Assembly: GCA_017525245.1 (NCBI GenBank)
Contig: JAFXTE010000085.1
Location: 1 to 53,792 of the forward strand
Length of the DNA: 53,792 nt
Reading direction: 5' to 3'
From: Bacteroidales bacterium
GTDB lineage: Bacteria; Bacteroidota; Bacteroidia; Bacteroidales; WCHB1-69
Shown: positions 1 to 53,792 of the stretch, piece after piece
How the letters are laid out: each line of letters begins with the position of its first letter
Numbering within the stretch: the first letter of the stretch is position 1
Made by a program: the position numbers and the translations under genes
The notes under the pieces: generated by a model
What the model was told of the DNA's origin: nothing
The model's input: only the letters and a program-made list of their open reading frames with translations
The model's database searches: none

Positions 1-299
1 TCCAGCCCTGCGAACATGAGATTCTGCTCCCCAATGCCATCTCCCCTAACGGTGCCGTAGAGAATCATTTCTTCCGCATCCCCGATTCTCATCTCGAATT
101 AATTAGTGATTACGATTTCAGCGTTTATATCTACAACCGATGGGGCACCTTGGTTTTCAGCTCCACCAGCAAATACTTCCAATGGGATGGAACGGTGAAC
201 GGCAACATTCACCACGAAGCGATTTACAATTACGTTATTTATTATCGCAACAAGTACGAACTACCTCGGAAATTGACAGGAAGCGTGTTGGTACTTTAG
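1..299 (+). CDS. Secreted protein with gliding-motility C-terminal domain (5' end missing)
   Basis: The open frame enters from the left edge (first complete codon at 3) and ends at TAG 297-299, giving the last 98 residues. It contains the CHU_C/type B T9SS sorting signature: LLPNAISPNG (variant of FPNxITPNGDG), YIYNRWGTLVF and a terminal YxYVIYYRN...GSVLVL strand. Proteins with this domain are exported across the outer membrane by the type IX secretion system and attached to the surface or released. The functional part of the protein lies outside the window, so its role is unknown. It converges on tatC with only 32 bases between the stop codons, and no hairpin was seen there. Confidence 0.85.
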   Translation, partial: QPCEHEILLPNAISPNGAVENHFFRIPDSHLELISDYDFSVYIYNRWGTLVFSSTSKYFQWDGTVNGNIHHEAIYNYVIYYRNKYELPRKLTGSVLVL

Positions 300-331
300 A
301 GTTTAGTTTGAATGACGATGGGAAAACCAAT

Positions 332-1084
332 CTAACGATTTACCCGTCTGACAATCACAACGCTCAGCTCATACAACAACCATATCGGCAATGAGACTAT
401 GAGCAGCGTGAACGCATCGCCGGTCGGGGTGATGATGGCCGCGATGACAAGGATGGCCACGATGGCGTGCCGACGGTAACGGGTCATATACTCCGCCTTG
501 AGAAGGCCGAAACGTGCCAGCAGCCATGAGACCACCGGAATCTCGAAGATAATCCCGAAAACCAGACTCATCATCAACAACGTATCCATATAGGACTGCA
601 ACGTCAGCATGTTGCGGACTTGGTCACTCACCTGATAGGTACCCAAAAAACGAACCGTCAACGGGAAAATGAAAAGATAATTGACAGCGACACCGACCAA
701 AAACATCAGATAGGATGAAAGGACTATTCCGACTGAATGTTGGCGTTCTTTTTCATATAAGGCCGGTCGGACGAAATCGAACAATACATATATAATGTAG
801 GGCGACGCCATCAGAACACCGAACGCCACAGCGGTTTTTAAGTGAATCATAAACTGCTCAGTCAGCCCGACATTCATCAGTTGGATGGAGAAATCACCGC
901 CACCGAAAAGTTTATACATAAAAAAGGAGGAATCCTTCGGGGCCAGTACAATTTTGAACAACAGATCCTTGAAACAAAACGCAAGCGTGGAGAACACCAA
1001 AACAGCAATCACAATCCTGATCAGACTGCCGCGCAAATCCTCCAAATGATCCCAAAAAGACTTGTTCTCCCCCGGATCGGACAT
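332..1084 (-). CDS. tatC: Sec-independent protein translocase TatC
   Basis: A 250-residue polytopic inner-membrane protein of the TatC family, the receptor for twin-arginine signal peptides on folded cargo. The N-terminus SFWDHLEDLRGSLIR is the family hallmark (H-L-x-E/D-L-R), followed by about six hydrophobic segments with the expected LTLQSYMDTLLMMSLVFGIIFE-type mid region and the conserved FxxPVV. The start ATG follows the tatA stop TAG directly (TAGATG), so the two are cotranscribed and probably translationally coupled. No tatB is present, which is normal for Bacteroidetes, where a TatA-type protein serves both roles. Length is typical. Confidence 0.95.
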   Translation of the reverse strand: MSDPGENKSFWDHLEDLRGSLIRIVIAVLVFSTLAFCFKDLLFKIVLAPKDSSFFMYKLFGGGDFSIQLMNVGLTEQFMIHLKTAVAFGVLMASPYIIYVLFDFVRPALYEKERQHSVGIVLSSYLMFLVGVAVNYLFIFPLTVRFLGTYQVSDQVRNMLTLQSYMDTLLMMSLVFGIIFEIPVVSWLLARFGLLKAEYMTRYRRHAIVAILVIAAIITPTGDAFTLLIVSLPIWLLYELSVVIVRRVNR

Positions 1085-1279
1085 CTATTCGGTCTTTTTT
1101 CCGTTGTCTTTGAGATCCTCTCCTGTTTGCTTGTCCATATCGTCCTTGCCGTTCATTCCGTCCTTGAACGAGCGCACCCCTTTCCCAAGACCTTGCATCA
1201 GCTCGGGAATCTTCTTTCCACCGAACAACAACAACACGATAAGGGCGATAATGATGATTTCTGTCATTCCTATTCTCAT
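1085..1279 (-). CDS. tatA: Twin-arginine translocase subunit TatA/E
   Basis: A 64-residue protein with one N-terminal membrane helix ([23 protein letters not shown]) that contains the canonical FGGKKIPEL hinge, then an amphipathic helix ([15 protein letters not shown]) and a charged tail. This is the TatA/TatE pore-forming subunit. M1 and M5 are both possible starts; the first gives MRIGMTE. It lies directly upstream of tatC. Its 5' leader carries a tandem heptamer tract, and a -7 box lies about 94 bases upstream of the start. Confidence 0.93.
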
Positions 1280-1292
1280 AACTTTGACTTTT

Positions 1293-1327
1293 TAGCTATT
1301 GGCTGTTGGCTATTAGCTGTTGGCTTT
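1293..1327. repeat. Heptamer tandem tract, GCTRTTR family
   Basis: Five in-register 7-mers (TAGCTAT, TGGCTGT, TGGCTAT, TAGCTGT, TGGCTTT) lie between the recO stop and the tatA start, inside the presumed tatA leader. The unit is the reverse complement of the AACAGCY array near feoB. Related, less regular words (GTTGCC, TTTTGCC) follow to about 1359. Confidence 0.8.
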
Positions 1328-1372
1328 TCTGTTGCCTGATAACAATTGCCTTTTGCCTTAAAAAATTGGGTA

Positions 1373-1380
1373 CAAAAATA
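1373..1380 (-). promoter_or_regulatory. Bacteroidetes -7 box for tatAC
   Basis: The minus strand reads TATTTTTG, matching TAnnTTTG. It predicts a start near 1366 and a leader of about 87 nt containing the heptamer tract. No convincing -33 element was seen. Confidence 0.5.
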
Positions 1381-1424
1381 TATTTTTTTTTAACTGATGA
1401 CTATAAAAAACCGCTATTGCGCAA

Positions 1425-2138
1425 TCAGTGCAGCACAGAAGCGAGGATTTCCAAAGAGTCGATTTTGTGAATTTGTTCGTTGTGCATCTGGAGATAGGCA
1501 ACCAACTGTTTCAACAAAGCGGCACGCAGCCCTCTCTCTGCAGGAACAGGCTTTTCCTCACTTAACAACCGATGCAAATAGGTGCTTTCGTTCCCGTTCA
1601 TAATGCCGGCATCTTCCACATAATACGACTGAAAACGACATTCCTGCATAGAGAAGAAGCTGTTTGTGGCGGAGTAATTGTCCTCCGGAAAATAACCCAT
1701 CACCTTGCACAGCCGCAGCAGGAAACGCAACGGTAGCTCCGCAAGATTGCCGGAAGCGTCATGCACCCCGTCTATTTCCTTACGCAGAAAATCAAACAGC
1801 ACCTCATCCTCTCCGGCATCCATCAACATCTTATACAGTATCTCGTTGTAAAACAGCAATATGGAGCTTTTTGCCGGATCGTAGAACAATGGTTTGGACG
1901 TTTGCCGAGGGGCGATGTCCTTCAGATACTTCAACGAACCCTTGCTATGGTCATCATACGAGATGTCCATCATCGCCAACGGTGTGAAATAGGAAGCGGC
2001 GAAACGGTTGTTCTTCCGGAATGCGCCTTTAACGATAAAAGACTGGTTCCCTTGCTGTTGTGTAAAGATTTTCACAATCAGCGAAGTATCCCCGTATTTG
2101 GTGGCATGCATCACTATCCCTGGCGTTGAAACAAGCAT
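1425..2138 (-). CDS. recO: DNA repair protein RecO
   Basis: A 237-residue protein of the RecO family, which loads RecA with RecR at single-stranded gaps and anneals SSB-coated strands. The N-terminal OB-fold begins PGIVMHATKYGDTSLIVKIFT, matching the G-I-V-L-x-x-x-x-Y-x-E/D-x-S-x-I pattern. Next come IVKGAFRKNN (the basic strand typical of RecO) and a helical C-terminal half with LPLRFLLRLCKVMGYFPE. No C-terminal zinc-finger cysteine set is visible, as in other Bacteroidetes RecO. It is the last gene of the rbfA-lolC/E-porZ-recO run, starting 15 bases after the porZ-like stop. Confidence 0.9.
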   Translation of the reverse strand: MLVSTPGIVMHATKYGDTSLIVKIFTQQQGNQSFIVKGAFRKNNRFAASYFTPLAMMDISYDDHSKGSLKYLKDIAPRQTSKPLFYDPAKSSILLFYNEILYKMLMDAGEDEVLFDFLRKEIDGVHDASGNLAELPLRFLLRLCKVMGYFPEDNYSATNSFFSMQECRFQSYYVEDAGIMNGNESTYLHRLLSEEKPVPAERGLRAALLKQLVAYLQMHNEQIHKIDSLEILASVLH

Positions 2139-2153
2139 CTTATCCTTTTACAA

Positions 2154-4502
2154 TTAATTGATAAAAACAAACTTGGTCACTATCTTCTCTTTCCCGTCCT
2201 CATCAGACACCATCACATAGTAAACTCCAGTGGCAGGACGGTTGCCATAATGGTCTTTTCCGTCCCATACCAATTGTCCGCCATGACTGTAACCCTGCCA
2301 GACCAACCGGCCTGCACTATCTGTTATCTTACACAAGGAATTGGATTTCAACCCGCTGACTGCCACCATACCAGCATAGCCGTGCGGCACCGGATTCGGA
2401 TAGACCAGATTTTCCTCGTAGGTCTCAAATCCAGCCGTTGCGGTACTCCGGTAACTCACCAACCCCTTGGCCGTAGCGAAAAAGACCTCACCCGAGAGCT
2501 GATCAATGCAAATAGATTCTATCTGGTTGGAAAACAACGGGTTGTCTTCTGCCGTAAAGTGCAGCAGCTGTTCCTGACCGTTTTCACTCATCAAAAAGAC
2601 TCCCGCCTTGCTGGTACCTATCCATTTCCGGTTGGCGCCATCCACCGCAATGGCTGTAACCTGCTCATACTCAAACAAAACCGAAACATATCCATCCTGC
2701 TCAAGCAGAATATTCCTCGGATAGCTGTTCCCCGTGAACACTTTTTCCGGATAATAAATCACCTTGACCCCCTTGTCCGTACCAATCCATATTTCCCCGT
2801 CCAAATCCTCCGCCATACAATAAACCGATGAAGAACTGACCTCTGCCGCCACGTTCATGTCGATACGCGCAAGCCTGTCATCGCCATAATTATCGTATGT
2901 TCCGTTGTCGGAAAACGCAATCAAATGGTACCGGTTATAGGTCGCATCGCGAGGAAAATTCACCCACTTGTAGCCGTGCGAGTCCACTAACAGCTGCTCC
3001 GCCACCACCTCGTTGACATTGTTCGACACCACCCCCACGGTGATATTATACGCGTGCCAGGTACCTTTGGGCTCCAACATCTTCAACATTTTGTTGCTGT
3101 AGCTGTTTGTCATCCAAAGGTTGCCCTTGCTGTCGTACTGCAACCCTGACACAAACGTTTTCCCGTCACTGACAGAATCCAGCAAAGAATTGGCGGCGTT
3201 ATAGTGCGCCACCACTTGATGATTCTTGCATTTGAAGATACCGTTCCCCCAAGAGGCAACGCTCCATTCCGTCTCATCCAAGGGGTTGATGGCAATAGTG
3301 GTGAGATCGTAAGTTCTCATGTTGGTGTCGTAGGTCAGGAAATCTTCGCTGTTATACGCCCACGTCTGGTTCTGGAACCAGCTTACAGCGGGATGGTGGT
3401 AGGCCGGCGAGAATGCTGTGGAACCTTTCCTGGAACCGTGGACAGCCGCGACAACCCCATTTTGGGCTGCCAGCCCCTCCACATAATCCGCATACGGACC
3501 CGGTGCCTTGAAAAAGCGACGAGAGAAATAGGGTATGTTAATCTGAACCAACCCATAAGAATGATCCGCCACCCAAATGTTCTGCCCGTCAAGAATACCC
3601 TCGCGGGCATTCGGATAATATCCCGCCTCATACCATGAAGAGTAATACAACCGTTCCGCATCCACATCCAACAGTTCAACGCCATCCCAATAACAAACCA
3701 CCGTCGTGTCCCCTTGATTTGTCAGATAAGGTATGGAACTACTGGTTTTCCCTGTAAAAGTCCATCCGTCTGGCGACATCACAAACAGAGAGTCTTGTGA
3801 GCCCTGTATTTCCGCAACATGTTCCTTGACCACAAATAGTCTGCCTGAAGTCTGAACCAACTGTGAAACATTCCATGGCTTTAACTTCTCCCATTGCGAA
3901 AAATCCGAAATCATCGGAGACGACACGGACATGCTGAACAGCCCTTCCTCCGTAGAGACATAGCATTGCTGATTCCATATCAGCACATCGGTAGGTACCA
4001 CTTGGTTTTCACGTTTGGTAAACCAAGTGTCTGAAATCACCAGTTTGTCCAAATCAATCATCACAATGCCGAAAGGATAGACAAGATAGGCTATGTTTCC
4101 GAACGTACGGCAGTTTTTCAGCCGTTTGGAACCACTCATCGATTTATCTTTCACATCGCGAATATTCACCAGCTTGTCATTCCTGATCACATCTATATTT
4201 CCATTGTCATAGCAGATAATCATCACATTATTTTCCCTGTCGCAGTGTATTTTCACGATATCGATATCCGAAAGACCTTCCACCTTGGTCCAAATGGAAA
4301 ACTCGGGATCCGCATCATATATCGTGGTTTTGTCCAAAAGGAAAAGGCCATTGTTCGAAGCCGCATAGACCGTTTCGTCATCAGCGGCCACCGAGAGGAA
4401 GCTGTTCATCGAAACATGGGAACGGAACTCCCCTATCGCCGTCTGCGCAAATGTGCAAACCGCCGACAATATGGTCACAAGTATAATCAGGTATCTCTTC
4501 AT
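2154..4502 (-). CDS. PorZ-like T9SS-associated beta-propeller protein
   Basis: A 782-residue secreted protein with a signal peptide (cut after about residue 19, TFAQ). Many propeller-type repeats follow, such as DDETVYAASNNGLFLLD, GEIWIGTDKGVKV, NRKWIGTSKAGVFLM and GEVFFATAKGLVSY (two-component regulator propeller blades). The C-terminus is a type A T9SS sorting domain: NLVYPNPVPHG, then DSAGRLVWQG, GNRPATGVYYV and a KIVTKFVFIN end. Length, propeller pair and sorting domain match Porphyromonas PorZ, a surface component of the T9SS attachment complex needed for cargo sorting and A-LPS attachment. PorZ is the best assignment; a cargo protein with generic propellers is the alternative. Its ATG overlaps the upstream permease stop (ATGA). 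Confidence 0.75.
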   Translation of the reverse strand: MKRYLIILVTILSAVCTFAQTAIGEFRSHVSMNSFLSVAADDETVYAASNNGLFLLDKTTIYDADPEFSIWTKVEGLSDIDIVKIHCDRENNVMIICYDNGNIDVIRNDKLVNIRDVKDKSMSGSKRLKNCRTFGNIAYLVYPFGIVMIDLDKLVISDTWFTKRENQVVPTDVLIWNQQCYVSTEEGLFSMSVSSPMISDFSQWEKLKPWNVSQLVQTSGRLFVVKEHVAEIQGSQDSLFVMSPDGWTFTGKTSSSIPYLTNQGDTTVVCYWDGVELLDVDAERLYYSSWYEAGYYPNAREGILDGQNIWVADHSYGLVQINIPYFSRRFFKAPGPYADYVEGLAAQNGVVAAVHGSRKGSTAFSPAYHHPAVSWFQNQTWAYNSEDFLTYDTNMRTYDLTTIAINPLDETEWSVASWGNGIFKCKNHQVVAHYNAANSLLDSVSDGKTFVSGLQYDSKGNLWMTNSYSNKMLKMLEPKGTWHAYNITVGVVSNNVNEVVAEQLLVDSHGYKWVNFPRDATYNRYHLIAFSDNGTYDNYGDDRLARIDMNVAAEVSSSSVYCMAEDLDGEIWIGTDKGVKVIYYPEKVFTGNSYPRNILLEQDGYVSVLFEYEQVTAIAVDGANRKWIGTSKAGVFLMSENGQEQLLHFTAEDNPLFSNQIESICIDQLSGEVFFATAKGLVSYRSTATAGFETYEENLVYPNPVPHGYAGMVAVSGLKSNSLCKITDSAGRLVWQGYSHGGQLVWDGKDHYGNRPATGVYYVMVSDEDGKEKIVTKFVFIN

Positions 4503-5746
4503 AATGCAGTATTACGATACAAATTTGATTTTTTCAAGTTATAAGCCGGAATAAAAGATGTCAACAAACTAATTACCAATATTGTAAGAAGTACTATGAG
4601 CAAGTCGGTCAATCTGATTTGCACCGGATAATAGGGTATGATGTAATGTGAACCGCTACCGCCCAGCTTGACAATATGGAACGTCTGCTGCAACAAGCAG
4701 ATCAAAGCTCCCAACACAGTACCCGCCAATCCGCCTAATGCAGAAGCCAACAGTCCCTCATAGACAAACACTCTTTGTATCAATGACTTGGATGCCCCCA
4801 TACTAAACAACACGGCAGTGTCTGTCTTCTTTTCCAAAATCAGCATTCCCAACGCCCCGATGATGTTGAAGGCCGCCAAGACTAAAATGAACACCAGAAT
4901 CAGGTAAATGACGAACTTCTCCGACTTCATGGTTTTATACAGCGATTCCTCCTGCTCGTAAACATTTTTCAGCCGATACTTGTCACCAATCACGGCCATG
5001 ATTCTGGCACGGCATCTTTCCGCGTTAACCCCTTCCTTCAGTTGAATCTCAATGGATGTCACCTCGCCTTCGTAATTCATCAGTTCGCGAACGAACTCAA
5101 TCGGACAAAAAATGTAGTTCTCGTCATAATTGGTATTCGTACACAACACCCCGTTGGGTATCAGATAGCGTGTGTTAAACGCATCGGCGGCATTGGAGAA
5201 ATTCTTCTTCGTTCTTTTGGGATAATACAATTTAACCAAATTGTAGCTTAACAGATTGATTTCCAGCATACCGGCCGCTCCTGTCCCAAAAACGGCACAA
5301 GGTTCCTGAATCTTCCATAAGGCCGTGTCACCGTCAATCAGCATTTTATCGAAATGATTGTCTCTGAAATAGTTAGCAGGAACTCCTTTGAGATACAGGA
5401 GTTCCTGACGGTCATCGTAGTTCGCCAGCGAGAGGTCGCACACAATCTCGTTGACCGCCTTCACTTCCGGAATTTCCAGTAGCTGGCGGGTAGGAAAACT
5501 ATCCACGGAGAACGACTTGCCCTCGCGTAACGTAACCTCGTAGTCTGCATGCAGTGCATTGAACCAGCCGCCGATGATGTCGCTCATGCCATTGAACACC
5601 GACAGCACAACGACCAACGCGGCAGTACTCACCATGATGCCAATCATGGAGATTCCCGATATGACGTTGATAATATTGTGTTCTTTTTTGGAAAAAAGAT
5701 AACGCCACGCCAGGAAAAAGGCTGTTTTATGCGCTTTCGAAGCCAC
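4499..5746 (-). CDS. LolC/LolE-type ABC transporter permease
   Basis: A 415-residue FtsX/MacB-fold permease. One membrane helix follows the cytoplasmic N-terminus (VISGISMIGIMVSTAALVVVLSVFNGM). A periplasmic domain of about 230 residues precedes three C-terminal helices (around 280-305, 325-350 and 380-400) and the typical ILEKKTDTAVLFSMGAS loop. This is the layout of LolC/LolE, which extracts lipoproteins from the inner membrane for transfer to the outer membrane with the LolD ATPase. No ATPase gene is adjacent. The start is GTG at 5746, whose first base is the last base of the rbfA stop TAG. The 3' end overlaps the porZ-like start by 4 bases. Confidence 0.85.
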   Translation of the reverse strand: MASKAHKTAFFLAWRYLFSKKEHNIINVISGISMIGIMVSTAALVVVLSVFNGMSDIIGGWFNALHADYEVTLREGKSFSVDSFPTRQLLEIPEVKAVNEIVCDLSLANYDDRQELLYLKGVPANYFRDNHFDKMLIDGDTALWKIQEPCAVFGTGAAGMLEINLLSYNLVKLYYPKRTKKNFSNAADAFNTRYLIPNGVLCTNTNYDENYIFCPIEFVRELMNYEGEVTSIEIQLKEGVNAERCRARIMAVIGDKYRLKNVYEQEESLYKTMKSEKFVIYLILVFILVLAAFNIIGALGMLILEKKTDTAVLFSMGASKSLIQRVFVYEGLLASALGGLAGTVLGALICLLQQTFHIVKLGGSGSHYIIPYYPVQIRLTDLLIVLLTILVISLLTSFIPAYNLKKSNLYRNTAL

Positions 5747-6081
5747 TATTTTTTCAGAAGTTCATCAATATGCTCCAGATAGTCGAGGGTGTCATCAAGG
5801 AAGAACTCAAGTGTCGGCACCACGCGCATCTGGTTGCGTATTTGCTGTCCCAAACGATAGCGGATATCTTTCGTGTTTTCTTTTATTAAATTGATAATCA
5901 ACTCTTTATCTTGAGTATTATAAACACTTAGATATGCTCTTGCGATGGAGAGGTCAGGCGTCACCGTCACTTTCGTCACCGTGATCATACATTTGTAAAC
6001 ATTGCGGCTATCTACAAGGAAGATGTTCGCCAGCTCGCGTTGCAGCATGGCTGAGATTTTTTGTTGTCTTGTCGTATTCAT
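5746..6081 (-). CDS. rbfA: Ribosome-binding factor A
   Basis: A 111-residue KH-fold protein of the RbfA family, needed for late 30S subunit maturation (16S rRNA 5' end processing, cold adaptation). Family features: TTRQQKISAMLQRELANIF at the N-terminus, MITVTKVTVTPDLSIARAYLSVY in the core strand region, and IRNQMRVVPTLEFFLDDTLDY, matching the R-x-V-P-x-L-x-F-x-x-D signature. I chose ATG 6081 over an in-frame TTG at 6090, because the -7 box at 6101-6108 places the transcript start near 6094 and the family normally begins close to this methionine. First gene of the operon. Confidence 0.92.
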   Translation of the reverse strand: MNTTRQQKISAMLQRELANIFLVDSRNVYKCMITVTKVTVTPDLSIARAYLSVYNTQDKELIINLIKENTKDIRYRLGQQIRNQMRVVPTLEFFLDDTLDYLEHIDELLKK

Positions 6082-6100
6082 CGTTAACAATTTTGGACGG

Positions 6101-6108
6101 CAAAGATA
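6101..6108 (-). promoter_or_regulatory. -7 box for the rbfA operon
   Basis: The minus strand reads TATCTTTG followed by CCG, a match to TAnnTTTG. Predicted leader is about 13 nt to ATG 6081. Confidence 0.6.
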
Positions 6109-6116
6109 CGATTTTT

Positions 6117-6151
6117 TGGCTTGTGGCTGTTAGCCGTTAGCGGTTGGTTTT
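6117..6151. repeat. Heptamer tract overlapping the mscS stop
   Basis: Five 7-mers (TGGCTTG, TGGCTGT, TAGCCGT, TAGCGGT, TGGTTTT) of the GCTRTTR family. The mscS stop codon (6130-6132) and its last residues T-A-N-G are encoded inside the tract. Confidence 0.75.
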
Positions 6152-6996
6152 TCTTCATTCTTGATATGCACATCCATTTGATTGAACGGAATCTCCAGTC
6201 CCTCTTTACGGAATGCGTTGTAAATACCTTCGTTGAGTGAATAGAGAGTGGTCCAATAATTTTCGGGAAGGGTCCAAGCGTAGAGGCGCATATTGAGGGA
6301 GCTGTCCCCGAAATTCTCCAATGTGGCAAACGGTGCTTTGGGCTCGTTCAGCACCAACGGGTTCTCGGCGGCGACACGCAGCATCACTTCCTTGGCCTTC
6401 TCCACCGACATCCCGTATGCCAGCCCTACGTCTATGGCCACACGCCGTTGCGGCAGGTTGAAATGGTTGACAAGGGACTTGGTGGCTAATTCTGTATTCG
6501 GCACAATGATTTTGCGGGCGTCATACGTGCGCAACGTCGTGTTGAAAATCTGGATACTATCCACGAAGCCCGCATACGAACCCTGTTCTATGTAGTCGCC
6601 AACCCTGAACGGCTTGAGCAACAGAATGATGACTCCGCCAGCGAAATTCTGCAAGGTCCCTTGCAGCCCCATGCCGATGGCCACGCCTGCCGCACCCAAA
6701 ATGGCGATGAAGGAGGTCATCTGGATGCCCATGATGCCCATCGCGGTAATCACGAGCAGCACCTTCAGGAGGATGTCAATCAGCGAGTGCAAAAACTCTT
6801 GCAACGACGGATCCACCCTGTGCCGGTCGTAGGCGCGTTTCATCACCCGATTCAGCAAATTGATGAGTTTCCAGCCCACAAACAGCACGATAGCCGCCAC
6901 GATCAGCTTTGGCACATACTGGAAGATGATGTCATTTAAAAACTGCTTCGCACCGGAAGCAAAAGATTCCCAAGTGGTTACGTTTGTTTTTTCCAT
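6130..6996 (-). CDS. MscS-family mechanosensitive ion channel
   Basis: A 288-residue small-conductance channel, about the size of E. coli MscS (286). Membrane segments lie near residues 27-47 and 70-95. The pore-lining TM3 is rich in Gly/Ala (ILGAAGVAIGMGLQGTLQNFAGG), followed by the beta domain (FRVGDYIEQGSYAGFVDSI) and the IIVPNTELATKSLVN motif. It opens on membrane tension to release solutes during hypo-osmotic shock. The ATG sits 1 base after the DUF2490 stop, so it belongs to the VTC/DUF4956/DUF2490 operon. The C-terminal T-A-N-G and stop codon come from a heptamer tract, suggesting the tract arose at or spread into the 3' end of the gene. Confidence 0.93.
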   Translation of the reverse strand: MEKTNVTTWESFASGAKQFLNDIIFQYVPKLIVAAIVLFVGWKLINLLNRVMKRAYDRHRVDPSLQEFLHSLIDILLKVLLVITAMGIMGIQMTSFIAILGAAGVAIGMGLQGTLQNFAGGVIILLLKPFRVGDYIEQGSYAGFVDSIQIFNTTLRTYDARKIIVPNTELATKSLVNHFNLPQRRVAIDVGLAYGMSVEKAKEVMLRVAAENPLVLNEPKAPFATLENFGDSSLNMRLYAWTLPENYWTTLYSLNEGIYNAFRKEGLEIPFNQMDVHIKNEEKPTANG

Positions 6997-6997
6997 A

Positions 6998-7684
6998 TTA
7001 TTTGAACGAATACGCTATACCGAAATATAGCACATTTTCAGGATTTTTAACTTGTATTTCATTATCGCTGCGAACAAAAAAATCTAACGAGTAGCGTTTG
7101 TTAATACTGTATTCCAAACCGACTATGGTACGCAGTTGATCAACGATATTGTCTCCGGGTTTGTAGAGCCGCCACCAAAACTCCTCCGAGCAGTGCAATT
7201 TCAAGCCGGTTTGTGGAATAGACCACGCAACCGACAATCTGTTACGCAGATAGGTTTTCGGATTGAACTTATATGATCCGTGACGTCTATCCCGGAAAGT
7301 GGTCTGCGCCATACACCGCCATCCGACTTTCCAATTCCCGAATTTCGGTGCAAGCGAGACGAATCCCTTGATTCTGTGACGGTTGTCAAACAACTGGTCC
7401 TCTCTATCGTGGTAGTTCAGGAAACTGTACTCAACCCCGACCTTCATCCGCTTCCGCCAGAAAGTGTAGTCTGTGCCAATCCCCAGCTTGGCGCGATTGT
7501 AGTGAGTGAAATTATAGTCGAAACGAACTTCCCCTTCCAAGTTGAAATGCCAACCTTTTAGGATTTTTAACTCATAATCAGCACCTATCACCCCGCCTGT
7601 CGTGAACGTCTGCGCACAAACACGACTGCACACACACAACAACACAAAGATAATCAAACACCTCTTGCTTAATTCATAATTCAT
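6998..7684 (-). CDS. DUF2490 outer-membrane beta-barrel-like protein
   Basis: A 228-residue protein with a signal peptide (hydrophobic RCLIIFVLLCVCSRVCAQ) and alternating amphipathic strands (WHFNLEGEVRFDYNF, KVGVEYSFLNY, YSLDFFVRSDNE) ending in an aromatic strand LYFGIAYSFK. This is the layout of the DUF2490 family and suits an outer-membrane barrel. Function is unknown. It follows the DUF4956 gene after 16 bases and precedes mscS by 1 base. Its first residues M-N-Y-E-L are encoded inside a heptamer tract, so the start codon is part of the repeat. Confidence 0.75.
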   Translation of the reverse strand: MNYELSKRCLIIFVLLCVCSRVCAQTFTTGGVIGADYELKILKGWHFNLEGEVRFDYNFTHYNRAKLGIGTDYTFWRKRMKVGVEYSFLNYHDREDQLFDNRHRIKGFVSLAPKFGNWKVGWRCMAQTTFRDRRHGSYKFNPKTYLRNRLSVAWSIPQTGLKLHCSEEFWWRLYKPGDNIVDQLRTIVGLEYSINKRYSLDFFVRSDNEIQVKNPENVLYFGIAYSFK

Positions 7685-7702
7685 AATGCGGAATGCAGAA
7701 TT
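7668..7702. repeat. Heptamer tract joining the DUF4956 stop and DUF2490 start
   Basis: Five 7-mers on the plus strand (CTTAATT, CATAATT, CATAATG, CGGAATG, CAGAATT) fill the 16-base gap and run into both genes. The DUF4956 stop (TAA) begins the tract on the minus strand and the DUF2490 ATG lies inside it. It shares the 12-mer AATTCTGCATTC (minus strand) with the tract at 19060. Confidence 0.75.
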
Positions 7703-8417
7703 AGAAGACGTTATCTCGTTGGATTTTGGTGAGCTGGTTAATCGTGTTTTCGGGTTTGTCGGAGGCGTAATAGATTTTCACGTATGCGATGTCCTTGAGG
7801 TAATCAATGTGCCCGACTTCAAGACGACGGATGTCGAGTCCGGTGCGGGATTTCAAATCCGCCATCAGCTCGTTCTCCCGGTCAGCATGAACAAGCGCGA
7901 CTTTCTCGTAAACAATGATTTTACACTCGAGATGCGTTTTACTGTGAATTGACTCGAACAGCCAAACAGCCAAAACGATCAGCAGGTTGGTGATGAACAA
8001 TTCAACGTAACTCACCGTCATGGCCAAACCATTGATAACCGAAATGCCGACAACCACAAACAGATAGGTCATCTCGCGGATTGGCACCGTTTCCGTCCGA
8101 TAGCGGATCATCCCGAAAATGGCAAACAGACCCAACGCGAATCCAATCTGCACTTTCACATTGTCCATCAGGAAAATCAAAAAGAAAATCGTAATGCTGA
8201 AGAGCATGAAAGTAAAGTAATAGTCGCGGCGCTTGCTTTTCCGATAATACAATAGCCCCACAATAAGCCAGCAAACCACCATGTTGAGGGCAAAACGGAG
8301 CAGCATCTGCCACAAACTCGGTCCATCAAACCAAGGGATGCCAAAAAGACCGGCTCCTTCTTCAGCAAACTCGCTTGCGATAGACGGGTCAAACAAGTCC
8401 AAATCACTCTGTATCAT
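7701..8417 (-). CDS. DUF4956 polytopic membrane protein
   Basis: A 238-residue protein with four to five membrane segments (roughly residues 40-60, 70-88, 90-105, 118-150). A conserved cytoplasmic-facing motif FAIFGMIRYRTETVPIREMTY precedes a soluble C-terminal domain with a VEKA-type beta-alpha pattern. This is the DUF4956 family. In many bacteria it is found next to VTC-domain genes, as here: its ATG overlaps the VTC-domain stop by 4 bases (ATGA). The biochemical role is not known. A partner in polyphosphate synthesis, transport or sensing is an inference from that pairing. Confidence 0.85.
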   Translation of the reverse strand: MIQSDLDLFDPSIASEFAEEGAGLFGIPWFDGPSLWQMLLRFALNMVVCWLIVGLLYYRKSKRRDYYFTFMLFSITIFFLIFLMDNVKVQIGFALGLFAIFGMIRYRTETVPIREMTYLFVVVGISVINGLAMTVSYVELFITNLLIVLAVWLFESIHSKTHLECKIIVYEKVALVHADRENELMADLKSRTGLDIRRLEVGHIDYLKDIAYVKIYYASDKPENTINQLTKIQRDNVF

Positions 8418-9205
8418 TTCTCCAAAGATTTAATTGTATAATTTTGATTCGTTAATTTATTGACATACCGTATTTTACTCTTGAAACGGTTGTATTTCAA
8501 ATTATTATCGGTCAGAAGCATTCCCAAACAATACTTGCTCAACCCCTTCTGTTGCACACGGGCGGCTCGAAGCAAATCCTTGAACCTGGATGGCAGCGAA
8601 CCGTCCTGTTTCACCTCAACAATCACTAAATCAGAAACATCGGCATCAAAACCACTCACATGATTATGAAACGTAATGCCGAAATCAATAGTGACGCGCT
8701 CCGTCTTGGCCTTGTTCACCAGTGTGATGCGCTGAAAAGCATTCTCAAGCCGGGGGGTGAGCTGTTGGTCGGTCACCCAGACCCTCTCTCGAATGAAATC
8801 AGCGGACTCTTGGCTATTGTAAAGCTCACCCCATTGTTCCATAGGGATGGGAATGCGCTTTTTCTTGGTGCGCCCCGTGTTCTTTTTGTTCTTAATTTCA
8901 AGAAAGGCAATATTGGAGTCCACATAGATACGTTGCCGGATTTTCTGCCGCCGCAACCGACGATTGTGGTGCATTGTATATGTGACAGCATCCAATGTGT
9001 CGAAATAGAGGGTTCGGTAACGTGCAATTCGCTGACCTTCATGTTCCTGCACATAGAAATACTCGCCCCAACGCGGAGCCATGCGCAGCAGTGTCTCCTT
9101 ATTCGTGGGGAACTTGCTGTCCACACGGTTCATCAGTTTCACGGAACTCATCTTCTCCAACGAAATGGGTTCCATCGACTGCAGTATATGCTCCAACGCG
9201 TCCAT
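8414..9205 (-). CDS. VTC-domain (polyphosphate polymerase-like) protein
   Basis: A 263-residue soluble protein of the VTC/triphosphate-tunnel fold. In yeast Vtc4 this domain makes polyphosphate from ATP inside a tunnel lined with basic residues and a metal-binding glutamate. Candidate tunnel residues here: K31 (VDSKF), R64 (RYRTLYFDT), R90 and R92 (KIRQRIY), E103/K105 (FLEIKNKK), K115-K117 (KKKRIPI), R170 (ERVTIDF), E197/K199 (VEVKQ) and K224 (GLSKY). The set looks complete, so an active enzyme is plausible; the substrate is not proven. It lacks the SPX domain and membrane helices of yeast Vtc proteins; DUF4956 may supply the membrane part. Its ATG overlaps the upstream stop by one base (TAATG). 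Confidence 0.87.
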   Translation of the reverse strand: MDALEHILQSMEPISLEKMSSVKLMNRVDSKFPTNKETLLRMAPRWGEYFYVQEHEGQRIARYRTLYFDTLDAVTYTMHHNRRLRRQKIRQRIYVDSNIAFLEIKNKKNTGRTKKKRIPIPMEQWGELYNSQESADFIRERVWVTDQQLTPRLENAFQRITLVNKAKTERVTIDFGITFHNHVSGFDADVSDLVIVEVKQDGSLPSRFKDLLRAARVQQKGLSKYCLGMLLTDNNLKYNRFKSKIRYVNKLTNQNYTIKSLEK

Positions 9206-9606
9206 TATTTGCGAATATATTCGTACTCCCTGACAGACAACAAATTACCTTTTGCATTGTAGTTCAGCTGACGTTTTTTAGTACCGTCAGCGTTATACTC
9301 AATTTTATGGATGCGTGAGGCTTTGTTGCGTTCGTCATACACCACCTCTCTCACCACACGGTCATTCGCATCGTACTCGTAAACGATACGGGCTGTCATC
9401 ATGGAAGAATTGTACTCAATTTCCTCTGCTTTTCGCCCTTTGGCATCATATTTAGTGACATGATCCAAATACTTGGTTCCTTTTACAGGGGTTTTCCACG
9501 TCTTCACAGTCATGTTTTTCCGCTGCTCACGCTTTTCTGAATTCTGCCCGAAAGAAACTGACACACAGAGTATTATACAACCCAACAATATGATTATCTT
9601 TTTCAT
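9205..9606 (-). CDS. Secreted YD-repeat-like small protein
   Basis: A 133-residue protein starting MKKIIILLGCIILCVSVSFGQ, a clear signal peptide. The body has about four degenerate YD/RHS-type strand repeats: VTKYDAKGRKAEEIEYN, YEYDANDRVVREVVYD, IEYNADGTKKRQLNYN and NAKGNLLSVREYEYIRK. It is therefore a short periplasmic or surface beta-structure of unknown function. The open frame extends upstream, but ATG 9606 is chosen because it starts the signal peptide and the extra N-terminus would be translated from repeat DNA. It lies between a lipoprotein gene and the VTC gene, with a one-base overlap to the latter. Confidence 0.7.
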   Translation of the reverse strand: MKKIIILLGCIILCVSVSFGQNSEKREQRKNMTVKTWKTPVKGTKYLDHVTKYDAKGRKAEEIEYNSSMMTARIVYEYDANDRVVREVVYDERNKASRIHKIEYNADGTKKRQLNYNAKGNLLSVREYEYIRK

Positions 9607-9633
9607 TTTTACGTTTGTTTGTTCTTTCAAAAA

Positions 9634-9661
9634 TTTGACGTATGACGTATGATTTATGACT
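9634..9661. repeat. Heptamer tract TATGACG/TATGACT
   Basis: Four 7-mers (TTTGACG, TATGACG, TATGATT, TATGACT) lie in the 92-base gap between the lipoprotein stop and the YD-repeat gene. An octamer-like pyrimidine-rich run (CCTTCATC, CTCTCGTC, CTCGTCTC) follows at 9677-9700 and covers the lipoprotein stop at 9699-9701. Confidence 0.65.
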
Positions 9662-9698
9662 TTGGGGTTATCCGCACCTTCATCCTCTCGTCCTCGTC

Positions 9699-10421
9699 TC
9701 ACGGTTTAACATTCACCCTCATCGTGTCCGAAATCCAGTAAATCTGATCGGATTCCGCCACAGAGATGGTTTTGGAAACCACGGACGGGATTTCATCCTC
9801 GTCTTCACTGAGAGTGAAAACGGTATAGTCGCCAGGGGAGAGTTTCTGGAAAGCGAAAACGCCGTCCATGCCCGCGCGCACATCATCGCAGGGGAAGTCC
9901 TCGCCCTGCCGCTGGATGTACATACGCTGCCCGTAAGCCCAGCCCTGCGAAATCACGTTGCCGTTTTTGTCTATATAGTACGCCCAAATGTGACCTTTCA
10001 CTATGGACGTTCCGTAAGCTTTGCCATCATGGATGTAGATATTCGGTGCCGTCGTGGTTTTCCCCCTTTGAACCTCAACGGTTTGTGACACCGCCGTGCG
10101 TTCCCCGCTCGCCAAAGTCGAATAGGCATAAACCGTATAGGTACCGGGACGAAGGTAGTCAAACCTATAGAATCCAGTGTGGTCAGTCTCCTCGTCATCC
10201 CCGTAGAACTGCTGTGTGCCATAGACCAGAAATACATCCTCTTTGGCGGCCAGCACCGTGTCTGTCTCCAAATTGTAGTTATCATCGGGATGCAACACCT
10301 TGAAAACAGTACCCTCAATGGAGCCGGTTCCGCCGGGACCCTCGCCCGTGTTGCAAGCTGCAACCGAAATGGCCAAAAGTACCAGTTGGAAAAGACGGGT
10401 TATCGGTTCACTGAACTTCAT
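9699..10421 (-). CDS. Lipoprotein with two carboxypeptidase-regulatory-like domains
   Basis: A 240-residue protein whose signal peptide ends in a lipobox (ISVAAC, Cys23), predicting lipid anchoring. Two beta-sandwich modules follow. The first (about 32-125) has GSIEGTVFKV...TGFYRFDYLRPGTYTVYAYS, the second (about 135-230) has IVKGHIWAYYID...GVFAFQKLSPGDYTVFTLSED. Both show the G-x-F/Y-x-F-x-x-L-x-P-G-x-Y-x-V core of CarboxypepD_reg/Cna-B-like folds, usual in Bacteroidetes envelope proteins. Role unknown. It is the promoter-proximal gene of the VTC/DUF4956/DUF2490/mscS run, though a repeat-bearing 92-base gap separates it from the next gene. Confidence 0.75.
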   Translation of the reverse strand: MKFSEPITRLFQLVLLAISVAACNTGEGPGGTGSIEGTVFKVLHPDDNYNLETDTVLAAKEDVFLVYGTQQFYGDDEETDHTGFYRFDYLRPGTYTVYAYSTLASGERTAVSQTVEVQRGKTTTAPNIYIHDGKAYGTSIVKGHIWAYYIDKNGNVISQGWAYGQRMYIQRQGEDFPCDDVRAGMDGVFAFQKLSPGDYTVFTLSEDEDEIPSVVSKTISVAESDQIYWISDTMRVNVKP

Positions 10422-10446
10422 ATCATTGATATTTTAAAACAAGGTG

Positions 10447-10454
10447 CAAAGATA
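10447..10454 (-). promoter_or_regulatory. -7 box for the lipoprotein-VTC operon
   Basis: The minus strand reads TATCTTTG followed by C; predicted leader is about 20 nt to ATG 10421. It is divergent from the plus-strand box at 10546. Confidence 0.55.
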
Positions 10455-10545
10455 GCAAATTTGACGAAGTGCGGGGTGATTTTTTGACCGAAGGCAAGCC
10501 AACCATTAAATTTCAGAAAAACATCCAACTCATCCAATAAAATCG

Positions 10546-10553
10546 TATCTTTG
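10546..10553 (+). promoter_or_regulatory. -7 box for the small lipoprotein-S41-ligase operon
   Basis: TATCTTTG followed by CCG, matching TAnnTTTG. It predicts a start near 10560 and a leader of about 19 nt to ATG 10579. Confidence 0.6.
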
Positions 10554-10578
10554 CCGTTTCATACAAAAACGAAATTCA

Positions 10579-10719
10579 ATGAAAAAAATTATCGCATTAG
10601 GCATTCTTATTTTAGGCTCCATCCTGATTTTTTCAGCATGTGACACCCAGCATCGTTGCGCCGCTTACGGCCACTACTCCTACAATATGCCGGTTGAGAA
10701 TCCGGACAACATGAATTAG
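10579..10719 (+). CDS. Tiny lipoprotein, 46 residues
   Basis: ATG to TAG encodes 46 residues beginning MKKIIALGILILGSILIFSAC. This is a lipoprotein signal peptide with lipobox IFSAC (Cys21), leaving only 25 residues after the lipidated cysteine (DTQHRCAAYGHYSYNMPVEN and a few more). No family is recognised. It is the first gene after a good -7 box and lies 12 bases before the beta-barrel-like gene, so it is probably real and cotranscribed. Short lipoproteins of this kind are often missed by gene callers. Confidence 0.7.
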   Translation: MKKIIALGILILGSILIFSACDTQHRCAAYGHYSYNMPVENPDNMN

Positions 10720-10731
10720 CGTGCGTTTCCC

Positions 10732-11505
10732 ATGCGGAAAACGGATTTTGGGCGGCAACCCATTCGGAAGTTCCTGCTTGCATTGCTGTTGGCGGGTACT
10801 TTTGTATTGTCCAACGCCCAAAATGTCGGGGAGTATCACCACGACGTAACCACCAAGGAGTGGAATTTCCAGCTTTTCGCGCACACGGCCGGTTTCGGTG
10901 TCGGATTCCAGCACGGACGAACCCCGGATCTCTACAACAAGCATTTCTGGGAGGTGCAGCTGATGTCCAACAAGCACCCCAAATCGATTCGGTCCATCAA
11001 CGCAATTTATGAGAACGTGCGTCCCATCCGTTATGGGCAACTCTACTCGCTGTTCTTCCTGCAAGGAGGCTACGGCTATCAGCGCACCATCCACCTGAAA
11101 CCCTATTGGGGTGGAGTGCAGGTCAACTACACCCTTTCCGCGGGTCCCGCCCTCGGCATCGGCATCCCCAACTATGTGGAAGTGCTCAACTATAATACCG
11201 GTTTCTCGGAAATTGTACGGTATAACCCCGACAAACACAACCTCAACAACATCCTTGGCGGCGCCCAAATGTTCACCGGCATTATGGAAACCATCGTGAG
11301 ACCCGGCTTCTACGCCAAAACAGGCCTTAATTTCGATTTTTCCAAAAACGACTACAAACTGCTGTCCCTTGAGGTTGGGGTGCAAATCCAAATGGTGTTC
11401 CCCTTCATTCAGCAAATGGCCTTCAACCCTGCCAAAAAATTCTACCTCACAGGGTACTTGGCCTTCAACTTCGGCAAAAAAGTAGGCATTCATGGTAAAT
11501 CTTAA
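10732..11505 (+). CDS. Hypothetical outer-membrane beta-barrel-like protein
   Basis: A 257-residue protein with a signal peptide (IRKFLLALLLAGTFVLSNAQ, cut near residue 29). The mature part is rich in amphipathic aromatic strands (WNFQLFAHTAGFGVGFQHGR, HFWEVQLMSNKHPK, GGVQVNYTLSAGPALGIGIP, YLTGYLAFNFGKK) and suits a small outer-membrane barrel. I do not recognise a specific family. It sits 12 bases after the tiny lipoprotein and 9 bases before the S41 protease, so the three are cotranscribed. A structural or accessory envelope role is inferred only from context. Confidence 0.65.
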   Translation: MRKTDFGRQPIRKFLLALLLAGTFVLSNAQNVGEYHHDVTTKEWNFQLFAHTAGFGVGFQHGRTPDLYNKHFWEVQLMSNKHPKSIRSINAIYENVRPIRYGQLYSLFFLQGGYGYQRTIHLKPYWGGVQVNYTLSAGPALGIGIPNYVEVLNYNTGFSEIVRYNPDKHNLNNILGGAQMFTGIMETIVRPGFYAKTGLNFDFSKNDYKLLSLEVGVQIQMVFPFIQQMAFNPAKKFYLTGYLAFNFGKKVGIHGKS

Positions 11506-11514
11506 CACAGAATT

Positions 11515-13158
11515 ATGAAAAAAACAATCATATCCATCCTTTGCTTCACATTTTCCGGGCTTTTCACAACCATCTCTGCCCAGAACGATTTTGAAATCGT
11601 CAAAAACGTTGACATTTTCATCAGCGTGCTCAACGAGCTGAACGACAAATACGCTGACGAAATCTCCCCCGGCGAACTCACCCAGACCGCCATCAAAGCC
11701 ATGCTCTTGAGCCTTGACCCTTACACTGTGTATTACAACGAGGGCGAAATCGAAACCTACCGCATGAGAAACACCAGCGAGTCGGGCGATGTGGACGTTA
11801 CCTTGCAAAACATTGACAAACAGATAGTTGTTACCGACATGGTGGAGGATGGACCCTCCGCAAAAACCGGTCTGCGTATCGGTGACCGCATCCTCAGCGT
11901 CAACGGCCAATCTTCGGAAAACCGCGACATTGAGGCCATCAACCTCGCCATGCGCGGACAACCCGGAACTTCCTATTCGGTGGAAGTGTTCCGCCCGACC
12001 GACAACAAGAACCTGACTTTCAAGGTGAAACGCGAGAAGGTGAAACAACCCAATATCCCCTACTCCGGCATCCTCGGAGACAAAGTGGGCTACATCAAGC
12101 TCAACCAGTTCCTCGAAAAAGCCGGAAGCGAAGTGCTGGATGCCTTCAACAAACTCAAGGAGGAAGGCATGGAATATCTGATTCTTGACCTGCGCGAGAA
12201 TGGAGGCGGCCTCTTAGGCGAAGCTGTCAACATCATCGACATATTTGTGGGAAAAGATATCACTGTGGTGGAGACGAAAGGGAAAATTGACGAGATGAAC
12301 CGCATCTACAAAACAAGGAACAATGCCAAGGATGCAGACATTCCCATCGTGGTGTTAGTGAACGAACACAGTGCCTCCGCCTCTGAAATCGTTTCCGGAA
12401 CCCTCCAGGATCTCGACCGCGCCGTCATCGTGGGACAGAAATCCTTCGGCAAAGGTCTGGTGCAAAAGGTCTATCCCATGGACTACAACACCAGCATGAA
12501 AATCACCGTGTCGAAATACTACATCCCCAGCGGCCGCTGCGTGCAGAACATCGAGTATTTCGACCGCGACACCACTAAAGGAGGCTACAAGATTCCTGAT
12601 TCTCTGGCTGTTGCTTATAAAACCAAAAACGGAAGGACTGTCTATGACAAAGGTGGTGTGGAACCCGATGTGGCTGTTCCCGAAGAACGGATTCCCGAGG
12701 TGCTGTCCGCCCTTATCGAAGAGCAAGCCATATTCGACTTCGCCAACGATTACCGCGCCAAACACGAAACCATTGCCGAAGCCGACAAATTCATTGTGGA
12801 TGATGCCATTTACAACGAATTCCTGCAATATCTGAAGACGAACAAGTACAATTACACCACAGCCTTGGAGAAAAAGCTGGAAGAGCTGAAGACCACGGCC
12901 GAAAAAGAAAAGTCGTTTTCAGGCATCCAAACCGCCTACAACCAACTGAAAACCCAGTTAGAGAACCTCAAAACACAAGACCTAACCACGCATAAGGCCG
13001 AAATCGCCCGCGCTCTCACACAGGAAATCGTCTCGCGCTACTACTACAGCACCGGCAGACTCATCAACAGTCTGCACCATGACAGCTACATCGAAACTGC
13101 CAAATCGGTGCTGCTCGACCCAAGCCGCTACAAAGCCATTCTCTCCCCGAAAAAATAA
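11515..13158 (+). CDS. S41-family C-terminal processing protease
   Basis: A 547-residue periplasmic protease of the CtpA/Prc (S41A) type. Signal peptide (residues 1-21, ending ISA), a PDZ domain around 85-165 (GPSAKTGLRIGDRILSVNGQ), then the S41 catalytic domain. The Ser/Lys dyad is S288 in SASASE and K313 in SFGKG, 25 residues apart as in known S41 enzymes. The carboxylate-binding loop is DLRENGGGLLGEA. A long helical C-terminal region (about 400-547) with Lys/Glu-rich segments follows. Such proteases cleave C-terminal tails of envelope proteins. It shares an operon with a barrel-like protein and an O-antigen-ligase-like protein. Confidence 0.93.
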   Translation: MKKTIISILCFTFSGLFTTISAQNDFEIVKNVDIFISVLNELNDKYADEISPGELTQTAIKAMLLSLDPYTVYYNEGEIETYRMRNTSESGDVDVTLQNIDKQIVVTDMVEDGPSAKTGLRIGDRILSVNGQSSENRDIEAINLAMRGQPGTSYSVEVFRPTDNKNLTFKVKREKVKQPNIPYSGILGDKVGYIKLNQFLEKAGSEVLDAFNKLKEEGMEYLILDLRENGGGLLGEAVNIIDIFVGKDITVVETKGKIDEMNRIYKTRNNAKDADIPIVVLVNEHSASASEIVSGTLQDLDRAVIVGQKSFGKGLVQKVYPMDYNTSMKITVSKYYIPSGRCVQNIEYFDRDTTKGGYKIPDSLAVAYKTKNGRTVYDKGGVEPDVAVPEERIPEVLSALIEEQAIFDFANDYRAKHETIAEADKFIVDDAIYNEFLQYLKTNKYNYTTALEKKLEELKTTAEKEKSFSGIQTAYNQLKTQLENLKTQDLTTHKAEIARALTQEIVSRYYYSTGRLINSLHHDSYIETAKSVLLDPSRYKAILSPKK

Positions 13159-13161
13159 GGC

Positions 13162-14697
13162 ATGAGCCGGAAACGCTTTCACCATACCTTTTACCTGCTC
13201 GGCACAATGGCGGTGGCGGCGGCGGTGCCGATGTCGCACTTCCTTATGGGGCTGGCACCCTTCTTGCTACTGCTCAACTGGATAGCTGAATGGAACTGGC
13301 GCGAGAAACAGATACGCCTTCGCAAAAACCGCCAAGGACTTTGGTTTGTCGCATTCTACCTCGTCTATGCCATCGGTCTCATCCGCGTAACCGACTGGAG
13401 CGCCGCTGGCGTTGAGATGCTCGCCAAACTGCCGCTGCTACTGTCCCCTTTAGTGATAATCACTTCCAAACCATTCAAAAACAGAGAATTACGAAACATT
13501 TTCATAGTCTTCATCGCAGCCACTTTATTCGGCTGTTGCTGGAACTTCACTTATGCCCGAACCCACATTCTTGACAATATCCGGCAGATGTCGCGCTTTA
13601 TCGACCACATCCGCTTCAGCCTCTGCGTTGCGCTTTCCATTGTCTTTTGCTTTCATCTTTTGCTCCATCCCTTAAACAGCAAAACGCCACTCCGATTTAT
13701 CTATCTTATAATCAGCTCGTTATTACTTTCATATCTTCTCTATGCCCAAACCCTATCCGGTATTATTATCCTACTGGCAATTACTTTATGCTACGTAATA
13801 TATCTTATTGAAAACCAAAAGAATAACAAGACAAAATGGGCTTTAGGAGGATTTTTGGTGGTGCTTTTGGCCGCCGCAACCCTCTATACAATATATATTA
13901 CCTACGACTATTTCCACGTGAAAGATGCCGCACCTGACCGGTCCGCGTTGACTGCTTCCGGCAATTCATACTCATTCGAAGAGGACCCGATGGTGGAAAA
14001 CGGACATTATATCGGACATTACGTTTGCAAGGAAGAGCTGCAAACCGCCTGGACAATGCGTTCCGACACGATGTTTGACGAACGGGTATCCGCTACACTG
14101 ATTCGCTATCTCAACTCGCTCGGAATGCGCAAAGACTCTGCGGCGGTGATGAGCCTCAGCGACCAAGACATCCGCAACATCGAGCACAAAACAGCCAATG
14201 TTTATTATGGGCACAAAGGTAACTTACGACGCGCACTCTATGAGACCTATTTCGGGCTAAGCCTTTACAAGAAATACGGAATCATCAACGAATCGTCCAT
14301 ACTGGAACGCATCGAGTTATGGCGTGCCTCCTGGCAAATTATCCGCGAACACTGGTTCCTCGGAGTGGGCGTCGGGCAACAACGCGCAGCCTTGGACCGG
14401 CAACTGGAAATTCAACACTCCCCCATCGCCGACAAAAGAATGAATCGCGGCAGCCACAACCAGTTCCTCACCTTTTGGATGGCTGCTGGCATCATTCCGA
14501 TGCTTTATTTCTGTTTCCTGCTCGTCTATCCATTCGCAGGTTTGAGAAGCCGTATCACATTCGTCTATTTCGCGCTCTTCCTGCTGTTGTTCCTCTCCAT
14601 GTTGGTCGAAGACACGCTCAGTTCCCAAGCCGGCCTCATGATGTTCGCCGTTTTCGTGCCTTTGCTACTGTTTAATAACAGTAGAGACGTTTCCTGA
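13162..14697 (+). CDS. O-antigen ligase (Wzy_C/WaaL-like) family protein
   Basis: A 511-residue inner-membrane protein with roughly ten membrane segments and a large periplasmic loop (about 265-425). The loop ends in RGSHNQFLTFWMAAGI, the H-N-x-F/Y-L signature of the Wzy_C/WaaL superfamily. A GVGVGQQRAAL motif (GxG) is also typical. Members transfer undecaprenyl-linked glycans to lipid A-core or polymerise O-units; in T9SS bacteria WaaL-type ligases also act in A-LPS synthesis. Which applies here cannot be told. It begins 3 bases after the S41 stop. Its last codons and stop (S-R-D-V-S-TGA) lie inside a 28-bp palindrome that recurs in intergenic DNA. Confidence 0.85.
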   Translation: MSRKRFHHTFYLLGTMAVAAAVPMSHFLMGLAPFLLLLNWIAEWNWREKQIRLRKNRQGLWFVAFYLVYAIGLIRVTDWSAAGVEMLAKLPLLLSPLVIITSKPFKNRELRNIFIVFIAATLFGCCWNFTYARTHILDNIRQMSRFIDHIRFSLCVALSIVFCFHLLLHPLNSKTPLRFIYLIISSLLLSYLLYAQTLSGIIILLAITLCYVIYLIENQKNNKTKWALGGFLVVLLAAATLYTIYITYDYFHVKDAAPDRSALTASGNSYSFEEDPMVENGHYIGHYVCKEELQTAWTMRSDTMFDERVSATLIRYLNSLGMRKDSAAVMSLSDQDIRNIEHKTANVYYGHKGNLRRALYETYFGLSLYKKYGIINESSILERIELWRASWQIIREHWFLGVGVGQQRAALDRQLEIQHSPIADKRMNRGSHNQFLTFWMAAGIIPMLYFCFLLVYPFAGLRSRITFVYFALFLLLFLSMLVEDTLSSQAGLMMFAVFVPLLLFNNSRDVS

Positions 14698-14708
14698 AAC
14701 GTCTCTAC
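14681..14708. repeat. Interspersed palindrome covering the ligase stop codon
   Basis: Two 13-base arms (GTAGAGACGTTTC and its complement) flank CT. The arms match the palindrome at 18087-18116 exactly. The upstream gene terminates inside it (TGA 14695-14697). It could also fold as a 3' hairpin in RNA. Confidence 0.85.
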
Positions 14709-14747
14709 TTAGCCTTTTCTTTCGTCTGAGTGTATTCATAATTTATG

Positions 14748-14755
14748 TACATTTG
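14748..14755 (+). promoter_or_regulatory. -7 box for eno
   Basis: TACATTTG matches TAnnTTTG; predicted leader is about 34 nt to ATG 14796. Confidence 0.55.
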
Positions 14756-14783
14756 CATTCTTTTATAAAAACAACAAGATTAA

Positions 14784-16085
<1,302 letters not shown>

Positions 16086-16086
16086 C

Positions 16087-16120
16087 AAAAAAAAACGCGG
16101 CGATTGCCGCGTTTTTTTTT
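16087..16120. terminator. Bidirectional terminator after eno
   Basis: CGCGGC - GATT - GCCGCG stem (16096-16111) with nine A before it and nine T after it. It works as an intrinsic terminator in both directions and overlaps the end of the converging DUF2147 gene, whose stop uses the last T bases. Confidence 0.95.
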
Positions 16121-16538
16121 ACTTTTGTTCCCGAACTTTCGACTCTCGGGTCCAGTCAACGGTCATGCCGAACAACGAGACACCGAGATAGCCGCGCATC
16201 TTCAAGGTATTCCCACCGTTCACCAGACGGATATAGGTTTTGTATGTTCCAGACTTGCCTGGGTATTTCAGCTTCCCGCCCTGATATTCGTTATCCTTGG
16301 CATTGTAGGTCAATCCCGACATAAATACCAGACCAAGATGCGGTTTCTTTTTCGGGTTCTCCACCCAGACCACTTTGGCCTCATACGTGCCATCCTTGGC
16401 CTTATAAATCTCACATTGCGATCCCTCCTTTGAAAACGGGTCTCTTGAATGGAAAATCCCACAAATGTCATCTGCATTTTGCGCGTAACCGCTCGCGGCA
16501 AAAACCGCCAACATCAAAATCGTTATTACCTTTTTCAT
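16119..16538 (-). CDS. DUF2147 periplasmic protein
   Basis: A 139-residue protein: signal peptide MKKVITILMLAVFAASGYAQ, then a compact beta-rich domain with ICGIFHSRD, KDGTYEAKVVWVENP, GLTYNAKDNEYQGGKLKYP and KMRGYLGVSLFGMTVDWTR. These match DUF2147, small secreted proteins of unknown function in which W-x-x-x and GYxGxxLFG motifs are conserved. I chose ATG 16538 (second of two in-frame ATGs) as it starts the signal peptide; ATG 16544 adds two residues. It lies 54 bases after the aminopeptidase gene, so cotranscription is likely. Confidence 0.8.
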   Translation of the reverse strand: MKKVITILMLAVFAASGYAQNADDICGIFHSRDPFSKEGSQCEIYKAKDGTYEAKVVWVENPKKKPHLGLVFMSGLTYNAKDNEYQGGKLKYPGKSGTYKTYIRLVNGGNTLKMRGYLGVSLFGMTVDWTRESKVREQK

Positions 16539-16592
16539 AATCATCTTGTCATCTTATCTTATCATCTCATTCTCTAATCCTCTGTTCATCGC

Positions 16593-17999
16593 TTATTCCT
16601 CAAACGAGAACAACGGATCCCAAGCGGGCAACATGATAGGTTTCTGGTCGAAAAGTTTAACCGTGGCACTCGGGATGTACTTGGACTCCACCACCAAACG
16701 GAACATATACTCGTTGAACCACTCATTGGTCATGATGAGGAATCCGTTGTGGCCGCGGTTGCTTCCCCAGCTGTTCTCCACCATCCATTTCGTGGGGTTG
16801 CCGTTGGCGTCAAGATCCACGCCGCAGAGAGTCATGGCATGAGACGAGCCGCTGGCATACGTGCTGACACGCTGTTTCTTGTCCATACCGAAAGTGGTGC
16901 CGAACAGAGAACCATAATCATAGTTGTTCACGTCCATGTAGCCTTTGTCGCGGTCAAGGAACTTCGCCACATCGCAGGAGAAATACATCATCGTGCTGTC
17001 CTTGATAGAGGCGATGGCCATTTTCGCAATCTCATTCATCGGCAGGTTCAGGTATTTCCAGTTCTCACCGTCATACACATGGCGGTCGTACTCAATCTCG
17101 TAAACCTTATAGTAGTCGCGGGTCGGGTCGTTCATAATCATGTAATAGTTGCGGAAATCCTCGTTCACGAATTTGTTGTAGAAGGACATCGGGGTATATT
17201 TTTCGGTGCTCACGACCTCGCCCTTGGCGTTACGCTGCGTCCAAGTGAACTCTGTCGGGGGTTCCCCAAGCGTGTAGGCCAACATCCGGTAAATCGTCTC
17301 CAACATCTCCATCTTTGTGGCTTGCAGTTTCTGTTCCGTAACTCCTTTGTTGTTGGACATTTCACGAAGAACAAGTCCATCCTCGCGAAGTTTCAGCTTG
17401 ATAAGTTCCGACATCTTGGAGGTGTGGTTGCTGTTGTAAGTTTCAGGCATCACATCTTTCGGGACAACGCCATATTTGGTCATCAGGTTAGCCACGCCGG
17501 TGAACTGGCCGCCGTCGCTGAGCGGGTTCTTGAAAAGCCACTGCACGGTCTCGTCCGTCATGGATTTGGCGCGATTGTCAAGAATCGCCTGCAGGAAGAG
17601 GTTGGCCTTCTCCAATTGGTCCCAGAAGAACGTGTAGCACTGAGAGAACTGGAAATCATCGGGCAGGTTGTGCTTACGGATGGCCTTGTTGCGAAGCACG
17701 TTCATGCCAGTGAACATCCAGCAGCGTCCTGACGACTCCTGGTTGGTGATGGCCTTGGAGGGCACGGTGTTCGACAAATGAGCGTCAAAAGCGGTATTAT
17801 TGTCATAATTTTGCGCCAACTTGTTGATTTCGTTAGCATTGATAGCATTGCGCAACGCTTTGTTGGTCGGATCGGCCTTAAAAGAGCTGCGGAGCGCTCC
17901 GATTTGCTGCATGGTCAACCCACCGTCTTTGGTGATGTTTTGCGCCTGAACGGCCATCATACATGCCGCCGCGCACACGAGAAGGAATAATTTTTTCAT
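16593..17999 (-). CDS. pepC: Secreted C1-family aminopeptidase (bleomycin hydrolase/PepC type)
   Basis: A 468-residue papain-fold cysteine peptidase with a signal peptide (MKKLFLLVCAAACMMAVQAQ), so probably periplasmic. Active site: Q86 and C92 in NQESSGRCWMF, His in SGSSHAMTLCGVD and Asn in MVENSWGSNRGHNGF, the classic C1B set. Cytosolic PepC and bleomycin hydrolase lack the signal peptide; exported forms are common in Bacteroidales and may process peptides taken up as carbon source. I chose ATG 17999 because the -7 box at 18040-18047 rules out the longer frame start at 18050, which would lie upstream of the transcript start. Confidence 0.93.
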   Translation of the reverse strand: MKKLFLLVCAAACMMAVQAQNITKDGGLTMQQIGALRSSFKADPTNKALRNAINANEINKLAQNYDNNTAFDAHLSNTVPSKAITNQESSGRCWMFTGMNVLRNKAIRKHNLPDDFQFSQCYTFFWDQLEKANLFLQAILDNRAKSMTDETVQWLFKNPLSDGGQFTGVANLMTKYGVVPKDVMPETYNSNHTSKMSELIKLKLREDGLVLREMSNNKGVTEQKLQATKMEMLETIYRMLAYTLGEPPTEFTWTQRNAKGEVVSTEKYTPMSFYNKFVNEDFRNYYMIMNDPTRDYYKVYEIEYDRHVYDGENWKYLNLPMNEIAKMAIASIKDSTMMYFSCDVAKFLDRDKGYMDVNNYDYGSLFGTTFGMDKKQRVSTYASGSSHAMTLCGVDLDANGNPTKWMVENSWGSNRGHNGFLIMTNEWFNEYMFRLVVESKYIPSATVKLFDQKPIMLPAWDPLFSFEE

Positions 18000-18039
18000 T
18001 GATTTATGATTTTCATTAATACATTCAAAAAACTGGCGG

Positions 18040-18047
18040 CAAAGGTA
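18040..18047 (-). promoter_or_regulatory. -7 box for the aminopeptidase-DUF2147 operon
   Basis: The minus strand reads TACCTTTG followed by CCG; predicted leader is about 34 nt to ATG 17999. Confidence 0.6.
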
Positions 18048-18086
18048 CATAAATTATGAATATACACAGACAGATGAAATTGACGC

Positions 18087-18116
18087 TGTAGAGACGTTTC
18101 ATGAAACGTCTCTACA
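18087..18116. repeat. Perfect 30-bp interspersed palindrome
   Basis: A perfect inverted repeat with 15-base arms (TGTAGAGACGTTTCA and its complement). It is the same element as at 14681-14708. It lies upstream of the aminopeptidase promoter in a gap with no gene. Confidence 0.9.
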
Positions 18117-18142
18117 ATTTCAGAGGAAAGATACATTTTTTA

Positions 18143-18177
18143 GGCAACAGGCAATAGGCAATAGGCAACAGGCTAAG
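18143..18177. repeat. Heptamer tract GGCAAYA
   Basis: Five 7-mers (GGCAACA, GGCAATA, GGCAATA, GGCAACA, GGCTAAG). Reverse complements are TGTTGCC/TATTGCC, a variant of the GCTRTTR family near tatA. Intergenic. Confidence 0.8.
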
Positions 18178-18224
18178 GGAAGAGGGTCAAGGCCAAGGTA
18201 ACCCGCAAGAGCAGGGGGAAACCC

Positions 18225-18261
18225 TTTCATCGCCCATCATCGTCTCATCGCCTCATCGTCA
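18225..18261. repeat. Octamer tract covering the DUF5618-like stop
   Basis: 8-base units ending CATCG (TTTCATCG, then CATCATCG, TCTCATCG, CCTCATCG) run to the stop codon of the adjacent gene (18259-18261, TGA on the minus strand). The 16-mer CATCATCGTCTCATCG is shared with the tract at 37638. Confidence 0.7.
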
Positions 18262-18660
18262 CGCGCAGACTGTCGCAGGAAGTAACTTTTCGCAATAGTT
18301 TATGATTGCGTTGGCATATTCGAAACCCGAATCACAAGTCTTTTTGTTTTTTGTACCGTCATAACCCATGTGGAGGTGCATGGTCTCATAGCCATCCACA
18401 ATATAAGCCAGCAGCTTTTTGTCGCGTTTCCGAGCAGCATCCTTGTATTTGTCGATGTCAGGACGGCCTTTGCGCCTACTTATATCGAGCAACGCATCAA
18501 GCGCGATCAAACATCCGTTCCACAGCGTGTTTCCAGCCATCTTGACATATTTGCCGTCCGTATAACGTTTCATCTCGGGGTCGTACCCAGCCTTCTTGAT
18601 AACCTCCTCCGCATTGGCCACGTATCTGCGAGCTTCTTCTATCTGATTCTCTTTTTCCAT
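18259..18660 (-). CDS. DUF5618-like small cytosolic protein
   Basis: A 133-residue, mostly helical protein without signal peptide or membrane helix. N-terminus MEKENQIEEARRYVANAEEVIKKAG, then YTDGKYVKMAGNTLWNGCLIALDAL and DKYKDAARKRDKKLLAYIVDGYETMHLHMGYDGT. It resembles the DUF5618 family of Bacteroidetes; I recognise no catalytic motif. Starts at TTG 18687, ATG 18669 and ATG 18660 are in frame; the last begins the helical domain and is chosen tentatively. It has its own -7 box. The stop codon is the first triplet of an octamer tract. Confidence 0.65.
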   Translation of the reverse strand: MEKENQIEEARRYVANAEEVIKKAGYDPEMKRYTDGKYVKMAGNTLWNGCLIALDALLDISRRKGRPDIDKYKDAARKRDKKLLAYIVDGYETMHLHMGYDGTKNKKTCDSGFEYANAIINYCEKLLPATVCA

Positions 18661-18701
18661 ATCTAACATTTTTGTTTTCGTTAACAAGAAAATTCACGCC
18701 A

Positions 18702-18709
18702 CAAAAATA
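18702..18709 (-). promoter_or_regulatory. -7 box for the DUF5618-like gene
   Basis: The minus strand reads TATTTTTG; predicted transcript start is near 18695, leader about 26-36 nt depending on the start codon. Confidence 0.5.
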
Positions 18710-18793
18710 CACTTTTTTCAACACCATCAATCAAAAATAAAATATTTCTTACAAATAATTTCTTTACAATTAACTATTAATTTTATTTCTTAG

Positions 18794-19045
18794 CGAACCC
18801 CGGAACTGCACCATCGTCCGATGATGGATTCGCGCCCCCAATCCGGCCACAGACATGCAACCGCTAACGCGGTTGTCTTCGCGAACGCACCGGACAAGAA
18901 AACCGTCTCGAACAGCAATTGCACCATTCCGTTTGGCCTCCCTCCCCTACCGAAAACAACACGCATTTCCAGACCCCACTGCCATAACGAAAAAGCGAGA
19001 CAGAGACCGGCCAAACGGAAACTCAGACTCGCAAGGACAGGAATT
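18794..19045. other. GC-rich island in an otherwise gene-free 700-base gap
   Basis: The stretch between the DUF5618-like gene and the nrdD riboswitch holds a ~250-base block that is clearly richer in G+C than its A+T-rich flanks and contains small hairpins (for example AACCGC-TAACGC-GGTTG near 18858). Frames of 74-92 codons are open on both strands, but none has a recognisable domain, signal peptide or -7 box, and the plus-strand ones run into the adjacent heptamer tract. Possible explanations are a decayed gene, a repeat family or a non-coding RNA. Confidence 0.35.
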
Positions 19046-19059
19046 AACGAAACACAATC

Positions 19060-19094
19060 AATTCTTAATTCTGCATTCTTAATTCTTAATTACC
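19060..19094. repeat. Heptamer tract AATTCTK
   Basis: Five 7-mers (AATTCTT, AATTCTG, CATTCTT, AATTCTT, AATTACC) at the right edge of the GC-rich island. The reverse complement matches the DUF4956/DUF2490 junction tract. Confidence 0.8.
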
Positions 19095-19281
19095 ACTGAT
19101 GCGATAATTTCGGATACAGAATGAATCTGTCAAGCGATTTGTTTTATTGCTGTAAATTTAAATTATTTGACAAATGGAAAAACAACCCCAGCCCGTTTTT
19201 TTCGCATCTTTTTACTCACCTTATAATATTTAACCGCATAGGTACAATTTTTTTGATAAAGCGATGAGAAATTCATCGGTC

Positions 19282-19321
19282 TTTCATCGCCTCATCGACT
19301 CCTATACTCCTTAACTCCTCG
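19282..19321. repeat. Octamer tract TTTCATCG...ACTCCTNN
   Basis: Five 8-mers in register (TTTCATCG, CCTCATCG, ACTCCTAT, ACTCCTTA, ACTCCTCG), intergenic, upstream of the riboswitch promoter. It combines two different octamer words in one tract. Confidence 0.65.
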
Positions 19322-19411
19322 TTCCGTTACACAAACATCTGATTATCAGCATTGTTAATAACCTTGTTTATAAATAATCGTAAAGATATGAAAACCATCG
19401 GCGGGAAATAT

Positions 19412-19419
19412 TACTTTTG
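19412..19419 (+). promoter_or_regulatory. -7 box for the riboswitch-nrdDG transcript
   Basis: TACTTTTG followed by CGCG matches TAnnTTTG and places the transcript start at the 5' end of the cobalamin riboswitch. Confidence 0.6.
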
Positions 19420-19597
19420 CGCGGGTTCAGGTTCTGAACGGATTAATAGGGAACGCTGTGAGAATCAGCGGCTATACCCGTAGCTGTGAGTTCCACTTTG
19501 CGCTTTTTCCAATAAGTCACTGACAAAATCTTGTCGGGAAGGCGGAAAAAAGCGGGAACGAGCCAGAAGACCTGCCTGTAACCTGCGTTCGTGGCTT
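19420..19597 (+). promoter_or_regulatory. Cobalamin (B12) riboswitch upstream of nrdD
   Basis: Conserved B12-element pieces occur in order: TTCAGGTTCTGAACGG then AATAGGGAA (about 19446), the AATCAGCGGC-TATACCCGTAGCTGTGAG segment equivalent to the cobalamin-specific ATCCGG...GCAACTGT core, the B12-box AGTCACTGAC...TTGTCGGGAAGGCG (about 19515-19543), and AGCCAGAAGACCTGCCTGTAACC (19561-19583). Adenosyl- or related cobalamins bind such RNAs and usually repress the downstream gene. Downstream there is a CGGTG-ACT-CACCG hairpin at 19621-19633 and no clear U-run terminator, so control may be at translation. The first gene after it is nrdD, 90 bases away. Confidence 0.9.
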
Positions 19598-19686
19598 TCG
19601 GGACTAAGAGCAAACGATAGCGGTGACTCACCGACCATTGTCTTCCCTGAGCTGTTTTTATTAACAACCAAAACCTTAACCATTTT

Positions 19687-21777
19687 ATGGATCAACTGTA
19701 CATCATCAAACGAAACGGCAAACGAGAGCCTTTCTCGGCCGAAAAAATCAAAAACGCCATCGCCAAGGCATTCCTCTCCGTGAACAGCTTTGCCACACAG
19801 GAGGTGCTTATCAACGTCATGAGCCGTCTCAAAATCCATGACGGCATCTCCGTAGAGGAAATCCAAAACCAAGTGGAAACATCCCTTATGGCTGAACGTT
19901 ACTATGAGGTCGCCAAGGCTTACATCCTGTACAGACAACGCCATTACGAAGACCGGGAAGTCAAGGAGAAGTTGGACTTCCTCATCAACTATTGCAATGC
20001 CTCCAACGCCGCCACCGGTAGCAAGTACGATGCCAACGCCAATGTGGAGCGCAAGAACATCGCCACCCTCATCGGCGAACTCCCCAAATCGAACTTCATC
20101 CGCCTCAACCGCAGGCTGCTCTGCGACAAGATCAAAGATCTATACGGCAAGGAATTAGCCGACAAATACTTGTATCTTCTCAACAACCATTTCATCTACA
20201 AGAACGATGAGACCAGTATCGCCAACTACTGCGCCTCCATCACCATGTACCCGTGGCTTTTAGACGGCACACGCAGCATCGGTGGCAACGCCTCCGCACC
20301 CACAAACCTCAAGTCCTATTGCGGTGGCTTCATCAACATGGTCTTCATGGTTTCCAGTATGCTCAGCGGTGCCTGCGCCACCCCGGAATTCCTCATGTAC
20401 ATGGACTATTTCATCCGCAAGGAATACGGTGACGACTACTACCAAAACAGCGACAAAGTGGTGGATCTATCCGTGCGGCAACGCACCATCGACAAAATGA
20501 TTACCGACTGCTTTGAGCAAGTGGTCTATTCCATCAACCAACCCACCGGAGCACGTAACTTCCAGTCTGTGTTTTGGAACGTGGCCTACTATGACCGCTA
20601 CTATTTCGAGAGCCTCTTCGGTGAATTCCGATTCCCCGACGGCACTAAGCCGATTTGGGATTCGCTGAGCTGGCTGCAGAAGCGTTTCATGCGCTGGTTT
20701 AACCAAGAACGCACCCGTTCCGTGCTCACCTTCCCCGTTGAAACCATGGCTTTGCTCTCCAAAGACGGCGATATCATTGACACTGAATATGCCGATTTCA
20801 CTGCAGAGATGTACGCTGCCGGCCACTCTTTCTTCACCTACGTAAGCGACAACGCCGACTCCCTGAGCAGCTGCTGCCGCCTGCGCAACGAAATCCAGGA
20901 CAACGGCTTCAGCTACACCCTCGGTGCCGGTGGCGTTTCCACGGGTTCCAAGAGTGTGCTCACCATCAACATCAACCGCTGCATCCAGTACGAATGCCGT
21001 AACAACATCCCGCAATTCCAATTCATCGGTGAAGTCATCGACCTGATGCACAAAGTACAAATCGCATACAACGAAAACTTGAAATACCTGCAGTCCAAGG
21101 GAATGCTTCCGTTGTTTGATGCCGGTTACATTGCCATCAACCGCCAGTATCTCACTATCGGTGTGAACGGTCTGGTGGAAGCTGCTGAATTTCTCAGCAT
21201 TCCCATTGATGACAACCCTCAATACCAGAAATTCGTGGAGGACATACTCGGTCTGATTGAGAAATACAACCACCAATACAAGAGCAAAGAACTCCTCTTC
21301 AACTGTGAGATGATTCCCGCAGAAAACGTGGGCGTAAAACACGCCAAGTGGGATCGCGAAGACGGATACCGCGTGCCCCGCGACTGCTATAACAGCTATT
21401 TCTATCGCGTGGAAGACGATTCATTGAACCTGATCGACAAATTCCGGCTGCATGGCAAACGCTACATTGAGCACCTCACAGGTGGATCGGCGCTTCATGC
21501 CAACCTTGAGGAGCACCTCTCACAGGCTCAATATCGCCAATTGCTCCGCGTGGCCGCGCAGGAGGGCTGCAACTACTTCACCTTCAACATTCCTAACACC
21601 GTCTGTAACGACTGTGGACATATCGACAAACGTTATCTCCACGAATGTCCTGAATGCCACAGCAAAAACCTTGACTACCTCACCCGCGTCATCGGCTACA
21701 TGAAACGGGTCAGCAGCTTCTCACAAGCCCGCCAAGAGGAAGCAGGCCGCCGCCACTATGAACATTTTAATGGATAA
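19687..21777 (+). CDS. nrdD: Anaerobic (class III) ribonucleoside-triphosphate reductase
   Basis: A 696-residue class III reductase that makes deoxyribonucleotides from NTPs using a glycyl radical, in strict anaerobiosis. Residues 1-90 form an ATP-cone (YIIKRNGKREPFSAEKIKNAI). The catalytic barrel has NLKSYCGGF and SSCCRLRNEI (thiyl-radical cysteine region). The C-terminus carries the zinc site C640-x2-C643...C654-x2-C657 and the radical glycine G670 in RVIGYMKR. The zinc and glycine set indicates an intact enzyme. A B12 riboswitch precedes it, although the enzyme itself does not use B12. The stop codon TAA lies in a heptamer tract; the activase gene nrdG follows. Confidence 0.97.
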   Translation: MDQLYIIKRNGKREPFSAEKIKNAIAKAFLSVNSFATQEVLINVMSRLKIHDGISVEEIQNQVETSLMAERYYEVAKAYILYRQRHYEDREVKEKLDFLINYCNASNAATGSKYDANANVERKNIATLIGELPKSNFIRLNRRLLCDKIKDLYGKELADKYLYLLNNHFIYKNDETSIANYCASITMYPWLLDGTRSIGGNASAPTNLKSYCGGFINMVFMVSSMLSGACATPEFLMYMDYFIRKEYGDDYYQNSDKVVDLSVRQRTIDKMITDCFEQVVYSINQPTGARNFQSVFWNVAYYDRYYFESLFGEFRFPDGTKPIWDSLSWLQKRFMRWFNQERTRSVLTFPVETMALLSKDGDIIDTEYADFTAEMYAAGHSFFTYVSDNADSLSSCCRLRNEIQDNGFSYTLGAGGVSTGSKSVLTININRCIQYECRNNIPQFQFIGEVIDLMHKVQIAYNENLKYLQSKGMLPLFDAGYIAINRQYLTIGVNGLVEAAEFLSIPIDDNPQYQKFVEDILGLIEKYNHQYKSKELLFNCEMIPAENVGVKHAKWDREDGYRVPRDCYNSYFYRVEDDSLNLIDKFRLHGKRYIEHLTGGSALHANLEEHLSQAQYRQLLRVAAQEGCNYFTFNIPNTVCNDCGHIDKRYLHECPECHSKNLDYLTRVIGYMKRVSSFSQARQEEAGRRHYEHFNG

Positions 21778-21795
21778 TTGATAATGGATAATTAT
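21768..21795. repeat. Heptamer tract over the nrdD stop
   Basis: Four 7-mers (TAATGGA, TAATTGA, TAATGGA, TAATTAT). The last residues of NrdD (N-G) and its stop at 21775-21777 are inside. Confidence 0.75.
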
Positions 21796-21858
21796 TAGGG
21801 GTTGCCCGATTTGTTGATTGCGTAATATGATTATATATGCTTTCATTGTCTCGGAAAA

Positions 21859-21929
21859 CCTCCAACCTTCTAACCTTCCAACCAATATAACCCCTCAATA
21901 ACCAATAACCCATAACCAATAACCATTTT
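21859..21929. repeat. Mixed octamer and heptamer tracts leading into nrdG
   Basis: Octamer-like words CCTCCAA, CCTTCTAA, CCTTCCAA (21859-21882) are followed by 7-mers TCAATAA, CCAATAA, CCCATAA, CCAATAA and CCATTTT (21895-21929). The nrdG TTG start codon begins at 21928, at the end of the last unit. Confidence 0.7.
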
Positions 21930-22383
21930 GCTAAAGTACTACAACTACGATATTGTTTTCCAAGAGATACCCGATGAGGTGACACTCGCGGTGAACATCA
22001 CCAATTGTCCTCACCGATGTGTGGGATGCCATAGTCCACACCTGCGCCACAATATCGGACAAACGTTAGATGCAACCACGTTAGACGGATTGCTGTCCAA
22101 ATACGGACAGCAGATTACGTGTGTATGCTTCATGGGGGGTGACCGTCAGCCAAAAGATGTGGCAACCCTGGCCAAACATCTGCGCCAAAACACGAAATTA
22201 AAAGTGGCCTGGTACTCCGGCAATGACATTATTCCACGATATGCAAACCTTTTCGATTACATCAAAATTGGCGGTTACCGTGCCGAGCTCGGTGGACTGA
22301 ACTCACGCACCACCAACCAGCGGCTTTACCGCTATACAAATGGTCATTCGGAAGATATCACCAACCATTTCTGGAAGAAATAA
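21928..22383 (+). CDS. nrdG: Anaerobic ribonucleotide reductase activating protein
   Basis: A 151-residue radical-SAM activase that installs the glycyl radical on NrdD. The cluster motif is C27-x3-C31-x2-C34 (NCPHRCVGCHSPHL), the NrdG form of CX3CX2C. Other family features are CFMGGDRQP (GGE-like motif region) and the short C-terminal half. The start is TTG at 21928: no ATG occurs in frame upstream before a stop, and the resulting LKYYNYDIVFQEIPDEVTLAVNI is the usual Bacteroidetes NrdG N-terminus. A bidirectional hairpin terminator follows. It lies 150 bases after nrdD, probably in the same B12-controlled transcript. Confidence 0.93.
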   Translation: MLKYYNYDIVFQEIPDEVTLAVNITNCPHRCVGCHSPHLRHNIGQTLDATTLDGLLSKYGQQITCVCFMGGDRQPKDVATLAKHLRQNTKLKVAWYSGNDIIPRYANLFDYIKIGGYRAELGGLNSRTTNQRLYRYTNGHSEDITNHFWKK

Positions 22384-22408
22384 TAATCACACACAATAAT
22401 CTGATTTT

Positions 22409-22453
22409 AAACAAAAAGAGAGCGGTATCGTTGATACCGCTCTCTTTTTGTTT
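22409..22453. terminator. Bidirectional terminator between nrdG and the secreted-protein cluster
   Basis: Perfect 21-base inverted repeat (core GAGAGCGGTATC) with loop GTT, A-rich on the left and T-rich on the right. It serves the two converging transcripts. Confidence 0.95.
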
Positions 22454-22466
22454 GGTGTGGAAACTA

Positions 22467-23732
22467 TTAGAATGTGTAAACAACTTCTTCCATATCACAC
22501 TCGTGGTGACCATAAATATAGATAACCAGCTTAACGACAGTACCAGCAGGTTGATTACCGATTGTTGCGGAAATACTACCAGTAGTTTTCGTAGGATTTA
22601 CTTTGTGCGTTTCACCTTCTAACTCATAGACATATTTAGCTTGGTAATTCCATGAATCAGGATTGTTGATGGCGGTTGTGAGAACAACATCACCGTCATC
22701 ATTGATAGTGGAAGTGGTTGCGCCAATAAAACCAGCAGGACAAGCCGTTAAGCTCTGGTTGGCGATAGCACAAATTTCAACTTCAGGACAATCTTCTGTT
22801 GTAACATAATCATGATCATCAAGATATTCACGGAGGTGAGCTTTGATCAAAGCTTTGGCTTCAGCCACTAATGCAGGATTTGCTTCAAAAGCGTGATAGA
22901 GAGGAAGCAATTGGCTTGCAGTAACATGCTCAGCATAATATTTAGCAATGTCAATAGCATCTGCCTCATGATTCTTGATAAAGGTCTTGATCACTTCAAG
23001 AATAGCGGCTTTAGCTTCAGGATTGAGTACCACTTCGTCATACGTGTTTTGAACATCTTCAGCAGTTGCATGGCTGAGGTAATATTGGAAGACTTCCTTG
23101 GCGATGTCCATGCGGGTCTTCATGTATTCCACAATCGTGTCTTTCAGAGCGTCCTTGAGACCATGTGTATTGTTGCGGATAGCATCCAAAATCAAGAGCA
23201 CATCCCTCTTTTGGTCAGGAGTACCATTCTCACCCAGTTTAATACCGGAGATATAATTCACAATCATATCGGTGTTAAGTTGGGTGGAACCTGTCTGCAA
23301 AGCATAAGGGACAGCAGTCACTTCAGAATTAACCGTAACAGTTGTTTCAGGGTAAGTTGTGACAGAACCATCAGGATTCAAAGTAGGATTAGGGGTGAAG
23401 GTAATAACAGCCTCAATGGTAGCAATGCTCCAATCCACGTTGAACAAAGAACCAGTCACATTAGTAGCGTCTTCACCGCCGATAATGACGTTCAACAAAC
23501 CATTTTGGTTAGTAGTAACACTCTCATGGGTTTCAGAATAAACCTCGGTACCATAAGTGATGTTAATCACCACATTCATCTCATTGTCAAAGACCAAGTG
23601 GTTCTCGGCATCACGAACAACAGCCTGGAAATTCAGCTTGGGTTGAACAGTTGCGGTTGTAGTGCTCGTTTGCGCGAACACGAAGTTCCCGGAAATCAGG
23701 AACATCATCAATAAAGCTAAAATTTTTTTCAT
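22467..23732 (-). CDS. Secreted protein, larger of two paralogues
   Basis: A 421-residue protein with a signal peptide (LALLMMFLISGNFVFAQ). Three parts are visible. Part one is an N-terminal beta-sandwich (about 28-150) starting KLNFQAVVRDAENHLVFDNE, a module common at the start of Bacteroidetes secreted proteins. Part two is a helical section (about 155-320) ending EYLDDHDYVTTEDCPEVEIC. Part three is a C-terminal beta domain (about 330-421: SLTACPAGFIGATTS...GHHECDMEEVVYTF) that the neighbour lacks. Parts one and two match the gene at 23767-24660. No named family is recognised for the helical part. It is the last gene of a FISUMP cluster. Confidence 0.7.
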   Translation of the reverse strand: MKKILALLMMFLISGNFVFAQTSTTTATVQPKLNFQAVVRDAENHLVFDNEMNVVINITYGTEVYSETHESVTTNQNGLLNVIIGGEDATNVTGSLFNVDWSIATIEAVITFTPNPTLNPDGSVTTYPETTVTVNSEVTAVPYALQTGSTQLNTDMIVNYISGIKLGENGTPDQKRDVLLILDAIRNNTHGLKDALKDTIVEYMKTRMDIAKEVFQYYLSHATAEDVQNTYDEVVLNPEAKAAILEVIKTFIKNHEADAIDIAKYYAEHVTASQLLPLYHAFEANPALVAEAKALIKAHLREYLDDHDYVTTEDCPEVEICAIANQSLTACPAGFIGATTSTINDDGDVVLTTAINNPDSWNYQAKYVYELEGETHKVNPTKTTGSISATIGNQPAGTVVKLVIYIYGHHECDMEEVVYTF

Positions 23733-23766
23733 TTCTTTATGTTTTAATTATTAATATTATACTTGA

Positions 23767-24660
23767 TTAGTGACAAATATCAAATTCCGGGCAATCAGAC
23801 TTTCTAACGTAACCGTGATCATCAAGATACTCCTCAAAAGTATCTTCCACGAATTTTTTGATATAAGGATAAACGTCGGTATTGGCCTTTATTTTATTAA
23901 CCAAAGAATTCACATCGGCATTATAATCTGACGTGTAATGTTCGATATAATACAATGCCAGTTCAAGAGCCACATTCATATTTTCCTTTGCGAAGTCTGA
24001 CATAACCTCAACACCTTTGTTATAGGCAGCTGTGTTTGCCGTAACCGTATTGTATGTACTATAAATGTTTTCCGCCGTAACTCTTGGAGCATAGCTGAGA
24101 ACGATTTCTTTAATTTTCTCGTGGTGGCTCATCAGATAATGTTTGAATGTATCCACCCAGTCATCTTCAAGGCCATAGGTGTTATTGTGGTATGCATTCA
24201 GGATCTTTCTCATGTCATTATTGAAATTGATGCTGCTGATGTAATTCACAATTTCATCTGTTGTGAGAAGTTCTCCAGTGGGGGATTGCAAAGCGTAGGG
24301 GACAGCGAAGACCGGCACAAAGTGTGTGAAATTGCCAGTGCCGTAATCAATGTCAAGACGGATTTTGGAAGTCATCCAATCCACTCCCAAAGCTTGCCAG
24401 TCAACGTCTTGACCGAATGCAACGACAACGAGGCCGTTCGCATCGGATTCAAGATTGAGACCGCTTTCCGTGTACAATGCAGTTGTTTCGTCCGCAGCGT
24501 TAAAAACGTTGACATCCACCGTAACCGGCTGATTGACCAGCAAATTATTGCCACCGTCACGAATCACTACCTGATAGCTCAATTTTGGCGTCGTTGTTTG
24601 CGCCATCAAGATGCCGCCTGCGAGCAGGAACATCGAAATAAGTGTGATTATTCTTTTCAT
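23767..24660 (-). CDS. Secreted protein, shorter paralogue
   Basis: A 297-residue protein with a signal peptide (LISMFLLAGGILMAQ), an N-terminal KLSYQVVIRDGGNNLLVNQPV sandwich, a TDEIVNYISSI linker also found in the neighbour, and a helical section ending EYLDDHGYVRKSDCPEFDICH. It stops right where the larger paralogue adds a C-terminal domain. This is either an ancestral short form or a truncated duplicate; the reading frame is intact to a proper stop. It lies 36 bases after the FISUMP gene and 34 before the larger paralogue. Confidence 0.7.
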   Translation of the reverse strand: MKRIITLISMFLLAGGILMAQTTTPKLSYQVVIRDGGNNLLVNQPVTVDVNVFNAADETTALYTESGLNLESDANGLVVVAFGQDVDWQALGVDWMTSKIRLDIDYGTGNFTHFVPVFAVPYALQSPTGELLTTDEIVNYISSINFNNDMRKILNAYHNNTYGLEDDWVDTFKHYLMSHHEKIKEIVLSYAPRVTAENIYSTYNTVTANTAAYNKGVEVMSDFAKENMNVALELALYYIEHYTSDYNADVNSLVNKIKANTDVYPYIKKFVEDTFEEYLDDHGYVRKSDCPEFDICH

Positions 24661-24696
24661 TGTTATTATTTTTTTTATTATTACTCAGGATTAAAA

Positions 24697-25683
24697 TTAT
24701 TCGCCATCACTTTCTGTTCTCACGCAACGGACGCTGAGGCCGAGGTTTGAGCTTCTGTAGTCGTAAACAGGATGTGCGCAATAGTGTGTCATTTCAAGAG
24801 CTCTGCCAAGACCGCTGGCGTTTTTCTCAACGCTCCAGAAATCCGTGAAGCCGCGGAGGGTCATGAAGGCAGGGTTGCCGCCGACGATAGCCTTACCAGC
24901 GCCGCGGGCGGAGAAACCGGAAGCGTTGTTGTTGTCATTGGGGGTAAGCCAATATTCAGCGTCAGCTTCCTTAAGTTCGTTGGCCGGTTTTGCTACCAGG
25001 GCGTTCATTTCATCGAGAGTGGGGATATGCCAGCCATCCGGGCAAATACCTTGTACATAACCAGCGGACAAAGCGTCAGTGCTTCCTTCAGGAAGATTCA
25101 CTGCGGAATACCATGTATAAAGGCGGCCGAAATTTCCAAGGTTTGCGTCCACGTCATTATCCGGGGCTAAATTGTAAACCAATGCCACAGGAATCTCACT
25201 GCCGTCAGTGTAGTGCAAGGCTTTGAGGTTGGATTTTGTCCAGCAATAACCGGCGACACCGACCATCTCGTAGTCGTTACCATCATAGTCAGCAACTGTG
25301 CCTTCGCAATCCAGTCTCCTGACTTCATACGCCCACACAGAGTCGTAATTGGCGTTATCCGTGTAGAGTTTGTAGAAGTTATAGTTACCGGGTTCCACAG
25401 GGGCTGTGAGAGTTCCCCAGCCTGCAATCGTGTAGTCCTGATCCGGAGTTAGGGTGACAACTTCCTTATGGCCTATTTCAAGTTGGGCCTCGGCCGCACC
25501 TGCGCAGAGTTCGAATCCGCCATTTGTTTCCTGGAAGGCGAAAGCCTGTCCCAAAATTACCGTGGTGTTATCATTGCTGCTCGCACCGCCGCTGAAACCG
25601 AAAATGCCAACGGAACCGCTTTGTGCTGACAACACACCTGCGCTAAAAAGCGCCATCATCATAATCAGTAAGTTTTTTTTCAT
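24697..25683 (-). CDS. FISUMP-domain secreted protein
   Basis: A 328-residue protein with a signal peptide (LLIMMMALFSAGVLSAQ). The C-terminal half is a Fibrobacter-succinogenes-major-paralogous (FISUMP) domain: WTKSNLKALHYTDGSEIP, GRLYTWYSAVN, GICPDGWHIPTLDEM, GFSARGAGKAI and SNLGLSVRCVRT. It is a C-type-lectin-like fold used in surface proteins; ligands are unknown. The N-terminal region (SGSVGIFGFSGGASSND...LELCAGAAEAQLEIG) resembles the start of Bacteroidetes surface proteins with sorting domains. It is the first gene of the cluster. Confidence 0.85.
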   Translation of the reverse strand: MKKNLLIMMMALFSAGVLSAQSGSVGIFGFSGGASSNDNTTVILGQAFAFQETNGGFELCAGAAEAQLEIGHKEVVTLTPDQDYTIAGWGTLTAPVEPGNYNFYKLYTDNANYDSVWAYEVRRLDCEGTVADYDGNDYEMVGVAGYCWTKSNLKALHYTDGSEIPVALVYNLAPDNDVDANLGNFGRLYTWYSAVNLPEGSTDALSAGYVQGICPDGWHIPTLDEMNALVAKPANELKEADAEYWLTPNDNNNASGFSARGAGKAIVGGNPAFMTLRGFTDFWSVEKNASGLGRALEMTHYCAHPVYDYRSSNLGLSVRCVRTESDGE

Positions 25684-25906
25684 ATTCGTTTATTTTTTTT
25701 ATTAATTATTCATTTTTTTTCAAGTATGATCCACCTGTTTCCGACCGACTCAAAAAGCACACCCCACTCCGTCATTTGACGGGAAATGGCCAACTTTTGC
25801 GCAAAAAGCTGTATCTACAACCATCCGCAAAAAATCAGTCAAACGTTTGTTAACCATACAGTTACAATTCATTACACGCTTTACTTTTTCTTTTTTAATC
25901 AACTTG
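25684..25906. other. Long A/T-rich 5' leader of the FISUMP cluster
   Basis: About 220 bases without a gene. If the -7 box at 25907-25914 is used, all of it is transcribed as leader. Short hairpins such as CCGTCA-TTTG-ACGGG near 25770-25786 are present, but no known riboswitch class was recognised. Confidence 0.3.
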
Positions 25907-25914
25907 CAAATATA
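25907..25914 (-). promoter_or_regulatory. -7 box for the FISUMP cluster
   Basis: The minus strand reads TATATTTG, matching TAnnTTTG; a TTTG lies 16 bases upstream as a possible -33 element. The leader would be about 215 nt. Confidence 0.45.
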
Positions 25915-26017
25915 TAAATTATTTGAATAGCAAATCTTTTTTTGTGTTTTTTTTCAAAAAAAAATTTGCTATCATTGACTATATACGACATACATATATA
26001 TATGTTACAACTTAGCC

Positions 26018-26227
26018 GACAGCTAACAGTCAACAGCTAACAGCTAACAGCCAACAGCTAACAGCCAACAGCTAACAGCTAACAGCCAACAGCCAACAGC
26101 CAACAGCCAACAGCCAACAGCTAACAGCCAACAGCTAACAGCCAACAGCTAACAGCCAACAGCTAACAGCCAACAGCTAACAGCCAACAGCTAACAGCCA
26201 ACAGCTAACAGCTAACAACCAACAGCG
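26018..26227. repeat. Thirty-unit AACAGCY heptamer array
   Basis: Thirty 7-base units in perfect register, nearly all AACAGCT or AACAGCC. T and C alternate over long stretches, giving a 14-base super-period. Single-base variants occur at the ends (GACAGCT, AACAGTC, AACAACC, AACAGCG). No spacers exist, so it is not a CRISPR. The right end encodes the C-terminus and stop of the FeoAB gene (TAG at 26212-26214 on the minus strand). Confidence 0.95.
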
Positions 26228-28710
26228 ATCGAACTAATCAAGCGTACGGCGAAAGCAGCAAGCCAAGCGACCCCAGTGGTATAGAAGATATTGAAAAGCA
26301 TCCAGCCGGTGCCCGCCTCCCTCTTGATGGCAGTCAACGCAGCCACACAAGGGAAATAGAGCAGGATGAACACCATGAACCCGAAGGCCACCCACGGAGT
26401 GAAGACAGGTTTTCCTATGTCAGGTCCGGAAGACCATGTATGGTTCTGCAGGCTTTTCTGCAACGCCGAGGAGTTCTCATCGGCCTCCGCATCGCTGTGG
26501 TAAAGGACACCCATCGAGGAGACAACAATCTCCTTGGCGGCGAAACCGGTGATGAGAGAAACCCCCATCTGCCAATCGAAACCGAGGGGACGGAAAACAG
26601 GTGCCACGAACTTGCCGAAACGGCCAATGTACGAATTCTCAATCTGGCAGGCGGAACGGTCGAGCTCCAACTGCGCAATTTGCGCGGACTTCTCCGCCTC
26701 TGTGAGCGTTTTGTCCTCCCCTACCCTCTCTATCTGCTCGGTATAACGGTCAAGTTCCGGACCACGATGCGGGAAATACTCCAATGCCCAAATGATCACG
26801 GTGGCCACCAAAATCACCGAACCCATCTTCTTGAGATACTGTACACTCTTGTCCCACATGTGGATTACGGCGTTGCGGAACGTCGGGATACGATAGGGAG
26901 GCAGTTCCATCACGAACTGGTCTCGCACATTCTTGAACGCCACTCTCTTGACAATCAGCGAAGTGACTACCGCCATGATAATTCCGAGAAGATAGATGGA
27001 GGTGAGAATCAGCCCCTGATGTTTTGTGAAAAAGGCGGAAATCAGCAGCAGATATACGGGCAACCGCGCCGAACAGGACATAAACGGCACCGTGATTATA
27101 GTGAGGATGCGGTCCTTGCGGTTCTCAAGCGTGCGCGTGGCCATGATGGCGGGCACACTGCAGCCGAAACCGATGATATAAGGAATGAACGACTTGCCAT
27201 GAAGCCCCATACGGTGCATCAGCTTGTCCATGATAAAGGCCGCGCGGGCCATATAGCCGGTATCTTCCAACACGGAGATGAAAAAGAAGAGTATCAGGAT
27301 GTTCGGGAGGAACGAACAGACTCCGCCCACACCTGCTATAACACCATCCACAAGCAAATCTTTGACCATGCCGTCGGGCATGACACGTGTAATGACATCA
27401 CCGAGCCAACCGAAGAAACTCTCCAACCATGCCTGCGGGTAAGCGCCCAATGTGAACGTCATCTGAAACATGAACCAAAGGAAGAATATCAGGATAGGAA
27501 AGCCCAACCATCTGTTCGTCAACAACTTATCAACAGAATAGGCTGGCTGTTTGCTACGGTCTTTTCCTTGTGTGAAGGTCTCAAGGAGCGCACCGCGAAT
27601 AAATCCATACTTCGCTCCGGAGACGATTGTGGCGGCATCCTCATTGTAACGCTTCTCGATAATCGCCCGCTGTTCATCGGCCACCTTGCCGACACTGCCG
27701 TCATCATCATATTTTCCCACCAAGTTGGAAATCACCTTGTCACCGGCAAGCATCTCGATAGCCAGATAGCGGGTTGAATAGGCACCCGAGAGATCCAGAT
27801 GCTCTTTCATCTCCTCTTTGATGAGGTCTATCGATTTTTCCAAATCAACCCCATAGTTAATATGGATATGCTTGGTATGCTGTTCCAAGTTTTCGTACAA
27901 ATCCACAATCTTGGCCATAACCTCTTGAATCCCGATTCCCTTTGAAGACACCGTCGGGACAATGGGAAAACCAAAAAGCTCGCTAAGGGTATCCAAGTCA
28001 AGATGGTCACCGTTCTTTTCGAGTTCATCATACATGTTGAGAGCCATCACCATGGGCACGTTCATGTCAATGAGCTGCGTGGTAAGGAAGAGGTTGCGTT
28101 CGAGGTTGGAGGCATCGGCGATGTTGAGCACAATGTCGGGATGCTGATCCATAATATACTGGCGTACATAGAGTTCCTCGGGGGTGTATTCGGTGAGGGA
28201 ATAGGTACCGGGCAGATCAGCGAGTGCGATGGTATAGTCCTTGAATTTGAAATAGCCGAGTTTGGAATCGACCGTGACGCCACTGTAATTGCCGACTTTC
28301 TCCCTCATACCCGTGGCGTGGTTGAAGAAGGAGGTCTTGCCGCAGTTGGGGTTGCCGACAAGGGCGACATTAATCGTTTTGCCAACCTTGCCAAGAATGC
28401 GTTCGGTTTCCTCAGTGACAGTGCCATGGAAGAGGTAGTTGTTGGCGACCTCTTCGGTGACGGGTACCACCTCAACACGATTGGCCTCAATACGTCGCAA
28501 CGACACATGACCGCCCATAATTTCGTATTCGATAGGGTCATGCAGAGGGGCGTTACGGATAACCTTCACCTTTTCGCCGCGCACGAACCCCATCTCCATC
28601 AAACGGTGACGGAAACTTCCGTGGCCCGTGATGCGCACAATCACACCATACTCGCCGGTCTTCACATCGGCGAGTGTCAACACATTCTCTTCATTTTCGA
28701 CTTTATTCAT
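26212..28710 (-). CDS. feoB: FeoA-FeoB fusion, ferrous iron transporter
   Basis: An 832-residue Fe2+ importer. Residues 8-85 are a FeoA-type SH3-like domain (LTLADVKTGEYGVIVRI, FRHRLMEMGFVRGEKVKV). A GTPase domain follows: G1 GNPNCGKT (119-126), G3 DLPG (165-168), G4 NMYD (225-228). Next comes the FeoB membrane core with FSVLED-type FFFISVLEDTGYMARAAF, GLHGKSFIPYIIGFGCSVPAI and LMSCSARLPVY motifs, and GFAAKEIVVSSMGVLYH near the end. Such fusions are usual in Bacteroidales. It takes up ferrous iron across the inner membrane under anaerobic conditions. The last residues (A-V-G-C) and stop are inside the AACAGCY array. Confidence 0.97.
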   Translation of the reverse strand: MNKVENEENVLTLADVKTGEYGVIVRITGHGSFRHRLMEMGFVRGEKVKVIRNAPLHDPIEYEIMGGHVSLRRIEANRVEVVPVTEEVANNYLFHGTVTEETERILGKVGKTINVALVGNPNCGKTSFFNHATGMREKVGNYSGVTVDSKLGYFKFKDYTIALADLPGTYSLTEYTPEELYVRQYIMDQHPDIVLNIADASNLERNLFLTTQLIDMNVPMVMALNMYDELEKNGDHLDLDTLSELFGFPIVPTVSSKGIGIQEVMAKIVDLYENLEQHTKHIHINYGVDLEKSIDLIKEEMKEHLDLSGAYSTRYLAIEMLAGDKVISNLVGKYDDDGSVGKVADEQRAIIEKRYNEDAATIVSGAKYGFIRGALLETFTQGKDRSKQPAYSVDKLLTNRWLGFPILIFFLWFMFQMTFTLGAYPQAWLESFFGWLGDVITRVMPDGMVKDLLVDGVIAGVGGVCSFLPNILILFFFISVLEDTGYMARAAFIMDKLMHRMGLHGKSFIPYIIGFGCSVPAIMATRTLENRKDRILTIITVPFMSCSARLPVYLLLISAFFTKHQGLILTSIYLLGIIMAVVTSLIVKRVAFKNVRDQFVMELPPYRIPTFRNAVIHMWDKSVQYLKKMGSVILVATVIIWALEYFPHRGPELDRYTEQIERVGEDKTLTEAEKSAQIAQLELDRSACQIENSYIGRFGKFVAPVFRPLGFDWQMGVSLITGFAAKEIVVSSMGVLYHSDAEADENSSALQKSLQNHTWSSGPDIGKPVFTPWVAFGFMVFILLYFPCVAALTAIKREAGTGWMLFNIFYTTGVAWLAAFAVRLISSIAVGC

Positions 28711-28750
28711 CTTATCATTGGCTTTCTCAAGACGTGAAACGTGTGTTGAG

Positions 28751-28785
28751 ACTTTAGACTTATGACTTTAGACTTATGACTCTTA
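28751..28785. repeat. Heptamer tract ACTTTAG/ACTTATG
   Basis: Five 7-mers (ACTTTAG, ACTTATG, ACTTTAG, ACTTATG, ACTCTTA) in the leader region upstream of feoB. Confidence 0.8.
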
Positions 28786-29101
28786 GGATAATAACAAACA
28801 TCTTACGTCTCACGTCCCAAGACGCAAAAGTGCAATTTTGTACAAATCACAGCATCCCCAAAAATGGGGATTTTGCAATCAAACGCCAACAATTAATAGA
28901 TTGAAGTACCGTTATGGTTCCCTCTGACCATTATCGCTTGTTGTCGGTGTCCGTTTAATTATGTAATTTAAAACCAATCCAGCAGCAATTTTAACCATTT
29001 ATTGAATTACGCTCACGTTGAATTTATTAATAATTATGGGAAAATTACAAATAGGTGTTAATATCTCTTTCCACACCATTCTCTCGGTTTCAAAAAATTG
29101 T
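28786..29101. other. Gene-free divergent region between feoB and tetR
   Basis: About 315 A/T-rich bases between divergent genes. No open frame, Fur-like inverted repeat or minus-strand TAnnTTTG box for feoB was recognised. It probably holds the feoB promoter. Confidence 0.3.
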
Positions 29102-29109
29102 TATTTTTG
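29102..29109 (+). promoter_or_regulatory. -7 box for tetR
   Basis: TATTTTTG followed by CG matches TAnnTTTG; transcript start is expected near 29116, inside the palindrome. Confidence 0.6.
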
Positions 29110-29113
29110 CGCC

Positions 29114-29129
29114 CTGACAAAATTGTCAG
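29114..29129. promoter_or_regulatory. Perfect 16-bp palindrome, candidate TetR operator
   Basis: CTGACAAA-TTTGTCAG-type perfect inverted repeat (CTGACAAAATTGTCAG) starts 5 bases after the -7 box and 25 bases before the tetR ATG. The position over the transcript start fits autorepression by the adjacent TetR protein. It does not recur before the activase gene. Confidence 0.6.
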
Positions 29130-29153
29130 TTTTTTGATGCAAAAAATCTATAT

Positions 29154-29792
29154 ATGCCAGACATTGTGAAAGATAGCAAGCGTAAAGCCATCATCGAAGC
29201 AGCGGAAGATGAGTTTGTGCAGAAAGGGTATGACGGTGCGCGAATCCTGGAAATTGCGGAACGCGCAGGGGTCGGGCATCCGTTGCTCTACTATCATTTC
29301 AAGACAAAAAAAGAACTTTTTGAATGCGTGGTACAACAGAAAATCGGGTTGCTTAGGAGAGCCGTTTTGGTCAGTTGGGATGACAGCAACGACTCGGTGA
29401 CAGACAAACTGCGCAAAATCATCGGAGACCATTTCGACTTTGTCAAAGAAAATGTGGATTATCTGCGGTTCCAATTTCAAGAAATGGAGCGGCATCCCGA
29501 ACTGTTTGAGGAAATCAAAAAGACAGCGCAGCAAGAAATCGCTCGCATATCGAACATTTTGCAAGACCATCTCAATGCTGAGGCTGCTGCGGGTTCCATT
29601 AATTCAATGGACGCACAAACTCTCCTCGAAGACATCCTTGCTTTGAATCTCTTTTTCCACTTGACCGCACCTACCCTGTACAAAACCGAATGCCTGAAAA
29701 ACGACAACGACTACTATGAAAAAAGAAAAAATGAAAACATTTCCCTCATCCTAAACAGACTAATTCCCCAAGTTCCAAATACTAATTTCTAA
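29154..29792 (+). CDS. TetR/AcrR-family transcriptional regulator
   Basis: A 212-residue regulator. The N-terminal helix-turn-helix (about 8-55) reads KRKAIIEAAEDEFVQKGYDGARILEIAERAGVGHPLLYYHFKTKKELF, the TetR signature with recognition helix around HPLLYYHF. The C-terminal helical ligand/dimer domain is diverged, as usual, so the ligand is unknown. Next to a 2-hydroxyacyl-CoA dehydratase activase-like gene 38 bases downstream, an acyl-CoA or fatty-acid ligand is a reasonable guess but not shown. A perfect palindrome covers its presumed transcript start. Confidence 0.93.
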   Translation: MPDIVKDSKRKAIIEAAEDEFVQKGYDGARILEIAERAGVGHPLLYYHFKTKKELFECVVQQKIGLLRRAVLVSWDDSNDSVTDKLRKIIGDHFDFVKENVDYLRFQFQEMERHPELFEEIKKTAQQEIARISNILQDHLNAEAAAGSINSMDAQTLLEDILALNLFFHLTAPTLYKTECLKNDNDYYEKRKNENISLILNRLIPQVPNTNF

Positions 29793-29806
29793 ATCTTAAA
29801 AAATCG

Positions 29807-29814
29807 TATTTTCG
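29807..29814 (+). promoter_or_regulatory. Weak -7-like box before the activase gene
   Basis: TATTTTCG followed by CG differs from TAnnTTTG at one position; it would give a short leader to ATG 29831. The gene may also be read from the tetR promoter. Confidence 0.35.
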
Positions 29815-29830
29815 CGCCTCAGTTTTAAAT

Positions 29831-32800
29831 ATGAATAATATCTTAAAAATAGGAATAGACATCGGCTCCACAACGGTGAAATTGGTGGTGCTGGATGTTG
29901 ACAACAAAGTCCTTCACGCCGACTACAAGCGGCACAACATGAATGTACGCGAGACCGTTCAAACGGTGCTGAAACCCGTGGCAGAGCGTTTCGCCGAAAA
30001 GATGGTCAAGGTGGCCGTCACCGGTTCGGTGGGCATGGGCTACGCCGACTTGTGGGGATTCCCGTTCGTGCAGGAGGTGATTTCCGCCGCCACCTTGGTG
30101 AAGGAGTCGTTCCCGCAGACCCGCACCTTCATTGACATTGGCGGTGAGGACAGCAAGATGATCTTCTTCGACAAAGACCGGATGCCCGACATCCGCATGA
30201 ACGGCAACTGCGCGGGTGGCACCGGCGCCTTCATCGACCAGACCGCCAGTCTGCTGAATGTTGACACCTCCGAATTGAACGCGCTGGCCGAACAAGCCGA
30301 ACACGTCTATCCCATCGCGTCGCGCTGCGGCGTATTCTCCAAGACCGACATCCAGAACCTGCTGGCCCGTAACGTCAGCAAGGCAGATGTTGCGCTGTCA
30401 GTGTTCCATGCGGTGTGTCTGCAAGTGTTAGGCACACTGTCCCGAGGCGTGGATGTTGAAGCCCCCGTGTTTTTCTGCGGCGGTCCGTTCGCATTCCTGC
30501 CAAAACTGAAACAAGTGTTTCTTGAAAACCTGCACCTTACGGAAAACGATTGCGTAAACGTTCCCGACATGCGTGTGGTGCCCGCCCACGGTGCCGCACT
30601 CATGGCTCGCACCGCTTGTCCCGACCCCATTCCCGTCGCCCAGTTCATCCAGACCATCCAAAACCAAGCTATGGGCGATGAATCCCGACTGCTATCCAAC
30701 CGTTTGGATCCACTATTCACAGACGCACAGCATTTTGAGAAATGGAAATCCGAAAAGCAGAACTTCTTCGTGGAGCGTGTGGGCTGGGACGAGGTGAAGA
30801 GCAACGAGGTCTATATCGGCATTGATTCCGGTTCCACAACCACCAAATTCGTGGTTTTGGACAGTGAGGGGCGCATCCTCTTCTCCGACTACAGCTCCAA
30901 CAACGGAAACAGCTTCGAGGCGTTCCATGGGGCATTGAAACGGTTCGCGCAAGCCTGCAAGGAGCACGATTTCGAACCGAACATCCTCAACAGCGCAGTC
31001 ACCGGCTACGGTGAAAATCTGTTAAAAACGGCCTTCGGGCTGCACCACGGCGTGGTGGAGACCATGGCGCACTACCTCGGCGCGAAGAAAGTCTCTCCCG
31101 ATGTCTCCTTCATCCTTGACATTGGCGGTCAGGACATGAAGGCCATTTTTGTTGAGAATCAAGCTATTAGAAGATTGGAAATCAACGAAGCCTGCTCTTC
31201 CGGCTGCGGTTCCTTCATTGAAACATTCGCCAAGATGTTAGGTTACACCGTGTCCGATTTCGCCCGTATTGCATGCGAGGCGAAACATCCCTACGATTTG
31301 GGCACCCGTTGTACTGTTTTCATGAACTCCAAAGTGAAACAGGCCATGCGCGAGGGCACTTCCGCCGAAGACATCTCCGCTGGATTCGCCTATTCCGTCA
31401 TCAAGAACTGTCTGTTCAAAGTGTTAAAATTGCGAAAAATTGAGGAACTCGGCGACCACATCGTAGTGCAAGGCGGCACTTTCAAGAATCTGGCTGTGGT
31501 GCGCGCACTGGAACTGCTCACCGGCAAGGACGTTCGTTTCGCCGACATCCCCGAATTGATGGGTGCTTACGGCTGCGCCCTCTATGCTCGCGAACAGGCG
31601 GTCACCAAGGTGATGACCCTTGACGAGCTGCTTTCCATTCAGCAATTCGAGAACAAGCAGCAGATCTGCCCCGGCTGCCCGAACCATTGTACCGTATTGG
31701 AGTACCACTTCTCCAACGGACAGACTTTCTATGCGGGCAACAACTGCGAAAAGATATACACCAACCATTCGGAAGTACAGAAGAAAGGCTACAACCAGCA
31801 CCACCGGCGGCTGAAGATGCTGTTCCAGCGTCCGATACTGAACGAGTCAGGAGGAAAGCCCGTCATTGGCATCCCGCGCTCATTGGGCATGTTCGAGCTG
31901 TACCCGTTCTGGCATGCGATGTTCCGCACCTGTGGAATCCGCACTGTACTCTCCTCCCCTTCCACGATGAAGCAGTACGAAAAAGGCATCCACACGGTGA
32001 TGAGCGAGAACATCTGCTTCCCCGCCAAGCTGATGCACGGCCACATCTTCGACCTTGCTCGGCAGAAAGTGGACCGCATCTTCTACCCCTTCATCGTGAT
32101 GGAGTCCCCCGATGACAGTCAGGCTCGCAACAGCTACAACTGTCCCATCGTGGCCGGATATGCCGATGTGGTGCGCAACGCCATCGACACAGAGGAGCGC
32201 TTTGGCATTCCCACCGATGAACCCATCATTTCGATGAACAATGAAGAGTTTATGCGGAAAAGTTGTGTCAAATACCTCAAAACCTTAGGAATAGACGGCA
32301 AGACAGCCAACAAAGCCGTGGATGCGGCCATTATCGCGCAACGGAAATATCAGGAGGAGCTGCACAATGAGGCGGTGGAAGTCGTGGCGAAAGCCCGGAA
32401 GGAAAACCGCATGGTGGTCGTTCTGGCCGGGCGTCCCTACCACTCCGACCCCATCATCCAGCACAAAGTCTCTGACTGCATCGCCGACATGGGAATTGAT
32501 GTGGTCACGGAGTACGTTGCCGGCGAAGAAGATGCCGCTGTCTATCGCGAGCTGATGGCCGTAACACAATGGACCTACCCCAACCGTGTCTTCAAAGCGG
32601 CGCACTATGTGGCTAACAGTCCCGACAACGTGCATTTCATGATGATCACCTCCTTCGGTTGCGGTCCCGACGCCTTCATCATCGACGAGACCCATGACAT
32701 CCTTGACCGCAAGGGCAAGAGTTTCACCTTGCTGAAGGTCGATGATGTCAACAATATCGGCTCTTTGCACCTGCGCGTGCGCTCGATGGTGGAGAGTCTG

Positions 32801-34063
32801 AAGTTCAGCCGACAAGAGAAGCTTGACAAACCTTATATCACGACCCCACCCTTCACGGATGCCGACCGTCGCCGCACCATCATCGGGCCCTATTTTGCCG
32901 GCGGATATTCCGAATTTATCCCGACCGTATTCAAGATGGCTGGTTACAACCTCATCAACCTGCCGCTCGGCGACAAAGAGTGTGTTGATTTGGGATTGCA
33001 ATACGCTAACAATGAGGTCTGCTACCCCGCCACCATCGTGGTGGGCAGTCTGCTGAAGGCCTTGCGCAGCGGGAAGTATCCATTGGACGAAACAGCGGTC
33101 ATTATCACGCAGACGGGCGGTCAGTGCCGTGCCACCAATTACATCATGCTGATCAAGAAAGCTTTAGTGGCGGCGGGCTACGAGAATGTGCCGGTATTGT
33201 CGTTAGCTTTGGGCAACACCTTAGCCAACGAGCAACCGGGATTCACTTTCAATGCCAAAGATCTGGCTCTTCCCAGCATCAACGCAATGCTCTATGCTGA
33301 CTGTCTGTCACGAATCTACTACGCCTCGCGACCGCGCGAAAAACAACCTGGTATTGCGAAAGAACTGCACCAAAAGTACATCGACAAATGTCTCCCGCTT
33401 ATTGAGGCCCGCGACTACCGTGGCATGAAGCGTCTGATGAGGGAGGCGGTAGCTGAATTCACCGCCAACATCGACACCGGGAAGAAACTTCCGAAAGTGG
33501 GCGTGGTGGGTGAAATCTACATCAAATACAACTCCTTCGGGCACCTCAACGTCTTGGACTGGCTTGCCGAGCAAGGGGTGGAGGTAGTGGCTCCGTCCAT
33601 CTACAACTTCTTCATCAACAGCTTCGTGAACCGCCACATCAACAAAGAAAACCACATCAAGCCCGTGGAGTTGCCGCTCTTCTTAACCGATGTGGTCTAT
33701 AAACTCATTTTCCGCTATGCCAAATCCTACGACAAAGTCTGTCAGGATTTCCCATTCTATCGTCCCTTCGCGGACATGTTCCACGAGGCGAAATTGGCCT
33801 CCCGCATCATCAACATGGCGGCCAACTTCGGTGAAGGATGGCTGATTCCGGCGGAAATGTCCTCGCTGGCAGAAGACGGGGTGAAGAACATCATCAGTCT
33901 GCAGCCGTTCGCCTGCATCTCCAACCACATCATATCCAAGGGTATAGAGAAGAAAATGCGGAAGCTCTACCCCGATGTGAACCTGCTGTTCCTTGATTTC
34001 GACGGGGGAACATCGGAAGCCAACGTGTTCAACCGGTTGCATTTCCTGATTGGCAACAAGTAA
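29831..34063 (+). CDS. Giant 2-hydroxyacyl-CoA dehydratase activase-like protein (two ASKHA domains)
   Basis: A 1410-residue protein. Two BcrA/BadF-type ASKHA ATPase domains lie in tandem: IGIDIGSTTVKLVVLD (about 6) and YIGIDSGSTTTKFVVLD (about 331). Each has the cysteine pair that binds the inter-subunit [4Fe-4S] cluster in HgdC-type activators: C127/C166 and C455/C494, 39 residues apart in both. A CPGCPNHC motif (C613, C616, C620) and a DUF2229/HgdB-like region (IPRSLGMFELYPFWHAMF, SENICFPAKLMHGH) follow. The rest (about 890-1410) resembles dehydratase subunit-like sequence with FGCGPDA and GGQCRATNY. ATP-driven low-potential electron transfer is the family role; the substrate is not known. 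Confidence 0.9.
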   Translation: MNNILKIGIDIGSTTVKLVVLDVDNKVLHADYKRHNMNVRETVQTVLKPVAERFAEKMVKVAVTGSVGMGYADLWGFPFVQEVISAATLVKESFPQTRTFIDIGGEDSKMIFFDKDRMPDIRMNGNCAGGTGAFIDQTASLLNVDTSELNALAEQAEHVYPIASRCGVFSKTDIQNLLARNVSKADVALSVFHAVCLQVLGTLSRGVDVEAPVFFCGGPFAFLPKLKQVFLENLHLTENDCVNVPDMRVVPAHGAALMARTACPDPIPVAQFIQTIQNQAMGDESRLLSNRLDPLFTDAQHFEKWKSEKQNFFVERVGWDEVKSNEVYIGIDSGSTTTKFVVLDSEGRILFSDYSSNNGNSFEAFHGALKRFAQACKEHDFEPNILNSAVTGYGENLLKTAFGLHHGVVETMAHYLGAKKVSPDVSFILDIGGQDMKAIFVENQAIRRLEINEACSSGCGSFIETFAKMLGYTVSDFARIACEAKHPYDLGTRCTVFMNSKVKQAMREGTSAEDISAGFAYSVIKNCLFKVLKLRKIEELGDHIVVQGGTFKNLAVVRALELLTGKDVRFADIPELMGAYGCALYAREQAVTKVMTLDELLSIQQFENKQQICPGCPNHCTVLEYHFSNGQTFYAGNNCEKIYTNHSEVQKKGYNQHHRRLKMLFQRPILNESGGKPVIGIPRSLGMFELYPFWHAMFRTCGIRTVLSSPSTMKQYEKGIHTVMSENICFPAKLMHGHIFDLARQKVDRIFYPFIVMESPDDSQARNSYNCPIVAGYADVVRNAIDTEERFGIPTDEPIISMNNEEFMRKSCVKYLKTLGIDGKTANKAVDAAIIAQRKYQEELHNEAVEVVAKARKENRMVVVLAGRPYHSDPIIQHKVSDCIADMGIDVVTEYVAGEEDAAVYRELMAVTQWTYPNRVFKAAHYVANSPDNVHFMMITSFGCGPDAFIIDETHDILDRKGKSFTLLKVDDVNNIGSLHLRVRSMVESLKFSRQEKLDKPYITTPPFTDADRRRTIIGPYFAGGYSEFIPTVFKMAGYNLINLPLGDKECVDLGLQYANNEVCYPATIVVGSLLKALRSGKYPLDETAVIITQTGGQCRATNYIMLIKKALVAAGYENVPVLSLALGNTLANEQPGFTFNAKDLALPSINAMLYADCLSRIYYASRPREKQPGIAKELHQKYIDKCLPLIEARDYRGMKRLMREAVAEFTANIDTGKKLPKVGVVGEIYIKYNSFGHLNVLDWLAEQGVEVVAPSIYNFFINSFVNRHINKENHIKPVELPLFLTDVVYKLIFRYAKSYDKVCQDFPFYRPFADMFHEAKLASRIINMAANFGEGWLIPAEMSSLAEDGVKNIISLQPFACISNHIISKGIEKKMRKLYPDVNLLFLDFDGGTSEANVFNRLHFLIGNK

Positions 34064-34071
34064 GAATAAAA

Positions 34072-34099
34072 TTAGAGACGCAAAATTTTGCGTCTCTAA
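34072..34099. repeat. 28-bp perfect palindrome TTAGAGACGCAAAA family
   Basis: Perfect inverted repeat with 14-base arms. It shares the outer AGAGACG with the palindromes at 14681 and 18087 but has a different centre (CAAAATTTTG). It lies just after the activase stop. Confidence 0.85.
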
Positions 34100-34109
34100 A
34101 TGTATAAAC

Positions 34110-34141
34110 AAAACGGAATCGTAAAACAACGACTCCGTTTT
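34110..34141. terminator. Bidirectional hairpin between converging genes
   Basis: AAAACGGAATCGT pairs with ACGACTCCGTTTT (one G-U type mismatch) around a short AAAACA loop, with flanking A/T runs. Confidence 0.75.
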
Positions 34142-34161
34142 GCGTACAATATTCACTAAAA

Positions 34162-37017
34162 CTACCTTATGATGGTAAGCGAACCATTATAGGTGACGGT
34201 CTTCGCTTTTCCTTTATATTGGAAAGAGTAATAATACACACCATCCGAGAGACCGGAACCATCGAACATCATATTGCCAGGATAAATTGTGCCATCCTTG
34301 GCGTATGTGTCGTAATTCTTTGCATCATAGACTTTGTTACCCCAACGATCATGGATGAGCAGACGATTGTTTCTGTAGCCATCAGGATCCTCCACGTTGA
34401 TATTGGTGTTCAAGTTCTCAATAGCGAACACATCGTTGATACCGTCACCGTTAGGCGTGATTACATTGGGGAAGATAAGATCCTGTTCTATAACCACCGT
34501 ATGAGTGATTTCGCTTGAGCAGCCCGAGTTGCTCTCCACATGAAGGGTGACGTTGAAATCGCCCCAAGTGTTGTAGGTATGCGGATCATCGAAATGAGTG
34601 GAATCAATGGTACCGTCACCGAAATCCCAGTAGAAGCTACCTTGGTCACTCATCACAATGGATGGATCGGAGTAATTGATGAAATTGACCACACCACCGT
34701 TTTCGCTCAACATGGAGATTGCGGGATCAGCCTCGAACTCGGCGATGGGCTGCGGATTCACCGTGATGTAGTTATACATCGTGATGGAATCCCGACAGCC
34801 ATCCGGCGTGACAACCTTTACCGCCACGGAATAGACACCTGGGTCTTTCAACTGGAACGTGGGAGATTCCAACGTTGAGCTGTAGGCCACATTCATATTG
34901 CCGAAATCATCAAAAGTAAGGATATACCACTCATACGAGCTGCCTGCAGGAGTGGAGTTATTTTCAATACGAAGGTTCAACGGGGCGCAACCAGACAGCT
35001 CAGGAAGCTCAAAATTGAATATGGGTTTCTCGAACATGTCAAGATGGATGGTATCACTGCCCTCGCAAGTCAATCCTGACTCGCTTGTCGTGGCTATATG
35101 CACGAAATAGTCACCGGCTGTCAAAGCTTCAATTGTTCTTGTATCATCACCAGTATTCCAGTGATAAGCTGTAGTTTGTCCTTCTGCACCATCCTGATTG
35201 TAATGGGGATCCAATATGGTTACATCACCGTAGCAAATGTTGAAATCCGGACCGAGATCGGGTTCAGGATGACCTACAACTTCCATGTGATTGACCGTGT
35301 CATATATGCAGCCCAGTTCATCCTGCACATAAATCGTGTATTCGATTTGACCGGCGGAATCCGGGATAACGGTGGGGCCGTTGGCACCAGGGCCTACCAC
35401 CCATGCACTATCAACCAGCACTTGGTATGACCAATCTTGCGGCAGCAAAGCGGGATCAAGGGCAATTTCCCATTCGGTCATCCAGCCGTTATCAATACTA
35501 TAGCCGTCCATGACCTCAAGGCTCCACGTACCGTTCATCGGGCAACCAATGAGATTGGCGAAAGAGCCATCAGGATGATAAACATTTGTCATAGCAGCCA
35601 CATTTGTGGAATCCACAATAGAGTTACTGATTGAAGAAGTGTTATACACATAGTTCCCCGATGCATACTGGTAACCTTGGTTGGTAGCATTTGACCAGCA
35701 ATAATTCCAAGGGGTACCCATAGCATTATGAGAATCATTGGGGTCACATTTATTGCTTGCCCCATCATCATCGATAACAATTCCAAAATGGGCACCTCCT
35801 GAACCTGAACCATTCCATCCCCACTCAGATGCTGGAATCTGGCTGGAACAACTGGAAGAACCACCACTCATCTTTTTCAAGATAGAAACATATTGTTGGT
35901 TCGGGCAAGTTAATCTAATCCAAATGTCGCCGATGAAGGAGTGCTCAATTTTGACTCGAACAAACAGAATATCATTGGCAGACTGGATGGTTGAGGCGGG
36001 AGAGAAGCTGGTGAAGGTCACCGGAGAAATATATGAGCATGACGGCGGGTTGCCACAAGGCTGTCCATCGGGCAAGAAGATGGTGTCCGTCACTGACAAA
36101 GCAGTAGCCTGTTCGCTACCCACAGTATCAACTTGCAGAGCAGAAAGAAAGTCATAACCCACCGTAAGTTCCACTTCACTTCCGGAACAGACAGAAGGGA
36201 AGTCGAGCACCTCGCGAATCGGATTGGAAGAAGTACGCACACGGAATGTATAAGGGATATAAGACTCACAGCCCGCACTGTCTGAGATACTGATGGCCAC
36301 ATCGTAACCACGGCCTTCCGGGAATTGATAGTCAATTGCATTACCGCCCAACGAATCAATCACTTCCCAACTCATGTCCCAATGGAACGTACAGGTGGCG
36401 TCATCCTGATGATAACTGTAGTCATTGTCCAGATATTCACCGCGCGCCACAAGATGGATGACATCATACGGGCACACATCCAAATACAGGTAACCATCAT
36501 CCTCCAGATGAGGGATTTTACTGGAAGCCGTTGTATCTATCGCCACGTTTATACGCTGGCACGGACGCACACAGTCTGTAGTGATGGCAAAACCGGCGCC
36601 TTCAGCAGAAGCGTCTGTCTTAAAGCGGATAGTCAAACATCCGGAAGTGTTATATACCGTAGCGGCATACGACAATGTGGGTGATGTAATGGAGTCTGTG
36701 ATGCAGTTTGTCAAAGCCACCAACAGAGGGTCGTTGATTGAGGAACCGTCGTAAATGAACAGCGTATCCGAACAATCAACATCAAACGACGCCAGATCCA
36801 AATTCACACGCACGGAGTGATTATTCGCGTCATTGGAACAGATGGTGACATAGTTGTCCATATTGGAACTGTAGTTTCCATTCAGACCACCGTTGTCATA
36901 GACTGACACGGAGCAACCTGTCACAGAAGTCTGCGTGCTCACACCCAAGGTGATCACTTGGGCATTCATGGCAAACACACCACACAATAAAGCAAAGAGA
37001 GATAATATCTTTTTCAT
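34162..37017 (-). CDS. T9SS cargo with CUB-like, P-domain, PKD and CHU_C domains
   Basis: A 951-residue protein. Signal peptide (ILSLFALLCGVFAMNAQ). A CUB-like domain at about 20-150 (CSDTLFIYDGSS...LSYAATVYNTSGCLTIRF). A proprotein-convertase P-domain at about 335-525 (ILFVRVKIEHSFIGDIWIRLTCPN ... NGTWSLEVMDGYSIDNGWMTEWEI). PKD-like beta-sandwiches at about 690-840, with FYWDFGDGTIDSTHFDDPHTY. A C-terminal gliding-motility/type B sorting domain from about 845 (LIFPNVITPNGDGINDVFAIEN ... LIHDRWGNKVYD). No catalytic protease domain is seen, so a binding or scaffold role at the surface is more likely than proteolysis. It follows a small secreted protein gene by 15 bases. Confidence 0.87.
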   Translation of the reverse strand: MKKILSLFALLCGVFAMNAQVITLGVSTQTSVTGCSVSVYDNGGLNGNYSSNMDNYVTICSNDANNHSVRVNLDLASFDVDCSDTLFIYDGSSINDPLLVALTNCITDSITSPTLSYAATVYNTSGCLTIRFKTDASAEGAGFAITTDCVRPCQRINVAIDTTASSKIPHLEDDGYLYLDVCPYDVIHLVARGEYLDNDYSYHQDDATCTFHWDMSWEVIDSLGGNAIDYQFPEGRGYDVAISISDSAGCESYIPYTFRVRTSSNPIREVLDFPSVCSGSEVELTVGYDFLSALQVDTVGSEQATALSVTDTIFLPDGQPCGNPPSCSYISPVTFTSFSPASTIQSANDILFVRVKIEHSFIGDIWIRLTCPNQQYVSILKKMSGGSSSCSSQIPASEWGWNGSGSGGAHFGIVIDDDGASNKCDPNDSHNAMGTPWNYCWSNATNQGYQYASGNYVYNTSSISNSIVDSTNVAAMTNVYHPDGSFANLIGCPMNGTWSLEVMDGYSIDNGWMTEWEIALDPALLPQDWSYQVLVDSAWVVGPGANGPTVIPDSAGQIEYTIYVQDELGCIYDTVNHMEVVGHPEPDLGPDFNICYGDVTILDPHYNQDGAEGQTTAYHWNTGDDTRTIEALTAGDYFVHIATTSESGLTCEGSDTIHLDMFEKPIFNFELPELSGCAPLNLRIENNSTPAGSSYEWYILTFDDFGNMNVAYSSTLESPTFQLKDPGVYSVAVKVVTPDGCRDSITMYNYITVNPQPIAEFEADPAISMLSENGGVVNFINYSDPSIVMSDQGSFYWDFGDGTIDSTHFDDPHTYNTWGDFNVTLHVESNSGCSSEITHTVVIEQDLIFPNVITPNGDGINDVFAIENLNTNINVEDPDGYRNNRLLIHDRWGNKVYDAKNYDTYAKDGTIYPGNMMFDGSGLSDGVYYYSFQYKGKAKTVTYNGSLTIIR

Positions 37018-37032
37018 TTTTCCCGAATTTTC

Positions 37033-37485
37033 TTAAAAACCATACTGATGTAAATGCGCATTCAGTCGCTCCTCCCAAGTCACCTTGGGTAGCACGACCA
37101 CATAATAACCACTGCGGCGCAGTTTGAAGAGGTTGTAGCGGTAGTCATCTTGCGGGAGATTCCACTTGTAGGGGTTCACATAGCCCTTTTGGATAATATC
37201 TTCCTCCAAATAGGTCATACCCTTAGGCAGATATTGCTCCAACGTACCCATTTGCTGGAAGTTGCCATCCCAAAGTTTGCTTATCACTGTGGCGTAATTA
37301 AACATCGTGTAATTCACGCGAACCAGTTCAGCCGGATTGTTCGCCCGCAAATCCTCCACTTTGGCGGCCGTGAGTTCCTCCGACAACTGGGGAGTCACAT
37401 AGTACTCGCTCATTGGAATATGCTGCTGAGCGAAACTGATGAGCATCGCACCCATCATCACCATTGTTAATACTGTCTTTTTCAT
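37033..37485 (-). CDS. Small secreted hypothetical protein
   Basis: A 150-residue protein with signal peptide (MKKTVLTMVMMGAMLISFAQ). The mature part is helical with VNYTMFNYATVISKLWDG and LPQDDYRYNLFKLRRSGYYVVVLP. No family recognised. ATG 37485 is chosen over the frame opening at 37518 because the -7 box occupies 37518-37525. It is the first gene of a two-gene transcript with the CHU_C cargo, so it may be a chaperone or partner of it; that is inference. Confidence 0.6.
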   Translation of the reverse strand: MKKTVLTMVMMGAMLISFAQQHIPMSEYYVTPQLSEELTAAKVEDLRANNPAELVRVNYTMFNYATVISKLWDGNFQQMGTLEQYLPKGMTYLEEDIIQKGYVNPYKWNLPQDDYRYNLFKLRRSGYYVVVLPKVTWEERLNAHLHQYGF

Positions 37486-37517
37486 ATTTGAATATTTTAA
37501 TACTTTACTAATTATCA

Positions 37518-37525
37518 CAAATATA
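37518..37525 (-). promoter_or_regulatory. -7 box for the 37485-34162 operon
   Basis: The minus strand reads TATATTTG; predicted leader is about 26 nt. Confidence 0.55.
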
Positions 37526-37637
37526 TCTTCCCTTTCGTTTTTCTCTGTCGCACCAACCCCTCATTTTGTTACATCTATTTTCACTTTTTTTGTTATATTA
37601 AGATATTTATCTGTTCGTCAATATTTTACGATTAAAT

Positions 37638-37677
37638 TTTCATCGTTTCATCGCATCATCGTCTCATCGTCATACAA
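37638..37677. repeat. Octamer tract covering the NamZ-like stop
   Basis: Units TTTCATCG, TTTCATCG, CATCATCG, TCTCATCG, TCATACAA. The last seven residues of the adjacent protein (D-D-E-T-M-M-R) and its stop TGA (37648-37650) are encoded inside. Confidence 0.75.
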
Positions 37678-38883
37678 CAAATACCGCGCCCGCACCTTCT
37701 TGAATTGTTCGAGGGCGGGTTGCCACGAGGCGCGAATCTCTTCTTCCGATTTTCCCGCCATAATCTGCTTACGCAACATGCTTGTGCCAGCCAACTTGTC
37801 GATAAATCCGTTTTTGAGGAAGAACTGTTCCTTGTCGGCGTAGTTTCGGTAAGCGGTGAGCAGGTAGGAAAGATTGAAACGACCAGGCTCGTTCATATTC
37901 TTAACAGCCTCGTCGTGAAGCAGGAGCCCGCGGCATTCTTTGTCCTTAAACGGAGGATTCTCGGACACTCCGGGAATAGCGTGCGGGGTGAAGCGATAAT
38001 CGCCGACCTGCAGCTGCGGTGCCCCGTACATTTCGAACGGATGTTCGGTGCCGCGTCCCACACTGATGTTCGTACCCTCAAACAAACAGAGTGACGGATA
38101 GAGGAATATCGCCTCAACGGTCTGCAGATTCGGGGACGGGGCCACAGGCAGCGCATAACGGGTCTGGTGAGTATAACCCTCCAGCTTAACCACTTCCAAA
38201 TCGCACTGGATGCCGTTGGCGAGCCATTTCTCCCCGTTGATCATCCGGGCATACTCCCCTATCGTCATGCCATAGACCACCGGCACGGGGTGCATCCCCA
38301 CAAACGACTTATATTCAAGCTCTAACACAGGGCCATCGACATAAAAACCGTTCGGGTTCGGGCGGTCAAGCACGATGACCTTGATATGGTTTTCAGCAGC
38401 GGCTTCCATCACATAGTGCAACGTGGAGATGTAAGTATAGAAACGGCAGCCCACATCTTGCAGGTCAAAGAGCAGAATGTCGATGTCTTGCAGTTGCTCG
38501 GCGGTCGGTTTCTTGTTCTTTCCGTAAAGAGAAACCACGGGCAGCCCTGTAAGCGGATCCTTACCGGAAGCAATGGTCGCGCCCGCCTCCGCCTGTCCGC
38601 GGAAACCGTGTTCCGGACAGAACAGTTTCACCAAGTTTACCTTACGGGCAAGCAACGTATCCACCAAATGGGTTTTCCCGACCACAGAGGTTTGGTTACC
38701 GCACAGAGCCACGCGTTTGCCATTCAGAAGCAGCAAGTAACGTTCCATGCACTCGGCACCCGTGCGCAATTCCGTAACAGAATCTCCAGACATAGAAGAT
38801 TTTAACGGCTCTGCAGATTTATTCTGCGCACAAGCGGCCATCACGCATATCAGGCATAACGCCGTAAGCAACTGATTCTTCAT
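37648..38883 (-). CDS. NamZ-like DUF1343 lipoprotein (exo-N-acetylmuramidase family)
   Basis: A 411-residue protein with a lipoprotein signal peptide (CVMAAC, Cys18). The DUF1343 body contains VALCGNQTSVVGKTHLVDTL, LFCPEHGFRG, LPVVSLYGKNKKP, DILLFDLQDVGCRFYTYISTLHYVMEA, VLDRPNPN and FEGTNISVGRGTEHPFE. Family members such as NamZ remove non-reducing terminal N-acetylmuramic acid from peptidoglycan fragments, so cell-wall recycling is the likely role. The C-terminal residues come from an octamer tract. It lies 57 bases after the giant adhesin gene, separated by a hairpin. Confidence 0.9.
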   Translation of the reverse strand: MKNQLLTALCLICVMAACAQNKSAEPLKSSMSGDSVTELRTGAECMERYLLLLNGKRVALCGNQTSVVGKTHLVDTLLARKVNLVKLFCPEHGFRGQAEAGATIASGKDPLTGLPVVSLYGKNKKPTAEQLQDIDILLFDLQDVGCRFYTYISTLHYVMEAAAENHIKVIVLDRPNPNGFYVDGPVLELEYKSFVGMHPVPVVYGMTIGEYARMINGEKWLANGIQCDLEVVKLEGYTHQTRYALPVAPSPNLQTVEAIFLYPSLCLFEGTNISVGRGTEHPFEMYGAPQLQVGDYRFTPHAIPGVSENPPFKDKECRGLLLHDEAVKNMNEPGRFNLSYLLTAYRNYADKEQFFLKNGFIDKLAGTSMLRKQIMAGKSEEEIRASWQPALEQFKKVRARYLLYDDETMMR

Positions 38884-38897
38884 TATTTTTTGAAAAA

Positions 38898-38922
38898 GAA
38901 AGCTACCCCGAAAGGTAGCTTC
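38898..38922 (-). terminator. Hairpin after the giant adhesin gene
   Basis: On the minus strand GAAGCTACC - TTTCGG - GGTAGCTTTC, then a T-rich run (CTTTTTC). It lies between the adhesin stop and the NamZ-like start. Confidence 0.8.
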
Positions 38923-38939
38923 TTCTGTTAAGAAGCGGC

Positions 38940-41900
38940 TTATCTTTCGACAACCATCTTCTTGGTTAAAACTATATCCTTATAACGCAACGTGTAGTAA
39001 TAAACACCATTAGAGAGATTCGCCGTAGAGATGTCAAGGTAATTGTCGCCTCTTTCGGCTTCTTCTGTCGTGGTGTAAACCACCTTGCCGTCAGCTGTGG
39101 TGATTTCAAACGAAACCTTACCCGCCACCGGCATTGAATACGGGATGCGCGTAGCCGTCACCGCCGGGTTGGGCTCATTCTGACCAAGATTGACACCATT
39201 TTCACCCTCATATTCCGGAACGCTCACGTCCGTACAAGTGACAACACGTTTGTTGTTATTGTATTCATACTTGTCATCCGGGATGATTACAGTAGCCCAC
39301 ACCTGCCATAAATGAGTGAGATCAGTGACCACAAACTCATTGGTGCTGGTGTATTCCAATGATTCGCCGGGCTCCAGGTGATGGGTGATGTGTTCTGTCG
39401 CGGTGACGATGTCATTACCGACACCCACCTTGAATTCCACATCGAAAGCCTCCACTGCAGAATTGCCGTTATTGTAAAGTTCTACGACTGGACTCATAAT
39501 ACTGTTCAATCCCAGACATCCAGTAGTGTCAGACTCGGGTTCCGGATAGACAATGCGTTTCACCGCCATGTCGGGTCTGCCGACAATGAGGTCAATGTCA
39601 TCAATGCTCGGATCAATCAGCTTATACTGGTTGGTCACCGTGAAGCGCAGACGAGCCACCTCATCGACTGTATGCAGCACAAGGAGCGTGTCGTTCCATT
39701 CATCATTGCCGCCAATCTGACCTCCATCAGCCTTGGTAAACTGAGCGATGGTTTGGTAATGGCTACCGGAACCTGTCTCCACGCGCATCACAAAATCAGC
39801 ACCGGATTTATCCGCAAAATACTTGTAGAAGTTGAGTTCCGACGGGTATCCGTTGCGATAGTGCATGTTAATACAGCCGCTGGTCAGGGATGTCCACTTG
39901 CTGTAAATACCCGAATTGGCATTGTTATTCTGACCAGGAATGGAGACATAACCACCAAGATTCTCTTGATAAGTGCCTGCGAAAGTGTGGTCATGGGCAG
40001 GGCCGCCACCCGTGTTGTTGTGTGCGGACGCTCCCACCGTCTCTTTCCACACATAGTTGTTCGCTTCGGATGTAACCTCCCAACCTGCAGCCAACTGTGG
40101 GTTGGTCAAGTCGGTGTTTTGCGGGTTGAACGGCTCCACAAACGGCAGCTGCTCAACAGGGATATTAGAGACTGATGCATCAATGCCACGCGTGTTATTT
40201 GTCATGTACTGGTCACCAGCGTAAGTGAGCACTACATCCACATGGTATTGTCCCGGGACACTCAGATTCACATTCGGGATTTCCACTGTGATTTCACTGT
40301 TCGGCGACAACGTGGCATTATCAACCACCTTGGTATATGTAGCCGGAACAGCACCTGTAATTGTTGCGGTGAGGGTCACCGGATTGTCCGTAGTCAATGT
40401 TTGGGAAGCAGTACCATAGTTACGGACATTGATACGCATAATAGCGTTTGTGTCGGCACATACCTCTCCATCGGGGTGCAGGATTACAGGGATACCGAGA
40501 TCAACCTCCATAGGAGGGCTCAGCAGCACGGCATACTCCTCTGTCTCGCCGTCTCCATTGAAAAAGCCGCACGGACTATTGGCATTATTGCCACTTGATG
40601 TCAACGCGACGGTGGAACAGATGACACGCATACGGCTGTATCCAGCAGTCGCAGTGGTCGGCACATTCACGAAGCCGGTAGTGACAGCATTTGTATCACC
40701 TGCCGGAATAGACGGGAATGAGAACACCTCCTCACCGGGATCGGTGAAGACACCATTGCGGTTGTAGTCAATGTAGGCTTTCTTATGGACAGTCTTCGTT
40801 GTCGATGCCGTGAAGGCATGCGTAACGGAGAGCGCGTATTCCTGACCAAGAATCAGTGTCACAGGCGCGACCGTCTGCGTATAGTCAGTGTACATACCAT
40901 CGCCAGGAGCCGCAGAATGATTCGTGTAAGGTGTACCCGTACCATTATTAAGGGAGCCCATAGTAACATTGGTGATGTGGGCACCATCATGGCTTGACAG
41001 CGGGCGTGACGGACAGGGATCCTCGGCACTCAACAGAATTGTGGTTGTATCATTGTCGGGATAAGTGTCACCCGTAAGAGCTGTGTAGGCGCTGAAAGGT
41101 GTCGGGAGATAGACGCTGGTCAGGTCTGCTTGAGTGTTGAACGTCATGGTAGCCGTAGCTCCGGAAGCGATTGAACCGCTGTAGTTTTGCGTCACAGGGG
41201 TACCGTTGGCCAATTGGTAGGATACCGGGATGTTGGAAGCGGCCTGAGAGCCGAAGTTCTGCAGTGTAACCGTCACGTTCTCATTGGCGGTGAAGCTGTT
41301 GCTCTGCGAGACAGGTGCAGTGATGGCCACCACACCCACGTCTTGTTGAGGCACCGTGGTGTTGATGGTAATCGTGGCTTTCGGGGACTCGCAGGTGTAG
41401 TTCATCTTGAACTTCGTGTTGACACGCTTATTCTTTCCTGAGAAACTGGGAGCTCCGCTCACCGGGTTGTTATTGGAATAAATGTAGGCTCTATTTCCTG
41501 ATGTCGAACTGTTCGAGAATTTCGGCACGGGATTGATACCGTAGGTGTTCAAACAGCTGTTGCCGCCACAGTCATGTTCAGCGAACAGCAGCAAACCTTC
41601 GCCATTAAAATCGAAGCCGCCCGTCACGGCGAAACCGACCCAACCTTGCTGGTCGAGAGCAATTTCCCCATCAAAGACTAACGTGGCGTCGGCCGTTTCT
41701 GCCGCCCAATTAATGCTCTTGTTGCCCGTAGCAATGGCCTGCACATTAGTGGTATCCTTTAACCAGAACTTCATCGGAATCGGGATGCCGTTAGTTTCGG
41801 CCGTACTCACCTGGAAGAAGATGCTGTCTATACGACCTTCTGCACCGCCCATGTCCTCCTTATTGTAGAGCATCTTAGCGTAGGAATGTCCTTTGCTAAA

Positions 41901-44900
41901 GGTAAACATCACATCGGAATGATCATTGCCCGTACCCGCAATCACTGGGGCATTGAAGCCGTCAGACTCAATACGTCCGCTGTAATAGTAAGTAGTGGGC
42001 GCGAAAATCGGCTCTGTGATAAAGCTGCTACCTTCAGCCATCGCCTGTTCATCGTTAGCATTCTCATAGAAATAGAAGTAGTTCAAAGCGGAAGTTCCGG
42101 GCGTGACCGTCTGCGTGCCACCGTAAGGAACCGTATAAGTCAAGGGTTGTGGCGCAACAGGCAGTGCCGGAATGTACATGGTACCGTAAATGGTATCGTT
42201 AAGCGTATATACCGGCATCGATGCCTCCGCTGGAGTTGTATAAATCACATATTGGTAAATTCTGTTCTGCGTGGAGGAGCCGAGGTTCATACCATTATCG
42301 AAGGTGATGGTATCCTGAACCAATGAAGCGACAGGATCGTTAATCAGACTGACACCGTTGACGTTGGCGGAACCCGTGAACTGCGCGTTCAAATTAAATG
42401 TACCCGCTGGAATCACAGAAGTTGAAGCAGTGTCTTGGTTCGTAACCGATACCTGAAGGTTCGGGTTCAAAGAAGTAAGACATTGGTAAGATACAGGATA
42501 TATCAACTCGTCCGTGCTTAAATCATATTGAGGATGAAACACATTGACAATCACTTTGATGCGTTTTGTCACACAGTTATGGTTGCCTTGTGCAGCAGAA
42601 CCGTTTTTCGTTGTTCCCGTCATCCAATAAACAGCAGTATCATACAAATCTGGTGTCGTGTAATACGGGTGTGCTGTCGTGGAGGTGTAGATGGGCGTAG
42701 CGTCGGTCTCATTCGCGTAGAAATTATACTGGTTGATGTCGGTTGGTCTGTCATCAGGTTGCAAAATGTCATACGGATTAGTGTAAGTTCCCATATAGAC
42801 AATGCTGTCAGGCAGATAAGCCGTACGCCAGGACACGAAATTACCGGAAATGGTGTCATTTCCTGTGTAAACGACAGCTTCATTATTTAACGTAGTATAT
42901 ATAGTATAGTTGAAAGTAATGTCAGTCGTAGGGGCGCTGAAATCAAACGGAGTGGAGAATTCCACAATCTTCACTTCTTCAGGGGCAAACTCCTCAGCCA
43001 CCACATGCGTAATCTCACTGCCGTTGAACACCGCGTGTACAACCACTTTGTTGGCGGGAACCGAAATATTCAGCATATTCTTGACTTGCACCTTGATATG
43101 TTCGTCATACAGGGCACAACCCGTCACAGGCTCCAGTAATTCCTGAGTTTCAACATCGTAAGTCGGGATGTCGGGTACATGCAGACGAATCGGAACCTTC
43201 TCGCTACCGCATTCAAGGTTGGCTACCGTGAAACGCACATTGGGACGAGCATTCACATTACTGTATGCACCTATCATTTGCGATTCAGAGTTACCTGCTT
43301 TCTTCTGACACAAGGTCGTACCTGCCGGAGAGTTTGTCTTGGCGAACGACGGATAGCCGGTTGTCGGCGAACCTGACACATAGGGTCCGCAGTTATTGCA
43401 CTGCGACCCTGTGCCCGTACAGTAATCTGCACAATTAGTTTCCGTAAAGATCACCAAGTTGCCGCTATTGAAGTTGAACGGGGTGACCATATCAAAGTAG
43501 AACCAGCCTGTTTGGTCAAAGAACACACGGTCATCCACCACCAAAGTAGCGTTATTGATTTCATCTTCCCAATTGACATTCGTGGAGTTGAAAACATTAT
43601 CTTCCGTGCATTTCATATAGATTTTCATTGGGATACCGTCAGCTCCGGCAGCATTGGCGGCGGTTTTCACGTTCAATGCAAATGAGGTGATGGTACCATA
43701 CGCGCCAATTTCCTGCGCAAGATAGAGGACACGACCTCTTGAGTATCCATTGCTGAATGTAAACGGGTCCGTTCCGGAAGCTGTACCCGTACCCACAATC
43801 ACATCATCAACGGTGCCTGGGTTAGCCGTAGCATAGTAGGTGGTGTCGAAATAGATGAGTGGAGTCGTGTAGGTAGGACTGTAGCCTAACAGATTCCATG
43901 ACTCGTAACCAGTGCTTGTGTACCATCCGATGACCCCTTGCTGAATGGAAGCAGGAAGTTGGGCGGAAAGTGTGGTAGAAGTATGGTAGTTCACAATTAC
44001 TGTATCAGGTGCGATCGGCAGCGGGGATTTTCCACGGGAAACGACCAAAACATTCAACGAATCATTGAACGTCAGGCGATCTTGAGCCAATTTGGTGGAC
44101 CAAACGTTAATGATATAGTTGGAATCGTAGCTAATCAGATGATTCGTGAAGTCATAATCGCTGGCAAACGTAAACAGTGTGGTCTCGTGGCTATGGAGCG
44201 TATCGGTAAATGCCTCGGTGACCACTGCGCCGCCGTTAATTGTGTAGTGCAACTGAATTGGCGGGACAATGTCCGCAGTACCGTTGTTGGTAATCCGCAC
44301 TTTCAGGTGTTCATGACCCAAATCGCAGTTCGTGACAGGATGAGCAAGCTCAAGGAGAGCCACATCATGCACGAACGGAGTGTCCACCACCGCACCAATC
44401 ATGAAACGACCGCTCGTCTGTGGAACATACGTGCCGTTCTGCAAATAATAGAACGTTGAATCGCGAAGCGGGGATTCCACCTGCGCGACAAGATAGTTAC
44501 CGTGGGCAAACATTTCCAAGCCAACATAGAATTCTCCGATGGTGTTGGTCAATGCGAAGTTATAGATGGGTATCGTATTCCATGCACCTTGCTGTAACGT
44601 GCTGAAGTCCACGAGTTCAGAGGTTGCGAGAATATTACCTGCAGCGTCAGCCACAAACGCCTTGAAGCCATTCTCGGGATCGGCAATATAAGTCTGGTCA
44701 TAATAGTATTTCACCGCCGTAACAGCCAATTCTTCGTTGGTTTTGTATCTCACACAAGGACGGATGATGCTGGTATAGTCACCGAGAAGGACAATATCCG
44801 TGGTCGTGTCCGCAATAGTGGCGGCGTTCTGTGTAGTCACCATGCGCCAATGCTGGGTATTGTTGATATTGTGCTGGTCATCGGCGGCACGAACTTCCAC

Positions 44901-47900
44901 ATCTTTCACCTCCTGCACATTATACTGATGATCAGGGAATGTGATCAGTGTTTCGGTATTATAGGGGAGACTCGGTATGGTCAAGGTATCCTGCCATTGC
45001 TCGGTTGCGCCAACCACGTTCAGATACACCTGCACATTGCTCTGACCCAAAGCACCTTCATTCTTCACCAAAGCGCTCACCACGCCACGCATTGAGTATT
45101 CGGTGGGGGTTTCACCAGCACCGTAAATCTTGGTCACCGACACATCGTTATCGTAGAGGTTACGTACACGGATGCGGTCGATATTGATGTTATTACCACC
45201 CTTGGCGGCAGCATCAAAGGCTATATAGACACATTCATTTGACACGTAGTTGGCCAAGTCAAAGGTATATAATTGCCATTCCGGGGTGGTTGCCGTCTGT
45301 TTGTATCGTTTCAGAAGCGCTGTTGTCTGACCTTGCGGAATCAGATTCGTATAAGTGACACCTCCATCGGTGGAAATTTTCACTGTAACACCTTCATCCG
45401 GTTTGTTAGAGGTGTTGTCATGTGCAAACCACAGTTCCAAGATAGGATTCACTGAGTTTGTCAAGGTCACCACCGGCAAGATAGCGCGCGACACCGTACT
45501 GGTGCTGAAGTTCTTGGAGTTGAAGAAGAGACGGCCTATACCGTAAACAGGGGCTATGGTAGGATTCACGCCTGTTCCGTTTTGGAACGTCCAGTTACCG
45601 GCGCCGGAAATCTGCTGGATAGTCCAAGTCTGTTGTGTACCATTGCTGAAATCCTCTTCATAGTCAGGAACAATCGTTTCCAAGACGAACACCTGACTCA
45701 ACGTGTCGTTACTATGGTTGTTGTCGCCTGAAGTGTTGATGATGATTTGGAAATCCACCGCTTGGTTCGCAGGGATGCTCACGTTCTGAAGCAGCACTTG
45801 TGTAATGCTGTTCAAAGCCGTGACAGAACCTGTATTTATTGTAAAGTTCTGATCCAGGTTCATGGCTGTGGAGTGCAGGTGGATGACCGCTTGGTTGCTG
45901 GCAAAGTTGATTGTTTGCGCACCTTTGTTGGTGATGGCGACGGCGATGTCATACGACGGTTGCGGACATTCGCCTAAAGCAGGGCTCACCAGTGCAGTGA
46001 GAGCCGCGTCAATAGAGGGGATTGCATCCGCATACGCACCCATGTAGGTGACTTCTGAACGGTTGATTCCACGAATATCTGTCAGAACAGCATTGTTGCG
46101 CCAGCACTCCAATTCAGTGAAAGAGGTGGGCAGCAACGACTGCGTGACATTTGCAAAAGGAGGAAGATAAGAGATGCTGTGGGAAAGCGTCGTATCGGCA
46201 GCCTCCAGTTCAGCGACAGTGTTTCTCGGCACAGTTTTGTAAGCCACAACACCAGAACCGGAAATGAAATCATTATAACGGCCCGAAGCTTTCGTTGTAC
46301 CGTTCAAATAGAGCGGATAATCCGTGCGGTCGCTGCAAACCACCTGATTCAGTAACAAGTTATTATACAGTCTGGTGGCTTGGTTTCCAGTAGTGGATAT
46401 ATGTAATGCCGCGGAATTGCTGAACGGAGCGTCCGATTTTGCCAAGAAGCTGTTGTTAATTATCTGGAGAGCATTGCTGTTGTTGATTTGCACTGCATAA
46501 CTGTTAGCAGCAGTCACCGGATAGAGAATCACCTCGTTGTTATACAGGTAACCCGTGATATTGTTCGTGGAAGAGCTGGCGGTGAGATAGATACCCGCAG
46601 TTCCGTTGCCCACATGGACACGGTTATTACGGACATAGAAATCCGCTGAATTGGCGGCATTGCCCAAATAGATACCGTATTCCAACTTGAGAACAGAATC
46701 CACAGTGTTGTTGTTAATGTCGGCTCCCACCGGGTAGTTCGAATAAATGCCGGTGAAATTCTGCGGGTTGGAAGAACTCACCTGTTTGATATGGTTGTTG
46801 GTAATCGAACCATTGGTGTAGTTTGTATAAATACCTCTATAACATGAAGTTATATTACATCTTTCAATAGTAACCATATTTTTGCGGGTATTGGAACCCA
46901 CATAATGGACACCGAAATTGCCACCCGTTATCGTACAGTTGCGAATGGTTATAGTGTCGGGATAAAAAGCGGCCGTGTTGGGGACAGCTGTCGTACGGCT
47001 GACGGCGCTGCTGGTTATATCTGTGGAATGGGTGTTGTATGCCGTGATTTTACAACCTTCAAAAAGAATGTTGGTGCTTCCGTTCCCGCGCACAACCACA
47101 CCACGGGAAGGTGTTGCGGTTTCATTTCCTTGTATGGTCAGGTTCTTGAAAATGTAATCCTTCACATTCACAAGAGTAACGGCACCAAAGGTATTGGCAC
47201 CCGCATCTGTTTGGTTGTTAGTGACAATCACCGTATTCACGTCATCGCCTTGGAAGGTAATGGTGTTCACCGCAGACTGTCCGATATAGTTCACGTCAAA
47301 GTCAAAGTCGGTATAAGTACCCGGCCGCAGATGGAAGACAACCGGACCACCCAGACCGCAGAAGTCCAAGGCTTCCTTGACCGCTTGCATATTCGCGAAA
47401 TCGGGATTGGTTCCGCCCACGGTATAATCTCCTCGCAACAGGCTGTCGCAGGAATAGGGGGCAATCCGGATAGTATCGTTGGCGTGGAAACCATCAGTCT
47501 GTCCGTTACGGGTGTTCACATAGACGGTCACATAGTTATAACCATGCCTCGGCGCGAACGAGCCCAAAGAAAGTGAGGACGGAATGTCAAAACAGATGTC
47601 TCCGGTCCAAGACGAGGTGTTGGTGTGGAACAACGCGCCGTTCTCGTCACGAACCTCTATCGTGAACGTACCCGAAGTCATGGTAGATGTACCGGGCGAG
47701 TTGATAGCATCGCTTCGGTTAGTAAAATAAACTACGACGTTCTGCGCGGTGTCTGTGATCAGGCAGTGCGGCATCGAATTGAGGCTATCAAGTCGAATAT
47801 CATTTTGGTGAATATCGGTGTAGTTATGGTGTGCCACGAGGAATGTGTCGAAGCGGGTATTGCTTCCGTGGGTGTCCTCCAGATAGATATGGTAGTAGAT

Positions 47901-48935
47901 GGTATCCTGATAACAGATGCTGGGCAACACCCACTGTGCCTGGATAGTGTGGCCGCTGGCATTCAGCACATTGCTGGTGAAAGCGTCAGTATTCGGGACA
48001 ATGACCGTCGAACCGCTGTTGATTTCATAGCTGAACTGGACGAGAGAGGTTTCAATAGTGTCATTGTCAAAAAGGGTGGCCTTGATAGTGTAAGGACCCA
48101 CATTGTTGGTAAAGGAGCTGTTAGTGTTATAGAAGAAGGGGGCGACCATAGTGATTTTCGGGCGAATCAACTCACAATTGGAGAGGCGGACGAAAATATT
48201 GTCAATATACCATCCTGCACAGACATCGGTTCCTGACGTGGAAGGGGAAGTCTTGTTCAAACGCCACTGGAAACGGAAATGGGTGGGGTTGGTTCCCTCG
48301 ACGAAAATCTTTGAGGTCAGGTCTATCATCTCATGACGCCACCATGTGTCGTTGTTAGGAACAGCCGTGAGGGAGTTTGAGTTCCAGATGGAATACATTT
48401 TATCCGACAGGGCGCCACCACTGAAAGCAGCGTTAGTAGTGCTTTTCGCATCTCCATAATAGAATTCGCTGTTACTGGCAAAGTTCAGCATTTTCCACTG
48501 TCCCCAGTTGTAGTTCCCATATTCGTCAAACCCTTCGGCCACCTGATAATACAAAGTGGCATTGTCCAAGTAGTTGACCTTACAAATATGGTCGAAATCA
48601 ATGTACACATAATTGACATCAAGACCTGGTGATGACAGCGGTATTGCATCTGTGGATGCCTGCGAGTTACCAGCTGAAGAATATACCGGTGAGTGGAAGG
48701 AATGAACCGGCGACTTATACAACGGTAAATTGTTCCAAGTGGATTCATACGTTTGATCCGGACCGACAAGTCGCCAGTCGCCAAGTGCTCCGCCGCCTGC
48801 AGGCAAATGGGATGAGGTCATCTTGACAGAATCACCTTCGAAATTCTCCCTATAAACAGTAGAGGTATCCATTGGCTGCGCCAACAGCAACATTGGAAAC
48901 ATAATGACCAAAAGAACAAGTAATCTCTTTTTCAT
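38940..48935 (-). CDS. Giant T9SS-secreted adhesin-like protein, 3331 residues
   Basis: Signal peptide (LLVLLVIMFPMLLLAQ), then an N-terminal MAM/jelly-roll-like domain (about 25-255, VYIDFDHICKVNYLDN, GWYIDNIFVRLS). A parallel beta-helix covers about 500-970 (IFKNLTIQGN, ITIRNCTITGGNFGVHYVG, SITNNHIKQVS). Repeated CARDB-type Ig modules follow (HDVALLELAHPVTNCDLGHEHLKVR, YDVETQELLEPVTGCALYDEHIKVQ, YDLSTDELIYPVSYQCL). Two copies of a ~200-residue unit share YYYSGRIESDG/YYATANPG, QTGWFYFDMVTPFNF/QQGWVGFAVTGGFDF and a Cys-rich end. A GEVED-type module (KAYIDYNRNGVFTDPGEEVFSF) lies near 2715. The final 75 residues (NEPNPAVTATRIPYSMP...GVYYYTLRYKDIVLTKKMVVER) are a type A T9SS sorting domain. Probably a surface adhesin; ligand unknown. 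Confidence 0.9.
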   Translation of the reverse strand: MKKRLLVLLVIMFPMLLLAQPMDTSTVYRENFEGDSVKMTSSHLPAGGGALGDWRLVGPDQTYESTWNNLPLYKSPVHSFHSPVYSSAGNSQASTDAIPLSSPGLDVNYVYIDFDHICKVNYLDNATLYYQVAEGFDEYGNYNWGQWKMLNFASNSEFYYGDAKSTTNAAFSGGALSDKMYSIWNSNSLTAVPNNDTWWRHEMIDLTSKIFVEGTNPTHFRFQWRLNKTSPSTSGTDVCAGWYIDNIFVRLSNCELIRPKITMVAPFFYNTNSSFTNNVGPYTIKATLFDNDTIETSLVQFSYEINSGSTVIVPNTDAFTSNVLNASGHTIQAQWVLPSICYQDTIYYHIYLEDTHGSNTRFDTFLVAHHNYTDIHQNDIRLDSLNSMPHCLITDTAQNVVVYFTNRSDAINSPGTSTMTSGTFTIEVRDENGALFHTNTSSWTGDICFDIPSSLSLGSFAPRHGYNYVTVYVNTRNGQTDGFHANDTIRIAPYSCDSLLRGDYTVGGTNPDFANMQAVKEALDFCGLGGPVVFHLRPGTYTDFDFDVNYIGQSAVNTITFQGDDVNTVIVTNNQTDAGANTFGAVTLVNVKDYIFKNLTIQGNETATPSRGVVVRGNGSTNILFEGCKITAYNTHSTDITSSAVSRTTAVPNTAAFYPDTITIRNCTITGGNFGVHYVGSNTRKNMVTIERCNITSCYRGIYTNYTNGSITNNHIKQVSSSNPQNFTGIYSNYPVGADINNNTVDSVLKLEYGIYLGNAANSADFYVRNNRVHVGNGTAGIYLTASSSTNNITGYLYNNEVILYPVTAANSYAVQINNSNALQIINNSFLAKSDAPFSNSAALHISTTGNQATRLYNNLLLNQVVCSDRTDYPLYLNGTTKASGRYNDFISGSGVVAYKTVPRNTVAELEAADTTLSHSISYLPPFANVTQSLLPTSFTELECWRNNAVLTDIRGINRSEVTYMGAYADAIPSIDAALTALVSPALGECPQPSYDIAVAITNKGAQTINFASNQAVIHLHSTAMNLDQNFTINTGSVTALNSITQVLLQNVSIPANQAVDFQIIINTSGDNNHSNDTLSQVFVLETIVPDYEEDFSNGTQQTWTIQQISGAGNWTFQNGTGVNPTIAPVYGIGRLFFNSKNFSTSTVSRAILPVVTLTNSVNPILELWFAHDNTSNKPDEGVTVKISTDGGVTYTNLIPQGQTTALLKRYKQTATTPEWQLYTFDLANYVSNECVYIAFDAAAKGGNNINIDRIRVRNLYDNDVSVTKIYGAGETPTEYSMRGVVSALVKNEGALGQSNVQVYLNVVGATEQWQDTLTIPSLPYNTETLITFPDHQYNVQEVKDVEVRAADDQHNINNTQHWRMVTTQNAATIADTTTDIVLLGDYTSIIRPCVRYKTNEELAVTAVKYYYDQTYIADPENGFKAFVADAAGNILATSELVDFSTLQQGAWNTIPIYNFALTNTIGEFYVGLEMFAHGNYLVAQVESPLRDSTFYYLQNGTYVPQTSGRFMIGAVVDTPFVHDVALLELAHPVTNCDLGHEHLKVRITNNGTADIVPPIQLHYTINGGAVVTEAFTDTLHSHETTLFTFASDYDFTNHLISYDSNYIINVWSTKLAQDRLTFNDSLNVLVVSRGKSPLPIAPDTVIVNYHTSTTLSAQLPASIQQGVIGWYTSTGYESWNLLGYSPTYTTPLIYFDTTYYATANPGTVDDVIVGTGTASGTDPFTFSNGYSRGRVLYLAQEIGAYGTITSFALNVKTAANAAGADGIPMKIYMKCTEDNVFNSTNVNWEDEINNATLVVDDRVFFDQTGWFYFDMVTPFNFNSGNLVIFTETNCADYCTGTGSQCNNCGPYVSGSPTTGYPSFAKTNSPAGTTLCQKKAGNSESQMIGAYSNVNARPNVRFTVANLECGSEKVPIRLHVPDIPTYDVETQELLEPVTGCALYDEHIKVQVKNMLNISVPANKVVVHAVFNGSEITHVVAEEFAPEEVKIVEFSTPFDFSAPTTDITFNYTIYTTLNNEAVVYTGNDTISGNFVSWRTAYLPDSIVYMGTYTNPYDILQPDDRPTDINQYNFYANETDATPIYTSTTAHPYYTTPDLYDTAVYWMTGTTKNGSAAQGNHNCVTKRIKVIVNVFHPQYDLSTDELIYPVSYQCLTSLNPNLQVSVTNQDTASTSVIPAGTFNLNAQFTGSANVNGVSLINDPVASLVQDTITFDNGMNLGSSTQNRIYQYVIYTTPAEASMPVYTLNDTIYGTMYIPALPVAPQPLTYTVPYGGTQTVTPGTSALNYFYFYENANDEQAMAEGSSFITEPIFAPTTYYYSGRIESDGFNAPVIAGTGNDHSDVMFTFSKGHSYAKMLYNKEDMGGAEGRIDSIFFQVSTAETNGIPIPMKFWLKDTTNVQAIATGNKSINWAAETADATLVFDGEIALDQQGWVGFAVTGGFDFNGEGLLLFAEHDCGGNSCLNTYGINPVPKFSNSSTSGNRAYIYSNNNPVSGAPSFSGKNKRVNTKFKMNYTCESPKATITINTTVPQQDVGVVAITAPVSQSNSFTANENVTVTLQNFGSQAASNIPVSYQLANGTPVTQNYSGSIASGATATMTFNTQADLTSVYLPTPFSAYTALTGDTYPDNDTTTILLSAEDPCPSRPLSSHDGAHITNVTMGSLNNGTGTPYTNHSAAPGDGMYTDYTQTVAPVTLILGQEYALSVTHAFTASTTKTVHKKAYIDYNRNGVFTDPGEEVFSFPSIPAGDTNAVTTGFVNVPTTATAGYSRMRVICSTVALTSSGNNANSPCGFFNGDGETEEYAVLLSPPMEVDLGIPVILHPDGEVCADTNAIMRINVRNYGTASQTLTTDNPVTLTATITGAVPATYTKVVDNATLSPNSEITVEIPNVNLSVPGQYHVDVVLTYAGDQYMTNNTRGIDASVSNIPVEQLPFVEPFNPQNTDLTNPQLAAGWEVTSEANNYVWKETVGASAHNNTGGGPAHDHTFAGTYQENLGGYVSIPGQNNNANSGIYSKWTSLTSGCINMHYRNGYPSELNFYKYFADKSGADFVMRVETGSGSHYQTIAQFTKADGGQIGGNDEWNDTLLVLHTVDEVARLRFTVTNQYKLIDPSIDDIDLIVGRPDMAVKRIVYPEPESDTTGCLGLNSIMSPVVELYNNGNSAVEAFDVEFKVGVGNDIVTATEHITHHLEPGESLEYTSTNEFVVTDLTHLWQVWATVIIPDDKYEYNNNKRVVTCTDVSVPEYEGENGVNLGQNEPNPAVTATRIPYSMPVAGKVSFEITTADGKVVYTTTEEAERGDNYLDISTANLSNGVYYYTLRYKDIVLTKKMVVER

Positions 48936-49083
48936 ATTTTTATGCTTTTTATTATTCTACTATATTGACAATCAATTTAATATATCTCTTTTTATATAAT
49001 AATTCAAGCCTATTTTCCTTTTTGCAGAAAAGTGGGTGAAACACAACAAAACCTATCCCACTTTAATTTACAAAATAAGGTGG

Positions 49084-49091
49084 CAAAGATA
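49084..49091 (-). promoter_or_regulatory. -7 box for the giant adhesin gene
   Basis: The minus strand reads TATCTTTG followed by CCACC; it would give a leader of about 140 nt. The region 48936-49083 is A/T-rich and shows no other gene. Confidence 0.5.
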
Positions 49092-49124
49092 TAAAAAATT
49101 ATGTAAAGTCGGAAAAAAAAGTTT

Positions 49125-50054
49125 CTATCCGTGTAAAATTTCTTCGCATTCTTTCAGCGTGGTCGCTGACATCAATTTGATACGTTTTGGCTTGAAATTG
49201 AAGACTCCCCGAAAATAACCGGCATACATGGTGCGCATTTCGATTACAGCGACCCGTTCCCCCTTTTCCCGCTCGTTTTCGCGCAGATGACGCATAACCA
49301 AAGAGACCCGCTCCCCATAATCGGGTTCCTGACAAGGTTCGCCGCTCCTCAGCGACTTAATCTGACGGAAAATCCACGGATTACCAATGGCAGCACGGCC
49401 AATCATAATGGCATCCACACCGTAGCGTGCTTGGTATTCCAATGCTTTTTCGGCACTGTTGATGTCACCATTTCCAATGACAGGAATATGCATTCTGGGG
49501 TTGTTCTTTACCTCCCCGATAAGCGTCCAGTCGGCTTCTCCCCCATATTGTTGAGCCCGGGTTCGCCCGTGTATGGCAATCGCCTGGATTCCAACATCCT
49601 GCAGTCTTTCCGCCACTTCCACAATGGGTTTGTCGGCACTCTCCCACCCCAGCCTGGTTTTCACGGTCACAGGCAAATCCACCGCCTTGACAACCGCCGA
49701 AGTGAGTGCTACCATCTTCGGTATATCCTGTAAGATAGCGGCTCCCGCACCCTTACTCACAATCTTCTTGACTGGGCAGCCCCAATTAATATCGATGAAA
49801 TCCGGATGAAAAGCCGCCGCGTGCTGTGCTGCTGAGACCAACGCTGCTTCATTGCTGCCAAAGATTTGTACACCGTATGGGCGTTCCCCTTCTGTGAAAT
49901 CCATTTTCCGGATACTTTTCTCCACGTCCCGTGACAAAGCATCGGACGAAACAAATTCCGAAATCAGGACATCCGCTCCATATTCCTTGCAAATACGACG
50001 GAACGCACCGTCTGTAACCCCTTCCATCGGAGCCAAATAAACGGGGAAATCCAT
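49125..50054 (-). CDS. dusB: tRNA-dihydrouridine synthase (DusB-like)
   Basis: A 309-residue FMN enzyme that reduces uridines in tRNA D-loops. Motifs: VYLAPMEGVTDGAFRRICKEYGAD, FIDINWGCPVKKIVSKGAGAAIL (catalytic Cys), VTVKTRLGW, AIAIHGRTRAQQYGGEADW, VIGNGDI and GVDAIMIGRAAIGNPWIF. ATG 50054 (MDFPVYLAP) is chosen: a -7 box at 50094-50101 would leave only about 3 nt before the ATG at 50084, and the family usually starts just before this strand. The open frame reaching 50321 runs through the divergent promoter and is not used. Which Dus subtype it is cannot be settled by eye. Confidence 0.88.
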   Translation of the reverse strand: MDFPVYLAPMEGVTDGAFRRICKEYGADVLISEFVSSDALSRDVEKSIRKMDFTEGERPYGVQIFGSNEAALVSAAQHAAAFHPDFIDINWGCPVKKIVSKGAGAAILQDIPKMVALTSAVVKAVDLPVTVKTRLGWESADKPIVEVAERLQDVGIQAIAIHGRTRAQQYGGEADWTLIGEVKNNPRMHIPVIGNGDINSAEKALEYQARYGVDAIMIGRAAIGNPWIFRQIKSLRSGEPCQEPDYGERVSLVMRHLRENEREKGERVAVIEMRTMYAGYFRGVFNFKPKRIKLMSATTLKECEEILHG

Positions 50055-50093
50055 CTTTCGCAAAAAATCAATTATCATTGTCATTTCAGGCGG

Positions 50094-50101
50094 CAAAAAT
50101 A
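50094..50101 (-). promoter_or_regulatory. -7 box for dus
   Basis: The minus strand reads TATTTTTG followed by CCGCC. It lies back to back with the plus-strand box at 50109, 7 bases apart. Confidence 0.55.
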
Positions 50102-50108
50102 ATTTTTT

Positions 50109-50116
50109 TATCTTTG
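50109..50116 (+). promoter_or_regulatory. -7 box for the coiled-coil gene and folD
   Basis: TATCTTTG followed by CCG; predicted leader is about 33 nt to ATG 50155. Confidence 0.6.
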
Positions 50117-50154
50117 CCGTTTGAAATTTCAAAATCTTAAAAATTAATAAAACA

Positions 50155-50970
50155 ATGAAAAAGTTATTTGCATTCTTAATTTTGGTTTTCTTATTTGGTT
50201 CATTATCAGCCCAAAAGGTCAACGAAACCGTCACATTGTTCGGTAAAGACCAACTTACCGGATTCTCCACAAACATTTCACAAGCCACTCCCGAAATTGT
50301 GGAACAGACCCTCGCCAACAAATTTGAAAAAGATTTTTTATTAAAAGGTTCGAAGAAAAAAGGCTATTATGTGTATATGAACCAACCGTGTCCAGCCTTT
50401 GGAGATGCCCGTTATGACGTGTATTTCAACACCACTGAAGTTGGTAAAAAGAAGAACAAGTCCACACAAGTCACCCTTGTGGTCTCTACCGGCAACCAGA
50501 ACTGCATCTCTTTCTCAAATGACCCCCGCACATCCAGAAACATTGTCTCTTTCCTTGAAGCTCTCTCCAGCGATGTGGAAGCCTATAAAAAAACATTGAG
50601 AATCAACGAATTAAAAGAAACAATAGCATCTCTTGAAAAGGATAAAGTTTCTTTGGAAAAAGATCAGGAGAAAGTTCAGGAGAAAGTCAATAAGACTAAC
50701 GAGGAAATGCAAGCCAACGTGGCCACGGTAGAAGCCAAAACCGCAGAAATCGCCAAACTTCAGGAGAACTACTCCGAAACGCACAATCCTACGGTGAAAG
50801 AGCAGATTTCCAAAGCCGCCAAAGAGAAACAATCACTTCAAAAATCACAATCCAGTATGCAGAAATCCCTTCTCAAAATGAATGAAAACCTGCATAAAAA
50901 CGACAAAAAACGGGATGAAATCATAAAACTCATTGAAGAAAAGAGAGCTGAACTCCAGAAAATCCAATAA
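50155..50970 (+). CDS. Secreted coiled-coil protein
   Basis: A 271-residue protein with signal peptide (LFAFLILVFLFGSLSAQ). The N-terminal part (about 20-145) is a globular domain with YYVYMNQPCPAFGDARYDVYF and SFSNDPRTSRNIVSFLEALS. From about 145 to the end it is a long Lys/Glu-rich coiled coil (LKETIASLEKDKVSLEKDQEK ... LIEEKRAELQKIQ) broken by a short NYSETHNPTVKEQ turn. No catalytic motif or known family. It may be a periplasmic structural protein. folD begins 10 bases later, suggesting cotranscription. Confidence 0.65.
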   Translation: MKKLFAFLILVFLFGSLSAQKVNETVTLFGKDQLTGFSTNISQATPEIVEQTLANKFEKDFLLKGSKKKGYYVYMNQPCPAFGDARYDVYFNTTEVGKKKNKSTQVTLVVSTGNQNCISFSNDPRTSRNIVSFLEALSSDVEAYKKTLRINELKETIASLEKDKVSLEKDQEKVQEKVNKTNEEMQANVATVEAKTAEIAKLQENYSETHNPTVKEQISKAAKEKQSLQKSQSSMQKSLLKMNENLHKNDKKRDEIIKLIEEKRAELQKIQ

Positions 50971-50980
50971 CAAAAGACCC

Positions 50981-51859
50981 ATGGCAACTATCATTGACGG
51001 AAAACTGATTTCCGAAAACATCAAAACAGAAATTGCCCTTTCTGTTAAAGAATTGTTGGACAAAGGATTACGAGCCCCTCACTTGGCTGCTGTCATTGCC
51101 GGCGACGATGGTGCGGCACTCAGCTATGTGAGCAGCATTGAGAAACAGTGCAAGGGCGTGGGATTCATCTCCTCTGTTTACCATCTTTCCGCAAACACCA
51201 CGGAAGAGGAATTCCTGTCCACAATAGACTTTCTGAACCAAGACGAAGAAATCGACGGCTACATCATCCAGATGCCACTGCCGAAACAAATCTCCGTGGA
51301 CAAAGTGACAGCGCGTGTAGCTCCCGAAAAGGACATGGATTGCTTCCACCCTACAAACATGGGTAACCTGTTGTTGGGTAAAGACTGCTATCTGCCTGCC
51401 ACTCCTCACGGGATCATTGAACTGATCCAACGGAGCAATATCGAGACCAATGGCAAGAATTGCGTCATTGTGGGCCGCAGCAATATCGTGGGCAAACCGT
51501 TAGCGATGCTGATGCTCCAGAAAAGCATCAACGCCACCGTGACCGTGTGCCACAGCCGTACCCAGAATCTGAAGCAAGTATGCCAACGCGCTGACATCCT
51601 GATCGTTGCCATCGGACAGCCAGAGATGATCACCGCCGATTATGTGAAGGAGGGTGCCACCGTAATTGATGTGGGTATCCACCGCATTGAAGCTCCGGAA
51701 CTTCCCAAAGGCTACCGGCTGTGCGGAGATGTTCTCTACGAAGAGGTTTCCAAGAAATGCGGTGCTATCACTCCCGTTCCAGGCGGAACAGGCTCTATGA
51801 CCACCGCCTGCCTGCTGCAAAACACACTGAAGGCTCGATTGTTGAAAATCAACGAATAA
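50981..51859 (+). CDS. folD: FolD-like methylene-THF dehydrogenase/cyclohydrolase with altered active site
   Basis: A 292-residue protein, full length for FolD (ATG 50981, MATIIDGK). Family blocks are present: IIQMPLPKQI, APEKDMDCFHP, CVIVGRSNIVGKPLAMLML (NADP-binding), TVTVCHSRT and TPVPGG. Several key positions differ. The YxxxK motif reads YVSSI (I53), where E. coli Lys54 and human Lys56 catalyse cyclohydrolysis. The usual D-G-F-H-P is D-C-F-H-P, and P-V-P-G-G-V-G-P-M-T is P-V-P-G-G-T-G-S-M-T. The Gln of QMPLP and the Asp of DMDCF are kept. So it may lack cyclohydrolase activity. The frame is intact, with no sign of decay. Confidence 0.85.
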   Translation: MATIIDGKLISENIKTEIALSVKELLDKGLRAPHLAAVIAGDDGAALSYVSSIEKQCKGVGFISSVYHLSANTTEEEFLSTIDFLNQDEEIDGYIIQMPLPKQISVDKVTARVAPEKDMDCFHPTNMGNLLLGKDCYLPATPHGIIELIQRSNIETNGKNCVIVGRSNIVGKPLAMLMLQKSINATVTVCHSRTQNLKQVCQRADILIVAIGQPEMITADYVKEGATVIDVGIHRIEAPELPKGYRLCGDVLYEEVSKKCGAITPVPGGTGSMTTACLLQNTLKARLLKINE

Positions 51860-51898
51860 CGACCTTGCCTTAGGGAATTTTAGCAACGTGAAAAAATT

Positions 51899-51932
51899 GT
51901 AGGGACGTATGCGATACGCCCCTATTTTTTTT
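51899..51932. terminator. Hairpin with T-run between folD and the FISUMP gene
   Basis: TAGGG-A-CGTAT - GCG - ATACG-C-CCCTA stem (one internal mismatch) followed by eight T. It ends converging transcripts. The outer sequence GTAGGGACG resembles the palindrome family GTAGAGACG. Confidence 0.8.
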
Positions 51933-51938
51933 ACAAAA

Positions 51939-53792
51939 CTAATCTTTCTCTTTGATGCATCTTACACTAATGCCATAGCCAAAATCAATGTCTGTCCGTT
52001 GGATTTCGTTACAATCATAGGTGATCTTGTATGCTGCACTACGCACTTCGCCGTGAATAATCTCCGTGGCCCAGAAATAGGTATCCAGCGTCATTCGCTC
52101 GTACTGCTGCGTTGCTCCATTATATATACCTGCCGGCAATGCACTGAAGCCAGTGGCGTTGTTTCCACCGCCGTCAAACCAGTATAACGGTGAACGTAAT
52201 CCGTCAGCGGTCAGAATGCTCGTGCCGCCACCGTACAGGTACAACTGTTCGTACTGCTCCGGTGTCGGCAAGTACCAGCCCTCAGGACAAATACCTTGGA
52301 TGTGACCGTTCTCGTTGACCACGCTGTCGTCCAACGCGGCCTCAGCGCAGTACAGTCGGCCGTAGATGCCCACATTCTGATCCACATCCGGGAACCGGTC
52401 GCTCTCATACTCGTACACGCACGGAATCGGATCCTCGCACGTGCCGGTCACCACGCACTCGTTCGGCTCACCGTAGCAGTTGGACTGCAGGTTAGTCTGC
52501 GTCCAGCAGTCGCAACCAACACGCACGCCGTGATAGACATTGCCCTCGCAGTCAATAGCGTCAGGACACTGCGGGAACACCACCACAATGTATTGGTCGC
52601 ACGTCACCGTGTTGCCGCACACTTGGTCTGTCATCGTGTAGGTTATCTTAGTCGAGCCCTCATAGTAGAGATTATCAGCAGGAATGTCATTGGTGATCTC
52701 AAACGGCCACTCCGCAGGATAAATCGTGGCGGTCGGCGTGCCGAATTCCGCAGGATAGATTTCCATCACGCAGTCACCATACGCCAACGTGTCGTAGTGC
52801 GTGGGCGGGCAGGTGAGGTTCAGCATGGCAATCGGGGCCGGTGCAATCGTCACGGTCGTCGTGGCCTCGCAGCCGTTGGCATCTGTGGCATGAATCGTGT
52901 AGCTGCCGTCCGACAATCCGTCGAACACATTCGAGGATTGGTAGGTCACACCGTCCAAGGAGTACTCTATCGGGGCAAGGCCGTCCGCTGCCGCCACCGT
53001 CACGCTGCCGTCATCACCGCAAACCTCATCAGTGTGGGAAGTGACATTCAAGGTGCTGTGATTGACGGTGAGGTGGAGGGTTACCACACTGTCGCAGCCG
53101 GACGAATTGGACATATAGGACGGATAATCGCCAGACTCAGTGTAGGTGATGCCGTGCCAGATGAAGCTTTCGCAAGCGACAGCTGTCGTGTCGCCCGTGC
53201 TGCTGTGACCGATGGCCAGATGCAGCGTCACCACGCTGTCGCAACCGTTCGCGTTCGTGAACGTGTGGGTCAGCAACTCCGTGGAGGTGGTGATGCCTGT
53301 ATGCTCGTACCAGTCGAAACTCTCGCAGGCAACGGCTGTCGTGTCGCCCGTTGAAATTTCTTTCACCGTCAACATCAGGTACGACACCGTATCCACCACC
53401 CTACCGTCAATCTCCCGCTGACCCGGGAATTCGTAGAAGCCTTGCGCATCGGGAGCCATACCCGCGATGCAGTTGGCCGTTCCGTTCGCGTACCAGCAGT
53501 AGTCCGCGATGTTGTCCTGCCAAGTCTGCGCCGGGGTGAACGTCCGGTCGCAGATCGTGTCGTGGTGCGGCTCCTCCACGATCAGGATGCGGGTGGTGAT
53601 GCTGTCGCAACCGTTACTGCCGGGGAGCGTGTCCGTGTAGGTCAGCACGCCGGATTCCGTGACCGTGAACTCGTGGTTCGCGAACTCCGTAATGTAGGGA
53701 ACTCCCGCGTAAAGCGTGTCCTTATACATCGTATCGCGATGAACTTGGTGCTGGTTGACCGTCAATGTCACGATGCTGTCACAGCCGTTCGA
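51939..53792 (-). CDS. Repeat-rich FISUMP surface protein (5' end outside window)
   Basis: The frame is open to the right edge (617 residues here, first ones S-N-G-C-D-S-I). At least three copies of a unit with TAVACESFxW and NGCDSVVTLHL occur, plus variants. A SprB-type repeat follows (EVCGDDGSVTVAAADGLAPIEYSLDGVTYQSSN...DANGCEATTTVTIA), then a HYR-like Cys-containing sandwich. The C-terminus is a FISUMP domain (GCDCWTQTNLQSN, GRLYCAEAAL, GICPEGWYLPTPEQYEQL, FWATEIIHGEVRSAAYK, GYGISVRCIKEKD). The many Cys suggest disulphides. Base composition is more G+C-rich than the other FISUMP gene. A surface adhesin or S-layer-like role is inferred. Confidence 0.88.
   Translation of the reverse strand, partial: SNGCDSIVTLTVNQHQVHRDTMYKDTLYAGVPYITEFANHEFTVTESGVLTYTDTLPGSNGCDSITTRILIVEEPHHDTICDRTFTPAQTWQDNIADYCWYANGTANCIAGMAPDAQGFYEFPGQREIDGRVVDTVSYLMLTVKEISTGDTTAVACESFDWYEHTGITTSTELLTHTFTNANGCDSVVTLHLAIGHSSTGDTTAVACESFIWHGITYTESGDYPSYMSNSSGCDSVVTLHLTVNHSTLNVTSHTDEVCGDDGSVTVAAADGLAPIEYSLDGVTYQSSNVFDGLSDGSYTIHATDANGCEATTTVTIAPAPIAMLNLTCPPTHYDTLAYGDCVMEIYPAEFGTPTATIYPAEWPFEITNDIPADNLYYEGSTKITYTMTDQVCGNTVTCDQYIVVVFPQCPDAIDCEGNVYHGVRVGCDCWTQTNLQSNCYGEPNECVVTGTCEDPIPCVYEYESDRFPDVDQNVGIYGRLYCAEAALDDSVVNENGHIQGICPEGWYLPTPEQYEQLYLYGGGTSILTADGLRSPLYWFDGGGNNATGFSALPAGIYNGATQQYERMTLDTYFWATEIIHGEVRSAAYKITYDCNEIQRTDIDFGYGISVRCIKEKD

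Follow-up and report, generated by a model that had tools for sequence, protein, structure and literature searches.

Tandem heptamer arrays at gene boundaries of a Bacteroidales genome are probably the arms of a family of small PF05635 elements

Short tandem arrays with units of 7 or 8 nt recur at gene boundaries along a 53,792-nt stretch of a Bacteroidales genome (the whole stretch analyzed, referred to as the window), which raises the question of why so many unrelated words share one unit length. A TRF scan of the whole window, with a score of 30 as the listing threshold, recovered most of the tracts described in an earlier sequence-only reading and bore out its central observation of many words with a conserved 7/8 unit length (Table 1). 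The tract placed at 6117 amounts to only about 3.5 imperfect units (GGCTTGT GGCTGTT AGCCGTT AGC) and lies below the TRF score of 30, and none was found at 9677. The same reading placed the tracts between genes; they are indeed in excess at gene boundaries, but several are not purely intergenic, and four hold the stop codon of a host gene. None of the window arrays encloses a PF05635 gene, and the majority bear words of PF05635 elements found elsewhere; many control words match as well as that of the AATTCTT array (13/15). An Rfam search of the window returned a cobalamin riboswitch as its sole match and no rRNA.

Table 1. Tandem arrays of the window, with TRF start positions and the match (x/15) of each array word to an arm of a PF05635 element from the same genome or a congener
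Feature	Coordinates	Strand	TRF start	Context	Word match
Array GCTRTTR, 4.4 units	1295..1325	+	1295	Inward (left-arm) type	Element L145, 15/15
Weak array GGCTTGT/GGCTGTT/AGCCGTT	6118..6141	+		3' end of mscS-like gene (6130-6996, -), includes its stop (6130-6132); absent from TRF list	
Array TAATTCA	7670..7701	.	7670	Touches 3' end of gene 7701-8417 (-)	Congener arm L236, 15/15
Array TATGACG	9636..9660	+	9636		Congener element L198, 15/15; own L144, 12/15
Imperfect octamer tract ATCATCTT	16540..16567	.	16540		
Array AGGCAAY, 4.6 units	18142..18173	+	18142	5' of pepC-like gene	Element L143, 15/15
Octamer array TCATCGTC	18227..18260	-	18227/18237	Touches 3' end of DUF5618 gene (18259-18687, -)	Congener arm L177, 14/15
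Array AATTCTT, 4.6 units	19060..19091	.	19060	Gap between pepC-like gene and nrdD	Just 13/15
Octamer tract TCATCGCC.../ACTCCTAA	19284..19319	-	19298		Just 13/15
Array TAATGGA	21768..21792	+	21768	Includes nrdD stop (21775-21777); left-arm type	Element L151, 15/15
Octamer array AACCTTCT	21857..21883	-	21857	Gap downstream of nrdD	
Array CCAATAA (reverse complement TTATTGG), 4.3 units	21896..21925	-	21896	Right-arm type	Element L146, 15/15
Array AGCYAAC, 30 units	26014..26226	-	26014	3' end of feoB, includes its stop (26212-26214)	Element L145, 15/15
Array AGACTTT/GACTTAT	28749..28786	+	28749/28750	5' of feoB	Near word of congener element L174, 14/15
Octamer array TTTCATCG	37638..37671	-	37638	Includes stop (37648-37650) of NamZ-like gene (37648-38883, -)	

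The periodicity scan proposed by the sequence-only reading was applied to the window plus 20 further stretches (363 kb of 3.68 Mb, or 10% of the genome, with stretch L028 picked for its array), using a score of at least 10 per tract and dinucleotide shuffles as controls. At lag 7, 61 kb of intergenic DNA held 44 tracts versus 0.2 in shuffles, and 302 kb of coding DNA held 4 versus 0.67; neither of the outcomes named beforehand as refuting, no excess or an equal frequency in coding sequence, was seen. Intergenic tracts also exceeded shuffles at lag 14 (16 versus 0.15), lag 6 (7 versus 0.2), lag 8 (5 versus 0.4), and lag 21 (5 versus 0.2), with 0 to 3 tracts at each remaining lag within 4 to 16. 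The comparison with shuffles and coding DNA rules out chance or coding periodicity.

The matching words flank genes of PF05635/TIGR02436, the S23 or 23S-rRNA-IVP family of four-helix-bundle proteins, in elements of about 530 bp, where one such gene stands between two inverted arms, each a tandem series of 7-nt or, more rarely, 8-nt words. The genome of the window has 12 PF05635 matches, representing 11 genes; 9 are flanked by two arrays of one shared word in inverted orientation (with in-frame stops in two of them, L150 and L151), and the 2 genes where arms are absent are the weakest matches. We compared the word match of both flanks, in inverted and in direct orientation, against the p99 of shuffles, in element samples that lean toward the best-scoring genes and in which some copies of a single site are shared by inheritance. 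Within the genus, where 98 of 259 matches were sampled, chiefly those ranking high in the list, inverted flanks exceeded this level in 96 of 97 usable elements and direct flanks in 6, and 9.9% of 1,500 mismatched flank pairs passed. Tandem repeats occurred in both arms of 95 of the 98 elements, with a period of 7, 14, or 21 in 139 of 196 arms. The arms weaken outside the genus: inverted flanks pass in 22 of 27 elements order-wide (direct, 7), where 13 of 56 arms lack a detectable tandem tract, and in 18 of 29 phylum-wide (direct, 3), where 22 of 58 arms do. On plasmids (mostly cyanobacterial, also from Gemmatirosa and Riemerella) the counts are 15 of 17 inverted and 2 direct, and 11 of the 17 have a tandem tract on each side; for the cyanobacterial plasmid genes alone, 13 of 15 pass inverted and 9 of 15 have tracts on both sides. 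Inverted flanks pass in 5 of 244 control genes. The DUF5618 gene inserted beside arrays in the window was rejected as a carrier gene, with inverted arms in none of seven testable genes (an eighth locus, L191, is cut by the contig end and was excluded).

Different words had been taken to argue against the spread of an element. That argument is not supported: each word belongs to one lineage of PF05635 element, inverted at both ends and present at unrelated sites. Among element pairs at different sites, the word is common to 11 of 12 pairs at a protein identity of at least 0.8 and to 21 of 32 at 0.7 to 0.8, and among all pairs below 0.5 it is common in 1 to 3%. At identities of at least 0.9, word sharing comes mostly from inherited copies of one site (36 of 38 pairs). 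Across the full set of pairs, word and protein correlate weakly (rho 0.08, reached by 6 of 500 permutations), since the link fades below approximately 70% protein identity. The word travels with the protein lineage to unrelated sites. Empty and filled orthologous states were observed at two sites: the joined flanks of L150 are uninterrupted in G044, G045, G050, G051, and a second locus of the own genome (G000), and the L147 site holds the element in G000, G046, G033, G042, and G035, an internally deleted copy in G012, and a single arm in G007. In 70% of 53 elements, the left arm lies within 10 nt of a codirectional stop. TAA adjoins both ends of L150 and L251, and also of L043, but arm ends are fuzzy, and a target-site duplication could not be fixed from 35 junctions.

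If the arrays were instead regulatory or termination sites of the neighboring genes, each word bound by a host RNA- or DNA-binding protein, their placement at stop and start codons would be expected, and a translational role was proposed earlier for TAACTGA arrays (PMC4679880). The inward strand has stops in all three frames in 116 of 184 arms, against an average of 88 and at most 96 when units are permuted 20 times; the count is 76 on the outward strand and, order-wide, 19 of 37 inward versus 14.6. These stops also fit such a role. However, one gap can be empty where its orthologue holds a whole element or an array of another word, so that the genes in the examples compared have no conserved regulatory site, and we hold this explanation to be very improbable. 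The array at the 3' end of feoB differs in word and unit number among the congeners compared, which are not strains of one species. Three-frame stops were rejected as the main reason for a length of 7 or 8, the excess being only modest, and are retained as a side benefit.

Relationships to the elements extend to the arrays that lack a gene, of which there are 85 in 363 kb of the own genome. At 13/15, 76 of these match an arm versus 65 reversed and 50 permuted control words; as this level is not separated from the reversed control, 15/15 was used as the threshold. At 15/15, 50 of the 85 match an own or congener arm (reversed, 7; unit-permuted, 9) and 27 match own arms alone (reversed, 2; permuted, 1), and 35 have no exact match to any sampled arm. 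Gene-less arrays have the inward G-rich polarity of element ends, both near stops (27:11 in the own genome and 23:7 in 16 named relatives) and near starts (10:2 and 17:2, respectively); the TAATTCA array of the window is contrary to this rule (5 G, 4 C). Polarity was a more telling test than the pairing of close gene-less arrays: among the few own-genome pairs at most 600 bp apart, 3 of 20 were matched inverted and 1 direct, and of 3,420 distant pairs, 105 were inverted and 116 direct. A search of the 363 kb for PF05635 traces near arrays gave one gene (L150, with two in-frame stops) and no other remnant.

These observations make it probable that the arrays represent intact or leftover arms of a family of small PF05635 elements. 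On this reading, the window arrays derive from an IVS-like, probably mobile element with TIR arms, as copies that lack the ORF or keep one arm. We infer that the element moves as one unit and that the words in its arms are bound by the protein it encodes; the 85 gene-less arrays would then be, for the most part, lone arms or derivatives of MITE type.

The sequence-only reading had suggested a length-constrained process, such as polymerase slippage or copying, or selection on helical phase. In a full slippage account, the polymerase would slip in inherent steps of 7 nt and so generate arrays anywhere in DNA that tolerates them, and PF05635 genes would just settle between them. Unit number does vary between arrays, and the majority of arrays have no such gene close by. 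Heptamers are also the most common long SSR in the greater part of the genomes surveyed, and a 7-nt polymerase contact has been proposed (Mrazek 2007, via PMC4679880). Lag-7/8-class intergenic tracts number 3 in 277 kb of sampled PF05635-free genomes versus 28 in 266 kb of sampled genomes with at least 8 copies; tracts of other lags are likewise commoner in PF05635-rich stretches (33 versus 15), a point in favor of slippage. But slippage leaves unaccounted for the scarcity of arrays in genomes without the gene family, the identical inverted words on both sides, their accompanying the protein to other sites, and the inward G-rich polarity. We consider it quite improbable as the source of the arrays, which are not free-standing slippage products, although slippage may still set the unit number within arms.

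Selection on the arms as an RNA stem, with RNase III cutting the insert from host transcripts as in the 23S rRNA IVS, would suit the IVS-like layout of an S23 ORF between complementary ends (PMC4990558) and also the genomic setting. In the genus, 86 elements have protein genes on both sides, as predicted by a gene caller; 76 of these lie between codirectional genes, whose direction the S23 gene shares in 51 and opposes in 25. A stem, however, needs neither tandem words nor one-sided G content, and G-U-compatible mismatches in the arms are not above those of A-C type (168 versus 196 in the genus, 31 versus 43 in the order). In the absence of a G-U excess, RNA-stem selection was rejected as the main force on the arms, and we regard this account overall as unlikely.

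Returning to the mobile element, an S23-type protein would read the tandem words in both of its own arms. PDB entries 2gsc and 2rld, both S23 homologues, are five-chain entries, and the median arm length is 35 nt, so a natural reading is that each subunit of a pentamer takes one 7-nt word. Tandem sites would then be kept by avidity, with a unit number that slippage could change, and the ability to supply a stop codon may be why arrays are tolerated at gene 3' ends. Terminal inverted repeats accompany the element to other sites, as in TIR transposons and MITEs. No catalytic transposase domain was detected in the five element proteins scanned, which matched only four-helix-bundle, Avd, or unnamed models. 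We know of no catalytic activity of a PF05635 protein; strand transfer would therefore probably be performed by another enzyme in trans, which is the weakest step of the proposal.

There is so far no agreed source for bacterial heptamer repeats, which have been ascribed to slippage, G-quadruplexes, or regulation (PMC4679880, PMC4692102, PMC2670836). Searches of open-licence PMC full text showed no report linking PF05635 to heptamer arrays. A tie to a gene family offers these repeats an origin and a prediction of which genomes have them, and origin in an element may explain a repeat class long without explanation.

Among known systems, the 23S rRNA IVS, called a selfish element in the abstract of PMC4990558, has the same arrangement of one S23-family ORF between complementary ends that is present in 96 of 97 genus elements. 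Unlike the IVS, the element described here lies between protein genes and not in a 23S rRNA helix, ends in tandem 7/8-mers of lineage-specific words, has plentiful gene-less copies, such as the ORF-less window arrays, and shows no G-U bias in its arms. The likeness to cyanobacterial STRRs that the sequence-only reading had pointed out holds, in that both are intergenic tandem heptamers of several words; STRRs are usually 7 bp and hairpin capable (PMC2670836), but the portions of the literature searched hold no description of them as ends of a PF05635 element. Nostoc plasmid stretches carry lag-7-class tracts outside listed genes (14 in 11.2 kb of L403 and 2 in 8.5 kb of L404, with incomplete PLSDB gene tables). 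PDB 2gsc (XCC0516) is a PF05635 relative, and XCC locus tags are presumably those of Xanthomonas campestris ATCC 33913. A title cited in PMC10053308 gives X. campestris as the source of 2gsc. The ATCC 33913 strain has 186 GGGAATC heptamer arrays, mostly of four units, and in 70 cases close repeats are paired across the two strands; the Nostoc PCC 7120 repeat GGGGA(C/T)T has few inverted pairs (Rehm et al. 2015, PMC4692102). Both differ from the present arrays in having one dominant word, and the authors' reading was a G-quadruplex (PMC4692102). TAACTGA repeats of Beggiatoaceae, Cyanobacteria, and Bacteroidetes have a sporadic distribution across phyla (MacGregor 2015, PMC4679880); they are similarly mostly intergenic heptamers adjoining start or stop codons, in up to 43 copies, but were read as translational regulatory sites, and the terms S23 and "four helix" are absent from the text of PMC4679880.

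The element protein is distantly related to Avd of diversity-generating retroelements (DGRs): NCBIfam DivGenRetAVD matches four of the five element proteins (E values of 1.6e-6 to 3.2e-4), at 21 to 28 bits, all far below the family cutoff of 80, and homology of Avd and 2gsc has been described (PMC10053308). With the repeats tied to this gene family, "why seven?" becomes a testable binding question for an abundant Avd-related protein family. We see the case as evenly balanced for a wider proposal, namely, that one unrecognized class of mobile element, present at least in Bacteroidota and Cyanobacteria, with one instance in Gemmatimonadota, gave rise to much bacterial heptamer and octamer repeat DNA. 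It would encode a single Avd-like four-helix bundle, a pentamer in solved relatives, that reads lineage-specific 7-nt tandem words in both ends. If this is true, word and protein would have drifted together into a natural series of codes for protein-DNA (or RNA) recognition, and arms and relics of such elements would make up the cyanobacterial STRRs as well as the GGGAATC arrays of Xanthomonas and the TAACTGA arrays.

Most of the tandem 7- and 8-base tracts that the sequence-only reading placed at gene boundaries were recovered by TRF in the window. We measured their excess in a 363-kb sample of the 3.68-Mb draft genome (the window and 20 stretches, one of them picked for containing an array; gene calls from our own script). 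Intergenic DNA held 44 lag-7 tracts in 60.9 kb versus 0.2 after shuffling, and coding DNA, which is not equally rich, held 4 in 301.7 kb versus 0.67. Heptamer-class tracts are most commonly 28 to 36 nt long. The recurrent heptamers are AGCYAAY, AGGCAAY, CCAATAA, AATTCAT, AAGTCTY, ACTRCTA, and TTGAAAC, the recurrent octamers are TTTCATCG and AACCTTCT, and the word can shift within one array, as at position 7830 of stretch L029 (CATTCAT to CATTAAC to CCAATAA). A second type of short repeat at gene ends, the palindrome GTAGAGACG...CGTCTCTAC, occurs seven times in the sample, five of them intergenic, and hairpins resembling it occupy array sites in several relatives.

The driving unit of the arrays is most probably an element in which a PF05635 gene (S23/IVP-type family) lies between two inverted tandem-word arrays, or arms. 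The 12 PF05635 matches in the genome of the window reduce to 11 genes, L151 and L153 being parts of a single broken gene. Nine of the 11 are enclosed by inverted arrays of the same word, which varies between genes, and the two armless genes (L152 and L154) are both weak matches. We compared the left flank with the right flank, either reverse complemented (inverted) or as is (direct), for 98 of the 259 matches in 40 genomes of the genus including this one, mostly from the top of the list and with some contig-end matches omitted. The median best local score was 26 inverted versus 10 direct; among 97 usable elements, 96 exceeded the 99th percentile of shuffles when inverted and 6 when direct, compared with 9.9% of 1,500 mismatched pairs and 5 of 244 control genes of the sample. 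Permuting the right flanks in 2,000 trials always gave a median score of 12 or less. The inverted and direct tests were passed by 22 and 7 of 27 elements across the order (27 used of 28) and by 18 and 3 of 29 across the phylum, where 298 of 395 genomes contain a PF05635 match. In the genus, the period is 7, 14, or 21 in 139 of 196 arms, 8 or 16 in 29, and 6 or 12 in 11; arms have a median length of 35 nt (quartiles, 29 and 54), left arms contain 28% G and 7.5% C, and the median element is 528 bp long. Only L150 and L151 among the 98 have in-frame stops. DUF5618 was rejected as another arm-enclosed gene. Several of its eight matches in this genome (L184 to L191) lie close to heptamer arrays; the seven testable genes lack enclosing matched arms, and none passed the flank test (inverted scores of 10 to 15 with longer flanks).

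The array word travels with its protein. For 113 elements whose arms are both tandem and whose score is 16 or higher, a common word was found in 1 to 3% of pairs below a protein identity of 0.5, then in 11% and 19%, in 76% at 0.7 to 0.8, in 82% at 0.8 to 0.9, and in 100% at 0.9 or above. Many close pairs represent the same inherited site, and pairs were therefore sorted by their outer flanks. Different-site pairs, which are not independent of one another, had a common word in 2 of 2 (at least 0.9), 9 of 10 (0.8 to 0.9), 21 of 32 (0.7 to 0.8), and 23 of 117 (0.6 to 0.7) cases. Kindred lineages carry kindred words (AGACTT, AGACGT, and GGACTGA; AGTGAAC and AGTGAAT).

Of the 86 elements for which both neighbors were called, 76 lie between co-directional genes; their S23 gene follows the direction of these genes in 51 cases and is opposed in 25. 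The left arm lies a median of 0 nt from a co-directional stop (70% within 10 nt; n = 53) and the right arm 2 nt from an opposing stop (78% within 10 nt; n = 27), and the median distances to start codons are 40 and 14 nt (n = 33 and 59, respectively). Host stop codons frequently fall within the array; the window shows this at four genes, the mscS-like one, nrdD, feoB, and namZ. The 464-nt joined flanks of L150 have an unbroken match of 461 to 467 nt at five loci, one each in G044, G045, G050, and G051 and one elsewhere in this genome, and no match in the remaining 35 genomes; at the two junctions that we inspected, the empty site runs from stop to start with few bases between, the other three loci being in reverse orientation. 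At the L147 site, 30 loci were tried and 17 inspected, 10 of the others being in reverse orientation and 3 without an anchor.

Features of the window, states of the L147 site, and arm words on plasmids
Feature	Position or locus	Description
Palindrome	14681-14708; 18088-18115	GTAGAGACG...CGTCTCTAC
pepC-like/nrdD gap	18050-19686	~1.7 kb
DUF5618 gene	18259-18687	within the pepC-like/nrdD gap
Cobalamin riboswitch RF00174	19412-19594	108 bits; immediately 5' of nrdD (class III ribonucleotide reductase)
L147 site	L147, L319, L339, L341, L345	whole element
L147 site	L324	both arms and final codons of S23 gene, otherwise gene-less
L147 site	L323	very short remnant
L147 site	L337	lone left arm
L147 site	L321, L325	arrays with different words
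L147 site	L317, L320, L327, L329, L333, L335	72- to 101-nt gap; GTAGAGACG-like hairpins and/or C-rich words, e.g., CCCTAAA
L147 site	L343	almost empty gap
Plasmid arms	two Nostoc	AGGGAAC
Plasmid arms	Geminocystis	AAAAGGG
Plasmid arms	Anabaena sp. 90	AGGTGAC
Plasmid arms	Gemmatirosa	octamer
Plasmid arms	Riemerella	GTTTAAG

All arrays in the window are gene-less. In the 363-kb sample, 50 of 85 gene-less arrays matched an arm from the same genome or a congener at 15 of 15 positions (7 in the reversed and 9 in the unit-permuted control), and 27 matched the arms of the nine elements of this genome alone (2 and 1); a 13-of-15 match hardly separates the arrays from the reversed control (76 versus 65). 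If gene-less arrays are element ends, one expects G-richness on the strand that reads inward, starting at the gene edge; this held for 27 of 38 arrays near stops and 10 of 12 near starts in this genome, and in 23 of 30 and 17 of 19, respectively, in 16 named relatives without the L043 element. Of 35 gaps with at least two arrays, 26 open on the G-rich side and close on the C-rich side and 1 shows the opposite order (L043 element included), and five of the six window arrays in this polarity test conform, the exception being that at 7670. The 363 kb contain one PF05635 gene (L150, broken) and no further remnants were found there, so that loss of gene or arm is demonstrated only at the L147 site; we infer the same loss for gene-less arrays elsewhere.

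Orthologous gaps behind nrdD, between the pepC-like gene and nrdD, and behind feoB vary in word between congeners, with other arrays or none. Behind feoB, this genome has 30 units of AGCYAAC, in G043 12 AGCCAAA units are followed by mixed AGCYAAC units, and L042 has GGTTATT, AGGCAAY, and others; no array was seen by eye in L122 and L123. The nrdD gap holds an S23/IVP-family ORF enclosed by inverted AGGTAGT arrays in L043 and a decayed remnant of one in L045. The pepC-like/nrdD gap measures ~0.56 to 0.58 kb in L038, L040, and L042; the added DNA in the window comprises the DUF5618 gene and several arrays. The nearest relatives of the window NrdD are in ruminant Bacteroidales/Bacteroidetes MAGs (RGIG10164, RGIG1517, and RUG13189; 97 to 98% identity).

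In 277 kb from 20 Bacteroidales genomes without PF05635, intergenic tracts numbered 2 of lag-7 class and 1 of lag-8 class, versus 17 and 11 in 266 kb from 20 genomes with at least eight copies (lag-7 class, Mann-Whitney P = 0.018; 14 stretches per group, each 8 kb or longer); other lags were likewise higher with the family (33 versus 15). By tblastn, the family also occurs in 31 plasmid records, chiefly cyanobacterial. In a set of 17 of these (15 cyanobacterial, some mutually close kin), 15 genes passed the inverted test and 2 the direct test (Pseudanabaena and Gemmatirosa, which passed both ways); 13 of the 15 cyanobacterial genes passed inverted, the failures being Nostoc HK-01 and Calothrix PCC 7716, and 11 of the 17 had two-sided tandem tracts. 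Outside listed genes, two 50-kb Nostoc plasmid stretches carry 14 and 2 tracts of lag-7 class, the former stretch with four apparent G-rich/C-rich pairs spaced 56 to 166 bp apart. Three cyanobacterial plasmid genes of S23 type (L389, L391, and L399) are flanked by CRISPR-associated genes (cas6/cas4 twice and the cas10/Cmr3 family once), which suggests insertion in cas operons.

The element protein belongs to TIGR02436, with similarity to Avd below threshold in four of five proteins scanned. Its PDB relatives, 2gsc and 2rld, have five chains each, and the title of the 2gsc paper, as it stands in the reference list of PMC10053308, names five four-helix bundles. Heptamers are the commonest long SSRs in most genomes surveyed, and a 7-nt polymerase idea was put forward (Mrazek 2007, as cited in PMC4679880); GGGAATC arrays are paired on opposite strands in Xanthomonas (PMC4692102), and hairpins are described for Nostoc STRR (PMC2670836). 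The passages of this literature that we examined contained no tie between PF05635 and any of these repeats or those of Nostoc trnL introns. There, the P6b stem-loops consist of heptamers with two alternative 7-nt motifs (PMC4476775) and resemble the gene-less form of the element. We predict that the Xanthomonas GGGAATC, Nostoc STRR, and trnL P6b repeats would prove to be element arms. The tracts of the sequence-only reading stand and its comparison with STRR was apt, and its length-constrained process acting without an element gives way to the element as the driving unit. The element itself follows a known plan, since complementary ends around an S23 gene are also the plan of the 23S rRNA IVS.
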